DNA of 64,000 bases from NCBI GenBank assembly GCA_017468085.1, contig JAFUJR010000027.1, forward strand, positions 62,001 through 126,000, in the 5' to 3' direction. The DNA is from Clostridia bacterium (GTDB lineage Bacteria; Bacillota; Clostridia; Christensenellales; Borkfalkiaceae). Positions 1 through 64,000 of the stretch are shown here, piece by piece. The stretch's first letter is position 1; each line of letters begins with the position of its first letter. The translations under genes and the position numbers were made by a program. The notes beneath the pieces were generated by a model. That model saw only the letters and a list, made by a program, of their open reading frames with translations. It did not search any database and had not been told where the DNA came from.

Positions 1-354
1 GTAACCGCCACCCTCAAAATGGAAGGCTTCACCAGAAAGGGTGGGCGGGATATCCGCTTCTTCGGCACGGAAGGTGAGCTTGAAATGGACGAAGAGGGCA
101 ACTTTATCACCTTGCGCAGATTCTTCGGCGAAGAAAAGACCTGGAAGATTAACGAGCTGACGGACGACTTGGTCGGGCACGGCGGCGGCGATCACAGAAT
201 GATAGATAAGCTCTACGAAGTGATTGCCCAGAAAAGCAAAAACGTCGATACCTGCATGGAAAACTCGGTGGAAAGTCATTATATGGCGCTTGCGGCGGAA
301 GAATCGCGCGTAAAGGGCGGTCAGTTGGTATTTATCGAAAAATACAGAGCGTAA
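1..354 (+). CDS. Gfo/Idh/MocA-family oxidoreductase, C-terminal fragment
   Basis: The reading frame is open from base 1 and ends at TAA 354, so this is the last ~117 residues of a gene that begins before the window. The segment with GGGDHRMID, followed by ESHYMALAAEESR and a closing Gly-Gly, matches the C-terminal part of Gfo/Idh/MocA NAD(P)-dependent sugar oxidoreductases, which follows the Rossmann domain. The family oxidises or epimerises sugars and inositols in the cytoplasm. It lies 102 bases before a carbohydrate-uptake type gene set on the same strand, which fits sugar catabolism. The Rossmann half, cofactor motif and catalytic Lys are outside the window, so the substrate cannot be assigned. 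Confidence 0.8.
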   Translation, partial: VTATLKMEGFTRKGGRDIRFFGTEGELEMDEEGNFITLRRFFGEEKTWKINELTDDLVGHGGGDHRMIDKLYEVIAQKSKNVDTCMENSVESHYMALAAEESRVKGGQLVFIEKYRA

Positions 355-374
355 GTCAAACGGCAACGCAGAAA

Positions 375-416
375 AAGAGGGGTACCCCTCTTAAGGTAGT
401 TTCCCAACTACCTTAA
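375..416 (+). terminator. Two abutting hairpins between oxidoreductase and surface protein
   Basis: An 18-base perfect palindrome (375-392, centred on GGTACC) directly abuts a second hairpin with 10-bp arms TTAAGGTAGT (391-400) and ACTACCTTAA (407-416) around a 6-base loop. The two share bases 391-392. No T-run follows either one, so intrinsic termination is uncertain. They may be an mRNA processing or stabilising element between the first gene and the surface-protein operon. Confidence 0.4.
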
Positions 417-456
417 GAAAGATATCTAATAGCTTCGTGCGAATGGGAGGGATATA

Positions 457-2814
457 GTGGTAAAGACGGGAACGAGCAAGAAATGGACGGGAGCGATTTG
501 CGCGGTTTGCGCATTGTTCGCGACGGTTTTCTGTTTGCTTGCAACGGGAATGAAATTCCCCCACGCAAAAGCGGAAAACGAGAACGCTATTTCCACGCAA
601 ATAGACAGAGTGGAAACGCTGGAGGGCGTTGCGCTCACGCTCTATTTAACGCAAACCGATTATATGACGGCGGAGGAGTGGAACACCGACAGCAACGAAG
701 GTTATAAGTGGGTGGATTCGCTTGATTATGCGGACAGAAAAAACCACAACGTACATAACGCGTTGCTCGATAAAAATTTGAGCGAGTACAATTACGGCGA
801 ATATATTTTTGTGGACGGGGAACCGATTAAAAAGGACGAAATTACTTTCCACGCCAACCGTTTTACAAGAGTAAATACGTTGGGTATCGATTTTGCCGAC
901 CCGGCGGCGCTTGCGAATATGCAAGAGATCACCTTTAAGGCAGGCTGTCAGTTGCCCACCCTCACCTATTCCTATTTTGGCGAAGGGGAATTTTCCTGCC
1001 TCACGATAGAGGAGGATTATTCGTTTAAAAAGCATAACGGCGTTTGGGTGCGCGCTTATCCGTTTGACGGATATGAAGAAGGAAAACTTTACGACGCGGA
1101 CGAAAAAGCGTTCTATACAAGGGAAGAAACCTCTACGTATATGGGACATAAAGAAGCGCCGATGACGTATTTCACAACGACGTTTGAAGACAACGGCTGG
1201 ATGGCGGAAAAGGGTTATACGCTTGCCTCCGTAATCGCGGAAAAAGGCGATTTGATCGTTTTGGAATTGGTAAATCCCATCAACGCAGAGGAATTTGCCG
1301 CAATCGAGCTTAACGTGTTTAGCAACGTGCCCCGTTCCTTTGTTGCGCACAATGCATACGATATTACGACAAGCAGTTTTGGTGAAGATTTGCAATTCTT
1401 CTCTCTTCCCGGCAGAGAAGCCCCGTCTTTTACGACAATTACCCTTTTGAGTGCGTACTATGCGGACGAAAACGGTATGATCGATAAATTCGTTTTTCGT
1501 ATCCTCGACGACGGCTCGTCAAATATAATGGATAATTGTTTTTACGTGGGCGCTTTCGCTTGCAACCGCTTGAATATGGTGTACGGCGACTCTTTCTTGA
1601 TTGAAGAACAGCAAGACGCCTATAACTTGACCTACCGTTTCAACGCAAAAGGTGCGTTTACGGGCGAGGAAAGTTTGGATTTATCCAAAGTTTTTATCAA
1701 TGGCGAGAGTATAGAGGCAATCAACCGCAGGGGACAGTTTGCAACGGCAAAATGGACGGCGATACACGGCGTTTACCAAATTGACGTCAGCTTGCTTAAA
1801 ACCTATCAAGGGGCGGCGGCAATCAAAAATGCAGACAACAATTTCGTAGGGAACAATATGCAAGTGGCTAAGGGGCTTGCGCTTCCCAACGGGGAAATTA
1901 TCGATAGGACTTACGCTTGCCGTATTTACGCAGGCGAAACCTTTGTCGATTACGAAATTATGGAAAGCTACGAGGATACTCGCGTTGAGGATGTGCGCGT
2001 TCGGCTTGACTACAATCCTAACGCTCCCGAAAATGACCCGAATATCCATTTCTTAATCACTTTTGATAAAAAAATCACCTCGCAAACATACGTACATGCG
2101 GCGCAAACGGAAGCTTGGCGCGTCATCTCTTTGGCACCTTTCGTGGACTATTACGACAAGGAAATTTCGGACGCGTTTGTTGCGGGCGGCTTCAAATCTT
2201 CCTTGTTTGAAAGCGTGTTTATCAACGGAAAATCTTTAGGGGATTGGCAAGCAAACGATTCTATCCCCACCGCAGTGCTTGCGCACTACGGGCAAACCTC
2301 GCTTTTCACACTCGACCTTTCCATCGATTGCACGGCGGATATGTTCGACGATTTATACGCGGCGTTTAATAGCGGCGAGGATATTACTTTAGAAGTCAAA
2401 GCTGGCATGAAGTTTACTACCGCAATCAAGACGGCGCAGGATTTTAAATGCGTAGTCAACGGCAGCACCGTAACGACGGACGGCGAAAAGCCCGAAATGC
2501 AAGTTTTTTACGACGGTAAAAAAGTGGAGGAAGGAGACGTGCTCCATTCCGCCTCGCAAGCGTCGGAGCATAATATTTTTGTAAGCGGTATCGAAAGCTA
2601 TTCCGTGCAGAAATCGATAAACGGCAGAACGACCACGTTCGTGATCACCTACGGAGAGGGCGAGTCCTTTGGGTTTGCCGTGCAAGAGAATATCATAAAC
2701 GAAATCCCGAGCGAAAAAGAGGGCTGCTCGTCCAGCTTATCCTTGGGAAGCGTCGCGATTTTATTAACGTTGGCGACGATTACTCTTTCGGTAAGGAGGA
2801 AACGTTATGAATAA
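457..2814 (+). CDS. Secreted, C-terminally membrane-anchored surface protein (785 aa)
   Basis: The start is GTG 457, six bases after GGGAGG. Residues ~10-38 form a signal peptide ending near HAKA. The C terminus has a Gly-Cys-Ser-Ser motif, a ~17-residue hydrophobic segment and the basic tail RRKRYE, so the protein should be exported and anchored by its C-terminal end. The body has no enzyme motif I recognise. It contains units with VFINGES or VFINGKS followed by strands ending in EVKAGMKF, the degenerate form of the domain arrayed in the 892-, 2206- and 2030-residue proteins of this window. A glycan-binding or scaffold role is inferred only from the neighbouring sugar-uptake genes. The stop overlaps the next gene by 8 bases, indicating translational coupling. 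Confidence 0.75.
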   Translation: MVKTGTSKKWTGAICAVCALFATVFCLLATGMKFPHAKAENENAISTQIDRVETLEGVALTLYLTQTDYMTAEEWNTDSNEGYKWVDSLDYADRKNHNVHNALLDKNLSEYNYGEYIFVDGEPIKKDEITFHANRFTRVNTLGIDFADPAALANMQEITFKAGCQLPTLTYSYFGEGEFSCLTIEEDYSFKKHNGVWVRAYPFDGYEEGKLYDADEKAFYTREETSTYMGHKEAPMTYFTTTFEDNGWMAEKGYTLASVIAEKGDLIVLELVNPINAEEFAAIELNVFSNVPRSFVAHNAYDITTSSFGEDLQFFSLPGREAPSFTTITLLSAYYADENGMIDKFVFRILDDGSSNIMDNCFYVGAFACNRLNMVYGDSFLIEEQQDAYNLTYRFNAKGAFTGEESLDLSKVFINGESIEAINRRGQFATAKWTAIHGVYQIDVSLLKTYQGAAAIKNADNNFVGNNMQVAKGLALPNGEIIDRTYACRIYAGETFVDYEIMESYEDTRVEDVRVRLDYNPNAPENDPNIHFLITFDKKITSQTYVHAAQTEAWRVISLAPFVDYYDKEISDAFVAGGFKSSLFESVFINGKSLGDWQANDSIPTAVLAHYGQTSLFTLDLSIDCTADMFDDLYAAFNSGEDITLEVKAGMKFTTAIKTAQDFKCVVNGSTVTTDGEKPEMQVFYDGKKVEEGDVLHSASQASEHNIFVSGIESYSVQKSINGRTTTFVITYGEGESFGFAVQENIINEIPSEKEGCSSSLSLGSVAILLTLATITLSVRRKRYE

Positions 2815-5275
2815 GACCTTAAAAAGAGGGATAAGCATTGCGCTCCTTTCGTTGACGGCTGCGCTTTCCGCGTGCGGTGAAGGCGCAACGCTCAACGCTT
2901 CCAATTATACTTATCAAAAACAGAGTGCAGAGCTCGTACACTTCAAAAGCTCGGACTCGGAGTTGGATTTTTTCTTGAACGACTATTTTAAACGCCACTC
3001 GGGCTGGATCGACGAAAACGGTTTAGACCAAAAGGTCAATTCCGTTACGGCGGGCGTTACGTCCAAGCAATTTTTCTGGCAGGAATGGATGTCGACGGCG
3101 TATTATCCTCTCAACAGCTTTGACGGCTTTGCGGAGGACAGAATCGCAGGCTTGCGCAAGCAACTGACTTCCGTGCCCGTAGACGAATACGGCTACGTTT
3201 GGCAGGAATCGGACGAAACCCGTTCTGCGACGTCCAACCTGAATTCGGGCGAACACAGAATGGGTTGGCCTTTCCCTACTTCCGCGGATTCGGACGGTAT
3301 GGCGATCAGTTGGGATTTCAACGGCGAGGACGGAAGCCTTTGGAGCAGTAACGTTGGCGCTACCGTGAAGGACGGTCTGTTTACGGCGGCGGTGGATACG
3401 CCCGTGGAAAGCGTAGAATTCGTTTCTCCCGTTCCCAAAAATGCAACGCAGACGATTTCGGCGTATTATTCTCCGCTTTTGGAAATCGATTTGAGAATGT
3501 ACACGCCCGACGCGGACAATATTGAGGATATATACGTTTGGTATACGACGGGCGATTCTAAGGAATGGAGCGAGGATAAGCGCGTTTCCGTCAAAGAAAA
3601 AGCGTTTATATCCTACGCGCATACGCCTATTTACGAGCATATGATATTCCTTCCTATGTACGCGGAAGAAGCTTGGAAATCGGACAAGGAATTGGAAACG
3701 TTCATCAATCAAATCAAGGTGGAAATCAAGCCCAAAGCGGGCAAGACGTTGACGGGTGAGTTTGGTTTGAGCTACGTACGCTCCACGCTCGATACCCGGC
3801 ATTCCAACAATAACTCCATTTTCATTTCTTCCCTCCGTAGGGATTATGATTACACGGGCGATTTGCAGTTCTTAAAAGAAAACATCACCAAGGCGAGAAA
3901 GGCAATCAATTTCTATATGCAGATGTACGACGAAAGCCGTCATCTCAACGATCAGTCCTACCTCGTAGGGCACGACGCAGACGCGACGTCCAATTGGAAA
4001 TCGGAAAGAACGGTAATGAGCCTTTCCAACGGCTATTGGGATATTACTTTTATGCCGAAGTTCGATTTTCAGTCGAATATGTATTTTTATAAAGCGCTTG
4101 TCGATTTGGCGCATTTAGAGGAAATATTGGCGCACAACGGCGTCGAGGTTGACCCCGCAGAGGCAACGGTCAAGACCGCAGATAGAAATTTTAACCACGG
4201 CACAAGCGCATACACCTACGACGCGGCTTCTCTTCGCAAAATCGCAGAGGACGTATTGACAGAGCTTAGAAAATCCACCGACGATACGGATAAGACGGGC
4301 TTTTGGTGTGAGGAAACGGGCAGATTTGTCGCAGGCTATGCAGAGGCGGAAGATAAGTGGTACGACTACGGTTATACCATGTGGAACTTAGAGGCGATCT
4401 ACTACGGCGTTGCTACGGAAGAGCAAGCAAAGTCCATTATGGATTGGATCAGCGGCAAACGCACCGTTGCAAAGGACGTTTACGGCTCGCAAGGCGAAGA
4501 TATTTATTATTTCCAATTTGGTCCGCGCGTCAATACGTATAGTGAAGAAAATCAATACGACACCTCGATTTTAAACGGTTATTATCGCGACAAGGTTTAT
4601 GAATACGGCGTCACGCAAATTCAAAACGGCGGCGCGATCATGTACGTATCTTTCTACGATTTGATGAGCCGCGTTATGACGTACGGCGCAAACGACGCCT
4701 ATGCCCGCTTGTCCGATATCAAAGATTGGTATATGGACGTTTACGATTATTACGTGCAGAGCGACAACTACAATATGTATCCTGACCGCTTCTATTGGGA
4801 TTATTATTGTCAAGGCGCGTGGAAAAACCCCGACAATAAAACCTACTATCCTCAAAACGGTATCAAAGGTTCGATAGAGAGAGGGGATAGCTCGGGTATT
4901 ATCGGACTCGACGGCGAATTTTTGGAATCCTTCCTTATGATTGCGGCAATTCCCTACGGTTTCTTTGGCATAGAGTCCATCGACGGAAGCGTATTGAAGA
5001 TAGAGCCTGCTTTACCGAAAAACCTCACGCATTGGGGGGTAGAGAATTTGGCGTTCAACGGCGTGAAATACGATTTGACGATATTCGAAGATTCCGTTCG
5101 CATCGACTCGGTGCGAGGGAATGCGGCAGGTTTGAGCGTACAGGTCGTTTTACAGGCGGACGAGGCAAATCCCGACATGTACGTCAACGGCAAAAAAACG
5201 AGCAATTATACGGTAAAAGACGGAAAGGTGTACGTAACCGTGCCCTTGCAGTCGGTATCCGTGGAAATTAGATAA
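2807..5275 (+). CDS. Lipoprotein with (alpha/alpha)-barrel glycosidase-like domain (822 aa)
   Basis: A lipobox (ALSAC, Cys ~23) marks a lipoprotein. The mature protein has alternating helical segments rich in aromatics (YWDITFMPKFDF, WYDYGYTMWNLEAIYYG, FYDLMSRV) typical of six-hairpin (alpha/alpha) toroid glycosidases. A beta-rich insert lies at ~165-320 and a small beta-sandwich ends the protein. I cannot place it in a numbered GH family or name catalytic residues. The C-terminal ~745 residues of the 2206-aa protein downstream (start 11760) are clearly homologous over the whole length, sharing for example DFFLNDYFKRHSG and MGWPFP. Cell-surface attachment next to an ABC sugar receptor suggests it trims a glycan for import; that is inference. 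Confidence 0.7.
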   Translation: MNKTLKRGISIALLSLTAALSACGEGATLNASNYTYQKQSAELVHFKSSDSELDFFLNDYFKRHSGWIDENGLDQKVNSVTAGVTSKQFFWQEWMSTAYYPLNSFDGFAEDRIAGLRKQLTSVPVDEYGYVWQESDETRSATSNLNSGEHRMGWPFPTSADSDGMAISWDFNGEDGSLWSSNVGATVKDGLFTAAVDTPVESVEFVSPVPKNATQTISAYYSPLLEIDLRMYTPDADNIEDIYVWYTTGDSKEWSEDKRVSVKEKAFISYAHTPIYEHMIFLPMYAEEAWKSDKELETFINQIKVEIKPKAGKTLTGEFGLSYVRSTLDTRHSNNNSIFISSLRRDYDYTGDLQFLKENITKARKAINFYMQMYDESRHLNDQSYLVGHDADATSNWKSERTVMSLSNGYWDITFMPKFDFQSNMYFYKALVDLAHLEEILAHNGVEVDPAEATVKTADRNFNHGTSAYTYDAASLRKIAEDVLTELRKSTDDTDKTGFWCEETGRFVAGYAEAEDKWYDYGYTMWNLEAIYYGVATEEQAKSIMDWISGKRTVAKDVYGSQGEDIYYFQFGPRVNTYSEENQYDTSILNGYYRDKVYEYGVTQIQNGGAIMYVSFYDLMSRVMTYGANDAYARLSDIKDWYMDVYDYYVQSDNYNMYPDRFYWDYYCQGAWKNPDNKTYYPQNGIKGSIERGDSSGIIGLDGEFLESFLMIAAIPYGFFGIESIDGSVLKIEPALPKNLTHWGVENLAFNGVKYDLTIFEDSVRIDSVRGNAAGLSVQVVLQADEANPDMYVNGKKTSNYTVKDGKVYVTVPLQSVSVEIR

Positions 5276-5293
5276 AGGATAAGGAGAAGAACT

Positions 5294-6877
5294 ATGAAGA
5301 AGAAATTGGCGCTTTTAATGAGCTTACTTCTTTCTGCAAGTACCGTCGGCTTCACGGCTTGCGGCGAAAAGAACGACGTTATCACCTCGGACTATTACAC
5401 CATCACCGTCGCTTGTCAAACGGAAAAGGGCGAAAAAGAGGTTATGGAGGTTTTGGCAAATCGCTATGAGGAAAAATATCCCGACAGAAAGGTGGAAATC
5501 GTTACGATGGCAAACGGTTACGATTCGTACATGCTTACCCTTTCCAGCAGCAGAGATATGTCCGCCAACGTTATTTGGACGTCGGATACCTTACATAGCG
5601 CGTGGGACGAATTCCACGTCGATTTAAGACCTTATTACGAGCAATCCGCAGAAACGGATTATTCCTTGTATTACGAAACGATGCTCGACACCGCGGGTAC
5701 GAACGGGAGTTTCAAGCCCACGAAGAATTATACGGGCGAGTTTAGAAAGGACGATTTGGATACGACGGAGGGCAGAAGCGAGTACGGCTTGTATTACGCG
5801 CCCAGAGATTACAATAAACCTGCTCTTTTGTGCAATACTTACATTTTTGCAAAGCTTGACACGGAATACGAGGCGCTTTATAAGTCTTTGAACAGCTTGG
5901 AAAAAATGCCTACGGACTATCAATCCGCAACCGCTCGTTTAAACGAGATCGTCGAGGGCAAGGATTGGGAGGATATGTCGGATTTGTACGCGTTTGCAAA
6001 GACGATTGCCGGCAGGATCGCCTACCTTGTAAACAATCACCCCGACAATAAGACTGCAAGATCGTGGGATAAATACCGCGCGCTCAACCTCTTCTTGGAT
6101 TGGGAACCTACCTATACGACGGTTATGTACGATATGGGCGTTGATCTCATCAACGACAGCGGCGATTTGCAGTTAGAGCAATACAACGATCAATTTACGG
6201 AAATTTACAACGCGCTTTCCCCTTCGGAAACGGCAGAGGATAAGGAGCTTGCGCCCTATCTGCACACCACGCAGGGCGACACGGAATTTTCGCAGGGTAC
6301 GCTTTTTATGAGAGTCTGTTCCAGACCTTTGGTTTTAGGCTACGGCAACTATTTCAGAGGAGTTTACGGCTCGACCAGTTTGCAGGCGATTCGTCTGCCC
6401 ATGGAATACATTGCGTCAGGCAACTCCGGTTATGCTATTTCCCGCGTTTGGGATGGGGAAAACAAGGGCGTTAAGGTAAACGGCGTGTTTAAGAGCTACA
6501 CCGAACTTAGTTGGGATTTTATTAAATTCATCATCACCCAAGAGGGTCAAGAGGCGGCAGGCGCAACGGGCTTGAATATTCCCGTATTGAAGTCTTTATA
6601 CGACGCGGAAAGCAACGGCGGCGTTGAACCTGCTTGGAGAACGGTAGAAAGCCTTGGCGATATGGACAACGACGCTTGGGTTGCAGGTAAGGAATTGAAA
6701 CAGGATTTGTTTAATATTTACAAACCGAAATCCAGACCTCAATTTAGACAAGTCGTTAAATTCTTTTTCATAGGCTTGCAGAAATACAGCAACGACGCGG
6801 GCTATTTGGCTGATCTTATCAACACGTACACGAAAGAATACAAAAACGAAAATCCTAAAGGAAATTTATTGGGCTAA
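5294..6877 (+). CDS. Extracellular solute-binding lipoprotein of a sugar ABC transporter (family 1)
   Basis: This is a 527-aa lipoprotein (lipobox GFTAC at ~19-23) with the usual start of a carbohydrate-binding receptor: TITVACQTEKGEKE, then RYEEKYPDRKVEI, then a beta-strand/hinge pattern to the C terminus. It lies 13 bases upstream of two matching permease genes and so is their receptor at the outer face of the membrane. At 527 residues it is longer than the usual ~420, as seen in receptors for larger oligosaccharides. There is no ATPase gene in the cluster, so a shared MsmX-type ATPase encoded elsewhere is likely (inference from the usual arrangement of these importers). Confidence 0.88.
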   Translation: MKKKLALLMSLLLSASTVGFTACGEKNDVITSDYYTITVACQTEKGEKEVMEVLANRYEEKYPDRKVEIVTMANGYDSYMLTLSSSRDMSANVIWTSDTLHSAWDEFHVDLRPYYEQSAETDYSLYYETMLDTAGTNGSFKPTKNYTGEFRKDDLDTTEGRSEYGLYYAPRDYNKPALLCNTYIFAKLDTEYEALYKSLNSLEKMPTDYQSATARLNEIVEGKDWEDMSDLYAFAKTIAGRIAYLVNNHPDNKTARSWDKYRALNLFLDWEPTYTTVMYDMGVDLINDSGDLQLEQYNDQFTEIYNALSPSETAEDKELAPYLHTTQGDTEFSQGTLFMRVCSRPLVLGYGNYFRGVYGSTSLQAIRLPMEYIASGNSGYAISRVWDGENKGVKVNGVFKSYTELSWDFIKFIITQEGQEAAGATGLNIPVLKSLYDAESNGGVEPAWRTVESLGDMDNDAWVAGKELKQDLFNIYKPKSRPQFRQVVKFFFIGLQKYSNDAGYLADLINTYTKEYKNENPKGNLLG

Positions 6878-6890
6878 TTAAGGAGTCGTT

Positions 6891-7850
6891 ATGTCAGAAA
6901 CCACTTACAACGAAAAAGTTCGTAAGCTGAAAAAGCCCTTTTGGAAAAAGGTCTGGGAAGACTACGGTGGACTTTTATATATGTTGCCCGTATTGTTGGG
7001 TATCGTTTGCTTCACCATTATTCCCATGATCACGTCGCTCAATTACGCGTTCCACGATTACGATCCTTACGCGTTCGAAGTCAGCGAACAGCTTACTAAC
7101 TTCGGTTTTCAAAACTTTATAAAAATCTTTACGCCCGGCGAAAAGGGCGGTGAATTGGAAACGGTCATGTATTCCGTGTTCGTAACCTTCCGTTTCACCA
7201 TCTTGAACGTCGGCATTGGTCTTACCGGCTCGTATATTTTAGCATTGTTCTTAAACCAAAAAACGAAGGGGATCGAGGCGTTCCGCGTGGTTTATTACTT
7301 GCCTTGCCTTATTCCCGGCGTTGCGGGTACTTTGCTTTGGCTGGATATTACGACGGTAAACGGCGGGTATATCAACTTGATTTTGGAAATACTGCACCTG
7401 CCCGAATACACCTTCTACGAAGAGGCGGAAACGGTATTGCCCACCCTGCTCTTCGTCAGTGTGTTCACCTTCGGCGGCAATGCCGTTATGTGGTTGGCGC
7501 AAATGAAAAACGTTCCCACGGAATTGTACGAATCGGCAGATTTGGACGGCGCAAATTATTTCCATAAGCTTTTCCATATCACCATTCCGCAAACGACGTC
7601 GATGATTTTCTATCTGTTGATTATGAGCATTATCGGCGGCTTACAGGCATTTGGCAACGTTTATCCGTTGGTTTCGGTTGCGGGCAGAGAAGTAGAGTTT
7701 ATCGGCGTAAAAATTTACCAAGCTGCATATGAAAGCGGCGATTTGAGCTTGGCTTGCGCGCTTTCGTGGTTCTTGTTCGTAATTATCGGTATTCTCACTG
7801 CGTTTATTTTTAAAACGAGTAAATGGGTTTACTACGGGGAGGAAGCGTAA
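6891..7850 (+). CDS. Sugar ABC transporter permease, MalF/LacF type
   Basis: This 319-aa membrane protein has about six hydrophobic segments. Near the C-terminal third is the EAA loop contacting the ATPase (ELYESADLDGANYFHKLFHITIP), the signature of binding-protein-dependent permeases. The N terminus is basic and cytoplasmic. An AAGGAG-type ribosome binding site lies just upstream of ATG 6891. The stop TAA shares its last base with the ATG of the next permease, so the two are translationally coupled and should form a heterodimeric channel with the receptor at 5294. Confidence 0.92.
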   Translation: MSETTYNEKVRKLKKPFWKKVWEDYGGLLYMLPVLLGIVCFTIIPMITSLNYAFHDYDPYAFEVSEQLTNFGFQNFIKIFTPGEKGGELETVMYSVFVTFRFTILNVGIGLTGSYILALFLNQKTKGIEAFRVVYYLPCLIPGVAGTLLWLDITTVNGGYINLILEILHLPEYTFYEEAETVLPTLLFVSVFTFGGNAVMWLAQMKNVPTELYESADLDGANYFHKLFHITIPQTTSMIFYLLIMSIIGGLQAFGNVYPLVSVAGREVEFIGVKIYQAAYESGDLSLACALSWFLFVIIGILTAFIFKTSKWVYYGEEA

Positions 7851-8725
7851 TGAGTACGGCTACGGTAAAAAAACGTCGCGTCAACAAAAGGAAATTGACG
7901 TTTACCATCGTTAAATATTTCTTTTTGGCGCTTGTTTCCATCTTCTTTCTGTTCCCCATTTACGCAATGGTCATCAATTCGTTTATGCCCGACGAGCAAC
8001 TTTTGGGCGCACGTTCGCTTTGGCCCAACTATTTCTATTTCGGCGCATATTTGAAGATGCTGAATATCGATTATTTGCGTTATTTCGGCAATACGATGCT
8101 CGTGTGCGTATTGTACGTGGGCGGCGTATGCTTAATGTCCACGCTGACGGCGTTTGGATTGGCAAAAGTCAAGTTTAAAGGCAAAAACGTGGTGTTCATC
8201 TTAATTATGTCCACCGTTTTGTTGCCCGGCACGGTAACGTCCATTCCGCTGTATATCATTTACGCAAACTTGCATTGGACGGGCACGCTGATCCCGTTGT
8301 GGCTGCCTATTTGGTTTGGCGGCGGCGCGATGAATATCTTCCTCGTCCGTCAGTTTATCAAGGGGATTCCCAATTCTTATTCCGAAGCGGCAATTTTGGA
8401 CGGCGCAAACCAAATACAAATTTATTACAAAATTATTTTACCTTTAATCAAACCTATCATCACCTACCTTGCCGTAACGGGCTTCTTCGGCTGCTGGAAC
8501 GATTTCCAAGGCCCGTTGATGTACGTTATGGACGCGCAGGAAAGCTGGACGCTTTCGTTGGCGTTGTATTTCGACTTCGTTGAAAAAATCGCAACGGACA
8601 ACAACAACCTTGCCAACGCGCAAATGGCAGTCGGCGTTATGATGATGATTCCTTGCGTGGTTTTGTTCGCTTTTTTCCAAAACGAACTCATGGAAGGGGT
8701 TTCTACAATCGGCTTAAAGGGATAA
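7850..8725 (+). CDS. Sugar ABC transporter permease, MalG type
   Basis: This is a 291-aa second permease with six hydrophobic segments and an EAA loop (SYSEAAILDGANQIQIYYKIILP). An in-frame ATG at 7823 would add nine residues inside the previous gene. I chose ATG 7850 because it forms the TAATG overlap with the upstream stop and is preceded at good spacing by GGGGAGGAAG. The protein pairs with the 6891 permease. Together with the receptor they make an importer lacking only its ATPase. Confidence 0.9.
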   Translation: MSTATVKKRRVNKRKLTFTIVKYFFLALVSIFFLFPIYAMVINSFMPDEQLLGARSLWPNYFYFGAYLKMLNIDYLRYFGNTMLVCVLYVGGVCLMSTLTAFGLAKVKFKGKNVVFILIMSTVLLPGTVTSIPLYIIYANLHWTGTLIPLWLPIWFGGGAMNIFLVRQFIKGIPNSYSEAAILDGANQIQIYYKIILPLIKPIITYLAVTGFFGCWNDFQGPLMYVMDAQESWTLSLALYFDFVEKIATDNNNLANAQMAVGVMMMIPCVVLFAFFQNELMEGVSTIGLKG

Positions 8726-8818
8726 CCGAATAAAAGGGAGCGGAACGCCCAAACGGCGCTTTCGCTCTTCAGGCTGTCTGCTTTAATTATAGTAATAATA
8801 TATTAGGAGGAAAAATAT

Positions 8819-11497
8819 ATGAGTAAAAACGGCAAATCAAAACTACTTACTAAGCTTTTTGCTGGTGTAGCAACACTGTGCATGGCGTTCGGCGTAGGTT
8901 TTACGGTTGCAAGTTTAAATAAAGCGCCCGTAAACGTTTCCGCAAGCGATACTGCTCAGGAAAGCGTCGATTACAAGGACTTGCTTGGCCTTGAAGACAG
9001 AACAAGCTGGGCGTCTGGCGGTCATGCAGACATTGTTACTTTAGGCTTAATGGATTTTAGCATTACGGAAGGCAATCAATATTTCAAATCGAGTGTAAGC
9101 GGTTGCTGGTATCAAGGCAATAACGACGTAATTACCGCCAACAATAACGTGGATATTTTGCAATATGTCTACATCAACGACGAATGTGCAAGAGATTTGC
9201 TTGTTGCCAACCAAACCGACCAAAAAACAACGGCGAACACGGCATATTGGCTTTCTAACCCTGCGGCTTGGCCCATTGCGTTTGAAACGGGAACAGACGT
9301 TTGGATTCGAATTGATAAAACGCGCTTTGGCGGCGAATTCACGTTCACCTTTAAGGCAGGTTTTGCGTTGACCAGAGAGGACGGCGTTAGAATATATCTT
9401 TCCGACGACGTAAATTATAAATATGCAAACGGCGCATTGACGAAATTGACGATGAGCACGCTTACCTTTGAAGGCACGACGGAAACGAGAAAGTTTATGG
9501 GCGGCGAAGCAATTGGCGCACTCCCCGAAATTCCTGCGCAGGAAGGCAAAATCGGCGTATGGCAAATCGACGGCGTAGACATTAACGAAAACACCGCCTA
9601 TACCTACGGCGCAGACAAAACGGCAAAGGTTTTCTATCTTGAAGGCACGGAAGTAAGCTCTACGTTCGGCGTTGCAAATTGGGGTGCTGCAGGCGGTTCG
9701 GATTGTACGTATATCCGTATTGGCAGCTACCTTGACGCGGGCAACAACTTAATGATGGACACGGGGTTTAGCGATATCCATTGGCAAGACCACGCAAACG
9801 AAGCCGCAAATAACTTCGGTTGCGATATTATGGAATATATTTACGTCAACGGCAAATCCGCAAGAGAAATTTCCAACCAAAACGGCGTGGATAGAAAGTA
9901 CGGCGGACAAGAAGGGCAAACTTTCCCGTTCAGTATTGGTGGTATTTATGCGCCTATCGACGTGGTTACGAATGGCGTAAACTTCAACCTTCTTATCATG
10001 AATGATTATATCGAGGATAACGGTCTTTCCATCGTTTTCAAAGCAGGCTTTAGAATGAAGACGGCTGACGGCAGCATGATTTATCTTGCAAAGGATTACG
10101 GCTTCCCTCGTTGCAACGTAACCTTCGACGGCGGCGAACCCGTTGAGGTTGGCGTAGGCGAAAAACTGGCAGAACCTACCGCGCCTACGAAAGAAGCAAC
10201 CGAATCGCACACCTACGCCTTCGACGGCTGGTACAACGGCGAAACCAAGTGGGATTTTGCAAAAGACGTAGTCACGGGCAACCTCAACTTGACGGCGAAA
10301 TTTATCGAAACGGAAAAAGCAAAATTCACGGTAACCTTTAACGCGGAAAACGGCACGGAAAGCACGAGCGCAACCGTTTACGACGGCGCGTGCGTAGCGA
10401 AACCCGAAACTGACCCCGAAAAGGCTGACGCAGGCGAAAAGAGCTTCGTATTCTTGTATTGGTCGCTTGACGGCGCAAACGCATACGACTTCACAACCCC
10501 CGTTACGGAAAACGTTACCTTGACGGCTGTATACACGGAAGCAATCGTACATACGGTAACCATGGGCGAAGCAAGCGTTAAAGTTATCGACGGCGAAAAA
10601 ATCACCGAACCCACCGCGCCTACTAAGGAAGCTACGGCAGAATATACCTACACCTTCGACGGCTGGTATTTGGGCGAAACGAAGTGGGATTTTGAAAACG
10701 GCGTAGTTACGAGCGACATCGAGCTCGTTGCAAAATTCACCGAAACGAAGAGAACGTACACCATCACCTTTAACGTAACGGGCAACGACGCGGTTACGCT
10801 GGATTCCGTAACGGCAGAATACGGCGCAACGTACGACCTTTCTAACTTGCTTGACGGCGTAGACGTATCCCGTTTTACTTATGAGATCACGGTGAACGGC
10901 GAAGCGGCTGAAAGCGTTGTGGTAGAAGGGAACGTAACGGTTGACGTAACGTTTACGGCAAAAGTATATCATATCGTAACGATTGGCGGCGCGGAGCAAG
11001 AAGTAGAGGACGGTGAAAAAATCACCGAACCTGCAGCGCCCACCAAGGAAGCTACGGCGGAATATACCTACACCTTCGACGGCTGGTACAACGGTGAAAC
11101 CAAGTGGGATTTTGAAAACGACGTAGTTACGGGCGATATCGAGCTCGTCGCAAAATTCACCGAAACGAAGAGGACGTACACCGTTACCTTTGTCGTAACG
11201 GGCAACGACGCGATCACCCTTGACTCCGTAACGGTAGAATACGGCGAAGTATACGATCTTTCCACCCTTTTGGACGGCAAGGACGTTTCCGGTTACAGCT
11301 ACTCTATTACGGTAGACGGCGTTGAAAAAATCAGCGTAAAGGTGCTTGCGGATACTACGGTCAACGTAAACTTTACCAAGCTCGAAAGCCAAAAGAGCTC
11401 CGGTTGCGGCAGTGCAATCGGTAGCACGGCAGGCGTACTCCTCGGTATCGCGGCTGTTGGCGTAGCGCTTCTTATCGGCAAAAAGAAAGAAGACTGA
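8819..11497 (+). CDS. Surface protein: two shared-domain units, InlB/Flg_new repeats, C-terminal anchor (892 aa)
   Basis: A signal peptide covers residues ~8-44. Two copies of the shared domain start at ~54 and ~279 (LEDRTSW, then YINDE or YVNGKSARE, then FKAGF, then a YL-x-DV strand), each followed by a short connector. From ~430 come InlB B-repeat/Flg_new type beta repeats (AFDGWYNGETKWDF and relatives), two of which are near-identical at DNA level. The C terminus is SSGCGSAIGS, a ~18-residue hydrophobic helix and GKKKED, the same anchor layout as the 785-aa protein. InlB-type repeats act as stalks in other surface proteins; a binding role for the shared domain is inference. AGGAGG lies upstream of ATG 8819. 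Confidence 0.78.
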   Translation: MSKNGKSKLLTKLFAGVATLCMAFGVGFTVASLNKAPVNVSASDTAQESVDYKDLLGLEDRTSWASGGHADIVTLGLMDFSITEGNQYFKSSVSGCWYQGNNDVITANNNVDILQYVYINDECARDLLVANQTDQKTTANTAYWLSNPAAWPIAFETGTDVWIRIDKTRFGGEFTFTFKAGFALTREDGVRIYLSDDVNYKYANGALTKLTMSTLTFEGTTETRKFMGGEAIGALPEIPAQEGKIGVWQIDGVDINENTAYTYGADKTAKVFYLEGTEVSSTFGVANWGAAGGSDCTYIRIGSYLDAGNNLMMDTGFSDIHWQDHANEAANNFGCDIMEYIYVNGKSAREISNQNGVDRKYGGQEGQTFPFSIGGIYAPIDVVTNGVNFNLLIMNDYIEDNGLSIVFKAGFRMKTADGSMIYLAKDYGFPRCNVTFDGGEPVEVGVGEKLAEPTAPTKEATESHTYAFDGWYNGETKWDFAKDVVTGNLNLTAKFIETEKAKFTVTFNAENGTESTSATVYDGACVAKPETDPEKADAGEKSFVFLYWSLDGANAYDFTTPVTENVTLTAVYTEAIVHTVTMGEASVKVIDGEKITEPTAPTKEATAEYTYTFDGWYLGETKWDFENGVVTSDIELVAKFTETKRTYTITFNVTGNDAVTLDSVTAEYGATYDLSNLLDGVDVSRFTYEITVNGEAAESVVVEGNVTVDVTFTAKVYHIVTIGGAEQEVEDGEKITEPAAPTKEATAEYTYTFDGWYNGETKWDFENDVVTGDIELVAKFTETKRTYTVTFVVTGNDAITLDSVTVEYGEVYDLSTLLDGKDVSGYSYSITVDGVEKISVKVLADTTVNVNFTKLESQKSSGCGSAIGSTAGVLLGIAAVGVALLIGKKKED
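10598..11185 (+). repeat. Near-identical intragenic DNA repeat pair in the 892-aa protein
   Basis: About 168 bases at 10598-10765 recur with few changes at 11018-11185, a 420-base period. The unit runs from the codons for KITEP through TYTFDGWY and ELVAKFTETKRTY. Synonymous positions are mostly the same, indicating recent tandem duplication or homogenisation of the InlB-type stalk module. Confidence 0.85.
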
Positions 11498-11516
11498 TTT
11501 TTTTGAATAGCTTATG

Positions 11517-11544
11517 GCTCTGCGCGCCGTAAGACGCGCAGAGC
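11517..11544 (+). other. Strong hairpin after the 892-aa gene
   Basis: Arms GCTCTGCGCG (11517-11526) and CGCGCAGAGC (11535-11544) are perfectly complementary around an 8-base loop, 20 bases after the stop codon. No T-run follows, so it is not a typical intrinsic terminator. It may protect the 3' end of the message or end transcription with a factor. The remaining ~215 bases before the next gene are AT-rich, and no promoter there is convincing. Confidence 0.45.
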
Positions 11545-11759
11545 AAACAAGGCTTGTTAATAAAGAAAAACCGAAAAATATTTTTGTACCAATGAAACCA
11601 GTTTTGGACATAAAGCGGGTTGATTTTATGCGTAAACTATGGTATTGTTATTTTAACAAAATAAGCAGAAGAAAGCCTTCTGCGTGTTATGTTGAAAAAA
11701 AACGGATTTTTTCCGTTGAAAATATATAAAAAAGTAAAAAATAAAAAAGGAGGAATAGG

Positions 11760-14700
11760 ATGAAACAAACAAAAAATTTGTTCATCAAACTGCTGGCGTG
11801 CTTCGTGCTGTTGTTCTCCACGTTCGGCGTTCTGTTTTCGGGGGTAAACCCTTGGAAATCGGACGTAACGGCAAAGGCAGAAACGGTAGATTTTAGTCAA
11901 TACTGGGGAATAGAAGACAGAACGTCATGGTGTAATAGCGGATCCGCGCACGAAGACATGATTGGTTTTGGTGCTATGAGATTGGATACTACGCCCCAAA
12001 GCTATTTCAAAACAGCGGGCGGGGATTGCTGGTATCACGGCAATAGTGCTTTGCTCACGCAAAATAACGGCGTGGATATTCTGCAATTTATTTACGTCAA
12101 CGGAGAGAGCGCGAGAGATGCAATTACAAAAAATGTAAATTCTGCTAGTCCTCAAAGCATGGCGAATACTGGGACTTGGCTTTCTAACCCTGCAGCTTGG
12201 CCTATTGCGGTAGAAACATCGGGTGATGTTTGGTTTAGACTTTCGAAAACTTATTATGGGGATAACATCACCATTAGTTTTATGCCTGGTTTTGAGTTAA
12301 CGAGAGATGATGGTGTTAGAATTTCACTTTCCGAGGAAGTTACGTATAACTACCAAAACGGTACGCTCTCGAGAGTAAACAAATCGACGGTTACGTTCAA
12401 TGACGAAAGCGGCTCGGCATATACCACCAAGCGCGTCGTAAACGGTCAAGCAATCGGTACGCTTCCCGCAGTACCTGCAAAAGACGGTTACGTAGGTTTT
12501 TGGACGGTTGACGGCGCGGCGATTACGGAAAATACCGTTATTTCCGCAAATAAAACGGCAACCCCCGTATATGCGCTTGAATACGAAGATTTACTTGGCT
12601 TAGAAGATAGAACGAGCTGGGGCGCGCACGACGGCGAATATTACTTCGGCGGCGTTACGTTAGACCCGTTTGGATATTTCAATACGGCAGATAGCGTAAG
12701 CAACACGTGGTATGTAGGTAATACTGCTCCTATCACCGCGAACTACGGCGTGGATATTATGGAATATATCTACGTAAACGGTACGTCTGCAAGAGCATTG
12801 ATTACGGCAAACGCAAACGGGGCTCAGCTTGGAAACAGTTGTGATTGTTGGCTTTCCAACCCCGCAGCTTGCCCCGTATACGTAGAAACGACCAACAGCA
12901 GCGGTATCATGATTAAACTTTTAAAGTCGGCTTTTGGCGATACCGTTACGTTTACTTTCAAAAAAGGCTTTACGCTTATTAGAAACGACGGCGAGGTGAT
13001 TTATGTATCAAGCGATATCACCTATACGTACGCAAACGGCGCTTTGGGCGGAAGAACCGTTGACAAAGAATACACCCTTACGTTTGAAGGCACGGACGTT
13101 AGCAAGACGTTGAAAAATAACGCAACGATTGGCGAATTGCCCGCAGTTCCCGCAAATGGCGACTATGAAGGCGCGTGGACGATTGACGGCGTAGAAATCA
13201 CGGCGGACACCGTATATAGCTACGGCGCAAATAAGACGGCAACCGTTGTATACTCCAAAGATATTACCGAAACCATCGGCTTAGGCGACTGGGGCGTTCC
13301 CGAAACGGAAAGCGACCTTCGTTATTTGTGGATTCGTGATGGTTCAAGCGAAATTCTTACCGCTTATCCCAATTCTTACTGGAATGACCACGCGGACAAT
13401 AAGGACAGCAACTACGGCGTGGATATTATGGAATACATACTCATCGACGGCGAATCCGCTCGTGCTCTCATCAATGCAAACGCGGCGGGGACAACTTCTT
13501 ACTCGGGTACGACGTTCCCCTTGAGTATAGGCGGCTGCTATGCACCTGTTTGTATTGAAGGTATGAGCTCTGGGCTTTATTTAAAAGTTTTAACCGCCTA
13601 CAAGACTTCCTTTAAGGTTACCTTTAAGGCAGGCTTCACCCTTGTCAATGCAGACGGCGTTAAGCTGTATACCACCGCGGACGTAGTTTATAACGTTGGC
13701 GAAACGATGGGCGACATCACGAAGGCAACGGGTTACACGCTTACGTTTGAAGGCGAAGGAACGACGAAAACCTTAGAAGCAGGGGACGCCATCGGAGAAT
13801 TGCCCGCAGTTCCTACAAAAGAAGGCTACGTTGGCGTATGGAAGATTGACGGTGTAGAAATCACGGCAGACACCGTATATAACTACGGCGAAAATAAAAC
13901 GGCTGTTGCTGTGTATACGGCGGACGTAACGGATACGGTAACGATTGAATTTTCAACGCATACTTCCGTTCAGTCTACCTTTAAAATCTTTATTACCCCT
14001 GCAAATGCTTTGTGCACAAACAGTGCTTGGAATATTCAAGATTGGGCTACTACGTTAATTGCGACAAACAACGGCGTAGATATTATGGAATATATCTACA
14101 TTAACGACGAAAATATCCGTGATTTGTCAGATAACAATAGAACAAACAATACTTATCCTGTAGGGGATGCAACAGGTTGGCTTACGAATAGCGACCAATG
14201 TCGCCCTGTATTTGTAGAAACGAATGCTGAAGGCATTTGGGTAACGGTATTGCATTCTTTCTCGTCAGAAGACTACAAGGTTACCTTAAAAGCAGGCTTC
14301 TCCATTTTGGATTCAAATGACGGCACGTCGGTTATCAATGAAGACGTAGAATTTGCATGCACTTCCGGCGGCGGCGTAACAAAGATGGTAGAATGCACTC
14401 TTTCCTTCGATGGTTTAGAAGATACGCTCACCGTAATAAACGGTCAACCCATCGGCAAATTGCCTAACGTACCTGAAAATGGCGATTACGAGGGCGTATG
14501 GACGATTGACGGCGTAGAAATTACGGCGAATACCGTATATAACTACGGCACGGACAAACAAGCGGTTGCGGCATACAGCAAAGACATCACCAAATATATC
14601 GTATTAGAGAACAGAACGAGCTGGGGTGTTTGCGCGGTTGGCGGCGAATATTGTTTAGGCGTTTTGGATATGCGCGAAGAAAATAAGGTTGTCAACGATG

Positions 14701-17700
14701 AAGGCGAAACCTATTACCTGAACACGAACAATACCGGCACGTGGCATGCGGACGACGCCAATATTATTACCGCGAACTACGGCGTGGATATTATGGAATA
14801 TATCTACGTAAACGGTACGTCTGCAAGAGCACTGATTACGGCAAACGCAAACGGGGATAAGCTTGTAAACAGTTGTAATTGTTGGCTTTCCAACCCTGCA
14901 GCTTCGCCCGTATACGTAGAAACGACCAACGGCAGCGGTATCATTATAAAGATTTTGCAGGCATATTCGGGCGATTATTTCGAGCTTACCTTAAAGAAAG
15001 GCTTTAGTTTAATCAATTCCGATGGCATACGCGTATACTTGACGGATGACGTTACTTATAAATATATCGTGGTGGATGGAAATACCACGTTTGCAAGAGG
15101 TGAAATTACCGAGGCGGAATTGGACCAATTCAATGGTAAGAACATAACCCTTATGAACGGCGATATAGAATATCTTACCAAGAAAACCGTGCAATTGACC
15201 CTTCCCGAACTTGAACCTGTAACCGTGGAAAACGGGCTTACGAAAGTACTTGTCGGTTGGACGACTGATCCTGAAAACCTCTCCTTCTCTAACTTGTATC
15301 CTGCAGGATATAAATTCAAGGTTGAAGAAGACGGAACGATTCTTTATGCGATATGGATCGGTTTTGAAATGCAAGACGGTGCGGCTGTTCGTACTACGTC
15401 TGGTAGCGCAGGTATCCGTTTCTTGGTAAATATCGACCAAGAGGTTTATATGAATCTCTACGACGAAATCGGTATCTTAGAAAGCTGGGGCGTATTTCTT
15501 GTGCCTACCGACTATTTGAGGGGCAACGTTCCTTTTGTACATGAAAGCTTCTCTGAAGGGTATTTTATGGACAAAGACTGTACGGAATTCTGGAAAGTGG
15601 GCGGTGAAGGCTTTGAAAGCGAATCCGTATGGACGTACGCGGCGGCGTTTACGAACATTTCTACAAAGCAATACGCACGTGCATTCTCGGCAAGAGGTTA
15701 CGTCGCAATTCGTTACGCTGACAACGAACTCCACTACGTATATACGCCGTACACGGAAGAAAATAACTCCAGAAGTATTTACGAAGTTGCTTTAGAGGCA
15801 TATAACGACGCGGAAAATCCTCATTATCAAACGAATACAACGATTTTGAATTATATTAACAACGTTGTAAATCTTACTTGGAGCGTAGACGATTATTCGT
15901 TTGTAAAGACCGACGTAGTAGGTGATTACGAAATTACCGATATTTCCGTAGAAGGCTACACCGTTAAGGTGATGGTAAACGGCGATATAAGCTCGGCGGT
16001 TGTCAACGGCGCGCGTTTGGCGGATGGTAGCTCTTCCAACGTGCAAATGGGCAATTTCCTGTTTAGCGTTAGCGGATTTGAGTTGGTTGAAGGCGGTTTC
16101 CAATTCACTTTTGGCGCGGCAAACGATTCGTACGATAAGGCAAGCGAGGAAACCCTCTACTTTGCAAGCTCCATCGCGGATTTAGACTTCTTCTTGAACG
16201 ATTACTTCAAGCGTCATTCGGGTTACGTGGACGAAACGGGTGCGAGTTTGAAGGTAAACTCCGTTACGGCTGGCGTCGACGCTGAAGAATTCTTCAACCA
16301 CGAATGGAATTCGATGTCCTATTATTGGTATAACAGCTTCGAAGGCTACACCGACGCGCAAGGCATTAATTCGGATAGAATTGCAGGTATGCGCGAAGTC
16401 TTATCTAACGTACCCGTAGACGACTACGGTTACGTATGGTCGAGCAACGACAGAGTTCGCGATGCGTACTCGGAAATTGAAACGGGCGAACAAAAAATGG
16501 GCTGGCCCTTCCCCAACAACGATTCGGTCAGCACGGCGCATTGGGAATTTAACGGTAGCGATTCGGGTAGCTGGTCGAGCAACGTCAGCGCAAGCGTATC
16601 GGGCGGCTTGTATACGGCAAACGTAAGCGGGCAATCCTCGAATATTACGTTTACGTCTAATTCGTTCAGCTCTTGGACGAGCAAGAAAATCTATACCTTC
16701 TACGCGCCTTTGCTTGAATTTGAAGTTCGTATCGACGACGCAACCAACGTAGAGGACATTTACGTTTGGTACACCACCAGCAGTTCTACGTCGTTCAGCG
16801 AAGATAAGAAGGTTTCCGTAAACGAAAAAGCGTTTATCAAGTACGATTACAGCGGCGCGTACAATCACGTACTTTACTTGCCAATGTATGCAGAATCCGC
16901 TTGGGGAGAAAGCACTTCCACTTATGTGAAGCAACTCAAAATTGAAATCGTTTTGAAATCCGGCACGACGATTTCGGGCAACGTTGGCTTGAACTACGTT
17001 CGTCCTACGCTCGATACGAGAATGTCGAACAACAACTCGGTGTTGATTTCGTCTTTGCGTACCGATTACGATAACACGGGCGATTTGGATTACTTGACTG
17101 AAAATATCACGCGCGCAAGAAAGGCGATGAATTTCCTTATGCAGATGTACGATTCTACGCGCGGACTTAAAAAGGAATCCTACCTTGTTGGACACGGCGG
17201 CACAAAAGAGACGAATTTGTTGGGCATAGTGACAACGGAAGGAATCGCAAGCTCTATCTCGCAAGGCTATTGGGATATTATGTACATGCCTGAGTACGAC
17301 TTCCAGTCGAATATGTACTTCTATAAAGCGGTAAGAGATTTGGCGTACTTGGAAGAAGTTTTGGCAGCAAATAATATTACGGTAGACTCCTCCTTGGCTA
17401 CGGTCAAGACGGCAACCAGAAGTTGTACGACGGGTACGAGTGCTTATAGCTTCGATTTGAACTCGGTTGCAAGCACGGTATTGACGAATCTTCAGCAAAC
17501 GACGGAAGATACCAACCACACGGGCTTCTGGAACGCAACGGACGGCAGATTCGTGGCAGGTTATGCAAGCGGCGAAGGCAGGTGGTACGACTACGGCTAC
17601 GTAGCGTGGAACTTGGAAGCGATCTACTACGGTATCGCAACGGAAGCGCAGGCTACGGCTATCATGAACTGGTTGAGTAGCGAATCCGAGCTTTACAAAT

Positions 17701-18380
17701 ACGCGTTTGCGCCTATGTCCAACACCGTAACGGGTGATGCCGATATGCTCAACGGCGAATATGCTGCGCAGGATGATACTTGGGTGAACTGCCAATTCGG
17801 CGGCGCGATCATGTATACTTCCTTCTACGATTTGATGGCGCGTATCGATACGAACGGCGCAGACGATGCGTTTACAAGATTGACGGCTATTCAAAATTGG
17901 TATAAAGAGGTTTACGATTATTACGTAGCAAACGGCACCGATCCTTACGATTTCTACCGTTACTATTACGATGATAAGGGTATCCAATGCCAGGGTGTGG
18001 GTACGAACGGCGCAGTCGGTTTGGATAGAGAATTCCTCGAATCCTTCCTTCCCGTTTCTGCGGTTGCATACGGTTTCTTCGGTCTCAATGCAAACGGTAA
18101 TACGTTGGAAATTGCACCCGAAAAACCTGCTGACTTGGATTACTGGAAGATGGAAAATCTTGCGTTTAACTTCGTGAAGTACGACTTGACGATTCGCGAC
18201 GGCGCAATCCAACTCAACAACGTCAGAGGGACGACGGATGGATTGACGCTTACGGTTGCACTTGACTACACAGAAGGACAAACGGTTTACGTCAACGGCA
18301 TTCCCGTAACGCACGAAGTGGTAGACGGCAAAGCGTACGTTACCGTTAATTTCGGCGCGGTAATCGTTGAAGTTCGTTAA
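11760..18380 (+). CDS. Giant secreted protein: five shared-domain repeats plus glycosidase-like domain (2206 aa)
   Basis: A signal peptide covers residues ~7-40. Five units of the shared domain start near residues 48, 278, 500, 723 and 942, a steady 220-230 period made of a ~155-residue domain plus a ~65-residue connector with the pattern TFEG, then IGELPAVP, then W-x-IDGVEIT. At ~1140-1200 there is one InlB-like unit. At ~1204-1370 comes a domain beginning MQDGAAVR with GIRF, also present in the 2030-aa protein. From ~1460 to the end is a domain homologous to the 822-aa lipoprotein encoded at 2807. No C-terminal anchor is visible, so release or non-covalent retention is expected. The layout suggests a multivalent binder fused to a hydrolase-like module; no catalytic residues are assigned. 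Confidence 0.78.
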   Translation: MKQTKNLFIKLLACFVLLFSTFGVLFSGVNPWKSDVTAKAETVDFSQYWGIEDRTSWCNSGSAHEDMIGFGAMRLDTTPQSYFKTAGGDCWYHGNSALLTQNNGVDILQFIYVNGESARDAITKNVNSASPQSMANTGTWLSNPAAWPIAVETSGDVWFRLSKTYYGDNITISFMPGFELTRDDGVRISLSEEVTYNYQNGTLSRVNKSTVTFNDESGSAYTTKRVVNGQAIGTLPAVPAKDGYVGFWTVDGAAITENTVISANKTATPVYALEYEDLLGLEDRTSWGAHDGEYYFGGVTLDPFGYFNTADSVSNTWYVGNTAPITANYGVDIMEYIYVNGTSARALITANANGAQLGNSCDCWLSNPAACPVYVETTNSSGIMIKLLKSAFGDTVTFTFKKGFTLIRNDGEVIYVSSDITYTYANGALGGRTVDKEYTLTFEGTDVSKTLKNNATIGELPAVPANGDYEGAWTIDGVEITADTVYSYGANKTATVVYSKDITETIGLGDWGVPETESDLRYLWIRDGSSEILTAYPNSYWNDHADNKDSNYGVDIMEYILIDGESARALINANAAGTTSYSGTTFPLSIGGCYAPVCIEGMSSGLYLKVLTAYKTSFKVTFKAGFTLVNADGVKLYTTADVVYNVGETMGDITKATGYTLTFEGEGTTKTLEAGDAIGELPAVPTKEGYVGVWKIDGVEITADTVYNYGENKTAVAVYTADVTDTVTIEFSTHTSVQSTFKIFITPANALCTNSAWNIQDWATTLIATNNGVDIMEYIYINDENIRDLSDNNRTNNTYPVGDATGWLTNSDQCRPVFVETNAEGIWVTVLHSFSSEDYKVTLKAGFSILDSNDGTSVINEDVEFACTSGGGVTKMVECTLSFDGLEDTLTVINGQPIGKLPNVPENGDYEGVWTIDGVEITANTVYNYGTDKQAVAAYSKDITKYIVLENRTSWGVCAVGGEYCLGVLDMREENKVVNDEGETYYLNTNNTGTWHADDANIITANYGVDIMEYIYVNGTSARALITANANGDKLVNSCNCWLSNPAASPVYVETTNGSGIIIKILQAYSGDYFELTLKKGFSLINSDGIRVYLTDDVTYKYIVVDGNTTFARGEITEAELDQFNGKNITLMNGDIEYLTKKTVQLTLPELEPVTVENGLTKVLVGWTTDPENLSFSNLYPAGYKFKVEEDGTILYAIWIGFEMQDGAAVRTTSGSAGIRFLVNIDQEVYMNLYDEIGILESWGVFLVPTDYLRGNVPFVHESFSEGYFMDKDCTEFWKVGGEGFESESVWTYAAAFTNISTKQYARAFSARGYVAIRYADNELHYVYTPYTEENNSRSIYEVALEAYNDAENPHYQTNTTILNYINNVVNLTWSVDDYSFVKTDVVGDYEITDISVEGYTVKVMVNGDISSAVVNGARLADGSSSNVQMGNFLFSVSGFELVEGGFQFTFGAANDSYDKASEETLYFASSIADLDFFLNDYFKRHSGYVDETGASLKVNSVTAGVDAEEFFNHEWNSMSYYWYNSFEGYTDAQGINSDRIAGMREVLSNVPVDDYGYVWSSNDRVRDAYSEIETGEQKMGWPFPNNDSVSTAHWEFNGSDSGSWSSNVSASVSGGLYTANVSGQSSNITFTSNSFSSWTSKKIYTFYAPLLEFEVRIDDATNVEDIYVWYTTSSSTSFSEDKKVSVNEKAFIKYDYSGAYNHVLYLPMYAESAWGESTSTYVKQLKIEIVLKSGTTISGNVGLNYVRPTLDTRMSNNNSVLISSLRTDYDNTGDLDYLTENITRARKAMNFLMQMYDSTRGLKKESYLVGHGGTKETNLLGIVTTEGIASSISQGYWDIMYMPEYDFQSNMYFYKAVRDLAYLEEVLAANNITVDSSLATVKTATRSCTTGTSAYSFDLNSVASTVLTNLQQTTEDTNHTGFWNATDGRFVAGYASGEGRWYDYGYVAWNLEAIYYGIATEAQATAIMNWLSSESELYKYAFAPMSNTVTGDADMLNGEYAAQDDTWVNCQFGGAIMYTSFYDLMARIDTNGADDAFTRLTAIQNWYKEVYDYYVANGTDPYDFYRYYYDDKGIQCQGVGTNGAVGLDREFLESFLPVSAVAYGFFGLNANGNTLEIAPEKPADLDYWKMENLAFNFVKYDLTIRDGAIQLNNVRGTTDGLTLTVALDYTEGQTVYVNGIPVTHEVVDGKAYVTVNFGAVIVEVR
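12735..14937 (+). repeat. Near-identical DNA segment in shared-domain units 2 and 5
   Basis: About 165 bases at 12735-12900 match 14769-14937 almost base for base, from the codons for TANYGVDIMEYIYVNG through WLSNPAA. Other units of the array (13400, 14070) are much more diverged at DNA level. Unit 5 was therefore copied from unit 2, or the reverse, recently. Confidence 0.85.
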
Positions 18381-18399
18381 TAGGAGGTAAAGAGGAATT

Positions 18400-18522
18400 A
18401 TGAAAAGAAACTATGAAAACGTAGAATTGGAAATCGTGTTCTTCTGCGCTGAAGACGTTATCAGAACTTCTCCAACCGATAACACGGCAGAAATGCCCGA
18501 TTTCCCCGAAACTTTCGGTTAA
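18400..18522 (+). CDS. 40-residue peptide, family shared with the 45403 peptide
   Basis: A small gene starts 19 bases after the giant protein stop, with AGGAGG and AGAGGAA upstream, and is followed at 18578 by a clear terminator. The product begins MKRNYENVELEIVFF, continues with EDVIRTS and ends in an acidic, Pro-rich tail with no transmembrane segment. It matches the 38-residue peptide at 45403 in the pattern MK-x-x-Y, then LEIV, then ED, then R-x-S. Short clostridial peptides with this sort of start are known to me only as hypothetical proteins. The function is unknown; a secreted or modified peptide is one possibility, a cytoplasmic partner another. Confidence 0.65.
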   Translation: MKRNYENVELEIVFFCAEDVIRTSPTDNTAEMPDFPETFG

Positions 18523-18577
18523 TGAAATACCAAGGCAAACGGAGCTTTGCTCCCTTGCGAAGATATGGACAAAAACG

Positions 18578-18612
18578 GCAACGCACGGAAACGTGCGTTG
18601 CTTGTTTTTTTT
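18578..18612 (+). terminator. Intrinsic terminator of the polysaccharide locus
   Basis: Perfect 10-bp stem GCAACGCACG / CGTGCGTTGC around GAAA, followed by TTG and eight T. It ends the transcript of the 2206-aa protein and the 40-aa peptide. Confidence 0.9.
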
Positions 18613-18654
18613 GCGAAAAACCGCTTAAAACGATGAAAAAAGTATATAAAACAA

Positions 18655-18683
18655 TGGACATTATCAGTTATTTTATGTATAAT
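18655..18683 (+). promoter_or_regulatory. Sigma-A promoter of the MFS gene
   Basis: TGGACA (18655-18660), a 17-base spacer and TATAAT (18678-18683) lie 57 bases before the MFS start codon, just after the terminator of the preceding unit. The transporter is therefore a separate transcription unit. Confidence 0.7.
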
Positions 18684-18739
18684 ATATCTAACGTAAAGCC
18701 ATAGAAGTTTTACGTAAAAAATCGGCGAATGAGGCTACC

Positions 18740-20023
18740 ATGTCTGCGTTGAAGTTCAAAAGAACAAAATTTGCGTGTTATGCGGCGTACTTTACGATGT
18801 CGTCCGTATTTTGCTTTCCCGCGTTGTTATTCACAACGTTCCACGATATGTACGGCATTTCGTACACGCTGTTGGGGACGCTCGTTTTAACCAACTTCTG
18901 CACCCAACTCGCAGTGGATTTAATATTCACTTTTTTCTCAAAAAAATTTAACGTAAAAATTATCGTGCGTATCATGCCGCTGTTGACGGCGGCAGGGCTG
19001 CTTATTTATGCGCTCGTGCCTACTTTTTTCCCGAATATCGCTTATTTAGGGCTGTTATTGGGGACGGTTATTTTTTCAATATCGGCAGGCTTTTCCGAAG
19101 TGCTTTTAAGCCCGACGATTGCGGCAATTCCCTCCAAAAATCCGCAGCGGGATATGAGTATGCTACATTCCTTGTATGCATTCGGCGTGTTTACAGTCGC
19201 CATTATCACAACGGTGTATTTTAAAATCTTTAACACGGAAACTTGGGTATATTTGGCGCTCTTTTTCGCCGCTCTGCCCGTTATTGCCGCGGTCTTGTTT
19301 ATGACTTCGCCTCTGCCTAATATGGACGGCACGGAAAGTGCGCAGGGCGTAACAAAAACCAAGGACCGCATCATTGGTACGGCGCTTTGTGTGGCATGTA
19401 TTTTCTTTGGAAGCTGTGCGGAAAACGTAATGTCGAATTGGGTGTCGAGTTACGCGGAAAGCGCGCTTCATGTCGACAAAGCGATAGGGGATTTGCTCGG
19501 ATTAGCAGGCTTTGCAATTTTACTTGGACTTATGCGTATGGGCTATGCCAAATTCGGCAAAAATATCAGCGTCGTCTTGCTTGTGGGTATGATTGGCGCG
19601 GCGGCGTGTTATTGGGTGGCGGGTCTGTCCTTGCACGCGGTTCCGGCGCTTGTCGCTTGTATGCTGACAGGCTTATTTGCCGCAATGCTTTGGCCGGGGA
19701 CGCTCATTTTGATGGAAGAAAAAATTCCTTCGCCGGGCGTGGCGGCGTATGCGCTGATGGCGGCAGGGGGTGACCTTGGCGCGGCGCTCGCACCGCAACT
19801 TATGGGCGCTGTGGTCGATAACGTAGCCGCAAGCGGTTTCGCGGCGGAGCTTGGCGCAAAACTTGGCCTCACAGCCGAGCAAATCGGTATGAAGACGGGT
19901 ATGCTCGTTACCTCGCTTTTCCCTATTTTTGGTATGGTTGTGGTATTGGTAATCATCTGCTATTTTAAAAAGCATCCCTTAAACAAACCGCAAGGGTTGC
20001 CTTTAAAAGCGGGAAACGGATAA
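18740..20023 (+). CDS. Major facilitator superfamily transporter
   Basis: This 427-aa protein has about twelve hydrophobic segments in two halves of six and a central loop near 195-210, typical of MFS secondary transporters. The overall look resembles the sugar-porter/FucP-like group, but no substrate-defining motif can be read. GAGG lies upstream of ATG 18740. It has its own promoter and a terminator downstream. Sitting between a polysaccharide locus and a GH4 glycosidase, it could import a released mono- or disaccharide; that is inference from position. Confidence 0.85.
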   Translation: MSALKFKRTKFACYAAYFTMSSVFCFPALLFTTFHDMYGISYTLLGTLVLTNFCTQLAVDLIFTFFSKKFNVKIIVRIMPLLTAAGLLIYALVPTFFPNIAYLGLLLGTVIFSISAGFSEVLLSPTIAAIPSKNPQRDMSMLHSLYAFGVFTVAIITTVYFKIFNTETWVYLALFFAALPVIAAVLFMTSPLPNMDGTESAQGVTKTKDRIIGTALCVACIFFGSCAENVMSNWVSSYAESALHVDKAIGDLLGLAGFAILLGLMRMGYAKFGKNISVVLLVGMIGAAACYWVAGLSLHAVPALVACMLTGLFAAMLWPGTLILMEEKIPSPGVAAYALMAAGGDLGAALAPQLMGAVVDNVAASGFAAELGAKLGLTAEQIGMKTGMLVTSLFPIFGMVVVLVIICYFKKHPLNKPQGLPLKAGNG

Positions 20024-20033
20024 TCAAACAAAT

Positions 20034-20073
20034 AAAAATCGACGTAACGGTATTGCCGATACGTCGATTTTTT
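20034..20073. terminator. Bidirectional terminator between MFS and AraC genes
   Basis: 13-bp inverted repeat: AAAAATCGACGTA (20034-20046) and TACGTCGATTTTT (20060-20072), with a T-run on both strands. It serves the MFS gene on plus and the AraC gene on minus. Confidence 0.9.
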
Positions 20074-20162
20074 ATTATTGAAAATCGAAAAAAAAGAACA
20101 AAACGTTAAAAATTGGAAACAAATAGGTATTGCATTATAAAAAAAGCTGTGTTATACTTACC

Positions 20163-20969
20163 TTATAAATGCGGTTTGCTTTCTTTCCGATATTGTAAAG
20201 GCGAAGTTCCCGTATGTGCCTTGAATGCCTCCGAAAATCGTTGCAAAGAGGAAAAACCGACGAGGTAGGCGACGTTCTCAACGGTATGCGCGGAATTTTT
20301 TAAAAATTCTTTCGCTTTTTCAATACGAATTTTTGTTAAATATCGGTAAGGGGCTTCCCCCGTTTTTCGTAAAAACAGCGACGAGAAATAAGCGCGAGAA
20401 AATCCAAGTTGCGCCGAGAGCGACGAAATATCGATTTCTCTAAAATAATGGTTTTCCAAATAGCTGATAGCCGTTTCCACGGGGTCGTCCGCCGCCTTTT
20501 TAGGCGTTGATTTAACGGAATTTAACACCTCAAAAAGCACGTGCAGACAAGAAAAACTGTCCTCAATCTTATCTAAAAGGGCGTTTTTAAGGGAAATTAA
20601 GCCGCTTTTTTGATAACGCATAAAAAATTCTGCGTTTATGCGGCTGAGTAGTTCTTTGGCAAACGGGCCGCCGAAGGCGATCCACGAATACTCCCAAGGC
20701 GTATCTTTATCTGAACAGTATAAAGTTATTTCTTCGGGCAAAATCAAAAACGCCTCGCCCGCTTCCAAAAAACGTTTTTCGCCGTTACGCTCAATATAGC
20801 CTCTCCCTTTTTCGATAAAGTGCAACAAAAAATAAGAGCGAACGGCAGGGCCAAAGGCGTGTAAGGGCGGCGTTTTATGTGTGCCGATCTCGTACACGAC
20901 GATAGGGTCATTGGGCTGAAAAAATTGACGCACGTAATGAAATTTGGGATCGTAATCGGTATTCGGCAT
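20163..20969 (-). CDS. AraC-family transcriptional regulator (cupin-type sensor)
   Basis: This 268-aa protein has an N-terminal beta-rich arabinose-binding-like fold, about residues 20-150 (GRGYIERNGEKRFLEAGEAF), and a C-terminal double helix-turn-helix, about 170-265 (ISSLSAQLGFSRAYFSSLF and VAYLVGFSSLQRFSEAFKAHTG). The frame extends upstream to 21041, but that would begin with an AT-rich pseudo-hydrophobic stretch. ATG 20969 is preceded by CCGAGGTGG at good spacing and was chosen. It is divergent from the GH4 glycosidase at 21045 with a palindromic site between them, so it probably senses a sugar and controls that gene. Confidence 0.9.
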   Translation of the reverse strand: MPNTDYDPKFHYVRQFFQPNDPIVVYEIGTHKTPPLHAFGPAVRSYFLLHFIEKGRGYIERNGEKRFLEAGEAFLILPEEITLYCSDKDTPWEYSWIAFGGPFAKELLSRINAEFFMRYQKSGLISLKNALLDKIEDSFSCLHVLFEVLNSVKSTPKKAADDPVETAISYLENHYFREIDISSLSAQLGFSRAYFSSLFLRKTGEAPYRYLTKIRIEKAKEFLKNSAHTVENVAYLVGFSSLQRFSEAFKAHTGTSPLQYRKESKPHL

Positions 20970-20987
20970 AAACCACCTCGGTATAAT

Positions 20988-21006
20988 TGCTATATTTACT
21001 ATAGCA
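20988..21006. promoter_or_regulatory. Candidate operator in the AraC/GH4 divergent promoter
   Basis: Inverted repeat TGCTATA-N5-TATAGCA sits in the 75-base divergent intergenic region. It overlaps promoter-like elements: TATAAT at 20982, and TTGCTA (20987) with a 17-base spacer to TAAAAT (21010) reading towards the GH4 gene. Confidence 0.5.
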
Positions 21007-21044
21007 TAATAAAATAAAAAAATCAATAGGAGAACGAACAAAAA

Positions 21045-22355
21045 ATGAAAATTGTATTTTTAGGCGCAGGTAGTACCGTATTTGCAAAAAACGTACTTGG
21101 CGATTGCATTTTGGCAGAAAATTTGCCTTGCTTTGATATTGCGCTCGTTGACGTCGACGAGGAGCGTTTAAACGAATCCTACGCGTTGATTTGCGCGCTT
21201 CGCAATAAGTATAAGCCTGCGGTTACCGTCGAAAAATATCTTTCCACGGACGATAAGCAAACGGAGGCGGCGTTTGCAGGCGCTTCGTATATTATCAACG
21301 CTATTCAAGTAGGCGGTTACGAGCCTTGCACCGTTACCGACTTTGAAATCCCCAAAAAATACGGTCTTCGCCAAACGATTGGCGATACGCTTGGCATCGG
21401 CGGTATTTTCCGTGGCTTGCGTACGATTCCCGTTATGAAAAAATACGCGGATATTATCGAAAAAGTCTGCCCCAACGCCCTGTTCCTCAACTATACGAAC
21501 CCGATGAGCATCCTTTCGGGCTATATGCAACAGTACACAAAAGTAAAAACGGTTGGGCTTTGCCACTCTTGTCAAGTCGTAACAAAAATGTTGCGCGATT
21601 GGTTGGAAATGCCCGAATTGGACGAGGCAAACTTTACGCTGGCAGGTATCAACCATATGTGTTGGCTTTTGACTTTGCAGGATAAGGACGGCAACGATTT
21701 GTATCCCGCCTTGAAAGAAAAATTCAATCAAGTCCGCCCCAAATACGACCTCGTGCGTTTGGAAATAATGAATCGCTTCGGTTATTATAATACGGAAAGC
21801 AGCGAGCACACTGCCGAATATCATCCCTATTTCATTAAAAAGGACCACCCCGAACTCATTGAAGAATTTAATATTCCCTTGGACGAATATCCTCGCCGTT
21901 GCGTAAATCAAATTCGCGATTGGAAAGAACTTCGCGAAAAGATTATGCTCCCCGAAAACGTTAAGCACGAGCGTTCGAGAGAGTACGGCTCGCACATCAT
22001 CGAAGCGTGCGAGACGGGCAAGCCTTATAAAATTTATGCGAACGTAATGAACGACGGACTCATCACCAACTTGCCGAAAAACGCTTGCGTAGAAGTGCCG
22101 ATAATGGTGGACGAAAACGGTCTTAATCCCTGTGTTGTAGGGGATATTCCCGATCAGCTTGCGGCTTTAAATATGACGCATATCGCCGTACATAATATGA
22201 CCATCAAAGCGGCGGTTACGCTCGAAAAGAAATATATTTATATGGCGGCGTATCTCGACCCGCACACCCGCGATCAGCTCACTTTCGAGGAAATCAAAAA
22301 CCTCTGCGACGATCTGATCGAAGCGCACGGCGATTGGTTGCCTAAGTTCCACTAA
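21045..22355 (+). CDS. Glycoside hydrolase family 4 (alpha-galactosidase MelA-like)
   Basis: This 436-aa enzyme has the GH4 layout. An N-terminal NAD-binding Rossmann motif (FLGAGSTVF) is followed by GDTLGIGGIFRGLRTIP, NYTNPMSI, then GLCHSCQ (Cys and His positions used for the divalent metal) and GINHMCWL (metal His). GH4 enzymes use NAD+ and Mn2+ and cleave by oxidation-elimination in the cytoplasm. The GLCHS and GINHM forms resemble the alpha-galactosidase/alpha-glucuronidase side of the family rather than 6-phospho-glucosidases, but the exact sugar is open. It pairs with the divergent AraC gene and probably acts on what the neighbouring transporters bring in. Confidence 0.9.
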   Translation: MKIVFLGAGSTVFAKNVLGDCILAENLPCFDIALVDVDEERLNESYALICALRNKYKPAVTVEKYLSTDDKQTEAAFAGASYIINAIQVGGYEPCTVTDFEIPKKYGLRQTIGDTLGIGGIFRGLRTIPVMKKYADIIEKVCPNALFLNYTNPMSILSGYMQQYTKVKTVGLCHSCQVVTKMLRDWLEMPELDEANFTLAGINHMCWLLTLQDKDGNDLYPALKEKFNQVRPKYDLVRLEIMNRFGYYNTESSEHTAEYHPYFIKKDHPELIEEFNIPLDEYPRRCVNQIRDWKELREKIMLPENVKHERSREYGSHIIEACETGKPYKIYANVMNDGLITNLPKNACVEVPIMVDENGLNPCVVGDIPDQLAALNMTHIAVHNMTIKAAVTLEKKYIYMAAYLDPHTRDQLTFEEIKNLCDDLIEAHGDWLPKFH

Positions 22356-22371
22356 GTAAAACGAACCCCAA

Positions 22372-22400
22372 AAAGACCTCTGTTTACGGCAGAGGTCTTT
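22372..22400. terminator. Terminator between GH4 and second AraC gene
   Basis: Perfect 11-bp stem AAAGACCTCTG / CAGAGGTCTTT with a 7-base loop. On the minus strand it is followed by a run of six T, so it mainly ends the AraC gene. It can also serve the GH4 gene on plus. Confidence 0.85.
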
Positions 22401-22403
22401 ACG

Positions 22404-23288
22404 CTATTTATTGGACGATTTGTTCACGGAGCGCACGTATTCGGTGGGGGATACGCCCACGTGTTTTTTGAAAAGGGAAGTCAGATAATGCACGGACGAC
22501 ATATTCATCGAGTACGCGATTTGGGTCAACGTTTGTTCGCCTTCAAGTAGGGTGGATTTGGTGTAATTTACGCGTAAATCGTTTAAGTATTCCACGACGG
22601 ATTTCCCAAACGCTTGCTTGAATTTTACGGAAAGGCTGGTTTTGTTGGTGTTAAACAAAAAGCAAAGCTCCTCGATGGCGATTTTTTGACGGAAATTCTC
22701 GTCTAAATACCGTTTGATTTCATAAATTTGCGACTTATCTTCCGCGCTGATTTTGGGCGCTTGCTCCGTGTTGTCTATCTCTAAAACCAAACGCAGACAT
22801 TTAATTAAAAATACCTGCAAATAGTTTTTAATCAACTGATCCGCGCCGAATGCAAATTCTTTGCGTTTCTTCATATTTTTAAGGTTAGGCACGTTGTAAG
22901 GAGGAAGATATACGGTGCGCGCTTCTTTGATGATTTCCGCCAACGTCTTTTGCAATTCTTCGGTGAGCGTAACGGGCGCGCGCGTCAAAGCGTCTAAGGC
23001 AGGGGCTTCGCATTCAAACCCGATAATGATGATATTCGGCGCAGTCGCTTCGTTGCAGGTCAAGGAGTGGGTTTGGTTCGCGCCGTGCAAAATCATTTGG
23101 TTTTGGTACAAGCCGCCTGTGTAATGGTCGGAGGAAATGCGTATATTCCCTTTGTCTACGTACACAAGCTCGCAAAACCCGTGCGAGTCGTCCACGGTAT
23201 GATAGTTGGGCGTAAATTCAAAATAATGCACGTTCGCCAACCGCGTTACTTTCAAGTCGGATTTAAAAGAGCGTAATACAAACTCCAT
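22404..23288 (-). CDS. AraC-family transcriptional regulator
   Basis: This 294-aa protein has an N-terminal cupin-like half (HYFEFTPNYHTVDDSHGFCELVY region) and a C-terminal AraC DNA-binding domain (IEELCFLFNTNKTSLSVKFKQAFG; TQIAYSMNMSSVHYLTSLF; VGVSPTEYV). It is transcribed from a near-consensus promoter that overlaps the start region of the divergent creatinase-like operon at 23412. That makes it the likely regulator of the operon. Confidence 0.9.
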   Translation of the reverse strand: MEFVLRSFKSDLKVTRLANVHYFEFTPNYHTVDDSHGFCELVYVDKGNIRISSDHYTGGLYQNQMILHGANQTHSLTCNEATAPNIIIIGFECEAPALDALTRAPVTLTEELQKTLAEIIKEARTVYLPPYNVPNLKNMKKRKEFAFGADQLIKNYLQVFLIKCLRLVLEIDNTEQAPKISAEDKSQIYEIKRYLDENFRQKIAIEELCFLFNTNKTSLSVKFKQAFGKSVVEYLNDLRVNYTKSTLLEGEQTLTQIAYSMNMSSVHYLTSLFKKHVGVSPTEYVRSVNKSSNK

Positions 23289-23319
23289 TTTGGTACTCCA
23301 AAAGAAAATTATTTACGAT

Positions 23320-23348
23320 ATTATACCAAAAAAATACGATTTTGTAAA
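23320..23348 (-). promoter_or_regulatory. Sigma-A promoter of the AraC gene 22404-23288
   Basis: On the minus strand, TTTACA (23343-23348), a 17-base spacer and TATAAT (23320-23325). The -35 element lies inside the upstream region of the divergent operon, which has only a weak -10 (TACAAT 23370-23375) of its own, so the two promoters probably interact. Confidence 0.8.
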
Positions 23349-23411
23349 GACAAAACGAGCAGTCCGTGATACAATAAAGAAAAAAATTATTTTTGAGAGG
23401 TAAAAACTATT

Positions 23412-24584
23412 ATGGCAAGAGTATGTATCCCCGATTACGAATATCAGGAAAGAATTCAACGCGCGGCAAAGATGCTCCGTGAAAGAGGACTTGACGTTAT
23501 GGTGGTGGCTTCCACGGAAAGCGACTACGCAAACGCAAGATATTTCTCGGGCTTTTGGCCTGTATTTGAAAGAGCGGGCGTAGCGATTTCCGCAAGCGGC
23601 GCCGCAGCTTTGCTTGTTGGACCTGAATCGGAAGTTTTCGGCGCGGATTTCGGCAAAATCGAAAAGGTGTTCGTTCTCCGTGAATTTAGAGAATCGGCTG
23701 ACCCCTCCTATCCCGAATTGACCCCGTCCACCTTTAACGACGTGTTTAAGGCAATCGGCGTTACGGGCGAAAATATCAAAATCGGTTTGGGTAGCTACGT
23801 AGAATGCACCTTGCCCATTTACGAGGGATTGAAGAATAGCTATCCCAAGGCAGAAATCGTAAAATGTAACGATATTATGGTCGATTTGCGTAAAATCAAG
23901 AGCGAAAACGAAATCGCTTGTCTTAGAGAAGGCTTCCGCATTATCGAAATTGCAACGGACGAAGTTATCAAGGCGTTAAAGCCGGGCGTAACCGAACTTC
24001 AAATGGTCGGTATCGCACAGAAAGTCATTTATGAACACGGCGCAGAATACGAAGGGCTTCCTATGTACGTATTCTCCGAAGCAAGCACCCGCCACGCAAT
24101 TTCCCGTTCGAGATACCGCGAAATCGGCAAAAACGATATCGTTCAGCTTAACCTTTCGGCGAAAATCGACGGTTATTCTCCCTCTATCGGTTTGCCCGTA
24201 TGTATGGGTAAATTGGAAGGGGAACGCCGCGACCTTATCGAATTCTGCCGCAAGATGCACGAATGGACGGAACAACAGCTTAAAGCAGGCGTTTATGCGG
24301 ACGACGTTGCAAAGCGTTTTTTGCAGATGTATAAGGACGCAGGCTACGGTAAAAACTACGTTTACGGCCCTTGCCACGGCACGGGTATGATCGAGGTGGA
24401 AGCGCCTTGGATGGAAACCTCCACGCATTATCCTTTGGAAAAGAATATGACCTTCCAAATCGATACCTTCATCTCCGGTCCTACGTTCGGCTGCCGTTGG
24501 GAAAAAGGCGTTGCTATCCGTGAGGACGGCTGCGAAAGCTATACGGATTACCTTAAAAAAGGTATTATAGAGTTGGGGTTCTAA
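23412..24584 (+). CDS. M24-fold protein, creatinase-like, metal ligands missing
   Basis: This 390-aa protein has the two-domain pita-bread layout of peptidase family M24: an N-terminal creatinase-N like domain (~10-150) and a C-terminal domain (~160-385). Where Xaa-Pro peptidases have the DLGA and SD metal aspartates, this one reads QLNLSAKIDGYSPSIG, so both are lost. The His in GPCHGTGM and a late Glu in RWEKGVAI remain. Metal-free creatinase has the same fold with these aspartates lost and uses a His; here RHAIS lies at the equivalent place. An amidinohydrolase-like C-N cleavage is more likely than peptidase activity. First gene of a four-gene operon with a creatininase-family enzyme. Confidence 0.72.
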   Translation: MARVCIPDYEYQERIQRAAKMLRERGLDVMVVASTESDYANARYFSGFWPVFERAGVAISASGAAALLVGPESEVFGADFGKIEKVFVLREFRESADPSYPELTPSTFNDVFKAIGVTGENIKIGLGSYVECTLPIYEGLKNSYPKAEIVKCNDIMVDLRKIKSENEIACLREGFRIIEIATDEVIKALKPGVTELQMVGIAQKVIYEHGAEYEGLPMYVFSEASTRHAISRSRYREIGKNDIVQLNLSAKIDGYSPSIGLPVCMGKLEGERRDLIEFCRKMHEWTEQQLKAGVYADDVAKRFLQMYKDAGYGKNYVYGPCHGTGMIEVEAPWMETSTHYPLEKNMTFQIDTFISGPTFGCRWEKGVAIREDGCESYTDYLKKGIIELGF

Positions 24585-24585
24585 T

Positions 24586-24948
24586 ATGAGCGTAGTAGGC
24601 AAAAAAGATTGGATTATTCCCGATTGCGAACTTCCTCCCGAAGGGGAGGGAGTCCTCAAGGGACACGAGAGTGTAATCGTCGTTAACGACACGAACGAAA
24701 AAGCCGTTATCAAAGTCAAATTGTATTTTGCGGATAAGGACGCTTACGAGGGTATTACTTGGGAAGTAGGACCGCAAAGAGTGCGCTGTTTTAGAATGAA
24801 CAACGTAGAGGATATGTGCGGCTTTACCGTGCCTTTGGAAACGCAGTACGCAATGAAGTTGGAAAGCACGCAGCCCATCGTCGTGCAATACGGCAGGCTT
24901 GACAACAGACAAACGAATTTGGCGTATTACACCACGTTAGCTTATTGA
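24586..24948 (+). CDS. ASRT-family protein (Anabaena sensory rhodopsin transducer-like)
   Basis: This 120-aa protein aligns along its full length with the Anabaena sensory rhodopsin transducer. It has an N-terminal IPDCELPPEG, the ESVIVVNDTNEKAVIKV strand pair, YFADK, a central RVRCFRMNN, and the typical ending PIVVQYGRLDNRQTNLAYYTT. The family is a small tetrameric beta-sandwich. Most members occur without rhodopsin and have been proposed to bind small molecules in sugar-related operons. No rhodopsin gene is in this window. It begins one base after the preceding stop and is translationally coupled. Likely role: ligand sensor or binding subunit for the flanking hydrolases. Confidence 0.85.
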   Translation: MSVVGKKDWIIPDCELPPEGEGVLKGHESVIVVNDTNEKAVIKVKLYFADKDAYEGITWEVGPQRVRCFRMNNVEDMCGFTVPLETQYAMKLESTQPIVVQYGRLDNRQTNLAYYTTLAY

Positions 24949-24958
24949 GGTGAAAATT

Positions 24959-25693
24959 ATGATTTTAGACCATTCTTTTCCGCGCGAAACGGATTACGTA
25001 AAAAAGAATAATATTCCGCTCGTTATCGTGGGCGGAACGGTAGAATACCACGGCGCGCATTGTTCCTACGGTTGCGATACGCTCGTTGCCGAAGGCTTGA
25101 TTAAAAAACTCGCGGAAGAAAAAGAGCTTATGCTCGCGCCGACCATTTCTTACAGCCCTGCGAGTTATGCAGTCGGCGGCAGAAAGAGCGGTACGGTACA
25201 CGTGCCCGAACGCGCGTTCGAGGATTACGTTTACTATGTATTTAAGAGCATGCTCTATTCCGGTTTTAGGAATATTTACGTGGTTATTCACCACCAATTC
25301 GAGCAGGAAAGCGAAATGCCGATGACCCTTTGCTATCGCACGGCGGCAAAGCGCGCCACCATGGAATATTTGGAGGAAACGCTTGGCGAAGGTTGGTGGG
25401 GGAGCGAAAGTTACGCAAATTATTACGAGGAATTGGAGGGCGCAAACAATCCTTTTTCTTGGATAAAGGTTATCCCCACGATGTCCACGGCGGTACAAAA
25501 CGCCACGGGCTACGACCACGCGGGCAAGTATGAAAGCTCCATTTTGATGGCGCTCTATCCCGACTGCATTAAGCTCGACAGAATCGACGATATCAAGCAT
25601 TGGTTCACTGAAAGCGCGCGCGAGGCGAATAAGGAACTCGGCGACGAGATGGTGAAGCAGTCCTTGGCGTACTTAAAAGAGGCGATAAAATAA
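24959..25693 (+). CDS. Creatininase-family amidohydrolase
   Basis: This 244-aa protein has the family core GGTVEYHGAHCSYGCDTL, with the metal ligands Glu, His and Asp, followed by a VIHHQFEQE segment. The family opens cyclic amides (creatinine) or removes formyl groups from pyrimidine- and flavin-like compounds using two divalent metals. A GTG at 24950 is in frame. ATG 24959 was chosen because GAGGTG at 24947-24952 is then a ribosome binding site at normal spacing. The neighbours, an M24 creatinase-like protein and an ASRT-like protein, suggest a pathway for a guanidino or lactam compound; the substrate is not determinable. Confidence 0.82.
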   Translation: MILDHSFPRETDYVKKNNIPLVIVGGTVEYHGAHCSYGCDTLVAEGLIKKLAEEKELMLAPTISYSPASYAVGGRKSGTVHVPERAFEDYVYYVFKSMLYSGFRNIYVVIHHQFEQESEMPMTLCYRTAAKRATMEYLEETLGEGWWGSESYANYYEELEGANNPFSWIKVIPTMSTAVQNATGYDHAGKYESSILMALYPDCIKLDRIDDIKHWFTESAREANKELGDEMVKQSLAYLKEAIK

Positions 25694-25694
25694 A

Positions 25695-27824
25695 ATGTTA
25701 CCCGAAATTAAACGCGTAAAAATGCCGAAAAACGTCTTTCCTACCTTGTGGCAAGCCGTTCTTTTCCGCAATTACGGACTTATCAAGCCGCAAAATCTTG
25801 CGGCTGTTTTGTCTTGTAGCGAAGAAATTTTACACACGGAAGCGGAGCGCCTTGGGCTTTTGCGGACGGAATATAATCCCGATTGGGCGCAAAAAGGGTA
25901 TATCACTCTTATTCGCAACAACTGGTTTTTGTTACCTTATAAGCAGCTTATAAAATTGCTTGGCATAGACGAGGCTCGTTTGGATTTTATCCTGCAAAAC
26001 GACGACTTTTTGTCCGTTAAACTTGGCGATTTTAAGCCGGAATGCGCAGAGGTTTCTTATGCGCCCTTGACGGAGGAGGAAAGCGCAAAAACACAGCTCG
26101 TCGCGGACATGGTGCGCCCGTTTTTGCAAAATAGGGGAGAGCAACCCTTTAAATTTTTCCGAAATCCGTGCGCAGATAAGACGATCAAGCGTGCGGACGG
26201 CACGCGCATCGTGCACGGATATTTATCTCCCTGCGGCGACGCGTTCGATACGGATACGGAAACTCACCTGCCCGACGGCTTGCTTGCCGAATATGCAAAG
26301 CAAGGGGTAAACGGCGTTTGGCTGCACGGCGTCTTGTCTACGCTTTCCCCTTATCCGTTTGACGAGGCGCAAAGCAATGGCTTTGAGGCGCGCCGTAAGG
26401 AAATGAAAAAGCTGGTTGCGCGCTTGAAAAGTTACGGCATTAAATTATATCTTTATATGAACGAGCCGCGAGGCTTGGCAGAGAATAAGTTCGGCAAATA
26501 CAGCCACCTTATCGGCAGAAGGGAAAGGGGCTATGCCTCCCTTTGCTTCGAGCAAAAAGAAACGAGGGAATATCTTTACAATGCGGTAAAGGATTTGCTT
26601 TGCGCCGTACCTGACTTGGGCGGTATCATCACCATCACGATGAGCGAAAATCTCACCCATTGCCATTATTTGCCCAACACGAATTGTCCCGTCTGCAAAA
26701 ATATTCCCCCCGAACGCACGGCGGCTTCTGTCAATAATACGATACAAAAGGCGATAAAAGACAGCGGCAGCGGGGCGGAGCTTATCGCCAATCTTTGGGG
26801 GTGGTCGCCGTATATGGAATGGACGGAAGAACAGACCCTGCGCGGCGTGGAAATGTTGGATAAAGATATTTCCGTCATGTGCGTAAGCGAATACGATTTA
26901 CCCATCGTAAAGGGCGGTGTGGAAAGTAAAATCATCGATTATTCCATATCCAATCCCGGCCCCAGCCAAATCACGAAGAACGCCTTAAAAAAGGCGGTGG
27001 AAACGGGGCATAAGCCGTATGCGAAGATACAGATAAACAACAGTTGGGAGTGTTCCGCCGCGCCCTATTTGCCCGTGTTTGATTTGACCTTTGAACACCT
27101 GCAAAACCTTGCGAAAATCGGCGTAAAAGATTATATGCTGACTTGGACGCTCGGCGGTTATCCCTCGCCCGCAGCCAAACTCGTTGCCGACTTTACGGCA
27201 AGCAAGGGGAATATGGATTTGTCGGCGTGGTATAAAGGGGTCTTTGGCGAAAATGCGGACGGGGTGCATAACGCAGTCAAAACAATATGCGATGCTTTCC
27301 GCGAATATCCGTTTAGCGTACAGAGCCTTTACCTTTCGCCAAAAACGCTTGGCGCGGCAAATCTTTGGACGTTGGAGGCAGAGGAAAAACGTTCGGTGAT
27401 GGTTTCTTATTGCTACGACGATTTTGAGAGCTGGATTTATCCTTATCCCTACGAAATTTATCTTTCGCAATACGAAAAGTTGTTAAAAGGTTGGGGGCAG
27501 GGTTGCGACGAACTGCAAAAACTGCCGTCCACACCCATGATAGACGAAATGAAAATTTTTGCCAAGGCAGCGTATTTGCATTTCGAAACGGACTATCTGC
27601 AAACGCGGTTTTCCTTTGAAAAACGGGATAAAGAAAAGCATTTGCAAAGCCTTATCCAAACGGCGGCGCGCGCCAAGGATAACGCGGAAGCGTTGCTTGC
27701 GCTTGTGCGCAAATGCCCGTTAATTGGTTTTGAAACGTCCAATCATTATTTCTACAACGAACGCAATTTAATCGAAAAATCCGTCAATATGTCGCAAATT
27801 TTGGACGAATTGAAAAAAAATTAA
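25695..27824 (+). CDS. Putative TIM-barrel hydrolase, family not recognised (709 aa)
   Basis: It starts one base after the previous stop. Residues ~1-120 are helical and contain a helix-turn-helix-like repeat (LIKPQNLAAVLSCSEEIL; YKQLIKLLGIDEARLDFIL). From ~160 the sequence looks like a (beta/alpha)8 glycosidase: GVNGVWLHGVL, then SYGIKLYLYMNEPRG, GGIITITMSE, AELIANLWGW, KIQINNSWE and GVKDYMLTWTLGGYPSP, in the order expected for successive barrel strands. A CPVCKN segment follows the SE strand. I cannot assign a GH family. NEPRG, MSENL and NNSWE are candidate acidic positions. As the last gene of the creatinase-like/ASRT operon it may release or modify the same substrate. Confidence 0.55.
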   Translation: MLPEIKRVKMPKNVFPTLWQAVLFRNYGLIKPQNLAAVLSCSEEILHTEAERLGLLRTEYNPDWAQKGYITLIRNNWFLLPYKQLIKLLGIDEARLDFILQNDDFLSVKLGDFKPECAEVSYAPLTEEESAKTQLVADMVRPFLQNRGEQPFKFFRNPCADKTIKRADGTRIVHGYLSPCGDAFDTDTETHLPDGLLAEYAKQGVNGVWLHGVLSTLSPYPFDEAQSNGFEARRKEMKKLVARLKSYGIKLYLYMNEPRGLAENKFGKYSHLIGRRERGYASLCFEQKETREYLYNAVKDLLCAVPDLGGIITITMSENLTHCHYLPNTNCPVCKNIPPERTAASVNNTIQKAIKDSGSGAELIANLWGWSPYMEWTEEQTLRGVEMLDKDISVMCVSEYDLPIVKGGVESKIIDYSISNPGPSQITKNALKKAVETGHKPYAKIQINNSWECSAAPYLPVFDLTFEHLQNLAKIGVKDYMLTWTLGGYPSPAAKLVADFTASKGNMDLSAWYKGVFGENADGVHNAVKTICDAFREYPFSVQSLYLSPKTLGAANLWTLEAEEKRSVMVSYCYDDFESWIYPYPYEIYLSQYEKLLKGWGQGCDELQKLPSTPMIDEMKIFAKAAYLHFETDYLQTRFSFEKRDKEKHLQSLIQTAARAKDNAEALLALVRKCPLIGFETSNHYFYNERNLIEKSVNMSQILDELKKN

Positions 27825-27836
27825 AACAAGTAAAAG

Positions 27837-27864
27837 GGCGCGGTGGCAAATTTGCCACCGCGCC
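27837..27864. terminator. Palindromic hairpin between convergent genes
   Basis: 28-base perfect palindrome (arms GGCGCGGTGGCAAA and TTTGCCACCGCGCC) between the convergent 25695 and 27906 genes. The T-tract is weak on both sides, but the stem is very stable. Confidence 0.7.
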
Positions 27865-27905
27865 TATCGTCATTATAAGTTGTTTTTACCGCCCAAATAG
27901 GGGAA

Positions 27906-28343
27906 TTATTGCTCCTTACCGCACTCCTTACAAAAACGGGAATCCCCGTCGATCAAAGCGCCGCAATGCTTACAGAATTTGGTCGCGCCGTCCGTGCCCT
28001 CAAAACCTTCTCTTGCCGCGCTTGCCACCGTTCTTATCGCGTCGCTTTGTATTTCCGCGTTTGTGCTGGCGATTTCCGTCATATCCTCTTTGTTTGCGGC
28101 TTGAATATGCTTAGTCATTTTTACCGAAAGTTTAGCGATTTCGGGGTAAAAACCAATAATACCGCAAGTAAAAGTAAGGAACACGCCAAGGCTGGACAAT
28201 ACGCCGCCCAAAATAAATTTCCATTCGTTTTCAAAATCGCCAAAGCCGACGATAACGAACACAATTCCAGTAATTGCAACGCAGAGGAAAAACGCCGCCA
28301 AAATCTTTAAAATCAAAAATACAACAGGTTTTTTCTTGCTCAT
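27906..28343 (-). CDS. Small zinc-ribbon membrane protein
   Basis: This 145-aa protein has two hydrophobic helices (~9-32 and ~43-66), a short helical linker and a C-terminal zinc ribbon with two CxxC pairs (CKHCG and CKECG). Proteins of this design are common hypothetical membrane proteins in Bacillota, and no enzymatic role is evident. The ribosome binding site AAGGAGAG lies upstream of ATG 28343, with a consensus promoter behind it, so it is a single-gene unit. Confidence 0.75.
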   Translation of the reverse strand: MSKKKPVVFLILKILAAFFLCVAITGIVFVIVGFGDFENEWKFILGGVLSSLGVFLTFTCGIIGFYPEIAKLSVKMTKHIQAANKEDMTEIASTNAEIQSDAIRTVASAAREGFEGTDGATKFCKHCGALIDGDSRFCKECGKEQ

Positions 28344-28370
28344 AAAACTCTCCTTTGGTTTTGTGCCTTG

Positions 28371-28399
28371 ATAATATCATAAAAAAGGGGAGGTGTCAA
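28371..28399 (-). promoter_or_regulatory. Sigma-A promoter of the zinc-ribbon gene
   Basis: On the minus strand, TTGACA (28394-28399), a 17-base spacer and TATTAT (28371-28376), 28 bases upstream of the start codon. Confidence 0.75.
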
Positions 28400-28423
28400 T
28401 AGTTTTTTAATTTTTTGCAATAG

Positions 28424-28447
28424 AAAAGCACGGTTTCCCGTGCTTTT
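28424..28447 (-). terminator. Terminator of the ABC exporter operon
   Basis: Stem AAAAGCACGG / CCGTGCTTTT with a 4-base loop, reading on the minus strand shortly after the stop of the exporter gene (28469) and ending in a short T-run. Confidence 0.7.
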
Positions 28448-28468
28448 TCCGTTTCATACAGCTAATAT

Positions 28469-30364
28469 TTACGCCGTTTTCATCAATTCTTCTTTGCGGT
28501 TTTGCAAGGTATACAAATCGAAATATCTGCCCTTCTTTTTCAGGAGCTCGTTGTGGTTGCCCTGCTCGATGATTTCCCCGTGCGAAAGGACGATAATGTT
28601 GTCCGCGTGCTGTACGGTGGAAAGTCTGTGCGCAACGATAAGCATCGTGCCGATATTCATCATTTTTTCCAACGAATCTTGAATCAAAACCTCCGTTTCG
28701 GTGTCGATATTCGCCGTCGCCTCGTCCAAAATCATCACCGCAGGCTTATGCACGATGGTACGCGCAAACGAAAGAAGCTGTCTTTGCCCTGCCGAGAAGT
28801 TGTTGCCGCGTTCCAAAATCTGATAATCCAAGCCTTTGTCCAGCTTGGTGATAAAGGAATCCGCGTTCACGTACTTGCATGCCTGCCAAACCGCCTCGTC
28901 GTCGATACCTTCGCTGCGGAGCAGGATATTATCGCGAATCGTACCCGAGAAGAGGAATACGTCCTGCAACATCTGCCCGAAGTGCTTACGCAAAGAGGAA
29001 ATTTTAATGGCTTTAATATCAATTCCGTCAATTAAAATTTGACCCTTTTGTATGTCGTAGTTACGGCAGATGAGGGACAAAATCGTCGTCTTGCCCGAAC
29101 CCGTCGAACCTACGAACGCAACCGTCTGCTTGGCGTCGATTTTAAAGGAAACGTCTTTCAAAACCCATTCCTCACCCTCGTAGGCAAACCAAACGTTTTT
29201 AAACTCAATTTCGCCTTGAACGTCTGTCAATTCCCTTGCGCCAAGGCTATCCACCACGGTGGGCTGCATATCCATGATCGTGAAGATTTTTTCCGCCGAC
29301 GCAAACGCCGATTGCAACCAGTTAAATTGCTCTGCAAGGCTTTGGATGGGGTTAAAGAATTTGGATATATACATATAGAACGAAACGACGATTTCGCTCG
29401 TAACTACCTGTCCTAAAATCGCTTTCCCGTCGATTGCGCCTTTCGCACCGAGAAAGAAAAGACAGAGCACCGACACCATATACAGCATATACACGGTGGG
29501 GCGGAAGACGCCAAAGACGAAGATCTGTTGATATTTCGCCTTGCCAAGCATTGCGTTTTTCGTGCGGAATTCGTTAAGTTTCTTATCCTCGCGATTGAAG
29601 AATTGCGTAATTTTAATGCCCGAAAGGTTTTCGGAAAGGAAGGTGTTGATGTCCGTCGTGCCGTCTTTTACCTTGCGGTATGCACGGCGGGAGAATTTAC
29701 GGAATAAAATGGTGAACAGCAAGATGAAAGGCACAAAGCAAAGCACCATCATCGTCAGCATATAATTTAAACAGAGCATCGCCACCAATACGCCGATGAT
29801 GACGAAGCAGTTTTTAATGAGGTTGACGATCAGGTTGGTGAACATCATCGAAACGCCGTTCGTATCGTTGGTTACGCGCGTAACCAATTTCCCGACGGGG
29901 ATATGATTGAGCTGTTCGTGCGAGAGCTTTTCAATATGCTCAAACAAATCGATACGCAAATCGGAAATAATTCTCTGCCCGACCTTTTGCAATATGATCG
30001 ATTGGAAATAGGTGCAGAGCAAGGAAACGACCAAAATGCCCGCGTATAAGCCGATCATCGTGAAGAGGTAGTTAAGTTGGAAACCGTCTTCCTTGATGAT
30101 GCCTTGGATTTTACCGATAAGCAGAGGGGAAACGATATCGTACGCAATCGAGAATACCATCAAAAACAACACGAAGGCAAATTTGCCCCAATAAGGCTTT
30201 GCGTATTTCAGCAAGCGCTTGACGATTTCCTTGTCGGAGATATTCCGTTCAAAGCCCATGCTCTCCTTCTTGTCTTTGATAAGGCAGTAAGCAAGAATGA
30301 AAAGGATAGACAGCGCGCCGAGAATGCCGCCCATGATAATCAGAGGATAATAATTCTTCCACAT
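28469..30364 (-). CDS. ABC exporter half-transporter with complete ATPase site
   Basis: This 631-aa protein has an N-terminal hydrophobic segment (~8-30), a six-helix exporter domain (~55-350) and a nucleotide-binding domain with Walker A (GSTGSGKTT), signature FSAGQ and Walker B VMILDEATAN including the catalytic Glu. The gene follows the partner at 30366 by one base, and the two form a heterodimeric lipid/drug/peptide exporter of the MsbA/BmrCD type. The extra N-terminal helix is slightly unusual. Substrate unknown. Confidence 0.9.
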   Translation of the reverse strand: MWKNYYPLIIMGGILGALSILFILAYCLIKDKKESMGFERNISDKEIVKRLLKYAKPYWGKFAFVLFLMVFSIAYDIVSPLLIGKIQGIIKEDGFQLNYLFTMIGLYAGILVVSLLCTYFQSIILQKVGQRIISDLRIDLFEHIEKLSHEQLNHIPVGKLVTRVTNDTNGVSMMFTNLIVNLIKNCFVIIGVLVAMLCLNYMLTMMVLCFVPFILLFTILFRKFSRRAYRKVKDGTTDINTFLSENLSGIKITQFFNREDKKLNEFRTKNAMLGKAKYQQIFVFGVFRPTVYMLYMVSVLCLFFLGAKGAIDGKAILGQVVTSEIVVSFYMYISKFFNPIQSLAEQFNWLQSAFASAEKIFTIMDMQPTVVDSLGARELTDVQGEIEFKNVWFAYEGEEWVLKDVSFKIDAKQTVAFVGSTGSGKTTILSLICRNYDIQKGQILIDGIDIKAIKISSLRKHFGQMLQDVFLFSGTIRDNILLRSEGIDDEAVWQACKYVNADSFITKLDKGLDYQILERGNNFSAGQRQLLSFARTIVHKPAVMILDEATANIDTETEVLIQDSLEKMMNIGTMLIVAHRLSTVQHADNIIVLSHGEIIEQGNHNELLKKKGRYFDLYTLQNRKEELMKTA

Positions 30365-30365
30365 A

Positions 30366-32147
30366 TTACTTTTCCTCCTCCAATTTCTGCAATTCAGCCA
30401 TCGCCTTATAGGCAGGGCAGGTTTCCATCAGCTCGTCGTTCGTGCCGACGGCAACGATTTTTCCTTCGTCGATAAAGACGATTTTATCCATCTGCCGAAT
30501 GGTGGAAATTCGGTGCGCAATCAAAATGGTCGTCTTGCCCTCGCGCTCCTTGGCAAGGTTGGCAAGCAGGGTGGTTTCCGTGCTTGTATCCACAGCCGAA
30601 AGAGAGTCGTCCAAAATCAAGATAGACGAATCTTTTAAGAGAGCGCGCGCAATCGAAATACGCTGTTTTTGTCCGCCCGATACGGTAACGCCGCGCTCAC
30701 CGAGCACCGTTTCGTATTTTTCGGGGAATTCCTCGATATTGTCGTCAACCGCCGCCATTTTCGCCGCGTAACGGATTTTATCGGGGTCTGCTTTGTCGCA
30801 AGCAAACGCAATATTGTTAGAAATCGTGTCGCTGAAAAGGAAATTGTCCTGCGGCACGTAGGAAATGTGCTTGCGGAGGGAGGAAATCGTAACGTCGTTT
30901 ACGTCCGTATCGTCTACAAACAGACAGCCGTCCGCTACGTTATAGTTACGGAGTAGCAAATCGACCAAAGTCGTTTTGCCTGCGCCCGTTCTGCCGATGA
31001 CGCCCACGTTTTCGCCCGCTTCAATGGTGAACGAAACGCCGTTCAGCGCGTCGTAATCGCCCGTGAAATGTTTAAAGCGCAGGTCGCGGAATTCAATTTT
31101 ACCCTTGACGTCCGAAATCTCTTTTGCGTCGGGTTTATCCACAACGTCTTGCTTTGCGTCCATAAGCTCGCTGATACGGTTCAGGGAGGCTTTCCCGCGC
31201 GATACCATTTCGATAAGCTCGGAAACCGCCATAAACGGCCAAATGACCGAGTTAAATAAGCCGATGAATTTCATAAGCTCGCCTGCGTTTAACGTATCTT
31301 TATAGACGAGATAACCGCCGTAGCCCAAGATAACGCAGATGACCGATTCGACGAACAGCGTAACGAAGATACGCAACAGAACGGAATATCTCGTATATTC
31401 TACGTTTGCGTCCTCGTTTTCTTTACACAGCTTTTTAAACGCCCAAAGCTCTTTAAATTCCTTGACGAACGCCTTGATCACGGCAATGCCCGAAAAACTT
31501 TCCTGCGAGAAGTCGGAAAGGTTGGAAAAGGCTTGCTGTCTTACGTCCCATTTTTTCGTCATATACTTACCGACGATAAGGGAAACGGCAAGCAGGAATA
31601 TCATAGGGATAAGGGAGAGGAGAGTCATCAGCCAATCGACTTGGAACATCTTGATGATCGCCATACTGCCAAGGAAAATGGCGTCGGCGAACATCATAGA
31701 ACCCCATCCGAAGCATTCGTGCACCGTCTCGATGTCGTTGGTGAAAAGGGACATCAGGTTGCCCACCTTATTCACTTGATAATATTGCTGTGATAAATTC
31801 TTGCAGTGGTCAAACATGCGAAGTCGCAAATCCGTTTCCATTTTGAGCGCCGAACCGAAGAAGCAAATTCTCCACAAAAATCTGCCCGCAACCATTATGA
31901 CAATGATCCACATCATCGGCTCGCACAGATATTTGAGCACGAAATTAAAATCGAACGCCAACCATTTGCCGTCTACTTGCACCATACGCGTACCGTCGAT
32001 AAGGCTATTCAAGCCGTTGACCAAATATTCGTACAGATCGGGAATTTCCAGCTGCGCCAAATCTACGGCAATTAGCGATATCAACCCAAAAAGAAAGAGG
32101 TATAGATAGCGCAGATAGTACTTGTTGATATACTTTCCGAACAACAT
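30366..32147 (-). CDS. ABC exporter half-transporter with degenerate ATPase site
   Basis: This 593-aa protein has a six-helix membrane domain and an ATPase domain with Walker A GRTGAGKTT, signature VSGGQ and Walker B LILDDSLSAVD. Asp replaces the catalytic Glu, the hallmark of the degenerate half of heterodimeric exporters such as TM287/288 and BmrCD. The frame can be extended to 32192, but ATG 32147 is preceded by AAGGA at suitable distance and begins with the usual MLFGKYINKYY, so that start was chosen. A promoter lies at 32188-32217. Confidence 0.9.
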   Translation of the reverse strand: MLFGKYINKYYLRYLYLFLFGLISLIAVDLAQLEIPDLYEYLVNGLNSLIDGTRMVQVDGKWLAFDFNFVLKYLCEPMMWIIVIMVAGRFLWRICFFGSALKMETDLRLRMFDHCKNLSQQYYQVNKVGNLMSLFTNDIETVHECFGWGSMMFADAIFLGSMAIIKMFQVDWLMTLLSLIPMIFLLAVSLIVGKYMTKKWDVRQQAFSNLSDFSQESFSGIAVIKAFVKEFKELWAFKKLCKENEDANVEYTRYSVLLRIFVTLFVESVICVILGYGGYLVYKDTLNAGELMKFIGLFNSVIWPFMAVSELIEMVSRGKASLNRISELMDAKQDVVDKPDAKEISDVKGKIEFRDLRFKHFTGDYDALNGVSFTIEAGENVGVIGRTGAGKTTLVDLLLRNYNVADGCLFVDDTDVNDVTISSLRKHISYVPQDNFLFSDTISNNIAFACDKADPDKIRYAAKMAAVDDNIEEFPEKYETVLGERGVTVSGGQKQRISIARALLKDSSILILDDSLSAVDTSTETTLLANLAKEREGKTTILIAHRISTIRQMDKIVFIDEGKIVAVGTNDELMETCPAYKAMAELQKLEEEK

Positions 32148-32187
32148 AATTGTTTTTTCCTTACAATATAAATTATAAACGAATTTT

Positions 32188-32217
32188 ATCATAGCACTTT
32201 CCCCGCTTGCTTGTCAA
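32188..32217 (-). promoter_or_regulatory. Sigma-A promoter of the ABC exporter operon
   Basis: Minus strand: TTGACA (32212-32217), an 18-base spacer and TATGAT (32188-32193). Confidence 0.75.
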
Positions 32218-32271
32218 GCGTTTGCAATCGGCGTGCAATAGAAATAATCGATTATTTTTAGTTTTAAAGGC

Positions 32272-32300
32272 TTGACTATTCGTTTTTTTGATAGTATAAT
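32272..32300 (+). promoter_or_regulatory. Sigma-A promoter of the tldD-tldE operon
   Basis: TTGACT (32272-32277), a 17-base spacer and TATAAT (32295-32300), 53 bases upstream of the start codon. Confidence 0.8.
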
Positions 32301-32353
32301 GTTTGGTATATCTAAAAAAGCCGATACTTTAACGGCGCAAGGAGGAAATAAAC

Positions 32354-33691
32354 TTGTTTAAGTTCAGAAATGACAGCTATGCAGACGTGCGCATAGAAGA
32401 CAGATTTTCCACCAACGTTTCTTTCATGAACGGAACGCTGAAGGAAATGAAGGAAAGAAAGGAAAAACGCGCGTTTATCCGCGTGTTCGACGGCAAAATG
32501 TGGTATTATGCTTCTACGACGGATATCGCAGACGTGCAAAACAAGCTTGACGGGCTTTACGCGCAGGCAAAAAGCAACGCAAAAATCGAAAAGAACGCTA
32601 CGGTCAAACGTTACCAAGTCAACGTAGAGGAAAAGATGGTTTTCACGGGCGCGTCCGTGCGTGATATATCTATTATGGAAAAGATGGCGCTCCTCAAAAA
32701 ATATTTGCCCGTCTTAAGCGCCTCGCCCCTTATGGCGATGCCCCAAGCGATGTATCTTGACAGAAACAGCGTGTTCGAGTTTTATTCCAGCAAAGGCGCG
32801 GCTATCAAATACGATTATCAAACGTGCGGGCTTGTGCTCTCTTGTACGCTTGCCGACGGCGACAAGCATTTCTCTGCCCATCACCAAATCGGCGACGTAT
32901 ATTTCCATAAACTCAAAGGCAAAACCCGTATTTTGAAAGAATCCTTTGCCGAGCAGGTAGAATATATGCAGACCGCAGTTCCCATCGAGGCGGGGGAATA
33001 CCCCGTAATTCTTTCCCCCGAGGCGGCGGGTATTTTCGCACACGAATCCTTCGGGCATAAATCGGAGGCGGACTTCATGCTCGCAGACGAGGGTATCCGC
33101 CGTGAGTGGCAAATCGGCAAAGAGGTCGCTTCGCCTTTGCTTACCATCGTCGATTGCGGTAAATCGCTTGGCAGCGGTTACGTTCCTTACGACGACGAGG
33201 GTACGAAAGCGCGCAAGAATTACCTCATCAAGAAGGGCGTCTTGGCGGGCAGATTGCATAGCGGCGCAACGTCCGCGTACTTAAAGGAAAGAACGACGGG
33301 CAACGCGCGTGCGGTAAATTGCACGTTCGAGCCTATCGTTCGTATGACCAACACCTATATCGACAAGGGCGACCTTACCAAGGACGAACTTTTCGCAGGC
33401 GTCAAATTCGGTTATTATATCAAGAGCGTAAGCCACGGCTCGGGCATGAGTAAATTCACCATCGCGCCCAGCGTCGCTTACGAAATCGTAGACGGAAAAA
33501 TCACCCGTCCCGTAAAAATCAGCGTTATAACGGGCGACGTGTTCACCACGCTCGGTCTTATCGACGGACTTTCCGATAAGGTAGAGTTTATGAGCTTCGT
33601 TTCCGGCGGTTGCGGTAAAATGGAACAGAATCCGTTGCCCGTAGGCTTCGGCGGTCCGTACGTCCGCGTTTCCAAAATGTTCGCGCAGTAA
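32354..33691 (+). CDS. tldD: TldD-family metalloprotease subunit
   Basis: This 445-aa protein has the HExxxH motif of TldD within FAHESFGHKSEADF (~residues 226-239), the catalytic zinc site of the TldD/TldE heterodimer. The start codon is TTG 32354, supported by AAGGAGG about nine bases upstream; no ATG lies nearby in frame. TldD/E digests unfolded or leader peptides and is needed for maturation of some modified peptides (microcin B17, CcdA turnover in E. coli). The partner gene follows after 12 bases. Confidence 0.9.
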   Translation: MFKFRNDSYADVRIEDRFSTNVSFMNGTLKEMKERKEKRAFIRVFDGKMWYYASTTDIADVQNKLDGLYAQAKSNAKIEKNATVKRYQVNVEEKMVFTGASVRDISIMEKMALLKKYLPVLSASPLMAMPQAMYLDRNSVFEFYSSKGAAIKYDYQTCGLVLSCTLADGDKHFSAHHQIGDVYFHKLKGKTRILKESFAEQVEYMQTAVPIEAGEYPVILSPEAAGIFAHESFGHKSEADFMLADEGIRREWQIGKEVASPLLTIVDCGKSLGSGYVPYDDEGTKARKNYLIKKGVLAGRLHSGATSAYLKERTTGNARAVNCTFEPIVRMTNTYIDKGDLTKDELFAGVKFGYYIKSVSHGSGMSKFTIAPSVAYEIVDGKITRPVKISVITGDVFTTLGLIDGLSDKVEFMSFVSGGCGKMEQNPLPVGFGGPYVRVSKMFAQ

Positions 33692-33703
33692 GGAGGGGAT
33701 ATC

Positions 33704-34939
33704 ATGGAAAAAGAATACTTATTAAATAAAAGTAACGAAATCACCTTGAACGTTACCGACGGCAAAGTGGACTCCTATCGTGAAAAAGACGAAACGCAAT
33801 CCACCGTCCGCGTCTACGAAAACGGCACTATCGGCGTAGCGGGCGCACTTGGCGACCCCGACTTCGACGCACTCGAAAAAGAGGCGGCTGCAAAACTCGG
33901 CGGTATTCCTTATCCCTGCAAATTAAATGCAGGCGTTAAAAAGAGTATTATCCGCAACAAACCCGTAGTGTCGGAGAAGGACGTTTTGCGCGTAGGTAAA
34001 CGCTTGGCGAAAAAGGTGGCGGCGGCTTGTCCCCGTTTCCTTATCAACGGCAAAATCCAAACCGCGCGCCGTCAAGGCAGCTATAAAAACTCGCAGGATA
34101 CCGAGCTCTCCTACGAAAATACGTCTTTTTATGCAAGTTTTATTTTAAAGGATAAAGATTCGTCCAACATTATGGACGCAAGCTACGGCGTTTCCGTTTC
34201 CCGTTACGGCAGTGTAACCGAACGGAAAATCGTTGACGACGTAAAAACCTTGCACGACGCGTATTTCGGCGAAAAGGTAACTTTGCCCGACGGCAAATAC
34301 CCCGTTATCCTCGCGCCCGTCGACGTCCTCGGTCAAATCGTAAAAGATTTCATCGCGGAATACTACGTTTCAGGCGGCTCTCTTTTCAAAGAGAAACTCG
34401 GCGAAAAGATTTTTAATGAAAATTTGACGGTTGCCGTGGACAGAAATCCCGTTACCAACCGTTCGGCGGCGTTCTACGACGCGGAAGGGGAAATTGCCCC
34501 TAACTACCGCGCAAATCTGATTCAAGACGGCGTATTCAAAAACGTGCTCAACTGCAAAAATACAGCGACGATGTTCGGCTTGCCTTTGTCTAAAACGGCA
34601 GCCGGCGCATACGACGGCGTTCCCTCCATCGGTTTCCCCGGCGTGTACGTAAAACCCACCGCAACCGACGTAAACGAACTTCTCGGCGCGGAAAAGGCGG
34701 TGTACGTCTTGATCACTTCGGGCGGGGATATCACCACGGAAGGGGTGCTCGGCTTGCCCGTGCAGCTCGCTTTCTTGGTTGAAAACGGAAAAATCACCAA
34801 GCGCGTTACCGATTTCACCATCAGCGGCAACGTACGGGACGTTTTGGGCGACGACTTCATCGGCGTAACCCAAAAGGACGTATTCACCACCCCCCAAGAG
34901 GGCGTTTTGGTCGCAAAAATGAATCTTATTAATAACTAA
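33704..34939 (+). CDS. tldE: TldE/PmbA-family partner subunit
   Basis: This 411-aa protein is homologous to the non-catalytic TldE/PmbA subunit. It has no HExxxH but has the conserved core TARRQGSYKNSQD and FKNVLNC and the C-terminal FTISGNVRDVL. It forms the proteolytic heterodimer with the preceding TldD. AAGGAGG lies upstream of ATG 33704. Whether the pair processes either small peptide encoded in this window is speculation. Confidence 0.88.
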   Translation: MEKEYLLNKSNEITLNVTDGKVDSYREKDETQSTVRVYENGTIGVAGALGDPDFDALEKEAAAKLGGIPYPCKLNAGVKKSIIRNKPVVSEKDVLRVGKRLAKKVAAACPRFLINGKIQTARRQGSYKNSQDTELSYENTSFYASFILKDKDSSNIMDASYGVSVSRYGSVTERKIVDDVKTLHDAYFGEKVTLPDGKYPVILAPVDVLGQIVKDFIAEYYVSGGSLFKEKLGEKIFNENLTVAVDRNPVTNRSAAFYDAEGEIAPNYRANLIQDGVFKNVLNCKNTATMFGLPLSKTAAGAYDGVPSIGFPGVYVKPTATDVNELLGAEKAVYVLITSGGDITTEGVLGLPVQLAFLVENGKITKRVTDFTISGNVRDVLGDDFIGVTQKDVFTTPQEGVLVAKMNLINN

Positions 34940-35094
34940 ATAAAAAAACTATCGAAAAATGCGAAAAATGCATAACAACGCCAGAAATTGTCAGTTTAAT
35001 GCGTTTTTTCGATTAAAATCAAGAAAAATAATGGGTATTATCATTTTTTTCGATTAAAAAATACAAAACAATTTCATTTTTCGCTTAAAAAATC

Positions 35095-35123
35095 TTGACA
35101 AGATAAAAATATTGTGATAAAAT
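35095..35123 (+). promoter_or_regulatory. Consensus promoter of the opp operon
   Basis: TTGACA (35095-35100), exactly 17 bases, TAAAAT (35118-35123). Upstream are three copies of a T-run/TCGATTAAAA-like element (35004-35018, 35044-35061, 35077-35092) spaced about 35-40 bases apart. Confidence 0.85.
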
Positions 35124-35131
35124 AATTAAAA

Positions 35132-35176
35132 TCCACGGAGTAGACTCCTTGATGGGCAACGGAGAGGAGTCGTGGA
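35132..35176 (+). promoter_or_regulatory. Structured 5' leader of the opp operon
   Basis: The transcript begins with a bulged hairpin: TCCAC (35132-35136) with GTGGA (35172-35176), and GACTCC (35143-35148) with GGAGTC (35166-35171). CTCC (35145-35148) can instead pair with GGAG at 35137-35140 or with the GGAGG ribosome binding site near 35211. A regulatory switch is possible. No known riboswitch class is recognised. Confidence 0.45.
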
Positions 35177-35220
35177 AAAAAGAAAGAGAAAAAAATTTTT
35201 TTAAATTTTGGAGGTAACAC

Positions 35221-37977
35221 ATGAACAAGAAAATCAAGTCCTTGCTTGCATTGTTGATGGGTGTCGTTATGTCCACTAGTATCGTAGCTTGCGGCGACAA
35301 CAACAAGCCCGATAACAGCGGTTCTAACAGCAACACGGAAAGCAACACTGACGGCGACGTAACAACGACGTTCGTTGAGAATGCGGACTACACGACGATG
35401 GACGACTACAAAGCTTACTTAGCTGCTGACCTCGACGTTGTTAAAAACGCAATTGGCGCTTCGGTTAGCGCTGAAGTTGCAGCGGCTGTTGACGCGGCTT
35501 TGGCAGACGGCAAAGCGGCTATCGACGCGGCAACGGATATTCCCACGGCAAAGGCAGCGTACAAAGCGGCGGCAGAAGCTATGCAAAACGCAGTTCCCGC
35601 GGCAAACGGTACGTTCAACTTCTCCGGTCTTTCCGCTGCTGAAAAGACGAAAATTCTCGGTCAGTTGGAAGCATACGGTATCCGTAACGGTATGCTCGGC
35701 GTAACGTTGTTTGAAAACGGCGGTTACGTTCTTATTAATGATCGTATCCAGCTTGCAACCGAAAACTACATCTCCGGCTACGGTTTCGGTATTTTGTCTG
35801 AAGGTAGCATTACCGCAGACCTCGAAGCAGAAAACAACGTGGATTGGAAGAGATATTATCACGCAGTAGAAGCTGCTGACCCCGGTACGGCAAACTATCT
35901 TAACAGCCAAGGCTCCGACGTTGGCGATTTCTATAGCTATATCGGCGCAAGCTATTATACCACTTTCATGAACAGCACGAAAGACGGTTACGAATGGGTG
36001 CCCGAATTGGCTGTTGCTGATCCCGAGCCCGTTAACGGCTTAGACGAAAACGGTCAGGCGGCTACTTGGAGATTTGAGATCCGCAGCGGCTTGAAGTATA
36101 GCACGAATTCCGCAATGACTGATCGCGCGGCGTTCAACAACCGCGAAGTTGTTGCTGAAGATTTCATTACGCCTTTCAAATTGCTTCTTAACCAAGCAAA
36201 CAGCTATTACAGAGGCTCCGAATTGGCAAATCAAAGCGGTGCGGCTTCGATTGTGGGCGCTAAGGAATATTACGAAGCAACCAAGAACGCGGAAAAGGGT
36301 ATTCTTTCCGACGACGTCGTTGACTTCAGCGGCGTAGGCGTTAAGGTTTACGAAGAAGAGGGTAAGACCTATTTCGAATATACGCTCGGCGCTCCTACGA
36401 CGGCTTACTATGCTAGATATTACATCTCCAGCTCTTTGTATATGCCTATCCCTGAAGAGTTCATCGAATTGGTTGGCGTAGACAACTATTTGAACTTCAA
36501 CTCCGATAAAACGACTTCTCCCGTAGACAACTCCCTCTCCTTAGGCGCTTACGTTTTGGAAAGATGGGATAGCGGTCAGCAGGTTGTATACAAGAAGAAC
36601 CCCAACTACGTATATGCTGATACGAAGTACAGCATCCCCGGCGTTCACCTCAATATTTTGCCTGCCGCTGCAGACGATAAGGAAGCTGTTATTAAAGAAT
36701 TCCTTGCAGGTAAAGTTGACTCCTGCGGTATCCCCGATACCTATCTTGCTGAATACAGCAACGACCCCCGTGCAAAGACCACGACGGGTGATAGCTGCTT
36801 CAAATTGAACATGAACGCGCTCGATCAAGAAACCTGGATTTCCTTGTTCGGTGAAAACGGTAGCTACAGCCAGACCAGTGCAGATAAGTACTGGACGGTT
36901 GAACCCGCTCTTTCTAACGCACACTTCCGTTTGGGCTTGTCCTACGCGCTTAACAGAAAGGCGTTTGCAGAATTGAAAGGCTCCGTTGGTACGGCAAACT
37001 ACTTCAGCTCCGACTATATGTCCGATCCCGAAAACGGTATTTCCTACAACGCAACGCAGGAACACAAGGACGCTGTAAGCTACTTGACCGACGATACGGA
37101 CGGCTACGGCTTCAATTTGGAACTTTCCCGCGACTACTTCCGTATGGCTCTTGACGAATTGGAAGCAGACGGTCTTATCGTACCCGGTACGACGGAAAAT
37201 CCCACCGTTATCGATATCGAAGTTGTTTGGATGTATCCTACGAACCAAGAAGGCTACCACAACCACGTTGCTAAATATTGGATGGACGCGTTTAACGATG
37301 AGTCCGTAACCGGCGGCAAGTATAAGTTGCAATTCACCTTCGACGTTGGTGAGGATTATATGTATTGCTACAACAAGATGTTGGCAGGTCAATACGACAT
37401 CGGTTTCGGTTCCATTTCCGGTAACCCTCTCGATCCCCTTAACTTCCTTGGCGTTAACTCTACGAATGCTGCTATTTCCGGCGACTTCACGTTGAACTGG
37501 GCTGTTAACACGAACACGTTGACCGAAGCGTTGGTATACAACGGACAACGTTGGTCCTACGACGCATTGTATCAATCCTCTCAACAGTTGACGATTGTTG
37601 AAAACGGTTGCGAAGCAAGCGCATACGAATTGGCAAGCGTTACGCCTGAAACGAAGGACGACGGTAGCATGGTTGTAACGATTGTTCTTGAAAACAGTTC
37701 GGCGGTTGATGCACTTGCCCTTGACAAGCTCGTAATCTTCGGTGGCGGTTATAGCGTAGCTTACAACGAATGGGCTCTTGACGCGTCTATGTATACCGTA
37801 AACTATGACGCTGAAGCTGATACGTTGACGATTGTTGCTACCCTTCCTGCATCGGAACTTGCTAAGGTTCCCGTTGACGCAAACCAGGGTCTTGACGTAT
37901 ATTTCACGTACACGATTGGTGAAGCGGCAGCGTCTGCATATGTAACTGCTTACGTTACTTTTAGTGTAGCAGAGTAA
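35221..37977 (+). CDS. oppA: Family-5 solute-binding lipoprotein (OppA/DppA-like), with extra domains
   Basis: This 918-aa lipoprotein (lipobox SIVAC, Cys ~24) has a Ser/Asn-rich linker and then a ~75-residue Ala-rich helical segment before the family-5 body. Recognisable parts of the body are EVVAEDFITPFK, GAYVLERWDSGQQVVYKKNPNY and HFRLGLSYALNRKAF. After ~800 there is an added beta-sandwich ending the protein. Usual family members are ~530-600 residues. It is the receptor for the permeases and ATPases at 38071-44629. Family 5 takes peptides, nickel or oligosaccharides; the ligand cannot be told. Confidence 0.87.
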   Translation: MNKKIKSLLALLMGVVMSTSIVACGDNNKPDNSGSNSNTESNTDGDVTTTFVENADYTTMDDYKAYLAADLDVVKNAIGASVSAEVAAAVDAALADGKAAIDAATDIPTAKAAYKAAAEAMQNAVPAANGTFNFSGLSAAEKTKILGQLEAYGIRNGMLGVTLFENGGYVLINDRIQLATENYISGYGFGILSEGSITADLEAENNVDWKRYYHAVEAADPGTANYLNSQGSDVGDFYSYIGASYYTTFMNSTKDGYEWVPELAVADPEPVNGLDENGQAATWRFEIRSGLKYSTNSAMTDRAAFNNREVVAEDFITPFKLLLNQANSYYRGSELANQSGAASIVGAKEYYEATKNAEKGILSDDVVDFSGVGVKVYEEEGKTYFEYTLGAPTTAYYARYYISSSLYMPIPEEFIELVGVDNYLNFNSDKTTSPVDNSLSLGAYVLERWDSGQQVVYKKNPNYVYADTKYSIPGVHLNILPAAADDKEAVIKEFLAGKVDSCGIPDTYLAEYSNDPRAKTTTGDSCFKLNMNALDQETWISLFGENGSYSQTSADKYWTVEPALSNAHFRLGLSYALNRKAFAELKGSVGTANYFSSDYMSDPENGISYNATQEHKDAVSYLTDDTDGYGFNLELSRDYFRMALDELEADGLIVPGTTENPTVIDIEVVWMYPTNQEGYHNHVAKYWMDAFNDESVTGGKYKLQFTFDVGEDYMYCYNKMLAGQYDIGFGSISGNPLDPLNFLGVNSTNAAISGDFTLNWAVNTNTLTEALVYNGQRWSYDALYQSSQQLTIVENGCEASAYELASVTPETKDDGSMVVTIVLENSSAVDALALDKLVIFGGGYSVAYNEWALDASMYTVNYDAEADTLTIVATLPASELAKVPVDANQGLDVYFTYTIGEAAASAYVTAYVTFSVAE

Positions 37978-38007
37978 TCGTTAAACAAAACATTTCGTAA
38001 AAAATGC

Positions 38008-38046
38008 AAAGGTGATAAGGCTTATTCTGTAAGCCTTATTACTTTT
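38008..38046 (+). terminator. Hairpin between receptor and permease genes
   Basis: 17-bp stem with one mismatch or wobble (38008-38024 with 38030-38046) and a 5-base loop, but only a short T-run. It probably reduces read-through so that receptor is made in excess over permease. Confidence 0.65.
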
Positions 38047-38070
38047 GTATAGAATAGGAGGAAGATAAAC

Positions 38071-39105
38071 ATGGGTAAATATGTTATTAAAAGAATACTA
38101 TTGGCTGTTTTAACGGCATTTATAGTATTATCCCTCACGTTTATATTGGTAAAGCTGTTGCCGCCTGAAAAATCGGTAGGTAACGCAGTAACGAGACAGG
38201 CGTATTACGATAATCAGGTATCTTTAGGATACATGATTTCAAGCAGATTTGAAATAGCCGGTCTTGAATTGGTAGATTTTGTAACGGCGAAAAACGGTAC
38301 GCGTACCTATTATTACGAAGTACCGGTTATGGAACAGTATTTTAATTGGATCTCCAATATTCTTTTCCATTGGGAATGGGGTTATTCGCAAATTTTGGAA
38401 CCCAACGTAAGCGCAACGGTCATCATCGGCGAAAGATTGGTTACTTCTATGAAGATCAACATCGTTTCGGTGCTCGTTTCTGTTCCGATTGGCATTTTAC
38501 TTGGTATTTGGGCAGCGCTTAAGAAAAATACGCTCACCGACCATATTATTTCGACGTCGGTTATGATTTTAATATCTTTGCCGAGCTTCGTAATAATTAC
38601 TTTCCTCATGCTGCTGTTGTGTTACAATAGCCATGTTTTGCCTACGCAGTGGCCGAATCCTACGGATCCCATCGGCGAAAAGATTTTGGGCTACATCCTT
38701 CCCGTATTCTGTTTGTCGTTAGGTTCGATATGCGGATACTGTCGTTTCGTTCGTGCCGAGTTGTGCGACGTTATGGCAAGCGATTATTTGTTGCTTGCCC
38801 GTACCAAAGGCTTGACGCGTAAGCAGGCGATTTTCCGTCATGCGTTAAAAAATGCAATGGTGCCTATTTTCCCTTCCATTCTTGCAGAATTTATCGGCAT
38901 TTTGGGTGGTTCCATGATATTGGAAAATCTCTATGGTATTCCGGGAATAGGTAGTTTATTTGTAAAATCGTTGACGGCGAAGGACTATAATATTTTATTT
39001 GTTGATTTGGCTATTTTCACTACGCTTGGTTTGCTTGCAGGGGTAGTTTTGGATCTTTCCTATGGCTTTATCGACCCGAGAATTAGAATGGGGGCGAAGA
39101 AGTAA
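38071..39105 (+). CDS. oppB: ABC permease, OppB/DppB type
   Basis: This 344-aa protein starts with MGKYVIKRILLAVLTAF, the typical first helix of OppB, followed by an extracytoplasmic loop (~35-110) and five further helices. The loop DYLLLARTKGLTRKQAIFRHALKNA is the EAA motif contacting the ATPase. AGGAGG lies upstream. The last base of its stop overlaps the ATG of the next permease. It makes half of the translocation channel. Confidence 0.93.
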   Translation: MGKYVIKRILLAVLTAFIVLSLTFILVKLLPPEKSVGNAVTRQAYYDNQVSLGYMISSRFEIAGLELVDFVTAKNGTRTYYYEVPVMEQYFNWISNILFHWEWGYSQILEPNVSATVIIGERLVTSMKINIVSVLVSVPIGILLGIWAALKKNTLTDHIISTSVMILISLPSFVIITFLMLLLCYNSHVLPTQWPNPTDPIGEKILGYILPVFCLSLGSICGYCRFVRAELCDVMASDYLLLARTKGLTRKQAIFRHALKNAMVPIFPSILAEFIGILGGSMILENLYGIPGIGSLFVKSLTAKDYNILFVDLAIFTTLGLLAGVVLDLSYGFIDPRIRMGAKK

Positions 39106-41030
39106 TGGCTCAATCTGTAGATTTAACAAAATATGAAATAAACGAAAATTCCTTCCGCTTTGTCAATGCAGACAGGCGGATTACGGATACGCAATTACGA
39201 ACCAAAGGCAGTTCTTTTGCTAAGGACGCGTTCCGACGTTTTTGTAAAAACAAGGCGTCTATTGTAGGCGCAATCGTTTTAGGGGTTTTGTTGTTGCTGT
39301 CGCTTATCGTTCCTCTTGTTTCCCCGTACAGTGTGAAAGTTGGGGACGCAAACATCAGCGAGCATTTCTTAGAACCCAAGCTTTTTGAAGCAGGAACGGG
39401 TTTTTGGGACGGAACGAAGACCTACAAAAAGACGGTGAATAGGGACGGTTCTATCAGCGGCGTTGTTTACGATACTGAAAACGAATGTCCCGCGGGCTTT
39501 GTTAAAGCCGCCGTAAGCAAGCTTGTCGTGGATACAGAGCCGACGTATATCAACAAAGCAACGTCGACTGGTTCGGGCGGTTATATGGTTTTTCAAACGG
39601 ACAACGACGATTCGGAAAAAAACGCGCTCCTTTATAACTATCATTCCTTCCCCGTTACGGCGGACGGCGGGTATACGCTGTCTTATACGATGTATGCGCA
39701 GGATGATATCAACGAAAGCAAATTAGGTAAATTCTGCGTATATCTGTTGGATGAAGAAACCGAGGAAAAGATAGTTTTGCAGGATTGGACTTCCGAATAT
39801 AACAACGCAACGTTTGATATCAGCGCAATGCTTGCCGAAAAGAATCTTTCTGTTTTAAATAAGTGTAAAATTTATTTTGAAATAGAGAAAACGCCCAAGC
39901 AGAGCAATTATATTCTTTTGCAGAATCTCACGTTGTCTTGCGCAGATTCCGACGTGAATGAAAAACTTTCGGCGATTAGCTTCACGGACGCAACCAAAAT
40001 GGTAAACCGTGCCGTTGTCGGGCAAGATTATCCCGCGGGATATTGGCAGTCAACGGGCGTTAAGGGCGTTTATGCTTCTAAAGTGTATTATTGCGAATTC
40101 GTTTACGATACCTACGAAGTGGTGTACGGCAAAAGCGAAGAGGTTTATGCTATTTCCGACTTCCGTAAGTTGAAAGAGCAAGGGCTTTGCGATTTCGATG
40201 AAAAGGACATTATAGCAACCTTTACGCCGTTGAGCGATAAATGCCCGATAAGAGAAGTTCTCGACGTTACCAAAAATTCCAAAACGGGAAAGGTACAAAG
40301 CGTTAAGGTTAACGTACCCAAATACTATAAAATGGGCTACGACAAGATGCCTAAGCACCTTTTGGGAACGGACGAAAACGGTTACGATTTGATCACCTTG
40401 ATGTTTACGGGCTTACGTACTTCCTTGTTGTTAGGCGTATGTACGGCGGCATTCTGTTTCTGTTTCGGTTTGGCTTGGGGTTCTATTTCCGGCTATTTTG
40501 GCGGCGCGGTTGACCTTGCAATGGAACGCTTTTGCGACATCTTAGGCGGTATTCCTTGGTTGGTTGTTATGACGCTTGCAATATTGCACTTCGGTAATGG
40601 TTTTGGCACCTTCTTTATGGCGCTGTGTCTTACCGGCTGGATGGGCACGGCGGCGCGTACGCGTACGCAGTTCTACCGCTTTAAGGGCAGTGAATACGTA
40701 CTGGCAAGCCGTACGTTAGGCGCAAGCGATTTCCGTTTGATATTTAAGCATATTTTGCCCAATTCGCTGGGTACGATTGTTACTTCCAGCGTGCTTATGA
40801 TTACAAGTACGATTTACAGCGAAGCGACTTTGGCGTATTTGAATTTGGGCTTGCAGGGGACGCAGGCGTTCGGTGTTATGATGGCGGCGAATCAGCAATA
40901 TATTCAATCCTTCCCGTTCTTGGTTATATTCCCTGCTATCATTATGGCTTTACTAATGATTTCGTTTAACTTGTTCGGTAACGGTTTACGCGACGCGCTT
41001 AACCCGACTTTGCGAGGTGCGGAGGATTAA
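39105..41030 (+). CDS. oppC: ABC permease, OppC type, with ~340-residue extracytoplasmic insertion
   Basis: At 641 aa this is twice the usual ~300. The N-terminal cytoplasmic tail and first helix (~48-72) are normal. After SPYSVKVG comes a ~340-residue domain, probably beta-sandwich (GGYTLSYTMYAQDD, KIYFEIEKTP), outside the membrane. The ordinary OppC continues at HLLGTDENGYDLITLMFTGLRTS with the remaining helices and the EAA loop (EYVLASRTLGASDFRLIFKHILP). LGTDENGYD normally follows directly after helix 1, so the insertion point is clear. It may contact the enlarged receptor. OppC partner of OppB. Confidence 0.9.
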   Translation: MAQSVDLTKYEINENSFRFVNADRRITDTQLRTKGSSFAKDAFRRFCKNKASIVGAIVLGVLLLLSLIVPLVSPYSVKVGDANISEHFLEPKLFEAGTGFWDGTKTYKKTVNRDGSISGVVYDTENECPAGFVKAAVSKLVVDTEPTYINKATSTGSGGYMVFQTDNDDSEKNALLYNYHSFPVTADGGYTLSYTMYAQDDINESKLGKFCVYLLDEETEEKIVLQDWTSEYNNATFDISAMLAEKNLSVLNKCKIYFEIEKTPKQSNYILLQNLTLSCADSDVNEKLSAISFTDATKMVNRAVVGQDYPAGYWQSTGVKGVYASKVYYCEFVYDTYEVVYGKSEEVYAISDFRKLKEQGLCDFDEKDIIATFTPLSDKCPIREVLDVTKNSKTGKVQSVKVNVPKYYKMGYDKMPKHLLGTDENGYDLITLMFTGLRTSLLLGVCTAAFCFCFGLAWGSISGYFGGAVDLAMERFCDILGGIPWLVVMTLAILHFGNGFGTFFMALCLTGWMGTAARTRTQFYRFKGSEYVLASRTLGASDFRLIFKHILPNSLGTIVTSSVLMITSTIYSEATLAYLNLGLQGTQAFGVMMAANQQYIQSFPFLVIFPAIIMALLMISFNLFGNGLRDALNPTLRGAED

Positions 41031-41033
41031 GAT

Positions 41034-43280
41034 ATGGAAAAAAAGTTAGAAGTAAAAAATTTGACTATATCTTTCCGTACGCCAAACGGAAAGGTGCAGG
41101 CAGTCCGTGATATTTCTTTCGATTTGTACAAGGGTGAAACCTTGGCAATCGTAGGGGAATCGGGTTCGGGTAAGTCCGTAACCTCCAAATCGATCATCGG
41201 TATTTCGGCGGCAAACGCCATCGTTGAAAACGGTCAAATTTTGTACGACGGGCAAGACCTCGTGCGTATTCCCGAAGAGGAAATGCACAAGTTGCGCGGC
41301 GACAAAATCGCGATGATTTTCCAAGACCCGCTTTCCGCGCTCGACCCTATCGTGCGTATCGGTCAGCAAATCACGGAAGCAATGCTTTTAAAGAACAAGG
41401 AAAGCCGTAAAAACGCGCGCAAGGAGTTCAACAAAAAACTTGCAGTATTAGCGCAAATGATGACGGCTGCGGTTGAGCATGGCGCATTGAAAGGCGGCCC
41501 TCTTGAAAACTTCAACCAAATTGCCGAATATATTACTACGTTCGATAAATTCAATATTAAGGCAATTCAGCTTGAAAACAGCTACAACACTGCGCGTAAT
41601 GCGGCGGGCGAAGCTACTGCAATGATCGACGATTTCCTTTTCCTTGTAGAAAAGCGCCAAAAAGTAGACGTTTCCACGACGGTGAAAGCCGTGCTTCGTA
41701 AGCTGAAAGCCGTCAACGACAAATATTTTATGGGCGGCTCTGTTGAACAACTCAACGCGTACATGGTAGCCCTTAACGAGATTAAAGGCGAGAAAAAAGA
41801 CGTCAATCCCGCAGTGGAGCAATTCACCAAGATCCGCGCTTGGTTGCAAGAAATTCTCAATCAACCGCAGTACAACTTCTTCCGTATCGGCTATTATCTC
41901 TACAAGAATCCGACGGAAGATTTAAGCACGATTCCTGCGGAGGAGGCAAACAAAAAGGCATACGACTTCTTGATGACGGATTATATGACGACCTTCTTGC
42001 AGTTGGAAAAAGCCGCGATTGCTTATTCCATGCAGGCGTCGATTGCCGCCAAGAAAGAGGCTATCGTCGCGCTCGAAGAAGGCGTGCAATTCTTCACGAA
42101 GGGCAGTTTTACCAAGAAGGAAGCGTTTGGGCGTTTTAAGAGCTTGAACAAGATCGTTCGCGCTACCATCGACCCGTTGGCTGTTATCAAAGACAACATC
42201 GCTTATACCTTCGGTAGTGCGCTGAATACGGAACTTGACAAGTATTTCTTCTACGTGGTGAATAACCCGAAGGAAGAAAAGCGTTTCGATAAGCAAACGG
42301 CAAAGCACGAAGCGCTTATTCAACGCGGTAAAAGTGTGGATTGGAAGGTCGTTCCTAAATCCGTCGTTCCTCTGGAAATGCAAATCCAAACGATTGTTAC
42401 CGTCTTGTCGCGCGTTATAGATAAATTTAAGGCGGACGTTGCCAATGCGGAGAACGTAGACCTTGACCAACAGACGGTTGCTTTGGTTGACTATTTAAAA
42501 GAAACGGCGTCTAAGGTCGTTTATAAAATCACCCCCCGCCTCGCAAAGGAAAAGGCGATCAAGTTGATGGAGGAGGTCGGTATTCCCGAACCCCGTATCC
42601 GTTACAGACAATATCCCTTTGAATTTTCGGGCGGTATGCGTCAACGTATCGTTATCGCAATCGCATTGTCGGCAAACCCCGACATTTTGATCTGCGACGA
42701 ACCGACGACGGCGCTCGACGTTACCATTCAGGCGCAAATTCTCGAACTTATCAACAGATTGAAAAAGGAACGCAATCTTTCCATCATTTTCATCACGCAC
42801 GACTTGGGCGTCGTTGCAAATATGGCGGACAGAATCGCGGTTATGTACGCAGGTAAAATCGTGGAATACGGCACGGTTGACGACGTTTTCTATAATCCTC
42901 GCCACCCGTATACCTGGGCGTTGCTTTCGTCCATGCCTGACTTGGACACCAACGAAAAGCTGGACGCAATCCCCGGTACGCCGCCTAACATGATTTATCC
43001 GCCCGTGGGCGACGCGTTTGCGGAAAGAAACAAATACGCAATGCAAATCGACTACGAAATGCAGCCGCCGATGTTCCAAATTTCGCCTACGCACTTCGCG
43101 GCTACTTGGTTGTTGCATCCCGATGCACCTAAAGTAGATATTCCTAAAAATATCACCGACAGAATTCAGCGTATGCGCAACAGACGTGAGGCGCAGAGCG
43201 CGGAAACGGCGGCAAAAACGCAACCCGAAGCTGTTGAAGAACAACCCGCTCCCGTAGCGGAAACACAGGATCAAGAATAA
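41034..43280 (+). CDS. oppD: ABC ATPase, OppD type, with ~370-residue helical insertion
   Basis: This is 748 aa against the usual ~330. Walker A (GESGSGKS, ~38-45) and the Q-loop MIFQDPLSALDP are followed at ~125 by a predicted all-helical segment of ~370 residues. The ATPase then resumes at AKEKAIKLMEEVGIPEP with signature FSGGMRQR, Walker B ILICDEPTTALD and the switch His region IFITHD. The C-terminal oligopeptide/dipeptide tail (GTPPNM) is present, followed by a Glu/Ala/Pro-rich end. All ATPase motifs are intact, so the insertion is tolerated. It should energise the OppBC channel. Confidence 0.9.
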   Translation: MEKKLEVKNLTISFRTPNGKVQAVRDISFDLYKGETLAIVGESGSGKSVTSKSIIGISAANAIVENGQILYDGQDLVRIPEEEMHKLRGDKIAMIFQDPLSALDPIVRIGQQITEAMLLKNKESRKNARKEFNKKLAVLAQMMTAAVEHGALKGGPLENFNQIAEYITTFDKFNIKAIQLENSYNTARNAAGEATAMIDDFLFLVEKRQKVDVSTTVKAVLRKLKAVNDKYFMGGSVEQLNAYMVALNEIKGEKKDVNPAVEQFTKIRAWLQEILNQPQYNFFRIGYYLYKNPTEDLSTIPAEEANKKAYDFLMTDYMTTFLQLEKAAIAYSMQASIAAKKEAIVALEEGVQFFTKGSFTKKEAFGRFKSLNKIVRATIDPLAVIKDNIAYTFGSALNTELDKYFFYVVNNPKEEKRFDKQTAKHEALIQRGKSVDWKVVPKSVVPLEMQIQTIVTVLSRVIDKFKADVANAENVDLDQQTVALVDYLKETASKVVYKITPRLAKEKAIKLMEEVGIPEPRIRYRQYPFEFSGGMRQRIVIAIALSANPDILICDEPTTALDVTIQAQILELINRLKKERNLSIIFITHDLGVVANMADRIAVMYAGKIVEYGTVDDVFYNPRHPYTWALLSSMPDLDTNEKLDAIPGTPPNMIYPPVGDAFAERNKYAMQIDYEMQPPMFQISPTHFAATWLLHPDAPKVDIPKNITDRIQRMRNRREAQSAETAAKTQPEAVEEQPAPVAETQDQE

Positions 43281-43297
43281 TACAAGGAGGATGAAAT

Positions 43298-44629
43298 ATG
43301 TCTAATGAACAAAATGTACAAAGCGTAAATTGTCCTCAATGCGACAATCCTGCGCAAGCGGTGCAAGCCAACGACGAGGTTTTGTTGAAGGTCGAGCATC
43401 TTTGCCAATATTTCCGTATGGGCAACCGCGAGCTGAAAGCGGTAGACGACGTCAGCTTTGAAGTAAAAAAAGGGGAGGTTTTCGGGCTTGTAGGCGAGTC
43501 CGGTTGTGGTAAAACCACGACGGGCAGATCCATCATCAAACTTTACGATATAACCTCCGGCAACGTCTATTTCAACGGCGAAAGGGTGGGGGCAGGTACG
43601 CGTTCATATAGGGACGCAATCAAAAATGCTCGCCGCGCCGCCGCGCAAAAGACGAGGGAATTAAAGGCGGAGTTGAAGGCTGATCCTAGCCGTGAGGCAG
43701 AAATCGCAGCCGAACTTGCCGCTTTGCAAGAAAGCACCGCCGCAATCGTCGCGGAAAATAAAAAACTTATCCGTGAAGCAAAGTGCAGCGAAAGAACGGC
43801 TAATAAAAATTATACGGAAAAGCTCGTGCAGGAATTGGAAGCGGAATACGCCCCCAAATTTGCCGAGGCAGAGGGCAACGAAGAGGAAACGAAGAAGTTG
43901 CAAAAAGAGTTTGCGGCTAAGCGCCGCGAGGCAAAGAGAAATCGTTTGATGACGCAAATTCAAATGATTTTCCAAGACCCTATCGCATCCCTCGACCCTC
44001 GTATGACGGTCCGTGATATTATTGCCGAAGGCTTGATCATCAACGGTATTCGCGATAAAAAGCGCATCGACGAAAAGGTGTACGAGATTTTGGAAACGGT
44101 TGGCTTGGTGCGCGAGCACGCAGACCGTTACCCTCACGAATTCTCGGGCGGTCAACGTCAGCGTATCGGTATTGCGCGCGCCGTCGTCATGCAACCCGAA
44201 ATGATTATCGCGGACGAACCTATTTCCGCGCTCGACGTATCTATTCAAGCGCAGGTTATCAACCTTTTGAACGATTTGAGAGAGCGCTTGGGGCTTACCA
44301 TTCTCTTCATTGCGCACGATTTGTCCGTTGTTAAATATTTCTCGGATAGAATCGGCGTTATGTACTTTGGTAAGATGGTCGAGCTTGCTTCCTCGGACGA
44401 CTTATTCAAAAATCCTTTGCACCCTTATACCCGTTCGTTGTTGTCGGCAATACCTTTGCCTGACCCGCATTACGAAAAGCAGCGTACAAGGGTAACCTAC
44501 AACCCCATTGCAGAGCACGATTATTCTAAGGATTTACCTACGATGCGTGAGGTTGCGCCCGGACACTTCGTATATTGCAACGATGCGGAAGAGGCGAAGT
44601 ATAAGCAAATACTTAAACAGGCAAACTAA
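43298..44629 (+). CDS. oppF: ABC ATPase, OppF type, with charged coiled-coil insertion
   Basis: This 443-aa protein has Walker [10 protein letters not shown] (~65-73), then at ~100-215 a Lys/Glu/Ala-rich segment likely to be coiled coil, then the Q-loop [14 protein letters not shown], signature FSGGQRQR, Walker [13 protein letters not shown] and switch His IAHD. OppF proteins are normally ~320-340 residues without this insert. An N-terminal CPQCDNPAQ stretch precedes the ATPase. With OppD it forms the heterodimeric motor. Confidence 0.9.
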
Positions 44630-44653
44630 TAGAGATAGGATGGTTAAAACGTA

Positions 44654-45064
44654 ATGTCGGGTAATAAAAAATCAATACTAATTAAATATTTAGTGTGCTT
44701 TTGCATTGCCGTGGCGCTCGTTTTCGTTATACTCCTTATTCAGGGCTTTTTTAAGGATACCGTGAAAGCGAATATGCACGTTCTCCACAACGCTTTCTTT
44801 GCAACGGGCGCGTTAATGATGCTCTTTTCGGGCTTATTATTCGTAACGGACGAGGGGGCTTTTCTCGGCGTTGGGTATGCCTTTGGCAGATTGGTAAAAA
44901 CGTTGTTGCCTTTTTGGGGAAAAGACCACGAAACTTATGCGGAATATCGCGAACGGAAAGAAAGCAAAAAGAAAACCAGTACAGTCAAGCTCAGCCTTTT
45001 GTTGACGGGCTTGGTGTTCTTCCTTATCAGCTTGATATTCTTAGTAATTTGGCACAACGTTTAA
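44654..45064 (+). CDS. DUF3899-type membrane protein
   Basis: This 136-aa protein has hydrophobic helices at ~10-30, ~45-65 and ~110-132. The pattern HNAFFATGALMMLFSGLLFV then DEGAFLGVGYAF and EYRERK matches the DUF3899 family of clostridial membrane proteins, whose function is unknown. It lies 24 bases after oppF and before the operon terminator, so it is cotranscribed with the transporter. Confidence 0.78.
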   Translation: MSGNKKSILIKYLVCFCIAVALVFVILLIQGFFKDTVKANMHVLHNAFFATGALMMLFSGLLFVTDEGAFLGVGYAFGRLVKTLLPFWGKDHETYAEYRERKESKKKTSTVKLSLLLTGLVFFLISLIFLVIWHNV

Positions 45065-45107
45065 GTCAATAAAACAGAATAACGTACGCGCTTGATAACG
45101 TACGTAT

Positions 45108-45144
45108 AAATAGCCGCCGCGCATACAGCGCAGGCGGCTATTTT
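45108..45144 (+). terminator. Terminator of the opp operon
   Basis: AATAGCCGCC / GGCGGCTATT stem followed by TTTT, 44 bases after the DUF3899 stop. The rest of the 338-base gap up to 45402 has a direct repeat AACGTACG (45081, 45097), a small inverted repeat near 45268-45287 and the promoter below. I see no gene in it. Confidence 0.85.
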
Positions 45145-45312
45145 CATGCTCCTTTTAATAAAAACTATGCCCAAATTCCGCTTCCAATAGGACGTTTTGT
45201 ATATAGTTTAACAAAATAAAAACCGTTTATTCCCGCAAAAAAAGGTAAAAAACGGTAGGTTGGCGCGGTTTGAGCGCAAACTGCGTGAATTATGACAAAC
45301 ATTCCTAAAAAT

Positions 45313-45346
45313 TTGACAACAAACGATTGACAAATTATGATATAAT
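45313..45346 (+). promoter_or_regulatory. Promoter of the peptide/2030-aa protein operon
   Basis: TTGACA (45313-45318), 17 bases, TATGAT (45336-45341). A second TATAAT overlaps at 45341-45346, and another TTGACA is at 45327. The dense overlap of elements suggests a strong or doubly controlled promoter. Confidence 0.75.
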
Positions 45347-45402
45347 GCAACCTGTATAATAGCGATTTTATATTTAGAAATCGCAAGGAGGAAAGATACA
45401 GG

Positions 45403-45519
45403 ATGAAAAAAGAGTATCAGGATGTAGCTTTAGAAATTGTTCTCCTTATCGAGGACGCGGTGCGTTGCTCCAATGAGTATAGCGTTGGCGACGACACAAG
45501 TGAGGACATTTTCGACTAA
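45403..45519 (+). CDS. 38-residue peptide, family shared with the 18400 peptide
   Basis: The gene has AAGGAGG well placed 12 bases upstream and its own promoter. It starts MKKEYQDVALEIVLL, continues with EDAVRCS and ends in an acidic tail (DDTSEDIFD). It shares MK-x-x-Y, LEIV, ED and R-x-S with the 40-residue peptide at 18400, in the same order and spacing apart from one residue. It is soluble and acidic. It lies 26 bases before the 2030-aa surface protein and is first on that transcript, whereas the other peptide is last on its transcript. Function unknown. Confidence 0.7.
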   Translation: MKKEYQDVALEIVLLIEDAVRCSNEYSVGDDTSEDIFD

Positions 45520-45545
45520 GGCAAAAGAAAAGGAGGAAACTAAGT

Positions 45546-48500
45546 ATGACAAAAATTACGAAGAAAATTGTTGGTTTAATTTTTGGCGCAATCGCTTTCG
45601 TTGCCTTTTCTTTCGGGCTCGTATTCACGACGCCCCAAGTCAAGACGGCAAAAGCAGAAAGTGTCGCGGTTACGTTCAGCCAAGCGTTATCTGAAGGACA
45701 CGACAACGAAAAGACGGGCTATTTGCAAGTGCGTATGGATACGGACGGTTTAACTTGGAACGGCTCTTACAACGATAAGTTGGTAAGTGAATTGCCCGGT
45801 AACGTTGCCAACCACGTTACTGTAAACGGTAGTACGTTGACCGAGCTTTCCAATATGAACACAAGCACGTTGCCGGTTATCGTTACCATGCAACCTGCAG
45901 GTTCGTTTAGCTTTATCCGCGTATGGGTACCTACCGACTTTATGACGGACAGTCAATTATACTCTTTGGGTATAATAGACGGCTTTTCGTTTGTAGACGA
46001 CGGAACGAACGGAACGGGAACGACCTTTACCAGTTCGGCGATTGCCTATTCGCGTAGTGTGCAACTCGGCGGTTTTACCAACGTAAAGAATTATTCGGAT
46101 AAAACCGAACTTTTGACGGCTTCCGACGTTACCATCGGTGATGCGGTAATGGCGAATGTCGATTGTTTAGAGGTGGAAATTACTGCCTCAAAATTGAGCA
46201 GTTATTCCTATGAGATTATGGGTAGTCCAGCTGCGGCGCAACTTATGCGTAATATGGTTCACATCAACGGTAAATCTGTTGAAACGTGGAATACACAGCT
46301 TATTGCAGAAGATCCTGCATACGAAACGGCTTATGGTATGTATAGATGTTTCCCTCAAAATTCCGCTACCTCGGGACACGAAAAATTCCATAGACCGATT
46401 GGTCTTTACGCTACGGATACGGGTTTGAAATTGCATATTTTCTATAACGTAATTGCAAATTTTGACGAAATCGTTATCACGCTTAGCGAAGGCTGTACTG
46501 GTGAGCTTTCCACGATTGTTACGGAAAGGGTTTCCAAAACTGTATGGACGCAGGAAGCCGTGAATATCACCAGTATGCTGACTTTCTTGGATAACACCTC
46601 TGCGAACGCAGCTTCCGAAGGTTATAAAAACTATTATATTCATTTGAATGATTCTTCAAAAACCTATTGGAGCAAACCTCCCATGGGCGGCGTTTTGAAT
46701 GAGGGCGATCCCCTGGGCGCGAACGGCGGTCAAACGCAAATGCGTTATATTTACTTCAATGGCACGTCTCTTTACGATATAAATAAAGGCGATGACGGTA
46801 GTTATGGTTCCACGCAAGCGAACATCGCAAACGGCAGTGTATATGCGCCAATTGTAGTATGGATGACCAGTGAGGTCGGCGGTTCGGTAAAGCTTTACGT
46901 GCCTGACTTGTTTGGCGGCGAGGGTACGACGGCTGCGGAAAACCATAAGGAAATTATTTTCAAAAAGGGCTTTGCCATTTATGAAAACGGCGTTTCCTGC
47001 TACCTTTCAAACGACGTTGTTTTCACCAACGACGGCGCAGGTAATTGGACGAAGGAAATAAAAGGTATTGAAATCGAAACCGAAGTTACGGGCATTATCA
47101 CCAAAGCAAACCGTACGGACGGCGGCACAAACGAAAGATTTTTTATCATTCAGCTTTCCAACAACGACTATTCGGGTGCATCTACGACGAGTATCTTGGA
47201 CTTTAGTTCTTTGTTCGGTTATATCGACGTTGGCGGCACGGTTATAAACAGCACTCCTAGTGAACCTTTCTTCAACGTATGGGGGGTTGAAAACAGCGTT
47301 GCGTTCCGTATTTCCGGTTGGACGGCGGAAAACGTGCAACAAGCACCTTACATCACTATTAAAGCGGGCGCAAAATTCCCTTCCTATAATACGCAATATA
47401 ACGGCGGCGCTTTGACGTATTACGTAACGACGGAAGATATTACGTTTAATCACGACGTTCCCAACGATACGTGGACGGTTGCTACGCTTAGCGGGGAAGA
47501 GTATACCGTAACCTTCACGGTAGACGGCGCAACCTACCATACGGCAACGGTTACGGGCGGCGCAACGGTGAGCGCGCCTGAAGCGCCTACCAAGGCAGAG
47601 GATGAAAACTATACCTACACCTTCAACCAATGGCTGTTGGATGGCGAAGCGTACGATTTTAATACGACGGTTACAAGCGATATCACCCTCGTTGCAGAGT
47701 TCACGGCAACGCAAAAAGCAGGGGATAAAGATATCACGAGCGAACTTGCGTTTGTTCATCAAGATCAACAATACAACGGTACGGAAACGTACATGATTAA
47801 AACCACCAACGCTTATTGGACGAAAGCGGCAATGCAAGGCGGTTGCTTGAACGAATACGACCCTGAAAATGCAGGCGGCGGTCAGGAAGTTTTGAAATAT
47901 ATCTATTTCAACGGCACTTCGCTGTACGATATCAATAAAAACGAACACGGTAGTTTCGGTTCCGAACAAGGCAATATTGTAACCGGCGGCATTTACGCGC
48001 CTTTCTTGGCAACGGTTGGCTTAGACGGCACGTATAGTTACGTTCAAATTCATATGCCCACCTTGTACGGTGGCGAGGGGACGACGGCAAACGAAAACCA
48101 TAAGAGCTTTGAGGTGAAATCAGGGTTTGCGTTGACGGAAAACGGCGTTACTTATAAGGTTACGCAGGATATCAAATGGGTCAACCTTAACGGCAACTGG
48201 GTAAACGGAAATTCGACCTTTGCGGCTGACACCGTTGAAATCGGCAACCTGCGCGTTGACGGCGATGCAAACGAGCTTTATAAAGTGGATATTGTTTCCG
48301 AAAGCTGGAACGTTACGTGTAATTACTACGATTTCATGTACGATGGGAATTATGCGGAATATCGTAAATTTTTCTTCATTAACGGCGTATCCGTTTACGA
48401 TATCAATACGAATACGGACGACAGCGAATACGTTTACAGTACGTTCCCGATGACGGGTAGCGATGATAGCACATTTGCGCATCCCGTATTGATTCAAGCC

Positions 48501-51500
48501 ATGAACCAGGGCGGCGACCCTTATACGATTACCCTTTGGATTCATAAAAACTATATCAATAGCTTAGACGGGGAAATCGTGGTAACGCTCGGCGCAGGTT
48601 ATAACGTGTATACGGACGGTCTTGCGTTGGCGGAAGACGTAAGCTATGCTTTGAATTTTACAGTAGAAATTGACAACGGTACCAATTCGTACTCGGCGAC
48701 TATGTTCCAGGGTACGACGGTAGGTAGCTTGGGCACGCCTTCAAAATCCATGACCTCTACCACGAAATATGCGTTCGAGGGTTGGTATGACGCGAATACG
48801 GATACGAAGCTTTCTGCAGAAACGGTTATTACAGCGGATATGAGCCTCGAGGCAAGATTTACTGAAACGACGGTAAACCTTATTGAAACGGATATTGAAA
48901 CGGCAACCTATTTCATTAATGATGAGGATAATAAGGATAGATGGTTCTATTTCACCCTTACCGAACACGACTATCCTACCGATGTAAGCACGGATGACTT
49001 TACCAATGATTACGTGAAGAGTATCGGGCTTTTGGATATGGTTACCTTGATAGGTGATATAACGTTGGGTAGTACTTCGGTTACGGAAGCAACGCTCGCG
49101 GAAATTTATACCGCGAACGGATACGGCGAAGCTATATACATGAATATTTGGGATACGACCAATTATTTGGGTACGATTGCATTCCGTATCCCCGGCGTTA
49201 ACACCATTACGGAAGTGGTTGTAGAAGAAGGCGCGTTCTTCCCTTCTTACGCCTATGTATCGGGGAGCACGACGGTAGAAACCTATTATATGCTTCCCAA
49301 AACGGTAACGGCGATCAACAATAACGAAGAGGGCTTAAATGGCGTGCTCGTTCCCGAACAGTCGGCGGCGTATGATATTCAAATGGCAGAGGGCGCAGGC
49401 GTTCGTTTGTCCGCAGGTAACGATTATACCACGAGCGGACTTCGTTTTGAAACGAAGATTTCCGTAGACGACGTGGTGGCTTTGGCTACGCTTGTAGACG
49501 ACGGCGTTTATGATAACGTTGAATTCGGTACGCTTATCGTGCCTAAGGATTATATGGTTGGCGGCTTGTTCACACACGAGTGGTTAGCAAGCAACGGCTT
49601 TAATTATATTGACAAAATAGCCTCCGTAACAGCGGAAGCCGACACGGGGATCTACGAATTCGCAAAGGAGGAGGACGGATATTATTCCTACTTCTTGTCC
49701 ATTGTTAATTTGAAAGAGACGAATCTGAACAGAGAGTTTGTCGGTCTTGGTTATATTAAGATTTCTGTGGGCGAAGATATTATCTACGTTTATGCAGATT
49801 ATGAGTCCACTAATGCGCGTTCGGCGTCCTTCGTTGCAAATGCGGCAATCAATGACCGCAGTGAAGAAGCGACGGACGAATATGATAACTACATTGAAGA
49901 GGGCAACAACTATTCGCCTTATACGGAAGTAGACCTTGAATTCTTAAAAGGATACATTACGTGGACCGAAACCTCGGCTGTTGCGTCCGAAGCGTTGACG
50001 GATTTGTCCGTCAAGGGCGGTGTCCAAACGATTACGCCTACTACGCAAGCGCTTGCAGGTCCTTACGTAGAGCTTGTGTATAAAACCAACGTAAACGTTT
50101 GGGGCGTATTCACTTACACGGACGGTAGCAAGACGGCAAATGAGGACTTCTACTTGCAGGCAGGCACGACGAGCCATAAGCAATACCTCGATATTTTCCG
50201 TTCCAACGGCGTAGGCTACGGTATGGATACGAGCAACTTGTCTATGACCTCCATCAAATTCACCAATGCAGAGTTGGCAACCAGCAGTGCACCTGCAGGC
50301 GAAGTGCAGATTTTCGGTCTTTATTCGCAGAACAAAACGGTGGATATGGATAACCAAGAGATTTACCTTACGGTAGATCAGATAGACGGTTCTCAAATGA
50401 CGGTGGGTGCGCACCTCGGTCTTGGCGGCGCGCTTACCTATCTTGCAAAATCGGGCATTTACGAAGGTGTAACAAATGCGTCTTATAATAGCGGTAACGT
50501 TCAGTTAAGTACCAGTACTAGTACTTTTGTTGAAACACATAAAACAAATTTGTGGGGTACTTCGTCGGAAGCAGGCTATTATGGACACGCAACCAGCAGT
50601 AAAGCGGCAGACGGTGCAGTTAACCTTATCAATAACTACGACGCAGGTCGTCAAATTCAGCAATCTTGGTATGCACAAGTCGGCGGCAGCGATAGCGCAA
50701 CTGCAGGTGAAAACGGCTATACGCGTGCATTCTGTAAAACGGAAAGTTCTACGGGTAAATATTGGCCGTACAACCCCGTTCAAGCAGGCGACGTTGTAAG
50801 TAACCCCGGTCAAATCGTCGATTATGAAATTACTGACAGCTATATCTACGTAAAAACACGTGCAATGGACTGGGCAAAGGGTAAAGGCAGCGATAGCCTT
50901 TCCGGTACGGTAGAGGGCGGCGTTACGACGAAGTCGTATATGGAAAATTACTATCGTTTGAAAGACGACGGTACGCTTACCGTAAACAATTCCTTCGTGG
51001 ATTGGAACGGCTTCACCGATATGGGTGATTGCGAGTGGGCTTCTACCGAGCTTCCCGCAGTATATCCCGTTCAAACCTTAAACTATTACGTAACGAATAT
51101 GGACGGCGACGGTAGCTGGTCGGATGCACTTGAATACAGATCCGATTTGGCTAGTTGGGTCAGTGCAGATACTAGCGTAAGACAAACAGGCGATGAAAGC
51201 AAGGTGGAAAATTGGTTCGCTTGGGCAAACGGTGGAAGTGGCTCTGCAATCGGTTTGGGTATGTATATTCCTAACGTATACAGTTTTGTTTCGGGTAGAT
51301 CTAAACAGAGTAATGCGAATTCGGTATCTGCGAACCGCAACTCGAGCAGCAATATCTTAGCCGAAAAAGGCTTGATGTCCAATATGCAAGATATCCAATA
51401 TACTTATCAGAGTACGTACGTATCCAACACCAGCTATACGGCGCCCGGCGTTCTCTTCCGTATGGAAGCCTACGTGCCTATCGAATATAGCTACGTGCTT

Positions 51501-51638
51501 TGCGTAAATACGGTGGATAACATCCGTTCGACCTTCAAAAACATCTATGATAACGGTACGGTTACCAACGCAGGCAACGCGTACGAAAAGGTTGGTCTTG
51601 ACGCATGGGCTCGTGCAGACAAGGTTTGGACCTGGTAA
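45546..51638 (+). CDS. Giant secreted repeat protein with C-terminal beta-rich domain (2030 aa)
   Basis: A signal peptide covers residues ~5-38 (AKA). About seven diverged units of the shared domain begin near residues 39, 188, 338, 510, 726, 895 and 1113. The best pair, units at 338 and 726, has YIYFNGTSLYDIN, GGEGTT and KKGFA or KSGFA. InlB-like connectors lie at ~655-720 and ~1040-1105. At ~1280 a domain with MAEGAGVR and GLRF matches one in the 2206-aa protein. From ~1600 to the end is a domain with LGGALTYLAKSG and NLINNYDAGRQIQQSWY, a pattern I associate with uncharacterised secreted carbohydrate-active proteins of mutarotase-like fold. No C-terminal anchor. AAGGAGG precedes ATG 45546. 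Confidence 0.75.
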   Translation: MTKITKKIVGLIFGAIAFVAFSFGLVFTTPQVKTAKAESVAVTFSQALSEGHDNEKTGYLQVRMDTDGLTWNGSYNDKLVSELPGNVANHVTVNGSTLTELSNMNTSTLPVIVTMQPAGSFSFIRVWVPTDFMTDSQLYSLGIIDGFSFVDDGTNGTGTTFTSSAIAYSRSVQLGGFTNVKNYSDKTELLTASDVTIGDAVMANVDCLEVEITASKLSSYSYEIMGSPAAAQLMRNMVHINGKSVETWNTQLIAEDPAYETAYGMYRCFPQNSATSGHEKFHRPIGLYATDTGLKLHIFYNVIANFDEIVITLSEGCTGELSTIVTERVSKTVWTQEAVNITSMLTFLDNTSANAASEGYKNYYIHLNDSSKTYWSKPPMGGVLNEGDPLGANGGQTQMRYIYFNGTSLYDINKGDDGSYGSTQANIANGSVYAPIVVWMTSEVGGSVKLYVPDLFGGEGTTAAENHKEIIFKKGFAIYENGVSCYLSNDVVFTNDGAGNWTKEIKGIEIETEVTGIITKANRTDGGTNERFFIIQLSNNDYSGASTTSILDFSSLFGYIDVGGTVINSTPSEPFFNVWGVENSVAFRISGWTAENVQQAPYITIKAGAKFPSYNTQYNGGALTYYVTTEDITFNHDVPNDTWTVATLSGEEYTVTFTVDGATYHTATVTGGATVSAPEAPTKAEDENYTYTFNQWLLDGEAYDFNTTVTSDITLVAEFTATQKAGDKDITSELAFVHQDQQYNGTETYMIKTTNAYWTKAAMQGGCLNEYDPENAGGGQEVLKYIYFNGTSLYDINKNEHGSFGSEQGNIVTGGIYAPFLATVGLDGTYSYVQIHMPTLYGGEGTTANENHKSFEVKSGFALTENGVTYKVTQDIKWVNLNGNWVNGNSTFAADTVEIGNLRVDGDANELYKVDIVSESWNVTCNYYDFMYDGNYAEYRKFFFINGVSVYDINTNTDDSEYVYSTFPMTGSDDSTFAHPVLIQAMNQGGDPYTITLWIHKNYINSLDGEIVVTLGAGYNVYTDGLALAEDVSYALNFTVEIDNGTNSYSATMFQGTTVGSLGTPSKSMTSTTKYAFEGWYDANTDTKLSAETVITADMSLEARFTETTVNLIETDIETATYFINDEDNKDRWFYFTLTEHDYPTDVSTDDFTNDYVKSIGLLDMVTLIGDITLGSTSVTEATLAEIYTANGYGEAIYMNIWDTTNYLGTIAFRIPGVNTITEVVVEEGAFFPSYAYVSGSTTVETYYMLPKTVTAINNNEEGLNGVLVPEQSAAYDIQMAEGAGVRLSAGNDYTTSGLRFETKISVDDVVALATLVDDGVYDNVEFGTLIVPKDYMVGGLFTHEWLASNGFNYIDKIASVTAEADTGIYEFAKEEDGYYSYFLSIVNLKETNLNREFVGLGYIKISVGEDIIYVYADYESTNARSASFVANAAINDRSEEATDEYDNYIEEGNNYSPYTEVDLEFLKGYITWTETSAVASEALTDLSVKGGVQTITPTTQALAGPYVELVYKTNVNVWGVFTYTDGSKTANEDFYLQAGTTSHKQYLDIFRSNGVGYGMDTSNLSMTSIKFTNAELATSSAPAGEVQIFGLYSQNKTVDMDNQEIYLTVDQIDGSQMTVGAHLGLGGALTYLAKSGIYEGVTNASYNSGNVQLSTSTSTFVETHKTNLWGTSSEAGYYGHATSSKAADGAVNLINNYDAGRQIQQSWYAQVGGSDSATAGENGYTRAFCKTESSTGKYWPYNPVQAGDVVSNPGQIVDYEITDSYIYVKTRAMDWAKGKGSDSLSGTVEGGVTTKSYMENYYRLKDDGTLTVNNSFVDWNGFTDMGDCEWASTELPAVYPVQTLNYYVTNMDGDGSWSDALEYRSDLASWVSADTSVRQTGDESKVENWFAWANGGSGSAIGLGMYIPNVYSFVSGRSKQSNANSVSANRNSSSNILAEKGLMSNMQDIQYTYQSTYVSNTSYTAPGVLFRMEAYVPIEYSYVLCVNTVDNIRSTFKNIYDNGTVTNAGNAYEKVGLDAWARADKVWTW

Positions 51639-51676
51639 GTTTTTAGCTGAATAAAATCAGGGCAACAAACAAAAAC

Positions 51677-51710
51677 AAAGGGGAATACCGCAGGGTATTC
51701 CCTTTCGTTT
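51677..51710 (+). terminator. Terminator after the 2030-aa gene
   Basis: GGGAATACC (51681-51689) pairs with GGTATTCCC (51694-51702), flanked by AAAG and TTTC-type bases and followed by a T-rich stretch. Confidence 0.75.
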
Positions 51711-51781
51711 AGTATAAATATAATTATCCATTATTTGCTAAAAATTTATCGATTTGAACGATTTAAAATTATAAAATACTC

Positions 51782-51810
51782 TTGATATTTTGATTAAAAA
51801 ATGATAGAAT
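51782..51810 (+). promoter_or_regulatory. Promoter of the hydrogenase operon
   Basis: TTGATA (51782-51787), 17 bases, TAGAAT (51805-51810), 49 bases before the first gene. No palindromic Rex-type site was recognised next to it. Confidence 0.65.
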
Positions 51811-51859
51811 ATAAATAATGGACATATTTTGTCAATATTAGCTACAAAGGAGGCCGAAC

Positions 51860-52348
51860 ATGGCTCATTTGCAAGAAGCGGCTGTGCGTAAAATCAACGA
51901 GATCTGCGATAGATACGTCAATGATAAAACGCCGCTTATGATGATTCTCAGCGACATCCAAAAAGAATACGGATACATTCCCTTAGAGGTGCAGGAGCTC
52001 GTTTCTAAAAGAACGGGCGTTTCCGTTGCGGAAATCTACGGCGTTGTAACCTTTTATTCTTTTTTCTCTTTGCAACCCAAAGGAAAATACGTCATTGGCG
52101 TATGCTTGGGTACGGCATGCTACGTAAAGGGCGCGCAACAGGTACTTGATAAATTTTCCGAAATTATCGGTATTAAACCCGGTGAAACGTCTACGGACGG
52201 CTTGTTCACGCTCGACGCGCTCCGTTGTATCGGTGCGTGCGGTATTGCGCCCGCCGTTACCATCAACGGCAAGGTATATCCCAAACTCACCGTGGACGCC
52301 GTTCCTAAGGTAATTGCAGAATATAAAGCTATGGAGGAAAACGCATAA
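51860..52348 (+). CDS. hydC: NuoE-like [2Fe-2S] subunit of NAD-linked [FeFe] hydrogenase
   Basis: This 162-aa thioredoxin-fold ferredoxin has four Cys ligands in VCLGTACYVKG and LRCIGACGIAP. It is related to NuoE of complex I and to HydC/HndA of trimeric hydrogenases. The N-terminal helical part (KINEICDRY, SDIQKEYGYIP) is typical. It passes electrons within the soluble complex with the NuoF-like and catalytic subunits encoded next. Its stop overlaps the next ATG by one base. Confidence 0.93.
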   Translation: MAHLQEAAVRKINEICDRYVNDKTPLMMILSDIQKEYGYIPLEVQELVSKRTGVSVAEIYGVVTFYSFFSLQPKGKYVIGVCLGTACYVKGAQQVLDKFSEIIGIKPGETSTDGLFTLDALRCIGACGIAPAVTINGKVYPKLTVDAVPKVIAEYKAMEENA

Positions 52349-54231
52349 TGCTCAAGAGTTTTGACGACCTTCAAAAAAAGTGCGCGCAATGCGCGTCCTG
52401 TCTTGACGCTAAATTTACGGGCGCAGACGGAAAAAGACACATCGTTCTTTGCGGCGGTACGGGCTGCTTATCTTCCCGCTCCGACGAAATTACGGCGGAA
52501 TTCAATAGGCTTGTAGCCGAACACAACGTCCAGGATAAGGTAACCGTCAATCAGGTAGGTTGCTTTGGTTTTTGTTCACAAGGTCCGTTCGTAAAAATTT
52601 ACCCCGAAGACACCCTTTACCGCCTCGTGCAGGTAGAGGACGTTGCGGAAATTTTTGAAAAGGACGTTCTCGGCGGGGAAATCATCGACAGACTTTTGTA
52701 CGTTGATCCCAACACCGAACAAAAGGTAACTAAGCAAGAAGATATCAACTTCTATAAAAAACAGGTACGCGTTGCGCTTCACGGGTGCGGCAGTATCGAC
52801 CCTGAGGACATCAACGAAAGTCTTGGCGCAGGCGCATTCCAAGGTCTTGCGCGTGCTTTGCAGATGTCGAGAGAGGACGTTATTAAGGAAGTGCTGGATT
52901 CCGGGCTTCGCGGCAGAGGAGGCGGCGGCTTCCCTACGGGCAGAAAGTGGCAATTTGCTTACGCACAACCTGATGGCGAAAAATACGTCGTATGCAACGG
53001 CGACGAGGGCGACCCCGGCGCGTTCATGGACCGTTCCATCTTGGAAGGTAACCCCTTGGCGGTTATCGAAGGTATGATGATTGCGGGCTATGCAATCGGC
53101 GCGCAAAACGGGTATTTTTACGTACGCGCAGAATATCCCATCGCGGTCAACAGATTGAAGATGGCAATCCAGCAAGCGGAAGAACTCGGCTTGCTCGGCG
53201 ACAATATTTTGGGCACGGATTTCTCGTTTAGAGTACATATCCGTCTTGGCGCGGGCGCGTTTGTCTGCGGTGAAGAAACGGCGCTTTTGAACTCGATTGA
53301 GGGTCAGCGCGGTATGCCGCGTACCCGTCCTCCTTTCCCTGCGGTAAAGGGGCTTTGGGAAAAGCCCACCATCGTCAACAACGTAGAATCCTTGGCTTGC
53401 GTACCGTATATTTTGCGCGAGGGCGCGGCGGCGTTCTCTAAGCACGGTACCGAACGCTCTAAGGGTACGAAGGTATTTGCGCTCGGCGGTAAAATCAACA
53501 ACGTTGGATTGGTGGAAATCCCTATGGGTACGACCTTGCGCGAACTCATTTACGATATCGGCGGCGGTATCCCGAACGGCAAAAAGTTTAAGGCTATCCA
53601 AACGGGCGGCCCTTCTGGCGGTTGTTTGACGGAAGAGGACCTCGACGCGGAAATCGACTTCGACAACCTCGTTGCAAGAGGTTCGATGATGGGCTCGGGC
53701 GGCGCTATCGTCATGGACGAAGAGAACTGTATGGTCGACGTTGCAAAATTCTACATGGAATTCATCTGCGACGAATCCTGCGGTAAGTGCACTCCTTGCA
53801 GAATCGGCACGAAGAGAATGCTCGAAATTTTGACGCGCATCACCGACGGCAAGGCAACCTTGAAGGATTTAGACGAATTGGAAGAGCTGGCAAACAGTAT
53901 TAAGAGCAACTCTCTTTGCGGGCTTGGTCAAACTGCGCCCAACCCCGTATTGTCCACGCTCAAACATTTCCGTGATGAATACGTTGCGCATATCGTCGAT
54001 AAAAAATGCCCTGCGCATATCTGTAAAAACCTTATGCAGTACGAAATTATCAAGGATAAGTGCTTTGGCTGCGGTATGTGCGTAAGAGCTTGTCCCGCAA
54101 ACGCGTTTATCAAGACGGATTATATCGCGCCCGGCAAAAAATTGCCCGCATACACCATCGACCAAGATAAGTGTATCAAGTGCGGTATGTGTATTGCTTC
54201 TTGTAAATTCAAAGCAATTATTAAAAAGTAA
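52348..54231 (+). CDS. hydB: NuoF-like flavoprotein subunit of [FeFe] hydrogenase
   Basis: This 627-aa protein has an N-terminal thioredoxin-like [2Fe-2S] domain (~20-130, CGGTGCLSS), then the FMN/NADH-binding core (GLRGRGGGGFPTG, YVVCNGDEGDPGAFMDR), the [4Fe-4S] site ESCGKCTPCRIGT (~470) and a C-terminal pair of ferredoxin clusters (CFGCGMCVRACP and CIKCGMCIASC). This is the HydB/HndC design, which in studied enzymes handles NAD(H) and, with ferredoxin, electron bifurcation. Thirteen bases separate it from the catalytic subunit gene. Confidence 0.95.
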   Translation: MLKSFDDLQKKCAQCASCLDAKFTGADGKRHIVLCGGTGCLSSRSDEITAEFNRLVAEHNVQDKVTVNQVGCFGFCSQGPFVKIYPEDTLYRLVQVEDVAEIFEKDVLGGEIIDRLLYVDPNTEQKVTKQEDINFYKKQVRVALHGCGSIDPEDINESLGAGAFQGLARALQMSREDVIKEVLDSGLRGRGGGGFPTGRKWQFAYAQPDGEKYVVCNGDEGDPGAFMDRSILEGNPLAVIEGMMIAGYAIGAQNGYFYVRAEYPIAVNRLKMAIQQAEELGLLGDNILGTDFSFRVHIRLGAGAFVCGEETALLNSIEGQRGMPRTRPPFPAVKGLWEKPTIVNNVESLACVPYILREGAAAFSKHGTERSKGTKVFALGGKINNVGLVEIPMGTTLRELIYDIGGGIPNGKKFKAIQTGGPSGGCLTEEDLDAEIDFDNLVARGSMMGSGGAIVMDEENCMVDVAKFYMEFICDESCGKCTPCRIGTKRMLEILTRITDGKATLKDLDELEELANSIKSNSLCGLGQTAPNPVLSTLKHFRDEYVAHIVDKKCPAHICKNLMQYEIIKDKCFGCGMCVRACPANAFIKTDYIAPGKKLPAYTIDQDKCIKCGMCIASCKFKAIIKK

Positions 54232-54244
54232 GGAGGAATGAACT

Positions 54245-56014
54245 ATGGCGAAAGTAAATATTAAAATCGAAGGCATTCCTTTTGAAGTAGAGGCAGGTTT
54301 GACCGTTTTAGAAGCGGCAAAGGCTTGCGGATTTGAAATTCCGTCCCTTTGCGCATTCAACCACGGCGAATGCTCTAAAGGCTCTTGTCGCGTATGTCTT
54401 GTAGAGGCAACGGGTGCAAGAGGTTTGGTGGCGTCCTGCGTTTATCCCGTTGCGGATGGCATGGAAATCACCATTTCCTCCCCTAAGGCGACGGCGGCAA
54501 GAAGAACTTCCGTTGAACTTCTTCTCTCCAACCACAACAAAAATTGTCAACAATGCGAAAAGAACGGAAACTGCGAGCTTTTGCACGTAGCCAAAATCAC
54601 GGGCGCACGCGACGATATGTATCAAGGCGAGCAAACACCCACGACGCTTGACAAAATCAGTCCTTCTATCGTTAGAGATACCTCTAAATGTATCCTCTGC
54701 GGCAGATGTGTAGAAAGATGCAAAAACGCGCACGGTTTGGGAATTCTCGGCTTTGAAAAACGCGGTTTCAACACCATCGTTGCGCCTGCGGAAAACAGAA
54801 GTTTCGCGGCCTCGCCTTGTATTCTCTGCGGTCAATGCGTAAGCGTATGTCCTACGGGCGCGCTTATGGAAGTTTCCGAAATCGACAAGGTGGACGAGGC
54901 AATGAAGGCAGGGAAGTACGTAGTCGTACAAACCGCCCCCGCAGTAAGAGCGGCGCTCGGCGAAGAATTCGGTATGCCTATCGGATCGCTCGTTACGGGT
55001 AAAATGGTTTCCGCGCTCAAACGCCTTGGCTTTAAAAAGGTATTTGATACTAACTTTGCGGCAGACCTTACCATTATGGAAGAGGCAACGGAATTGCTCG
55101 GCAGAATTAAAAACGGCGGCAAACTTCCTATGATTACTTCTTGCTCGCCCGGTTGGGTAAATTATGCGGAATATAACTACGGCGATTTACTTGGGCATTT
55201 GTCCAGTTGTAAATCCCCGCACGAAATGTTCGGCGCGGTTTTAAAGAGCTATTACTGTGAAAAGAACGGTATCGACCCCAAGGATATGTTCGTCGTTTCC
55301 ATTATGCCCTGTACGGCAAAGAAATACGAAAAAGACCGTCCCGAGCTTTCCGTAAACGGTTTGCAGGACGTAGACGCAGTACTTACGACGAGAGAGCTTG
55401 GTAAGCTCATCAAGCGTTCGGGTATCAATTTTGTAAAATTGCCGGACAGCGATTTCGATAACGATATCGTAGGCGATTACACAGGCGCAGGCGTTATTTT
55501 CGGTACGACGGGCGGCGTTATGGAAGCGGCTCTCCGTACGGCGGCGTTTAAACTTACGGGCAAAGAGTTGGATAGAGCGGAGCTTCACGAGGTTCGCGGT
55601 TTGCAGGGCATTAAAGAGGCTTCTTACGACCTTGGCGGCGTGCAGGTAAACGTTGCCGTTGCGCACGGCATGAAGAACGCGAAAGTACTTTTGGACGAAA
55701 TTAAGGCGGGTACGAGCAAATATCACTTTATCGAAATTATGGGCTGTCCCGGCGGTTGCGTGGCGGGCGGCGGTCAGCCGTACGTTAAGCCTTGCTTCCT
55801 TCCCAACGAGGACGCGGACATTTTGGATACTTACAAATCCAAGCGCGCGGCGGCTCTTTACAGTGAAGACGAAAGCAAAGCGCTCCGTGCTTCGCATAAA
55901 AACCCTCAAATTATTGCGCTTTACGAGCAATTCCTTGGCGAACCCAACTCGCACAAGGCGCACGAATTATTGCATACGCATTATGCGGCTAAGGAAAAAT
56001 ATCCCGAAGCATAA
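54245..56014 (+). CDS. hydA: [FeFe] hydrogenase catalytic subunit
   Basis: This 589-aa protein has an N-terminal [2Fe-2S] domain (CSKGSCRVCLVE), a His/Cys cluster segment (HNKNCQQCEKNGNC), two [4Fe-4S] clusters (CILCGRCVERC, CILCGQCVSVC) and the H-cluster domain. All three signatures are present: TSCSPGW (~298), MPCTAKKYE and EIMGCPGGCVAGGGQP, with Cys ligands intact. With the two subunits upstream this is a trimeric NADH/ferredoxin-type (group A3) hydrogenase, probably making H2 during fermentation. The maturases HydEFG are not in the window. Confidence 0.96.
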   Translation: MAKVNIKIEGIPFEVEAGLTVLEAAKACGFEIPSLCAFNHGECSKGSCRVCLVEATGARGLVASCVYPVADGMEITISSPKATAARRTSVELLLSNHNKNCQQCEKNGNCELLHVAKITGARDDMYQGEQTPTTLDKISPSIVRDTSKCILCGRCVERCKNAHGLGILGFEKRGFNTIVAPAENRSFAASPCILCGQCVSVCPTGALMEVSEIDKVDEAMKAGKYVVVQTAPAVRAALGEEFGMPIGSLVTGKMVSALKRLGFKKVFDTNFAADLTIMEEATELLGRIKNGGKLPMITSCSPGWVNYAEYNYGDLLGHLSSCKSPHEMFGAVLKSYYCEKNGIDPKDMFVVSIMPCTAKKYEKDRPELSVNGLQDVDAVLTTRELGKLIKRSGINFVKLPDSDFDNDIVGDYTGAGVIFGTTGGVMEAALRTAAFKLTGKELDRAELHEVRGLQGIKEASYDLGGVQVNVAVAHGMKNAKVLLDEIKAGTSKYHFIEIMGCPGGCVAGGGQPYVKPCFLPNEDADILDTYKSKRAAALYSEDESKALRASHKNPQIIALYEQFLGEPNSHKAHELLHTHYAAKEKYPEA

Positions 56015-56023
56015 CGAAATAAA

Positions 56024-56060
56024 TAAATCCCCTGCTGCAAAAAACAGTAGGGGATATTTA
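56024..56060 (+). terminator. Terminator of the hydrogenase operon
   Basis: TAAATCCCCTGCTG (56024-56037) pairs with CAGTAGGGGATATTTA (56045-56060) with a small bulge, starting 10 bases after the stop codon. Confidence 0.8.
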
Positions 56061-56164
56061 CTGCAAAAAAATAAAAATGCAGGTACCATGTACGCGTTCA
56101 CGTAAATGTCTTTGTACAAAATGCGGCCCACATGAGGAATTTAGAGCTTTTAAATTACATAAAT

Positions 56165-56199
56165 AAAGCAAGGATAGGCACTTTGCCTATCCTTGCTTT
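56165..56199 (-). terminator. Terminator of the esterase operon
   Basis: Perfect 16-bp stem AAAGCAAGGATAGGCA / TGCCTATCCTTGCTTT with a 3-base loop, just beyond the stop of the minus-strand hydrolase gene. Confidence 0.8.
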
Positions 56200-56213
56200 C
56201 GTGTTCTATAATT

Positions 56214-57215
56214 TTATTTATGCCAAACGACGTCAAGCTCAACTTGGTCGCGTGCGGTAATTTCTCTCTTGTCTAAATCGTAATCTACCGTTACGACTTT
56301 ATCCAAAGAGGGGAGGAAAACGGAAAAATGCTTCGTAACCAAATATCCGCCGACGACAAAGCTACCTTTGCGCGGTATTTGAATGGTCGAGCGGTGAGCG
56401 GATATATTCTCGCGGCAAACACGCTCCATTTCCGCGTATTGTTCAGGGGTGATATTCCCAAAATGTTCGCGTGTGCCTACGCCGTCCATCGAATAAACAC
56501 GGACGGATTTACCTAATTCTTCCGCCCGTTTTTGATAAAGAGCGGTCAAGGAAAAGGGCACTCGTATATCCGTCGTACCGTGGCAAATTTGTACGCTTGT
56601 CATAAGGTTTGGCAAAAGCGCAAGACCACTACGAGAATTATAAGCCTCACGATTGTTTTCGGGGTTAGGGCAAATCCAAACGTCCATTTCATCGCGGAAT
56701 TCACCCAACTTACTGTCCGTTTGATACCATTCGTAATAATCGCTTATAGGACACATCGCATTGACTGCGGAAAATAAATCGGGGAATTTTGCGGCGATTG
56801 CCAAGGCGTTTCCTCCACCTCCGCTTCCGCCCTCAAAATAAATTAAATTCTTTTCGAGTACGTATTCACTATATTCCTTTAAAGCGAAACGAATAGCGTC
56901 GTATACGTCGTATAATTCCAAACCGTTGCAATCGGGGGCGCCCGTCGAATACGCTCTCCCGCGCATATCCACTTCCACCAAAAGATAGGGGCTTTGTGGT
57001 TTGTCGTATTCTACGTTCGTATCGATAGACATATGCCAACCGTGCGTCGTGGCAACCAAACAGCTTGCCTTTTCGGGCTTGTAAATTTTTACGGCAAAGG
57101 TAACGGATGGCGTAATGGAAGAGCTTACTAATCGTAAATCGCAATAGGGCGCAAATTTTTCTTCAACCTTTGCTTTTTTCGCGCGTATCGTATCTTCGAA
57201 TTTTTCAAAATTCAT
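56214..57215 (-). CDS. Alpha/beta hydrolase, prolyl-oligopeptidase/acetyl-esterase like
   Basis: This 333-aa serine hydrolase has the nucleophile elbow GGSGGGGNA (~131-139, Ser nucleophile). The probable acid is in CHGTTDIRVP and the His in GTREHFGN. An oxyanion-type THGWH segment lies at ~54. No signal peptide, so cytoplasmic. The shape fits acetyl-xylan-esterase or S9-type small hydrolases. It is second in a two-gene operon with a GDSL hydrolase, which suggests deacylation of imported sugars; this is inference. Confidence 0.8.
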   Translation of the reverse strand: MNFEKFEDTIRAKKAKVEEKFAPYCDLRLVSSSITPSVTFAVKIYKPEKASCLVATTHGWHMSIDTNVEYDKPQSPYLLVEVDMRGRAYSTGAPDCNGLELYDVYDAIRFALKEYSEYVLEKNLIYFEGGSGGGGNALAIAAKFPDLFSAVNAMCPISDYYEWYQTDSKLGEFRDEMDVWICPNPENNREAYNSRSGLALLPNLMTSVQICHGTTDIRVPFSLTALYQKRAEELGKSVRVYSMDGVGTREHFGNITPEQYAEMERVCRENISAHRSTIQIPRKGSFVVGGYLVTKHFSVFLPSLDKVVTVDYDLDKREITARDQVELDVVWHK

Positions 57216-57276
57216 AAATTTTCCTCGTTAAAGAAAGTAAAAAAATGTGAAAGGGAGATACCATGTACGCATTGAA

Positions 57277-57831
57277 TTACTCAAAGCTCTTAATCATTTC
57301 GTAAACTTTGGCAGAGTAAGCCGCCGCGCCTGCCGCAGAAGGGTGAATTTTATCCTCGCAGATATATTTATCCAAATTTTGGATGGCAATCGAATACAAA
57401 TCGTTGATTTTAAAACCCATACCTTGAAGTAAGGGAACGAGGATTTCGTTGCGGCGCGCAATATCCGCGTTTTTATTATACGGATAATCTTCCGCAACGG
57501 GCGTCGTGGTGGCAAAAATAACGTTAGGGGTGATTTGCTTGAGGAGACTTGCCACCCGCAACATGTTTTCTATATATTCTTCGTCTGAAGAAAATAATCG
57601 CCCCTCGTTAAACAAATCGCTCACGTCCCAAAGTCCGTTGTTCCAATGGATAATATCAGCGTCTTTAATTTGTTCGTGATAATCGAACAGCATACGTAAG
57701 GTGTATTTTACAAAACGGCAATTTTCTTCGGGTTGCCAAACTTCGTAATCGTCGCCAAGCATTTCGGGGACTTTTCCTCCGTATCCCAACATACGGATAG
57801 AGTCGCCCAACAATACGACTTTCTTTTTCAT
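57277..57831 (-). CDS. SGNH/GDSL-type esterase
   Basis: This 184-aa protein has block I as VVLLGDSIRM (Ser at ~11), a central HWNNGLWD (the Asn of the SGNH set) and block V as DKIHPSAAG, giving the Asp/His pair near the C terminus. No signal peptide, so a cytoplasmic ester or acetyl hydrolase. AGGAGG lies upstream of ATG 57831. It is first in an operon with the alpha/beta hydrolase (61 bases apart) under a consensus promoter. Confidence 0.87.
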   Translation of the reverse strand: MKKKVVLLGDSIRMLGYGGKVPEMLGDDYEVWQPEENCRFVKYTLRMLFDYHEQIKDADIIHWNNGLWDVSDLFNEGRLFSSDEEYIENMLRVASLLKQITPNVIFATTTPVAEDYPYNKNADIARRNEILVPLLQGMGFKINDLYSIAIQNLDKYICEDKIHPSAAGAAAYSAKVYEMIKSFE

Positions 57832-57849
57832 AAACGCCTCCTAAAAATG

Positions 57850-57898
57850 AGTATATCTAAGTATATCTAATTATAACTCGCAAAAATATAATTGTCAA
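57850..57898 (-). promoter_or_regulatory. Consensus promoter with tandem repeat for the esterase operon
   Basis: Minus strand: TTGACA (57893-57898), 17 bases, TATAAT (57870-57875), a perfect sigma-A promoter. Just downstream, at the likely transcription start, two direct copies of the decamer GTATATCTAA lie side by side (plus strand 57851-57870, touching the -10), a probable repressor site. Confidence 0.85.
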
Positions 57899-57970
57899 CT
57901 CTTTGAAAAAAGTTCCTTTCGCGAAAATAAAAAAATTTGTGTTCCTATATTATAAACTTTTTTCAAACGC

Positions 57971-58000
57971 TTGACAGACGGCGTGTATATATTTTATAAT
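57971..58000 (+). promoter_or_regulatory. Strong promoter of the 6S-like RNA / purine leader
   Basis: TTGACA (57971-57976), an 18-base spacer, TATAAT (57995-58000). It lies 276 bases before purE, within a 445-base gap with no protein gene I would accept; the gap is filled by this promoter, the leader RNA, a hairpin and the esterase promoter. Confidence 0.85.
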
Positions 58001-58007
58001 ATATACA

Positions 58008-58182
58008 GAAACGGATTTTCGTAAAAGTGCGGAAAACGCGTAGGATAGGGTAGAGAAAGAGAGGACCTTTTTATGAGAAGTATCCGAACGGTGAAAAAAC
58101 AAATAAAAATCCAGATTTTTTCCGCGCGTGCTATTCAAAGCGGCGACGCGTGCTTTTCGGGAGCGCAAACCGCGCTTTTTCG
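58008..58182 (+). ncRNA. ssrS: 6S RNA-like transcript (candidate)
   Basis: Starting about seven bases after the -10 box, the 5' part GTAAAAGTGCGG (58021-58032) can pair with CCGCGCTTTTTC (58170-58181), 12 positions with one mismatch and one wobble. GAAAA/CGCG (58032-58040) then pairs with CGCG/TTTTC (58147-58158). A Pur-rich left strand (58041-58070) faces an unpaired right strand, and an apical helix forms around 58085-58130. A ~175-nt rod closed by its ends, with a central bubble and a strong promoter, is the 6S RNA plan. 6S genes lie near purine genes in some bacteria. A covariance search was not possible here. Confidence 0.42.
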
Positions 58183-58200
58183 GTGGATGAATATAATGAA

Positions 58201-58240
58201 TGGGGTGCAATCATAAAGATTGCGCTCCATTTTGATTTTT
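58201..58240 (+). terminator. Hairpin with T-run between the 6S-like RNA and purE
   Basis: TGGGGTGCAATC (58201-58212) pairs with GATTGCGCTCCA (58218-58229) using wobble pairs, loop ATAAA, followed by TTTTGATTTTT. It is either the terminator of the leader RNA or an attenuator of the purine operon. Confidence 0.7.
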
Positions 58241-58276
58241 AATTTGCATAATAAATTTACAAAACGAGGAGAGATT

Positions 58277-58765
58277 ATGAGTAAAGTCGGTATTTTAATG
58301 GGCAGTAAATCGGATTTCGAGGTGGTTAAACCCGCAGTCTCCGTGTTAAAGAAATTCGGGGTAGAAACGGAGGTTCGCGTTATCTCCGCGCACCGCACGC
58401 CTGACGAAGCGCATGAATTCGCGGCTACGGCAAAAGAACGCGGTATGGAAGTGCTTATTTGCGCGGCGGGCAAAGCGGCGCATCTTGGCGGTGTGATTGC
58501 GGCGCTTACCACGCTTCCCGTCATCGGTCTACCCGTTAAGACGGATATGATGGGCGGCTTGGATAGCTTGCTTTCCATCGTCCAAATGCCTTCGGGTATT
58601 CCCGTGGCGACGGTTGGGGTAAACGGCGGTGAAAACGCAGGCTTGCTCGCCCTTCAAATTCTTGGAATTAAATATCCCGAAATTGAGGCGCAGCTCGTCC
58701 AATACAAAGAAAATATGAAAGCGAAAATCAACGCCGACGACAAGGCGCTGCAAGAACTTCTGTAA
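58277..58765 (+). CDS. purE: N5-carboxyaminoimidazole ribonucleotide mutase
   Basis: This 162-aa protein has the PurE core GILMGSKSDFEV, SAHRTPD and AGKAAHLGGV. It converts N5-CAIR to CAIR in purine synthesis (class I form). The frame is open from 58220, but MSKVGILMG at 58277 is the family's normal start and has GAGGAGAG upstream. First gene of the purine operon; no PurK is seen in the window. Confidence 0.96.
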   Translation: MSKVGILMGSKSDFEVVKPAVSVLKKFGVETEVRVISAHRTPDEAHEFAATAKERGMEVLICAAGKAAHLGGVIAALTTLPVIGLPVKTDMMGGLDSLLSIVQMPSGIPVATVGVNGGENAGLLALQILGIKYPEIEAQLVQYKENMKAKINADDKALQELL

Positions 58766-58789
58766 AACACCATCTCGGAGGATGAATCC

Positions 58790-60202
58790 ATGGCAGTATT
58801 TGGTATTTTCGGTACGGAAACGGCAAACGTAGCGTCCAGCGTTTATTACGGGCTGTACGCGCTTCAACATCGTGGACAAGCAAGCTGCGGAATCGTTGTC
58901 AACGACGACGGCGTTTTCCATGCATATAAAGATTCGGGGCTTGTCAACGAAGTTTTTTCGGGCGACGTAATAAAATCGCTTGGTTTAGGTCAGCTTGCCG
59001 TCGGCAATGTCCGTTACGGAACGGCAGACACGAAAGACCGTATCAATGCAGAGCCCATCGTCGTTAATCACAGCAAGGGAAAAATGGCAATTTCGTTGGA
59101 TGGGAAACTTGTCAACGGCACGGATTTGCGTCAAGAAATGGAGTTGCAAGGCTCTATTTTTCACACGGGCAACGACGCGGAAATTATATCCGCGGTTATC
59201 ATCAAAGAACGTATTTCTTCCGCGTCAATCGAGGAGGCGGTAAGTAGGGCGATGGTGCGCTTGAAGGGTGGTTTTTCTCTCGTCGTGATGTCCCCTCAAA
59301 AACTGATTGTCGCACGCGATCCGAGCGGTATGCACCCGCTTTGCTATGGAAAACGCGACGACGGCGAATATGTCATTTCCAGCGAGAGTTGCGCCCTAAA
59401 TTCCGTCGGTGCAACCCACGTCCGCGACGTCGACGCAGGCGAAATCATCGTATTCTCTAAGGAGGGCGTTCGCTCCCTTCGCGAACATTGCGGAACAAAA
59501 CCCGAACGGCTTTGCGTGTTCGAATATCTCTACACTGCCCGTCCCGATTCCGTTATTGCGGATTTCTCGGTACACCTCGCAAGAAAGCGCGCGGGCGCAA
59601 TCCTTGCAAGGACGATTCCCGTCAGGGCGGACGTCGTCATCGGCGCGCCCGATTCGGGTATTGACGCGGCGATAGGCTATGCAGAGGAGTCGGGCATTCC
59701 CTACGGACTTGGTCTTATCAAAAATAAATATATCGGCAGAACGTTCATCGACCCCGGTCAAAATCTCCGTGAGGATAAGGTGAAGATAAAACTGAATCCC
59801 GTCTCGGAAACGATTAAGAATAAGCGCGTGGTACTCGTAGACGATTCTATCGTACGCGGTACGACGATGGCGCGCGTAGTCAAGCTCTTGCGCGAAGCAG
59901 GCGCGAAAGAAATTCACGTCCGTTCCACCGCCCCTAAATTCCTCAACCCCTGCTATTACGGCACGGATATTTCCTCTCGGGATTCGCTGATTGCGTGCAA
60001 GCATACGACGGAGGAAATGGCAAAAATCTTCGGCGCGGATTCCGTCGGTTTCTTACCCGTAGAGGAAGTGTTTAACCTCGCTAAGGACGGTAAGTGTAAG
60101 GGCTATTGCGCGGCTTGCTTCGACGGCAACTATCCCACGGAAATCCCTACGAAGCCTGCGGAAAATAAATACGACAGAAAAATTTCCGAAAGCAAAGAAT
60201 AA
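58790..60202 (+). CDS. purF: Amidophosphoribosyltransferase lacking the catalytic N-terminal Cys
   Basis: This 470-aa protein has a normal PRTase half (VVLVDDSIVRGTT PRPP loop; the Fe-S type CKGYCAACF near the end). The glutaminase half is recognisable (LQHRGQASCGI, GNVRYGTAD) but starts MAVFGIFG where active enzymes have CG(I/V)xG after Met removal, so the nucleophile Cys is absent. The oxyanion Asn-Gly motif reads LDGKLVN (Asn to Asp). An upstream in-frame stop at 58763-58765, with no Cys codon between it and ATG 58790, rules out a longer start. GGAGG at 58777 supports the start. It may use free ammonia or a separate glutaminase. Confidence 0.9.
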   Translation: MAVFGIFGTETANVASSVYYGLYALQHRGQASCGIVVNDDGVFHAYKDSGLVNEVFSGDVIKSLGLGQLAVGNVRYGTADTKDRINAEPIVVNHSKGKMAISLDGKLVNGTDLRQEMELQGSIFHTGNDAEIISAVIIKERISSASIEEAVSRAMVRLKGGFSLVVMSPQKLIVARDPSGMHPLCYGKRDDGEYVISSESCALNSVGATHVRDVDAGEIIVFSKEGVRSLREHCGTKPERLCVFEYLYTARPDSVIADFSVHLARKRAGAILARTIPVRADVVIGAPDSGIDAAIGYAEESGIPYGLGLIKNKYIGRTFIDPGQNLREDKVKIKLNPVSETIKNKRVVLVDDSIVRGTTMARVVKLLREAGAKEIHVRSTAPKFLNPCYYGTDISSRDSLIACKHTTEEMAKIFGADSVGFLPVEEVFNLAKDGKCKGYCAACFDGNYPTEIPTKPAENKYDRKISESKE

Positions 60203-60235
60203 TCAACGAAAAATAAACAATGGAGAAAAGATAAA

Positions 60236-61264
60236 ATGGCAATTTCTTACAAGGACAGCGGCGTTGACGTAACCAGAGGTTACAAGGCAGTCGAACTCAT
60301 GAAAAAACACGTTAAATCTACTTATGATAACAACGTTATCGGCGACCTCGGCTCTTTCGGCGGCTTTTATTCGATTGCAGGCGAGAAAATGGAAGAACCC
60401 GTCCTCGTTGCGGGTACGGACGGCGTAGGCACGAAGCTGAAATATGCGTTTTTATTGGAAAAGCACGATACTATCGGTATCGACGCAGTGGCGATGTGCG
60501 TAAACGACATCGTTTGTCAGGGCGCAAAGCCTTTGTTTTTCCTCGATTATTATGCTTGCGGCAGATTATATCCCAAAGCGGAGGCGGAAGTGGTAAAAGG
60601 CATTGCGGAAGGCTGCCGTCAATCGGGCTGTGCGCTCATCGGCGGCGAAACGGCGGAAATGCCCGGTTTCTATCCCGACGGAGAATACGACCTCGCAGGC
60701 TTTGCGGTTGGCATCGTGGACAAGAAAAAGGTCATCAACGGCAAAACCATCAAGGCGGGCGACGTTATCATCGGCTTGAAATCCACGGGCGTGCATTCCA
60801 ACGGTTATTCTCTCGTTCGTAAGCTCTTTGGCGACAGCGATAAGGCGGTTTTGGAAACGTACGACGAAGAACTCGGCGCAACGGCGGCGGAAGTCCTTTT
60901 AAAACCCACGCGCATTTACGTAAAGAGTATTCTCACTTTGATCGAAAAGGTAGAGGTGAAGGGCATCGCGCACATCACGGGCGGCGGCTTTATCGAAAAC
61001 GTACCCAGAATTTTACCCGAGGGCGTATCTGCGGAAATCGATAAGAATTCCTACGAAGTGCCCCCCGTATTTAAGGTAATGCAAAAGCGTGCAGGTATCA
61101 CGGACGAACAGATTTACAATACCTTTAATATGGGTATCGGTATGATGGTCGTCGTTTCTCCTGAAAACGTGGACGCGGCAATCGAAAGTTTGAAAGCTAC
61201 CGGTGAAGACGTAGCGGTTATCGGGCGGATCATCGAAGGCAATAAAAAGGTTGTTTTGAAATAA
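60236..61264 (+). CDS. purM: Phosphoribosylaminoimidazole synthetase (AIR synthetase)
   Basis: This 342-aa protein has [37 protein letters not shown] and [21 protein letters not shown], the ATP and FGAM binding core of PurM. It makes AIR from FGAM. Length and motifs are normal. It lies 33 bases after purF and one base before purN. Confidence 0.97.
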
Positions 61265-61265
61265 T

Positions 61266-61880
61266 ATGAAAAAAATAGCGGTATTCGCGTCGGGCGGCGG
61301 TACGGATTTTCAATCTATCATCGACGCCAACGCGCGCGAACAATTTTGCGAAATTGAATATTTGGTAGCCTCTAAGCCCGAAATAGGCGCGATTGACCGC
61401 GCAAAGAAAAACGCTATCAATACGCTCGTTTATGATAAAACGACGGAAACGAAAGAGGCATTTTACGCGCGCGTAGCTTCAATCCTCAAAAATGCGGGCG
61501 TGGAATACGTCGTGCTCGCAGGTTGGCTGTTGGTCGTTCCCGCAAGTTTTATCAAGGAATTTGAAAACGCGGTTATCAACGTTCATCCGTCTTTAATCCC
61601 TTCCTTTTGCGGAATGGGTTATTACGGGCTTCGCGTACACAAAGCCGCGATTGAATACGGCGTTAAATTAAGCGGCGCAACCGTCCATTTCGTAGAAGCG
61701 GACGTAGACGGCGGCGCAATTATTATGCAACGGAGCGTTCCCGTCGAGCCGGACGACACGCCCGAAAGTTTGCAAGCAAGAATATTAAAAGTAGAGCACG
61801 TTATGCTCCCCGAATGCGTAAAACTCCTTTGTAAAGGCAAGGTGCGCAAGATAGGCAGAACGGTATATATCGACGATTGA
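61266..61880 (+). CDS. purN: Phosphoribosylglycinamide formyltransferase
   Basis: This 204-aa protein has VFASGGGTDFQSI at the start, then VLAGWLLVVPASFI, NVHPSLIPSF (catalytic Asn-x-His-Pro) and a GATVHFVEADVDGG segment with the active Asp. It transfers a formyl group from 10-formyl-THF to GAR. No separate ribosome binding site is obvious, so translation is coupled to purM. Confidence 0.97.
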   Translation: MKKIAVFASGGGTDFQSIIDANAREQFCEIEYLVASKPEIGAIDRAKKNAINTLVYDKTTETKEAFYARVASILKNAGVEYVVLAGWLLVVPASFIKEFENAVINVHPSLIPSFCGMGYYGLRVHKAAIEYGVKLSGATVHFVEADVDGGAIIMQRSVPVEPDDTPESLQARILKVEHVMLPECVKLLCKGKVRKIGRTVYIDD

Positions 61881-61884
61881 CGTT

Positions 61885-62160
61885 ATGGATATCGTCATCG
61901 AAATTTTGTTGGAAGTCTATATGGAACTGATGTTCCTTATCGTGCCTGAAAGCAAGCGGCGAAAAAAGCATTACATAATTGCCGTGCTTATCGCGTGTAT
62001 AACAGCTTTCGGGTTTATGGCATTGGCTTTTTGGGGCGTTGTCCTTATTGTTGAAAAAGAAAATGCCATGGGTTGGCTGCCTCTATTTACGGCAATCGTT
62101 TTGTCAATCGCACAAATTATTTTCGGTATCATTTTATATAACAAAAGACATAAGAAGTAA
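61885..62160 (+). CDS. Small two-helix membrane protein inside the purine operon
   Basis: This 91-aa protein has a hydrophobic N terminus, a basic stretch ESKRRKKHY and two clear helices (~30-52 and ~62-84) ending in a Lys-rich tail. It starts four bases after purN and ends 20 bases before purD, so it is cotranscribed. No recognised family. No purine enzyme role is visible; it may be lineage-specific. Confidence 0.65.
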   Translation: MDIVIEILLEVYMELMFLIVPESKRRKKHYIIAVLIACITAFGFMALAFWGVVLIVEKENAMGWLPLFTAIVLSIAQIIFGIILYNKRHKK

Positions 62161-62180
62161 ACGAAAAAGGAAATAAAACT

Positions 62181-63455
62181 ATGAACGTTTTGGTGATAGG
62201 AAACGGTGGCAGAGAGCACGCAGTCGTGCGCGCCCTCAAAAATTCCCCGAAGGTGGATAAAATTTACGCTATGAAAGGCAACGCGGGCATTGCGGAGCTT
62301 GCCGAGCTTGTAAACGTTGATTATTGCGACGTCAAGGCGGTTGGCGATTGGGTGGATAAAAAAGGGGACGTTGATTTTACCGTCGTAACCCCTGACGACC
62401 CGCTCGCTTTGGGACTTGTAGACGAATTGGAAAGCCGCGGACACCGCGCATTCGGTCCGCGCAAAAACGCGGCGATTATCGAGGCGAGTAAAGCGTTTTC
62501 CAAAGAATTGATGAAAAAATACGGTATTCCCACGGCTAAATACGAAACCTTTAACGATTATGAAAAGGCGGCGGCATATATCGAAACTTGTCCTATCCCC
62601 GTCGTTTTAAAGGCGGACGGACTTGCGCTTGGCAAGGGGGTGCTTATTTGCAAAACGCGTGAGGAAGCGCGCGAGGGCATTAAAGAAATGATGCTCGAAA
62701 GTAAATTCGGCGCGGCGGGCAATACGGTTGTTGTGGAAGAATTTTTGGAAGGTCCTGAGGTTTCTTGTTTGGCTTTCACGGACGGAAAGACGATGGTTCC
62801 GATGATTACAAGCTGCGACCATAAGCGCGCAAAAGACCACGATGAGGGTTTAAATACGGGCGGTATGGGTACGTTTTCTCCTGCTCCTTTCTTTGGCGAA
62901 AATTCCGCAAAAGAGGTTATGGAAAAGATAATGCTCCCTACCATGTATGCGATGAACGCCGAAGGCAGAACTTTCAAGGGCGTCTTGTATTTCGGGCTTA
63001 TGAAGACGAAAGACGGGTATAAGGTCATTGAATATAACTCCCGCTTTGGCGATCCGGAAACGCAGGTTATCCTGCCTATGCTCAAAACCGACCTTATGGA
63101 AATTTTCGAGGCAATCGTGGACGGGCGCCTTTCCGAAATTAAGGTTGAATGGGAGGAGGGCGCGTGCGTGTGCCTTGTGCTCGCAAGCGGCGGTTATCCC
63201 GAAAAATATGAAAAAGGTAAAGCTATCGCCTTTGGGGATTTGGACGAAGATATCGTTATCTATCACGCGGGCACGGCTTTGAAGGACGGACAGCTTGTTA
63301 CGAGCGGCGGCAGAGTGCTCGGCGTCGTAGCAAAAGGCGCGGACGTCGAGGCGGCTCGTCAAAAAGTTTATAAAAACGCACAAAAAATTCATTTTGACGG
63401 CATGTATTACCGTAGCGATATCGGGGTAAAATATCGCGACGTGCAAAGAGATTGA
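62181..63455 (+). CDS. purD: Phosphoribosylamine-glycine ligase
   Basis: This 424-aa ATP-grasp enzyme begins MNVLVIGNGGREHA and has VVLKADGLALGKGV, SCDHKRAKDHDEGLNTGGMG and EYNSRFGDPETQ in the standard order and at the standard length. It makes GAR from phosphoribosylamine and glycine. purL follows after 9 bases. Confidence 0.97.
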   Translation: MNVLVIGNGGREHAVVRALKNSPKVDKIYAMKGNAGIAELAELVNVDYCDVKAVGDWVDKKGDVDFTVVTPDDPLALGLVDELESRGHRAFGPRKNAAIIEASKAFSKELMKKYGIPTAKYETFNDYEKAAAYIETCPIPVVLKADGLALGKGVLICKTREEAREGIKEMMLESKFGAAGNTVVVEEFLEGPEVSCLAFTDGKTMVPMITSCDHKRAKDHDEGLNTGGMGTFSPAPFFGENSAKEVMEKIMLPTMYAMNAEGRTFKGVLYFGLMKTKDGYKVIEYNSRFGDPETQVILPMLKTDLMEIFEAIVDGRLSEIKVEWEEGACVCLVLASGGYPEKYEKGKAIAFGDLDEDIVIYHAGTALKDGQLVTSGGRVLGVVAKGADVEAARQKVYKNAQKIHFDGMYYRSDIGVKYRDVQRD

Positions 63456-63464
63456 GGGTTAATT

Positions 63465-64000
63465 ATGATTTACAGAATTTATGTAGAAAAGAAAGACAAC
63501 GTACAAGCAAAAGCGGAGGCGGCAAACGTTAAAACGCTGCTCAATATCGTACCCGAGGATTTTCGTTTAGTCCTTCGTTACGACGTGGAGGGGATCAGCG
63601 AATCGGAATTTAAAGACGCAATCGGCACGGTATTTTCCGAACCGCCCGTCGACAACGTCTATTTGGAAAACTTGGAAATTCCCGAGGGGTATAAATCTTT
63701 TGTCGTTAGCTATTTGACGGGGCAATACGATCAACGCGCGGATAGTGCGGCGCAATGCGTACAACTCCTCACCCAAAAAACCCGCCCCAACATTAAGTGT
63801 GCAAGGGTGTACTTGGTAAAGGGCGTTACGGACGAGGAATTCGCCGCGATCCAAAAACATATCATCAACCCCGTAGAAAGCGAGGAAGTCAGCGCGGAAA
63901 AACCCGAAAAGCTTACGCGCGAGAGCGTAGCGGGCGCGCCCGTAGAATCCGTCGACGGATTTATCCAAATGAGCGACGAAGAAATTGCGGCGTATCATAA
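63465..64000 (+). CDS. purL: Phosphoribosylformylglycinamidine synthase, N-terminal part (runs off window)
   Basis: ATG 63465, nine bases after purD with GAGGG upstream, opens a frame that is still open at the window end (~178 residues seen). It starts MIYRIYVEKKDNVQAKAE, with LLNIVPEDFRLVLRYDVEGIS and FVVSYLTGQYDQRADSAAQC and the late SVAGAPVESVDGFIQMS. This is the start of the clostridial single-chain PurL (~1200 residues), whose first domain is PurS-like and whose last carries the glutaminase. It makes FGAM using glutamine and ATP. Confidence 0.88.
   Translation, partial: MIYRIYVEKKDNVQAKAEAANVKTLLNIVPEDFRLVLRYDVEGISESEFKDAIGTVFSEPPVDNVYLENLEIPEGYKSFVVSYLTGQYDQRADSAAQCVQLLTQKTRPNIKCARVYLVKGVTDEEFAAIQKHIINPVESEEVSAEKPEKLTRESVAGAPVESVDGFIQMSDEEIAAYH

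Follow-up and report, generated by a model that had tools for sequence, protein, structure and literature searches.

Lasso peptide systems of the paeninodin type, which include the kinase PadeK and PadeB1, are one of two kinds of phosphorylated RiPP that bear on the genes considered here. The other kind, the linear polyphosphorylated peptides (LPP: LppA, K, B, S, D, and N), was described in 2026 by Popov et al. (PMC13381572). As described there, LPP precursors carry a leader motif, YxxPx[VLI], followed by a Ser about 18 residues further on (the Tyr-to-Ser spacing of LppA is 18 by the published numbering), and paeninodin leaders have a Trp at the position of the Tyr. Further marks of LPP are more than one phosphate on the Ser and leader cleavage that depends on the RRE. 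The Discussion of the paper states that what phosphorylated RiPPs do, be they LPP or paeninodin, is unknown.

The DNA analyzed here, hereafter the window, is a 64,000-nucleotide stretch of a Clostridia bacterium genome, and it contains two short genes that look like precursors of this kind. They probably belong to a divergent, trans-acting LPP pathway in which the mature peptide would act on, or together with, a co-encoded secreted protein outside the cell.

Two small peptides and their giant neighbors

The preliminary description of the window had placed two tiny peptides of one family each next to a giant secreted protein, and this arrangement was borne out in its coordinates, its spacing and its AGGAGG boxes. 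The features are as follows, all on the + strand.

11760..18380, + strand: partner A, open reading frame of a 2206-aa secreted protein with a predicted signal peptide; its stop lies 19 nt 5' of peptide A
15363..15809, + strand: domain D1 of partner A, residues 1202-1350
18382..18387, + strand: AGGAGG ribosome binding site of peptide A, read by eye
18400..18522, + strand: peptide A, a 40-aa candidate LPP-type precursor; open reading frame confirmed at these coordinates
45386..45391, + strand: AGGAGG ribosome binding site of peptide B, read by eye
45403..45519, + strand: peptide B, a 38-aa second candidate precursor; open reading frame confirmed at these coordinates
45546..51638, + strand: partner B, a 2030-aa secreted protein with a predicted signal peptide; its start lies 26 nt 3' of peptide B
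49380..49859, + strand: domain D1 of partner B, residues 1279-1438

Peptide A has a leader-like part with Tyr5, then the invariant Ser24 and an acidic tail that runs into a terminal aromatic stretch, while peptide B has Tyr5, Ser23, and an acidic tail with an EDIFD end. The elements MK, Y, LEIV, ED, and R-x-S follow one another in identical order in both, as had been claimed. The likeness is more than chance, since a search of the genome with the peptide A sequence alone returned additional copies, and a profile of six copies (both window peptides included) retrieved copies that were not part of it (C19, E 9.4e-9; C33, E 6.0e-6). Peptides A and B are real and are members of one family.

The resemblance between the two giants is only partial. 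Their best BLAST stretch (E 5e-8, 25% identity) contains D1, of which each partner has one copy. Pfam gave sub-threshold matches only for partner A and no match for partner B, and looking up the two window peptides and the giants in NCBIfam and Pfam yielded nothing useful.

The peptide family and its secreted partners

Matches to the family number 11 in the window's genome and up to 14 per genome overall. The family is present in 42 of the 57 genomes of the genus and in 35 of the 391 genomes sampled from the class, so the reading frame is conserved well beyond the window. The members share an architecture of a constant, leader-like N-terminus and a variable acidic tail. Tyr and Ser are invariant across 67 aligned peptide rows, and the distance between them is 18-20 in 75 of 75 peptides tested, under a splitting rule that permitted 17-20. 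Among the 19 class peptides, Tyr is replaced by Phe in four (L139, L142, L144, and L148). With a leader-like N-terminus that includes an anchoring Tyr, an invariant Ser, and a variable acidic tail, the peptides look like RiPP precursors. No Cys was found in the 75 tails examined, and a Cys-based RiPP core was rejected for the family on that ground. For the 67 aligned peptides NCBIfam returned nothing beyond chance-level matches, and Pfam was searched with the two window peptides; the 35-50-aa genes would thus make up an additional family that escapes NCBIfam.

The 68 genus peptides counted here comprise 60 from outside the window's genome and eight copies within it, the two window peptides not included; a further own-genome match, C16:25983 (L011), stands outside the count. 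The 60 were chosen in order of E-value, with six higher-ranked matches omitted: G009:C14, G036:C22, and G018:C189 (internal stop); G021:C48, G048:C15, and G036:C110. The class set consists of 19 of the 77 matches outside the window's genome, again by E-value, with five higher-ranked ones omitted: G624:C141 (stop); G482:C13, G482:C14, and G285:C32 (near a contig end); G061:C18 (same family). L085, whose start is unclear, was excluded from alignment A2, and the partner alignment A5 covers 42 of 59 genus partners, picked among the shorter ones.

Nearly all precursor genes have an exported protein encoded next to them, in most cases a protein that contains a domain not described before. Of the 68 genus peptides, 45 have a secreted protein of 600 aa or more on the same strand within 35 nt, compared with 18 of 373 control genes; an earlier count under a slightly different rule gave 42/68 versus 34/491. 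This preference of neighbors supports the functional link between peptide and giant that had been suspected from the window. The candidate modifying enzymes turned out to lie elsewhere in this genome, out of reach of the preliminary description.

The precursors are scattered, and most of them lie next to a large secreted protein. Two unnamed domains, D1 and D2, mark these neighbors: one or the other occurs in the neighbor of 62 of 87 peptides. D1 is present in 45 of 83 peptide-flanking proteins versus 3 of 140 other secreted proteins, and D2 in 14 of 83 versus 2 of 140. Conversely, in 105 loci selected for a cassette or an NTP_transf_5 gene (see below), nine of ten D1/D2 proteins have a peptide nearby. 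In locus L078, no peptide was found near one D1 protein. No neighbor with D1, D2, or a third domain, D3, accompanies 12 of the 19 class peptides, and the same is true of L095, L109, and L025 in the genus, all away from contig ends. D1 showed nothing notable against solved structures, Pfam, or NCBIfam (MiiA motif in 2 of 40, best E 0.014), and bears a weak HHalign-type likeness to D3 (16%). Conserved basic residues at three positions of D1 could plausibly form a phosphate-binding site. The idea that D1 and D2 form one fold found no support (HHalign probability 1.2). Chains of ribosome hibernation factors gave a local match with D2 (E 7.7e-5), which has no explanation and was judged to be chance.

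The position of the partners also speaks to a regulatory role, in which the peptides would be translated leader ORFs controlling the neighboring gene by attenuation or translational coupling. Peptide B, just 5' of its giant, would suit such a role, yet leader ORFs have to come before the gene they control, and the nearest partner is upstream of the peptide in 43 of 73 cases and downstream in 30. Position thus contradicts this as a general role, which would in any case not need the class-wide conservation at the protein level, and we regard it as highly improbable.

Tails also follow the partner much more closely than leaders do. Between peptides with related partners, as compared with other partners, tail identity goes from 18% to 43%, while the leaders go from 38% to 47%. 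Common ancestry of the locus could by itself account for this agreement.

A candidate processing cassette and a proposed pathway

A single cassette elsewhere in the window's genome encodes a recognition protein of the PqqD type, a putative HprK-like kinase, a protease resembling signal peptidases, and an exporter resembling MsbA. The PqqD-type protein, a discrete RRE, is above the cut-off of PF05402 (E 4.9e-17 in this genome), as it is in 32 of the 57 genus genomes; its sequence is weakly related to LppB (9x8z, E 0.39) and slightly closer to the lasso protein TbiB1 (E 0.0071). Pfam did not match the kinase in either of two relatives examined, and its NCBIfam matches to HprK_rel_A (E 0.0016) and ScmC are both weak and under cut-off; its P-loop is invariant in 17 of 17 sequences, and its position in the cassette also fits. 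The protease, whose gene adjoins that of the recognition protein, matches the archaeal-type model sigpep_I_arch under cut-off (E 5.2e-8), with Ser27, His65, and Asp80 invariant in 17 of 17 sequences, and the exporter matches MsbA_rel (E 1.5e-78) and MsbA (E 2.2e-75), both under their equivalog cut-offs. An NTP transferase, NTP_transf_5 (PF14907), is encoded once in this genome, at a site separate from the cassette. It occurs in 32 of the 57 genus genomes and in 11 of the 12 high-quality ones, mostly away from the cassette and often among glycan-synthesis-like genes (most loci viewed, by eye).

Cassette and peptides tend to occur together. The full-length kinase is present in 33 of 35 peptide-bearing class genomes versus 27 of 356 others, and in G052 the cassette site is assembled yet empty, with no match to PqqD, kinase, NTP_transf_5, or peptide. 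In G525 peptides are present but both the kinase and PqqD are lacking, and four genus genomes (G001, G006, G012, and G051) have the kinase without a detected peptide. In another 17 genus genomes peptides occur without the kinase; because purB, which lies next to the kinase, is also not found in them (E <= 1e-50), the cassette region is probably missing from those assemblies. The genus peptides are located outside the cassette. Among the kinase loci of named genomes, 18 of 80 contained a peptide match, and one of these (L240) was judged false, leaving 17 of 80 cassette-linked; no peptide match was found within loci L187-L201, the closest kinase relatives, and L212 (internal stop) was excluded from alignment A7. 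In Bifidobacterium tissieri the recognition protein, protease, peptide, a 1672-aa secreted protein, and kinase form one run.

These associations bear on the view that the peptides stay unmodified in the cytosol, where they would serve the secreted proteins next door as, for instance, export chaperones or assembly factors and have nothing to do with the cassette. Short, acidic peptides that lack a signal peptide and pair with secreted proteins on either side are what such a role predicts, but it leaves unexplained the co-occurrence with the kinase, the cassette linkage in named genomes, and the invariant Ser with its RiPP-like spacing, and we consider it quite unlikely. Of the roles that the preliminary description had left open, the modified-peptide precursor is favored by the evidence over the chaperone-like partner and the regulator.

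If LPP precedent is a guide, the leader would be held at its Tyr by the recognition protein, the Ser would be phosphorylated by the kinase, the protease would cut shortly N-terminal to the Ser, and the exporter would release the phosphorylated tail. Gene pairing suggests that each precursor has a single secreted partner, on or with which the mature peptide would act outside the cell; this partner is usually large, and in most cases in this genus it contains D1 or D2. Modification, export, and action are all steps that we infer; an exported phosphopeptide acting on its co-encoded partner is the most likely account.

The same cassette evidence applies equally if the mature product is an LPP-type RiPP that serves as an independent signal or antagonistic peptide, co-expressed with secreted proteins through shared conditions. 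Faecalibacterium gallinarum has related leaders with Cys-rich tails adjoining two radical SAM enzymes, as for bioactive peptides. Neither the near one-to-one pairing with D1/D2/D3 proteins nor the agreement between tail and partner would be expected of a free signal, however, and we consider this reading unlikely.

A more specific form of action on the partner, tentative and itself rather unlikely, is that each phosphopeptide serves as a dedicated adaptor, by which its own secreted partner would be displayed on the cell without a sortase. The NTP transferase would join the phosphorylated Ser end to a surface glycan after export, and a domain of the partner would grip the tail or the phosphate itself, perhaps through the conserved Arg positions of D1. 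Each secreted enzyme or adhesin would then have its own ribosomally made tether, with one machine processing all. Such an adaptor would explain why few partner-domain proteins have another anchor (a crude pattern test gave 12 of 53 with either a lipobox or a membrane anchor at the C-terminus, versus 69 of 114 other secreted proteins) and why NTP_transf_5 often lies among glycan-synthesis-like genes.

Pairing with exported proteins is a first lead on the purpose of phosphorylated RiPP peptides. If pairing through dedicated domains is true, their role becomes testable, with a partner named per locus; Bifidobacterium tissieri DSM 100201 is a cultured species with the genes together, and the unnamed domains D1-D3 would become candidate phosphopeptide receptors.

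Relation to known systems

A literature search that included peptide motif strings returned no description of the system besides PMC13381572. The nearest relatives by individual components are found in three systems. In SynChlorMet, ScmC (TIGR04249) is the best NCBIfam match of the kinase (E 6.1e-5; E 3.5e-8 for the L135 kinase) and ScmD (TIGR04248) is a weak match of the PqqD protein, but the kinase falls far under the curated ScmC cut-off (22.5 versus 125 bits).

Paeninodin-type lasso systems share the kinase, the PqqD protein, the NTP transferase, and the logic of leader recognition, and the best NCBIfam match of the PqqD protein is the lasso PqqD family, under cut-off. The peptides might on these grounds be taken for lasso precursors, were it not that the B2 leader protease (PF13471) is above cut-off in none of the 57 genus genomes (three sub-threshold matches), for which reason this identity was rejected. 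No ring-closing enzyme or asparagine-synthetase-like macrolactam synthetase was recognized by eye in the parts of the cassette loci displayed, and the leader has Tyr here and Trp in paeninodin (PMC13381572). A lasso origin is extremely improbable.

With LPP the present system has in common the recognition protein, a protease of signal-peptidase type, an exporter of MsbA type, the NTP transferase, and, putatively, a kinase of HprK type. The precursors likewise share a constant N-terminus, an anchoring Tyr, a Ser some 18 residues further along, and a variable tail, and both systems lack the lasso protease. It differs in that precursors are scattered over the genome rather than encoded one to three per cluster, that NTP_transf_5 usually lies apart from the cassette, and that the Pro of YxxP, a feature of LPP leaders, is mostly lost in this genus (retained in 8 of 68 genus peptides and, counted by eye, in 13 of 19 class peptides). 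The pairing of each precursor with a secreted protein is new here; PMC13381572 makes no mention of such a link. All told, the system fits best as a divergent variant of LPP that acts in trans.

Small peptides paired with secreted proteins

Sequence comparison demonstrates a family of small peptides whose genes are paired with those of secreted proteins. Both small open reading frames of the preliminary description lie where it placed them, with an AGGAGG box before each. Its further claims, that each directly adjoins a giant protein and that the two peptides share MK..Y, LEIV, ED and R-x-S in the same order, are borne out as well; a signal peptide is predicted for both giants.

18400-18522, peptide A (40 aa), following partner A (2206 aa)
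28469-32192, minus strand, two adjacent ABC_membrane + ABC_tran transporter genes, between the two peptide loci
45403-45519, peptide B (38 aa), preceding partner B (2030 aa)

A search with peptide A alone matched further copies in the same genome, a 2.06-Mb draft that is 82% complete; 11 matches were obtained there with a six-copy profile at E <= 10, and 11 with a 67-row profile at E <= 1e-4. The peptide was matched in 42 of 57 genomes of the genus (six-row profile, E <= 0.001) and, with the 67-row profile at E <= 1e-4, in 66 of 251 genomes of the family and 35 of 391 of the class; the largest copy number with that profile is 14, in genome G053. The genus relatives were found among genomes labelled Clostridia or Clostridiales, many bearing ruminant-gut isolate names. 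Tyr5 and Ser24 are invariant in the 67-row alignment and Asp19 nearly so. Phe takes the place of the leader Tyr in 4 of 19 class-level peptides, and Pro follows three residues after the Tyr in 13 of 19 (by eye) and in 8 of 68 genus peptides.

Neighbourhoods were fetched for 68 genus peptides, 60 of them outside the genome that holds the window and 8 within it, and for 19 class-level peptides, with small genes from the same stretches as controls. Within the genus, a secreted protein of 600 aa or more lies on the same strand within 35 nt of 45 of 68 peptides and of 18 of 373 controls; relaxing the rule to 200 aa and 100 nt gives 52 of 68 against 62 of 373. For the class-level peptides the stricter rule gives 9 of 19 (controls 2 of 153) and the looser one 14 of 19 (controls 15 of 153). 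Genes were called by simple scripts and secretion by our own hydrophobicity rule; because that rule is crude and the genomes are related, the p-values of these comparisons, the lowest being 9e-30, imply more independence than there is. Of 73 nearest partners (secreted or N-terminally cut, no more than 100 nt away), 43 lie upstream of their peptide and 30 downstream, and the occurrence of partners on either side rules out a leader open reading frame as the general role. In literature searches outside most subscription journals and bioRxiv, no paper was found that describes precursors dispersed over a genome and each accompanied by a secreted protein.

Partner domains and peptide tails

Aligning 42 partner proteins revealed a stretch common to them. 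A profile of this stretch defines the unnamed domain D1, which spans about 150 aa, occurs once per protein and is present in both giants of the window. Among proteins of 400 aa or more that are secreted or N-terminally cut, D1 matches 45 of 83 flanking a peptide and 3 of 140 others; outside that group it matches 0 of 541. A second domain, D2, matches 14, 2 and 0 of the same sets. Proteins from both sides of a peptide are among the 83, and D1, D2 and a third domain, D3, were built from the loci counted, apart from 105 further loci. A D1 or D2 neighbour accompanies 59 of 68 genus peptides and 3 of 19 class peptides, and a partner domain of any kind is absent beside 12 of the 19. Of 63 partner-domain neighbours, 62 share the peptide's strand and 41 lie 11-24 nt from it. 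Once L073 (by D3) and L085 had been added, the genus peptides lacking a partner domain were those at contig ends (L064, L065, L079, L009) and those of loci L095, L109 and L025.

Four D1/D2 proteins do not adjoin the query peptide of their locus: that of L085 overlaps it in the gene call, those of L076 and L081 each have another peptide of their own, and for that of L078 no peptide was found. The 105 further loci, chosen around the cassette described below or NTP_transf_5, hold 10 D1/D2 proteins, 8 of them with a peptide within 700 nt; the ninth has a peptide 23 nt downstream (L224), and the tenth is truncated at the start of its contig. Of the 7 proteins with D3, 5 are peptide neighbours and the other 2 have a peptide at a distance of 12 and 576 nt (L238, L245).

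D1 had no match of note in Pfam, NCBIfam or PDB. In its three most conserved basic columns (51 rows), Arg fills 45, 45 and 50 rows and Lys 3, 5 and 0. The partners are otherwise diverse, Flg_new being the commonest Pfam match (8 of 42). Profile positions 155-210 of the D2 alignment (A9) matched ribosome hibernation promoting factor chains locally (best E 7.7e-5), a match judged to be chance.

The Tyr-to-Ser spacing is 18-20 in all 75 peptides tested, under a splitting rule that allowed 17-20. Peptide pairs with unrelated partners (1500 of 2457 pairs sampled) are 38% identical from Tyr to Ser and 18% in the tail; with related partners (n = 30) the values are 47% and 43%. Since identity rises far more in the tail, it is the tail, much more than the N-terminus, that varies with the partner, a pattern that common descent of the locus could also produce. 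The 75 tails are acidic (mean charge -4.4), all lack Cys, and 71 have an aromatic residue within the last ten positions.

A candidate processing cassette and its co-occurrence with the peptide

At three class-level loci (L135, L144, L145) a secreted protein and a peptide are followed by P-loop kinase-like, PqqD and signal-peptidase-like proteins. Pfam matches confirmed PqqD in both L135 and L144 and, in L144, NTP_transf_5. Further along L145 come an ABC exporter and what resembles NTP_transf_5 by eye. In the genome holding the window, a kinase-PqqD-protease-ABC cassette lies on contig C25 (locus L162), not on that of the window; its position, next to genes resembling groEL/ES and purB (named by eye), is common to the genus. 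PqqD occurs in 32 of 57 genus genomes and in 11 of 12 high-quality ones, the kinase in 33 of 57 and NTP_transf_5 in 32 of 57; in most of loci L180-L186 the last lies amid sugar-nucleotide and capsule-like genes (by eye). Protease residues Ser27, His65 and Asp80 are invariant in 17 of 17 sequences. Every NCBIfam match of the kinase, protease, PqqD protein and exporter fell under the curated cut-off, and the PqqD protein shows weak sequence likeness to solved RREs (TbiB1, E 0.0071; 9x90, E 0.1; LppB, 9x8z, E 0.39).

Judged by gene content, peptide and cassette co-occur. The 391 class genomes include 35 with the peptide, 60 with a full-length kinase (by a cut that we set on the match list) and 110 with any kinase match; the full-length kinase is found in 33 of 35 peptide-bearing genomes against 27 of 356 without the peptide (Fisher p 4e-29, uncorrected for ancestry). 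In one exception (G463) PqqD adjoins a diverged kinase, and the other (G525) has neither a PqqD nor a kinase match. Seventeen genus genomes have peptides and no kinase; purB, the cassette's neighbour, is missing from all 17 as well at E <= 1e-50, which points to gaps in the drafts. The same chromosomal region seems absent from many metagenome drafts. Genome G052, where the purB site is assembled and cassette-free and PqqD, kinase, NTP_transf_5 and peptide all went unmatched, is an informative negative. No peptide was detected in four genus genomes with the kinase.

A kinase alignment search of named genomes was followed up for the best 80 of 544 loci. Among these 80, the kinase precedes both recognition protein and protease in 40, neither lies in the stretch downstream in 20, and 18 have a peptide match, one judged false. 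Bifidobacterium tissieri belongs to the 20, with recognition protein and protease upstream of the kinase. Strain DSM 100201, a cultured actinobacterium, has cassette parts, peptide and secreted protein in a single run (L239, 2236-9780):

2236-2502, recognition protein
2510-2935, protease
2980-3138, peptide
next, 1672-aa secreted protein (weak Peptidase_M60 match)
next, 228-aa protein
8980-9780, kinase

In Faecalibacterium gallinarum JCM 17207 (L216, about 8990-14010), two peptides with the same leader and Cys-containing tails adjoin two Radical_SAM proteins, kinase, recognition protein and protease. The locus fits one leader serving different RiPP chemistries, and may represent a radical-SAM branch within the family of peptides with this leader.

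Proposed working and relation to linear polyphosphorylated peptides

By analogy with the linear polyphosphorylated peptides (LPP), the leader would be bound, the Ser phosphorylated, the leader cleaved and the peptide exported. The mature phosphopeptide would then most likely act on its own partner outside the cell, possibly via the basic positions of D1. In the boldest form, which we think improbable, the peptide would be a tether displaying the partner on a surface glycan.

The lasso protease B2 exceeded its cut-off in 0 of 57 genus genomes. The paper on LPP (PMC13381572, May 2026) names a recognition element (LppB), an HprK-like kinase (LppK), a signal-peptidase-like protease (LppS), an NTP transferase (LppN) and an MsbA-like exporter (LppD). 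In the LPP precursors the N-terminus is conserved, LppB holds a Tyr, and several phosphates sit on a Ser located three residues past the cut. The paper's numbering puts this Ser 18 residues from the Tyr, as against 18-20 here. Unlike LPP as described there, the peptides of this genus have mostly lost the Pro, the precursors are scattered, and NTP_transf_5 stands apart from the cassette in the genome holding the window. We call the system a divergent, trans-acting form of LPP rather than a proven member.
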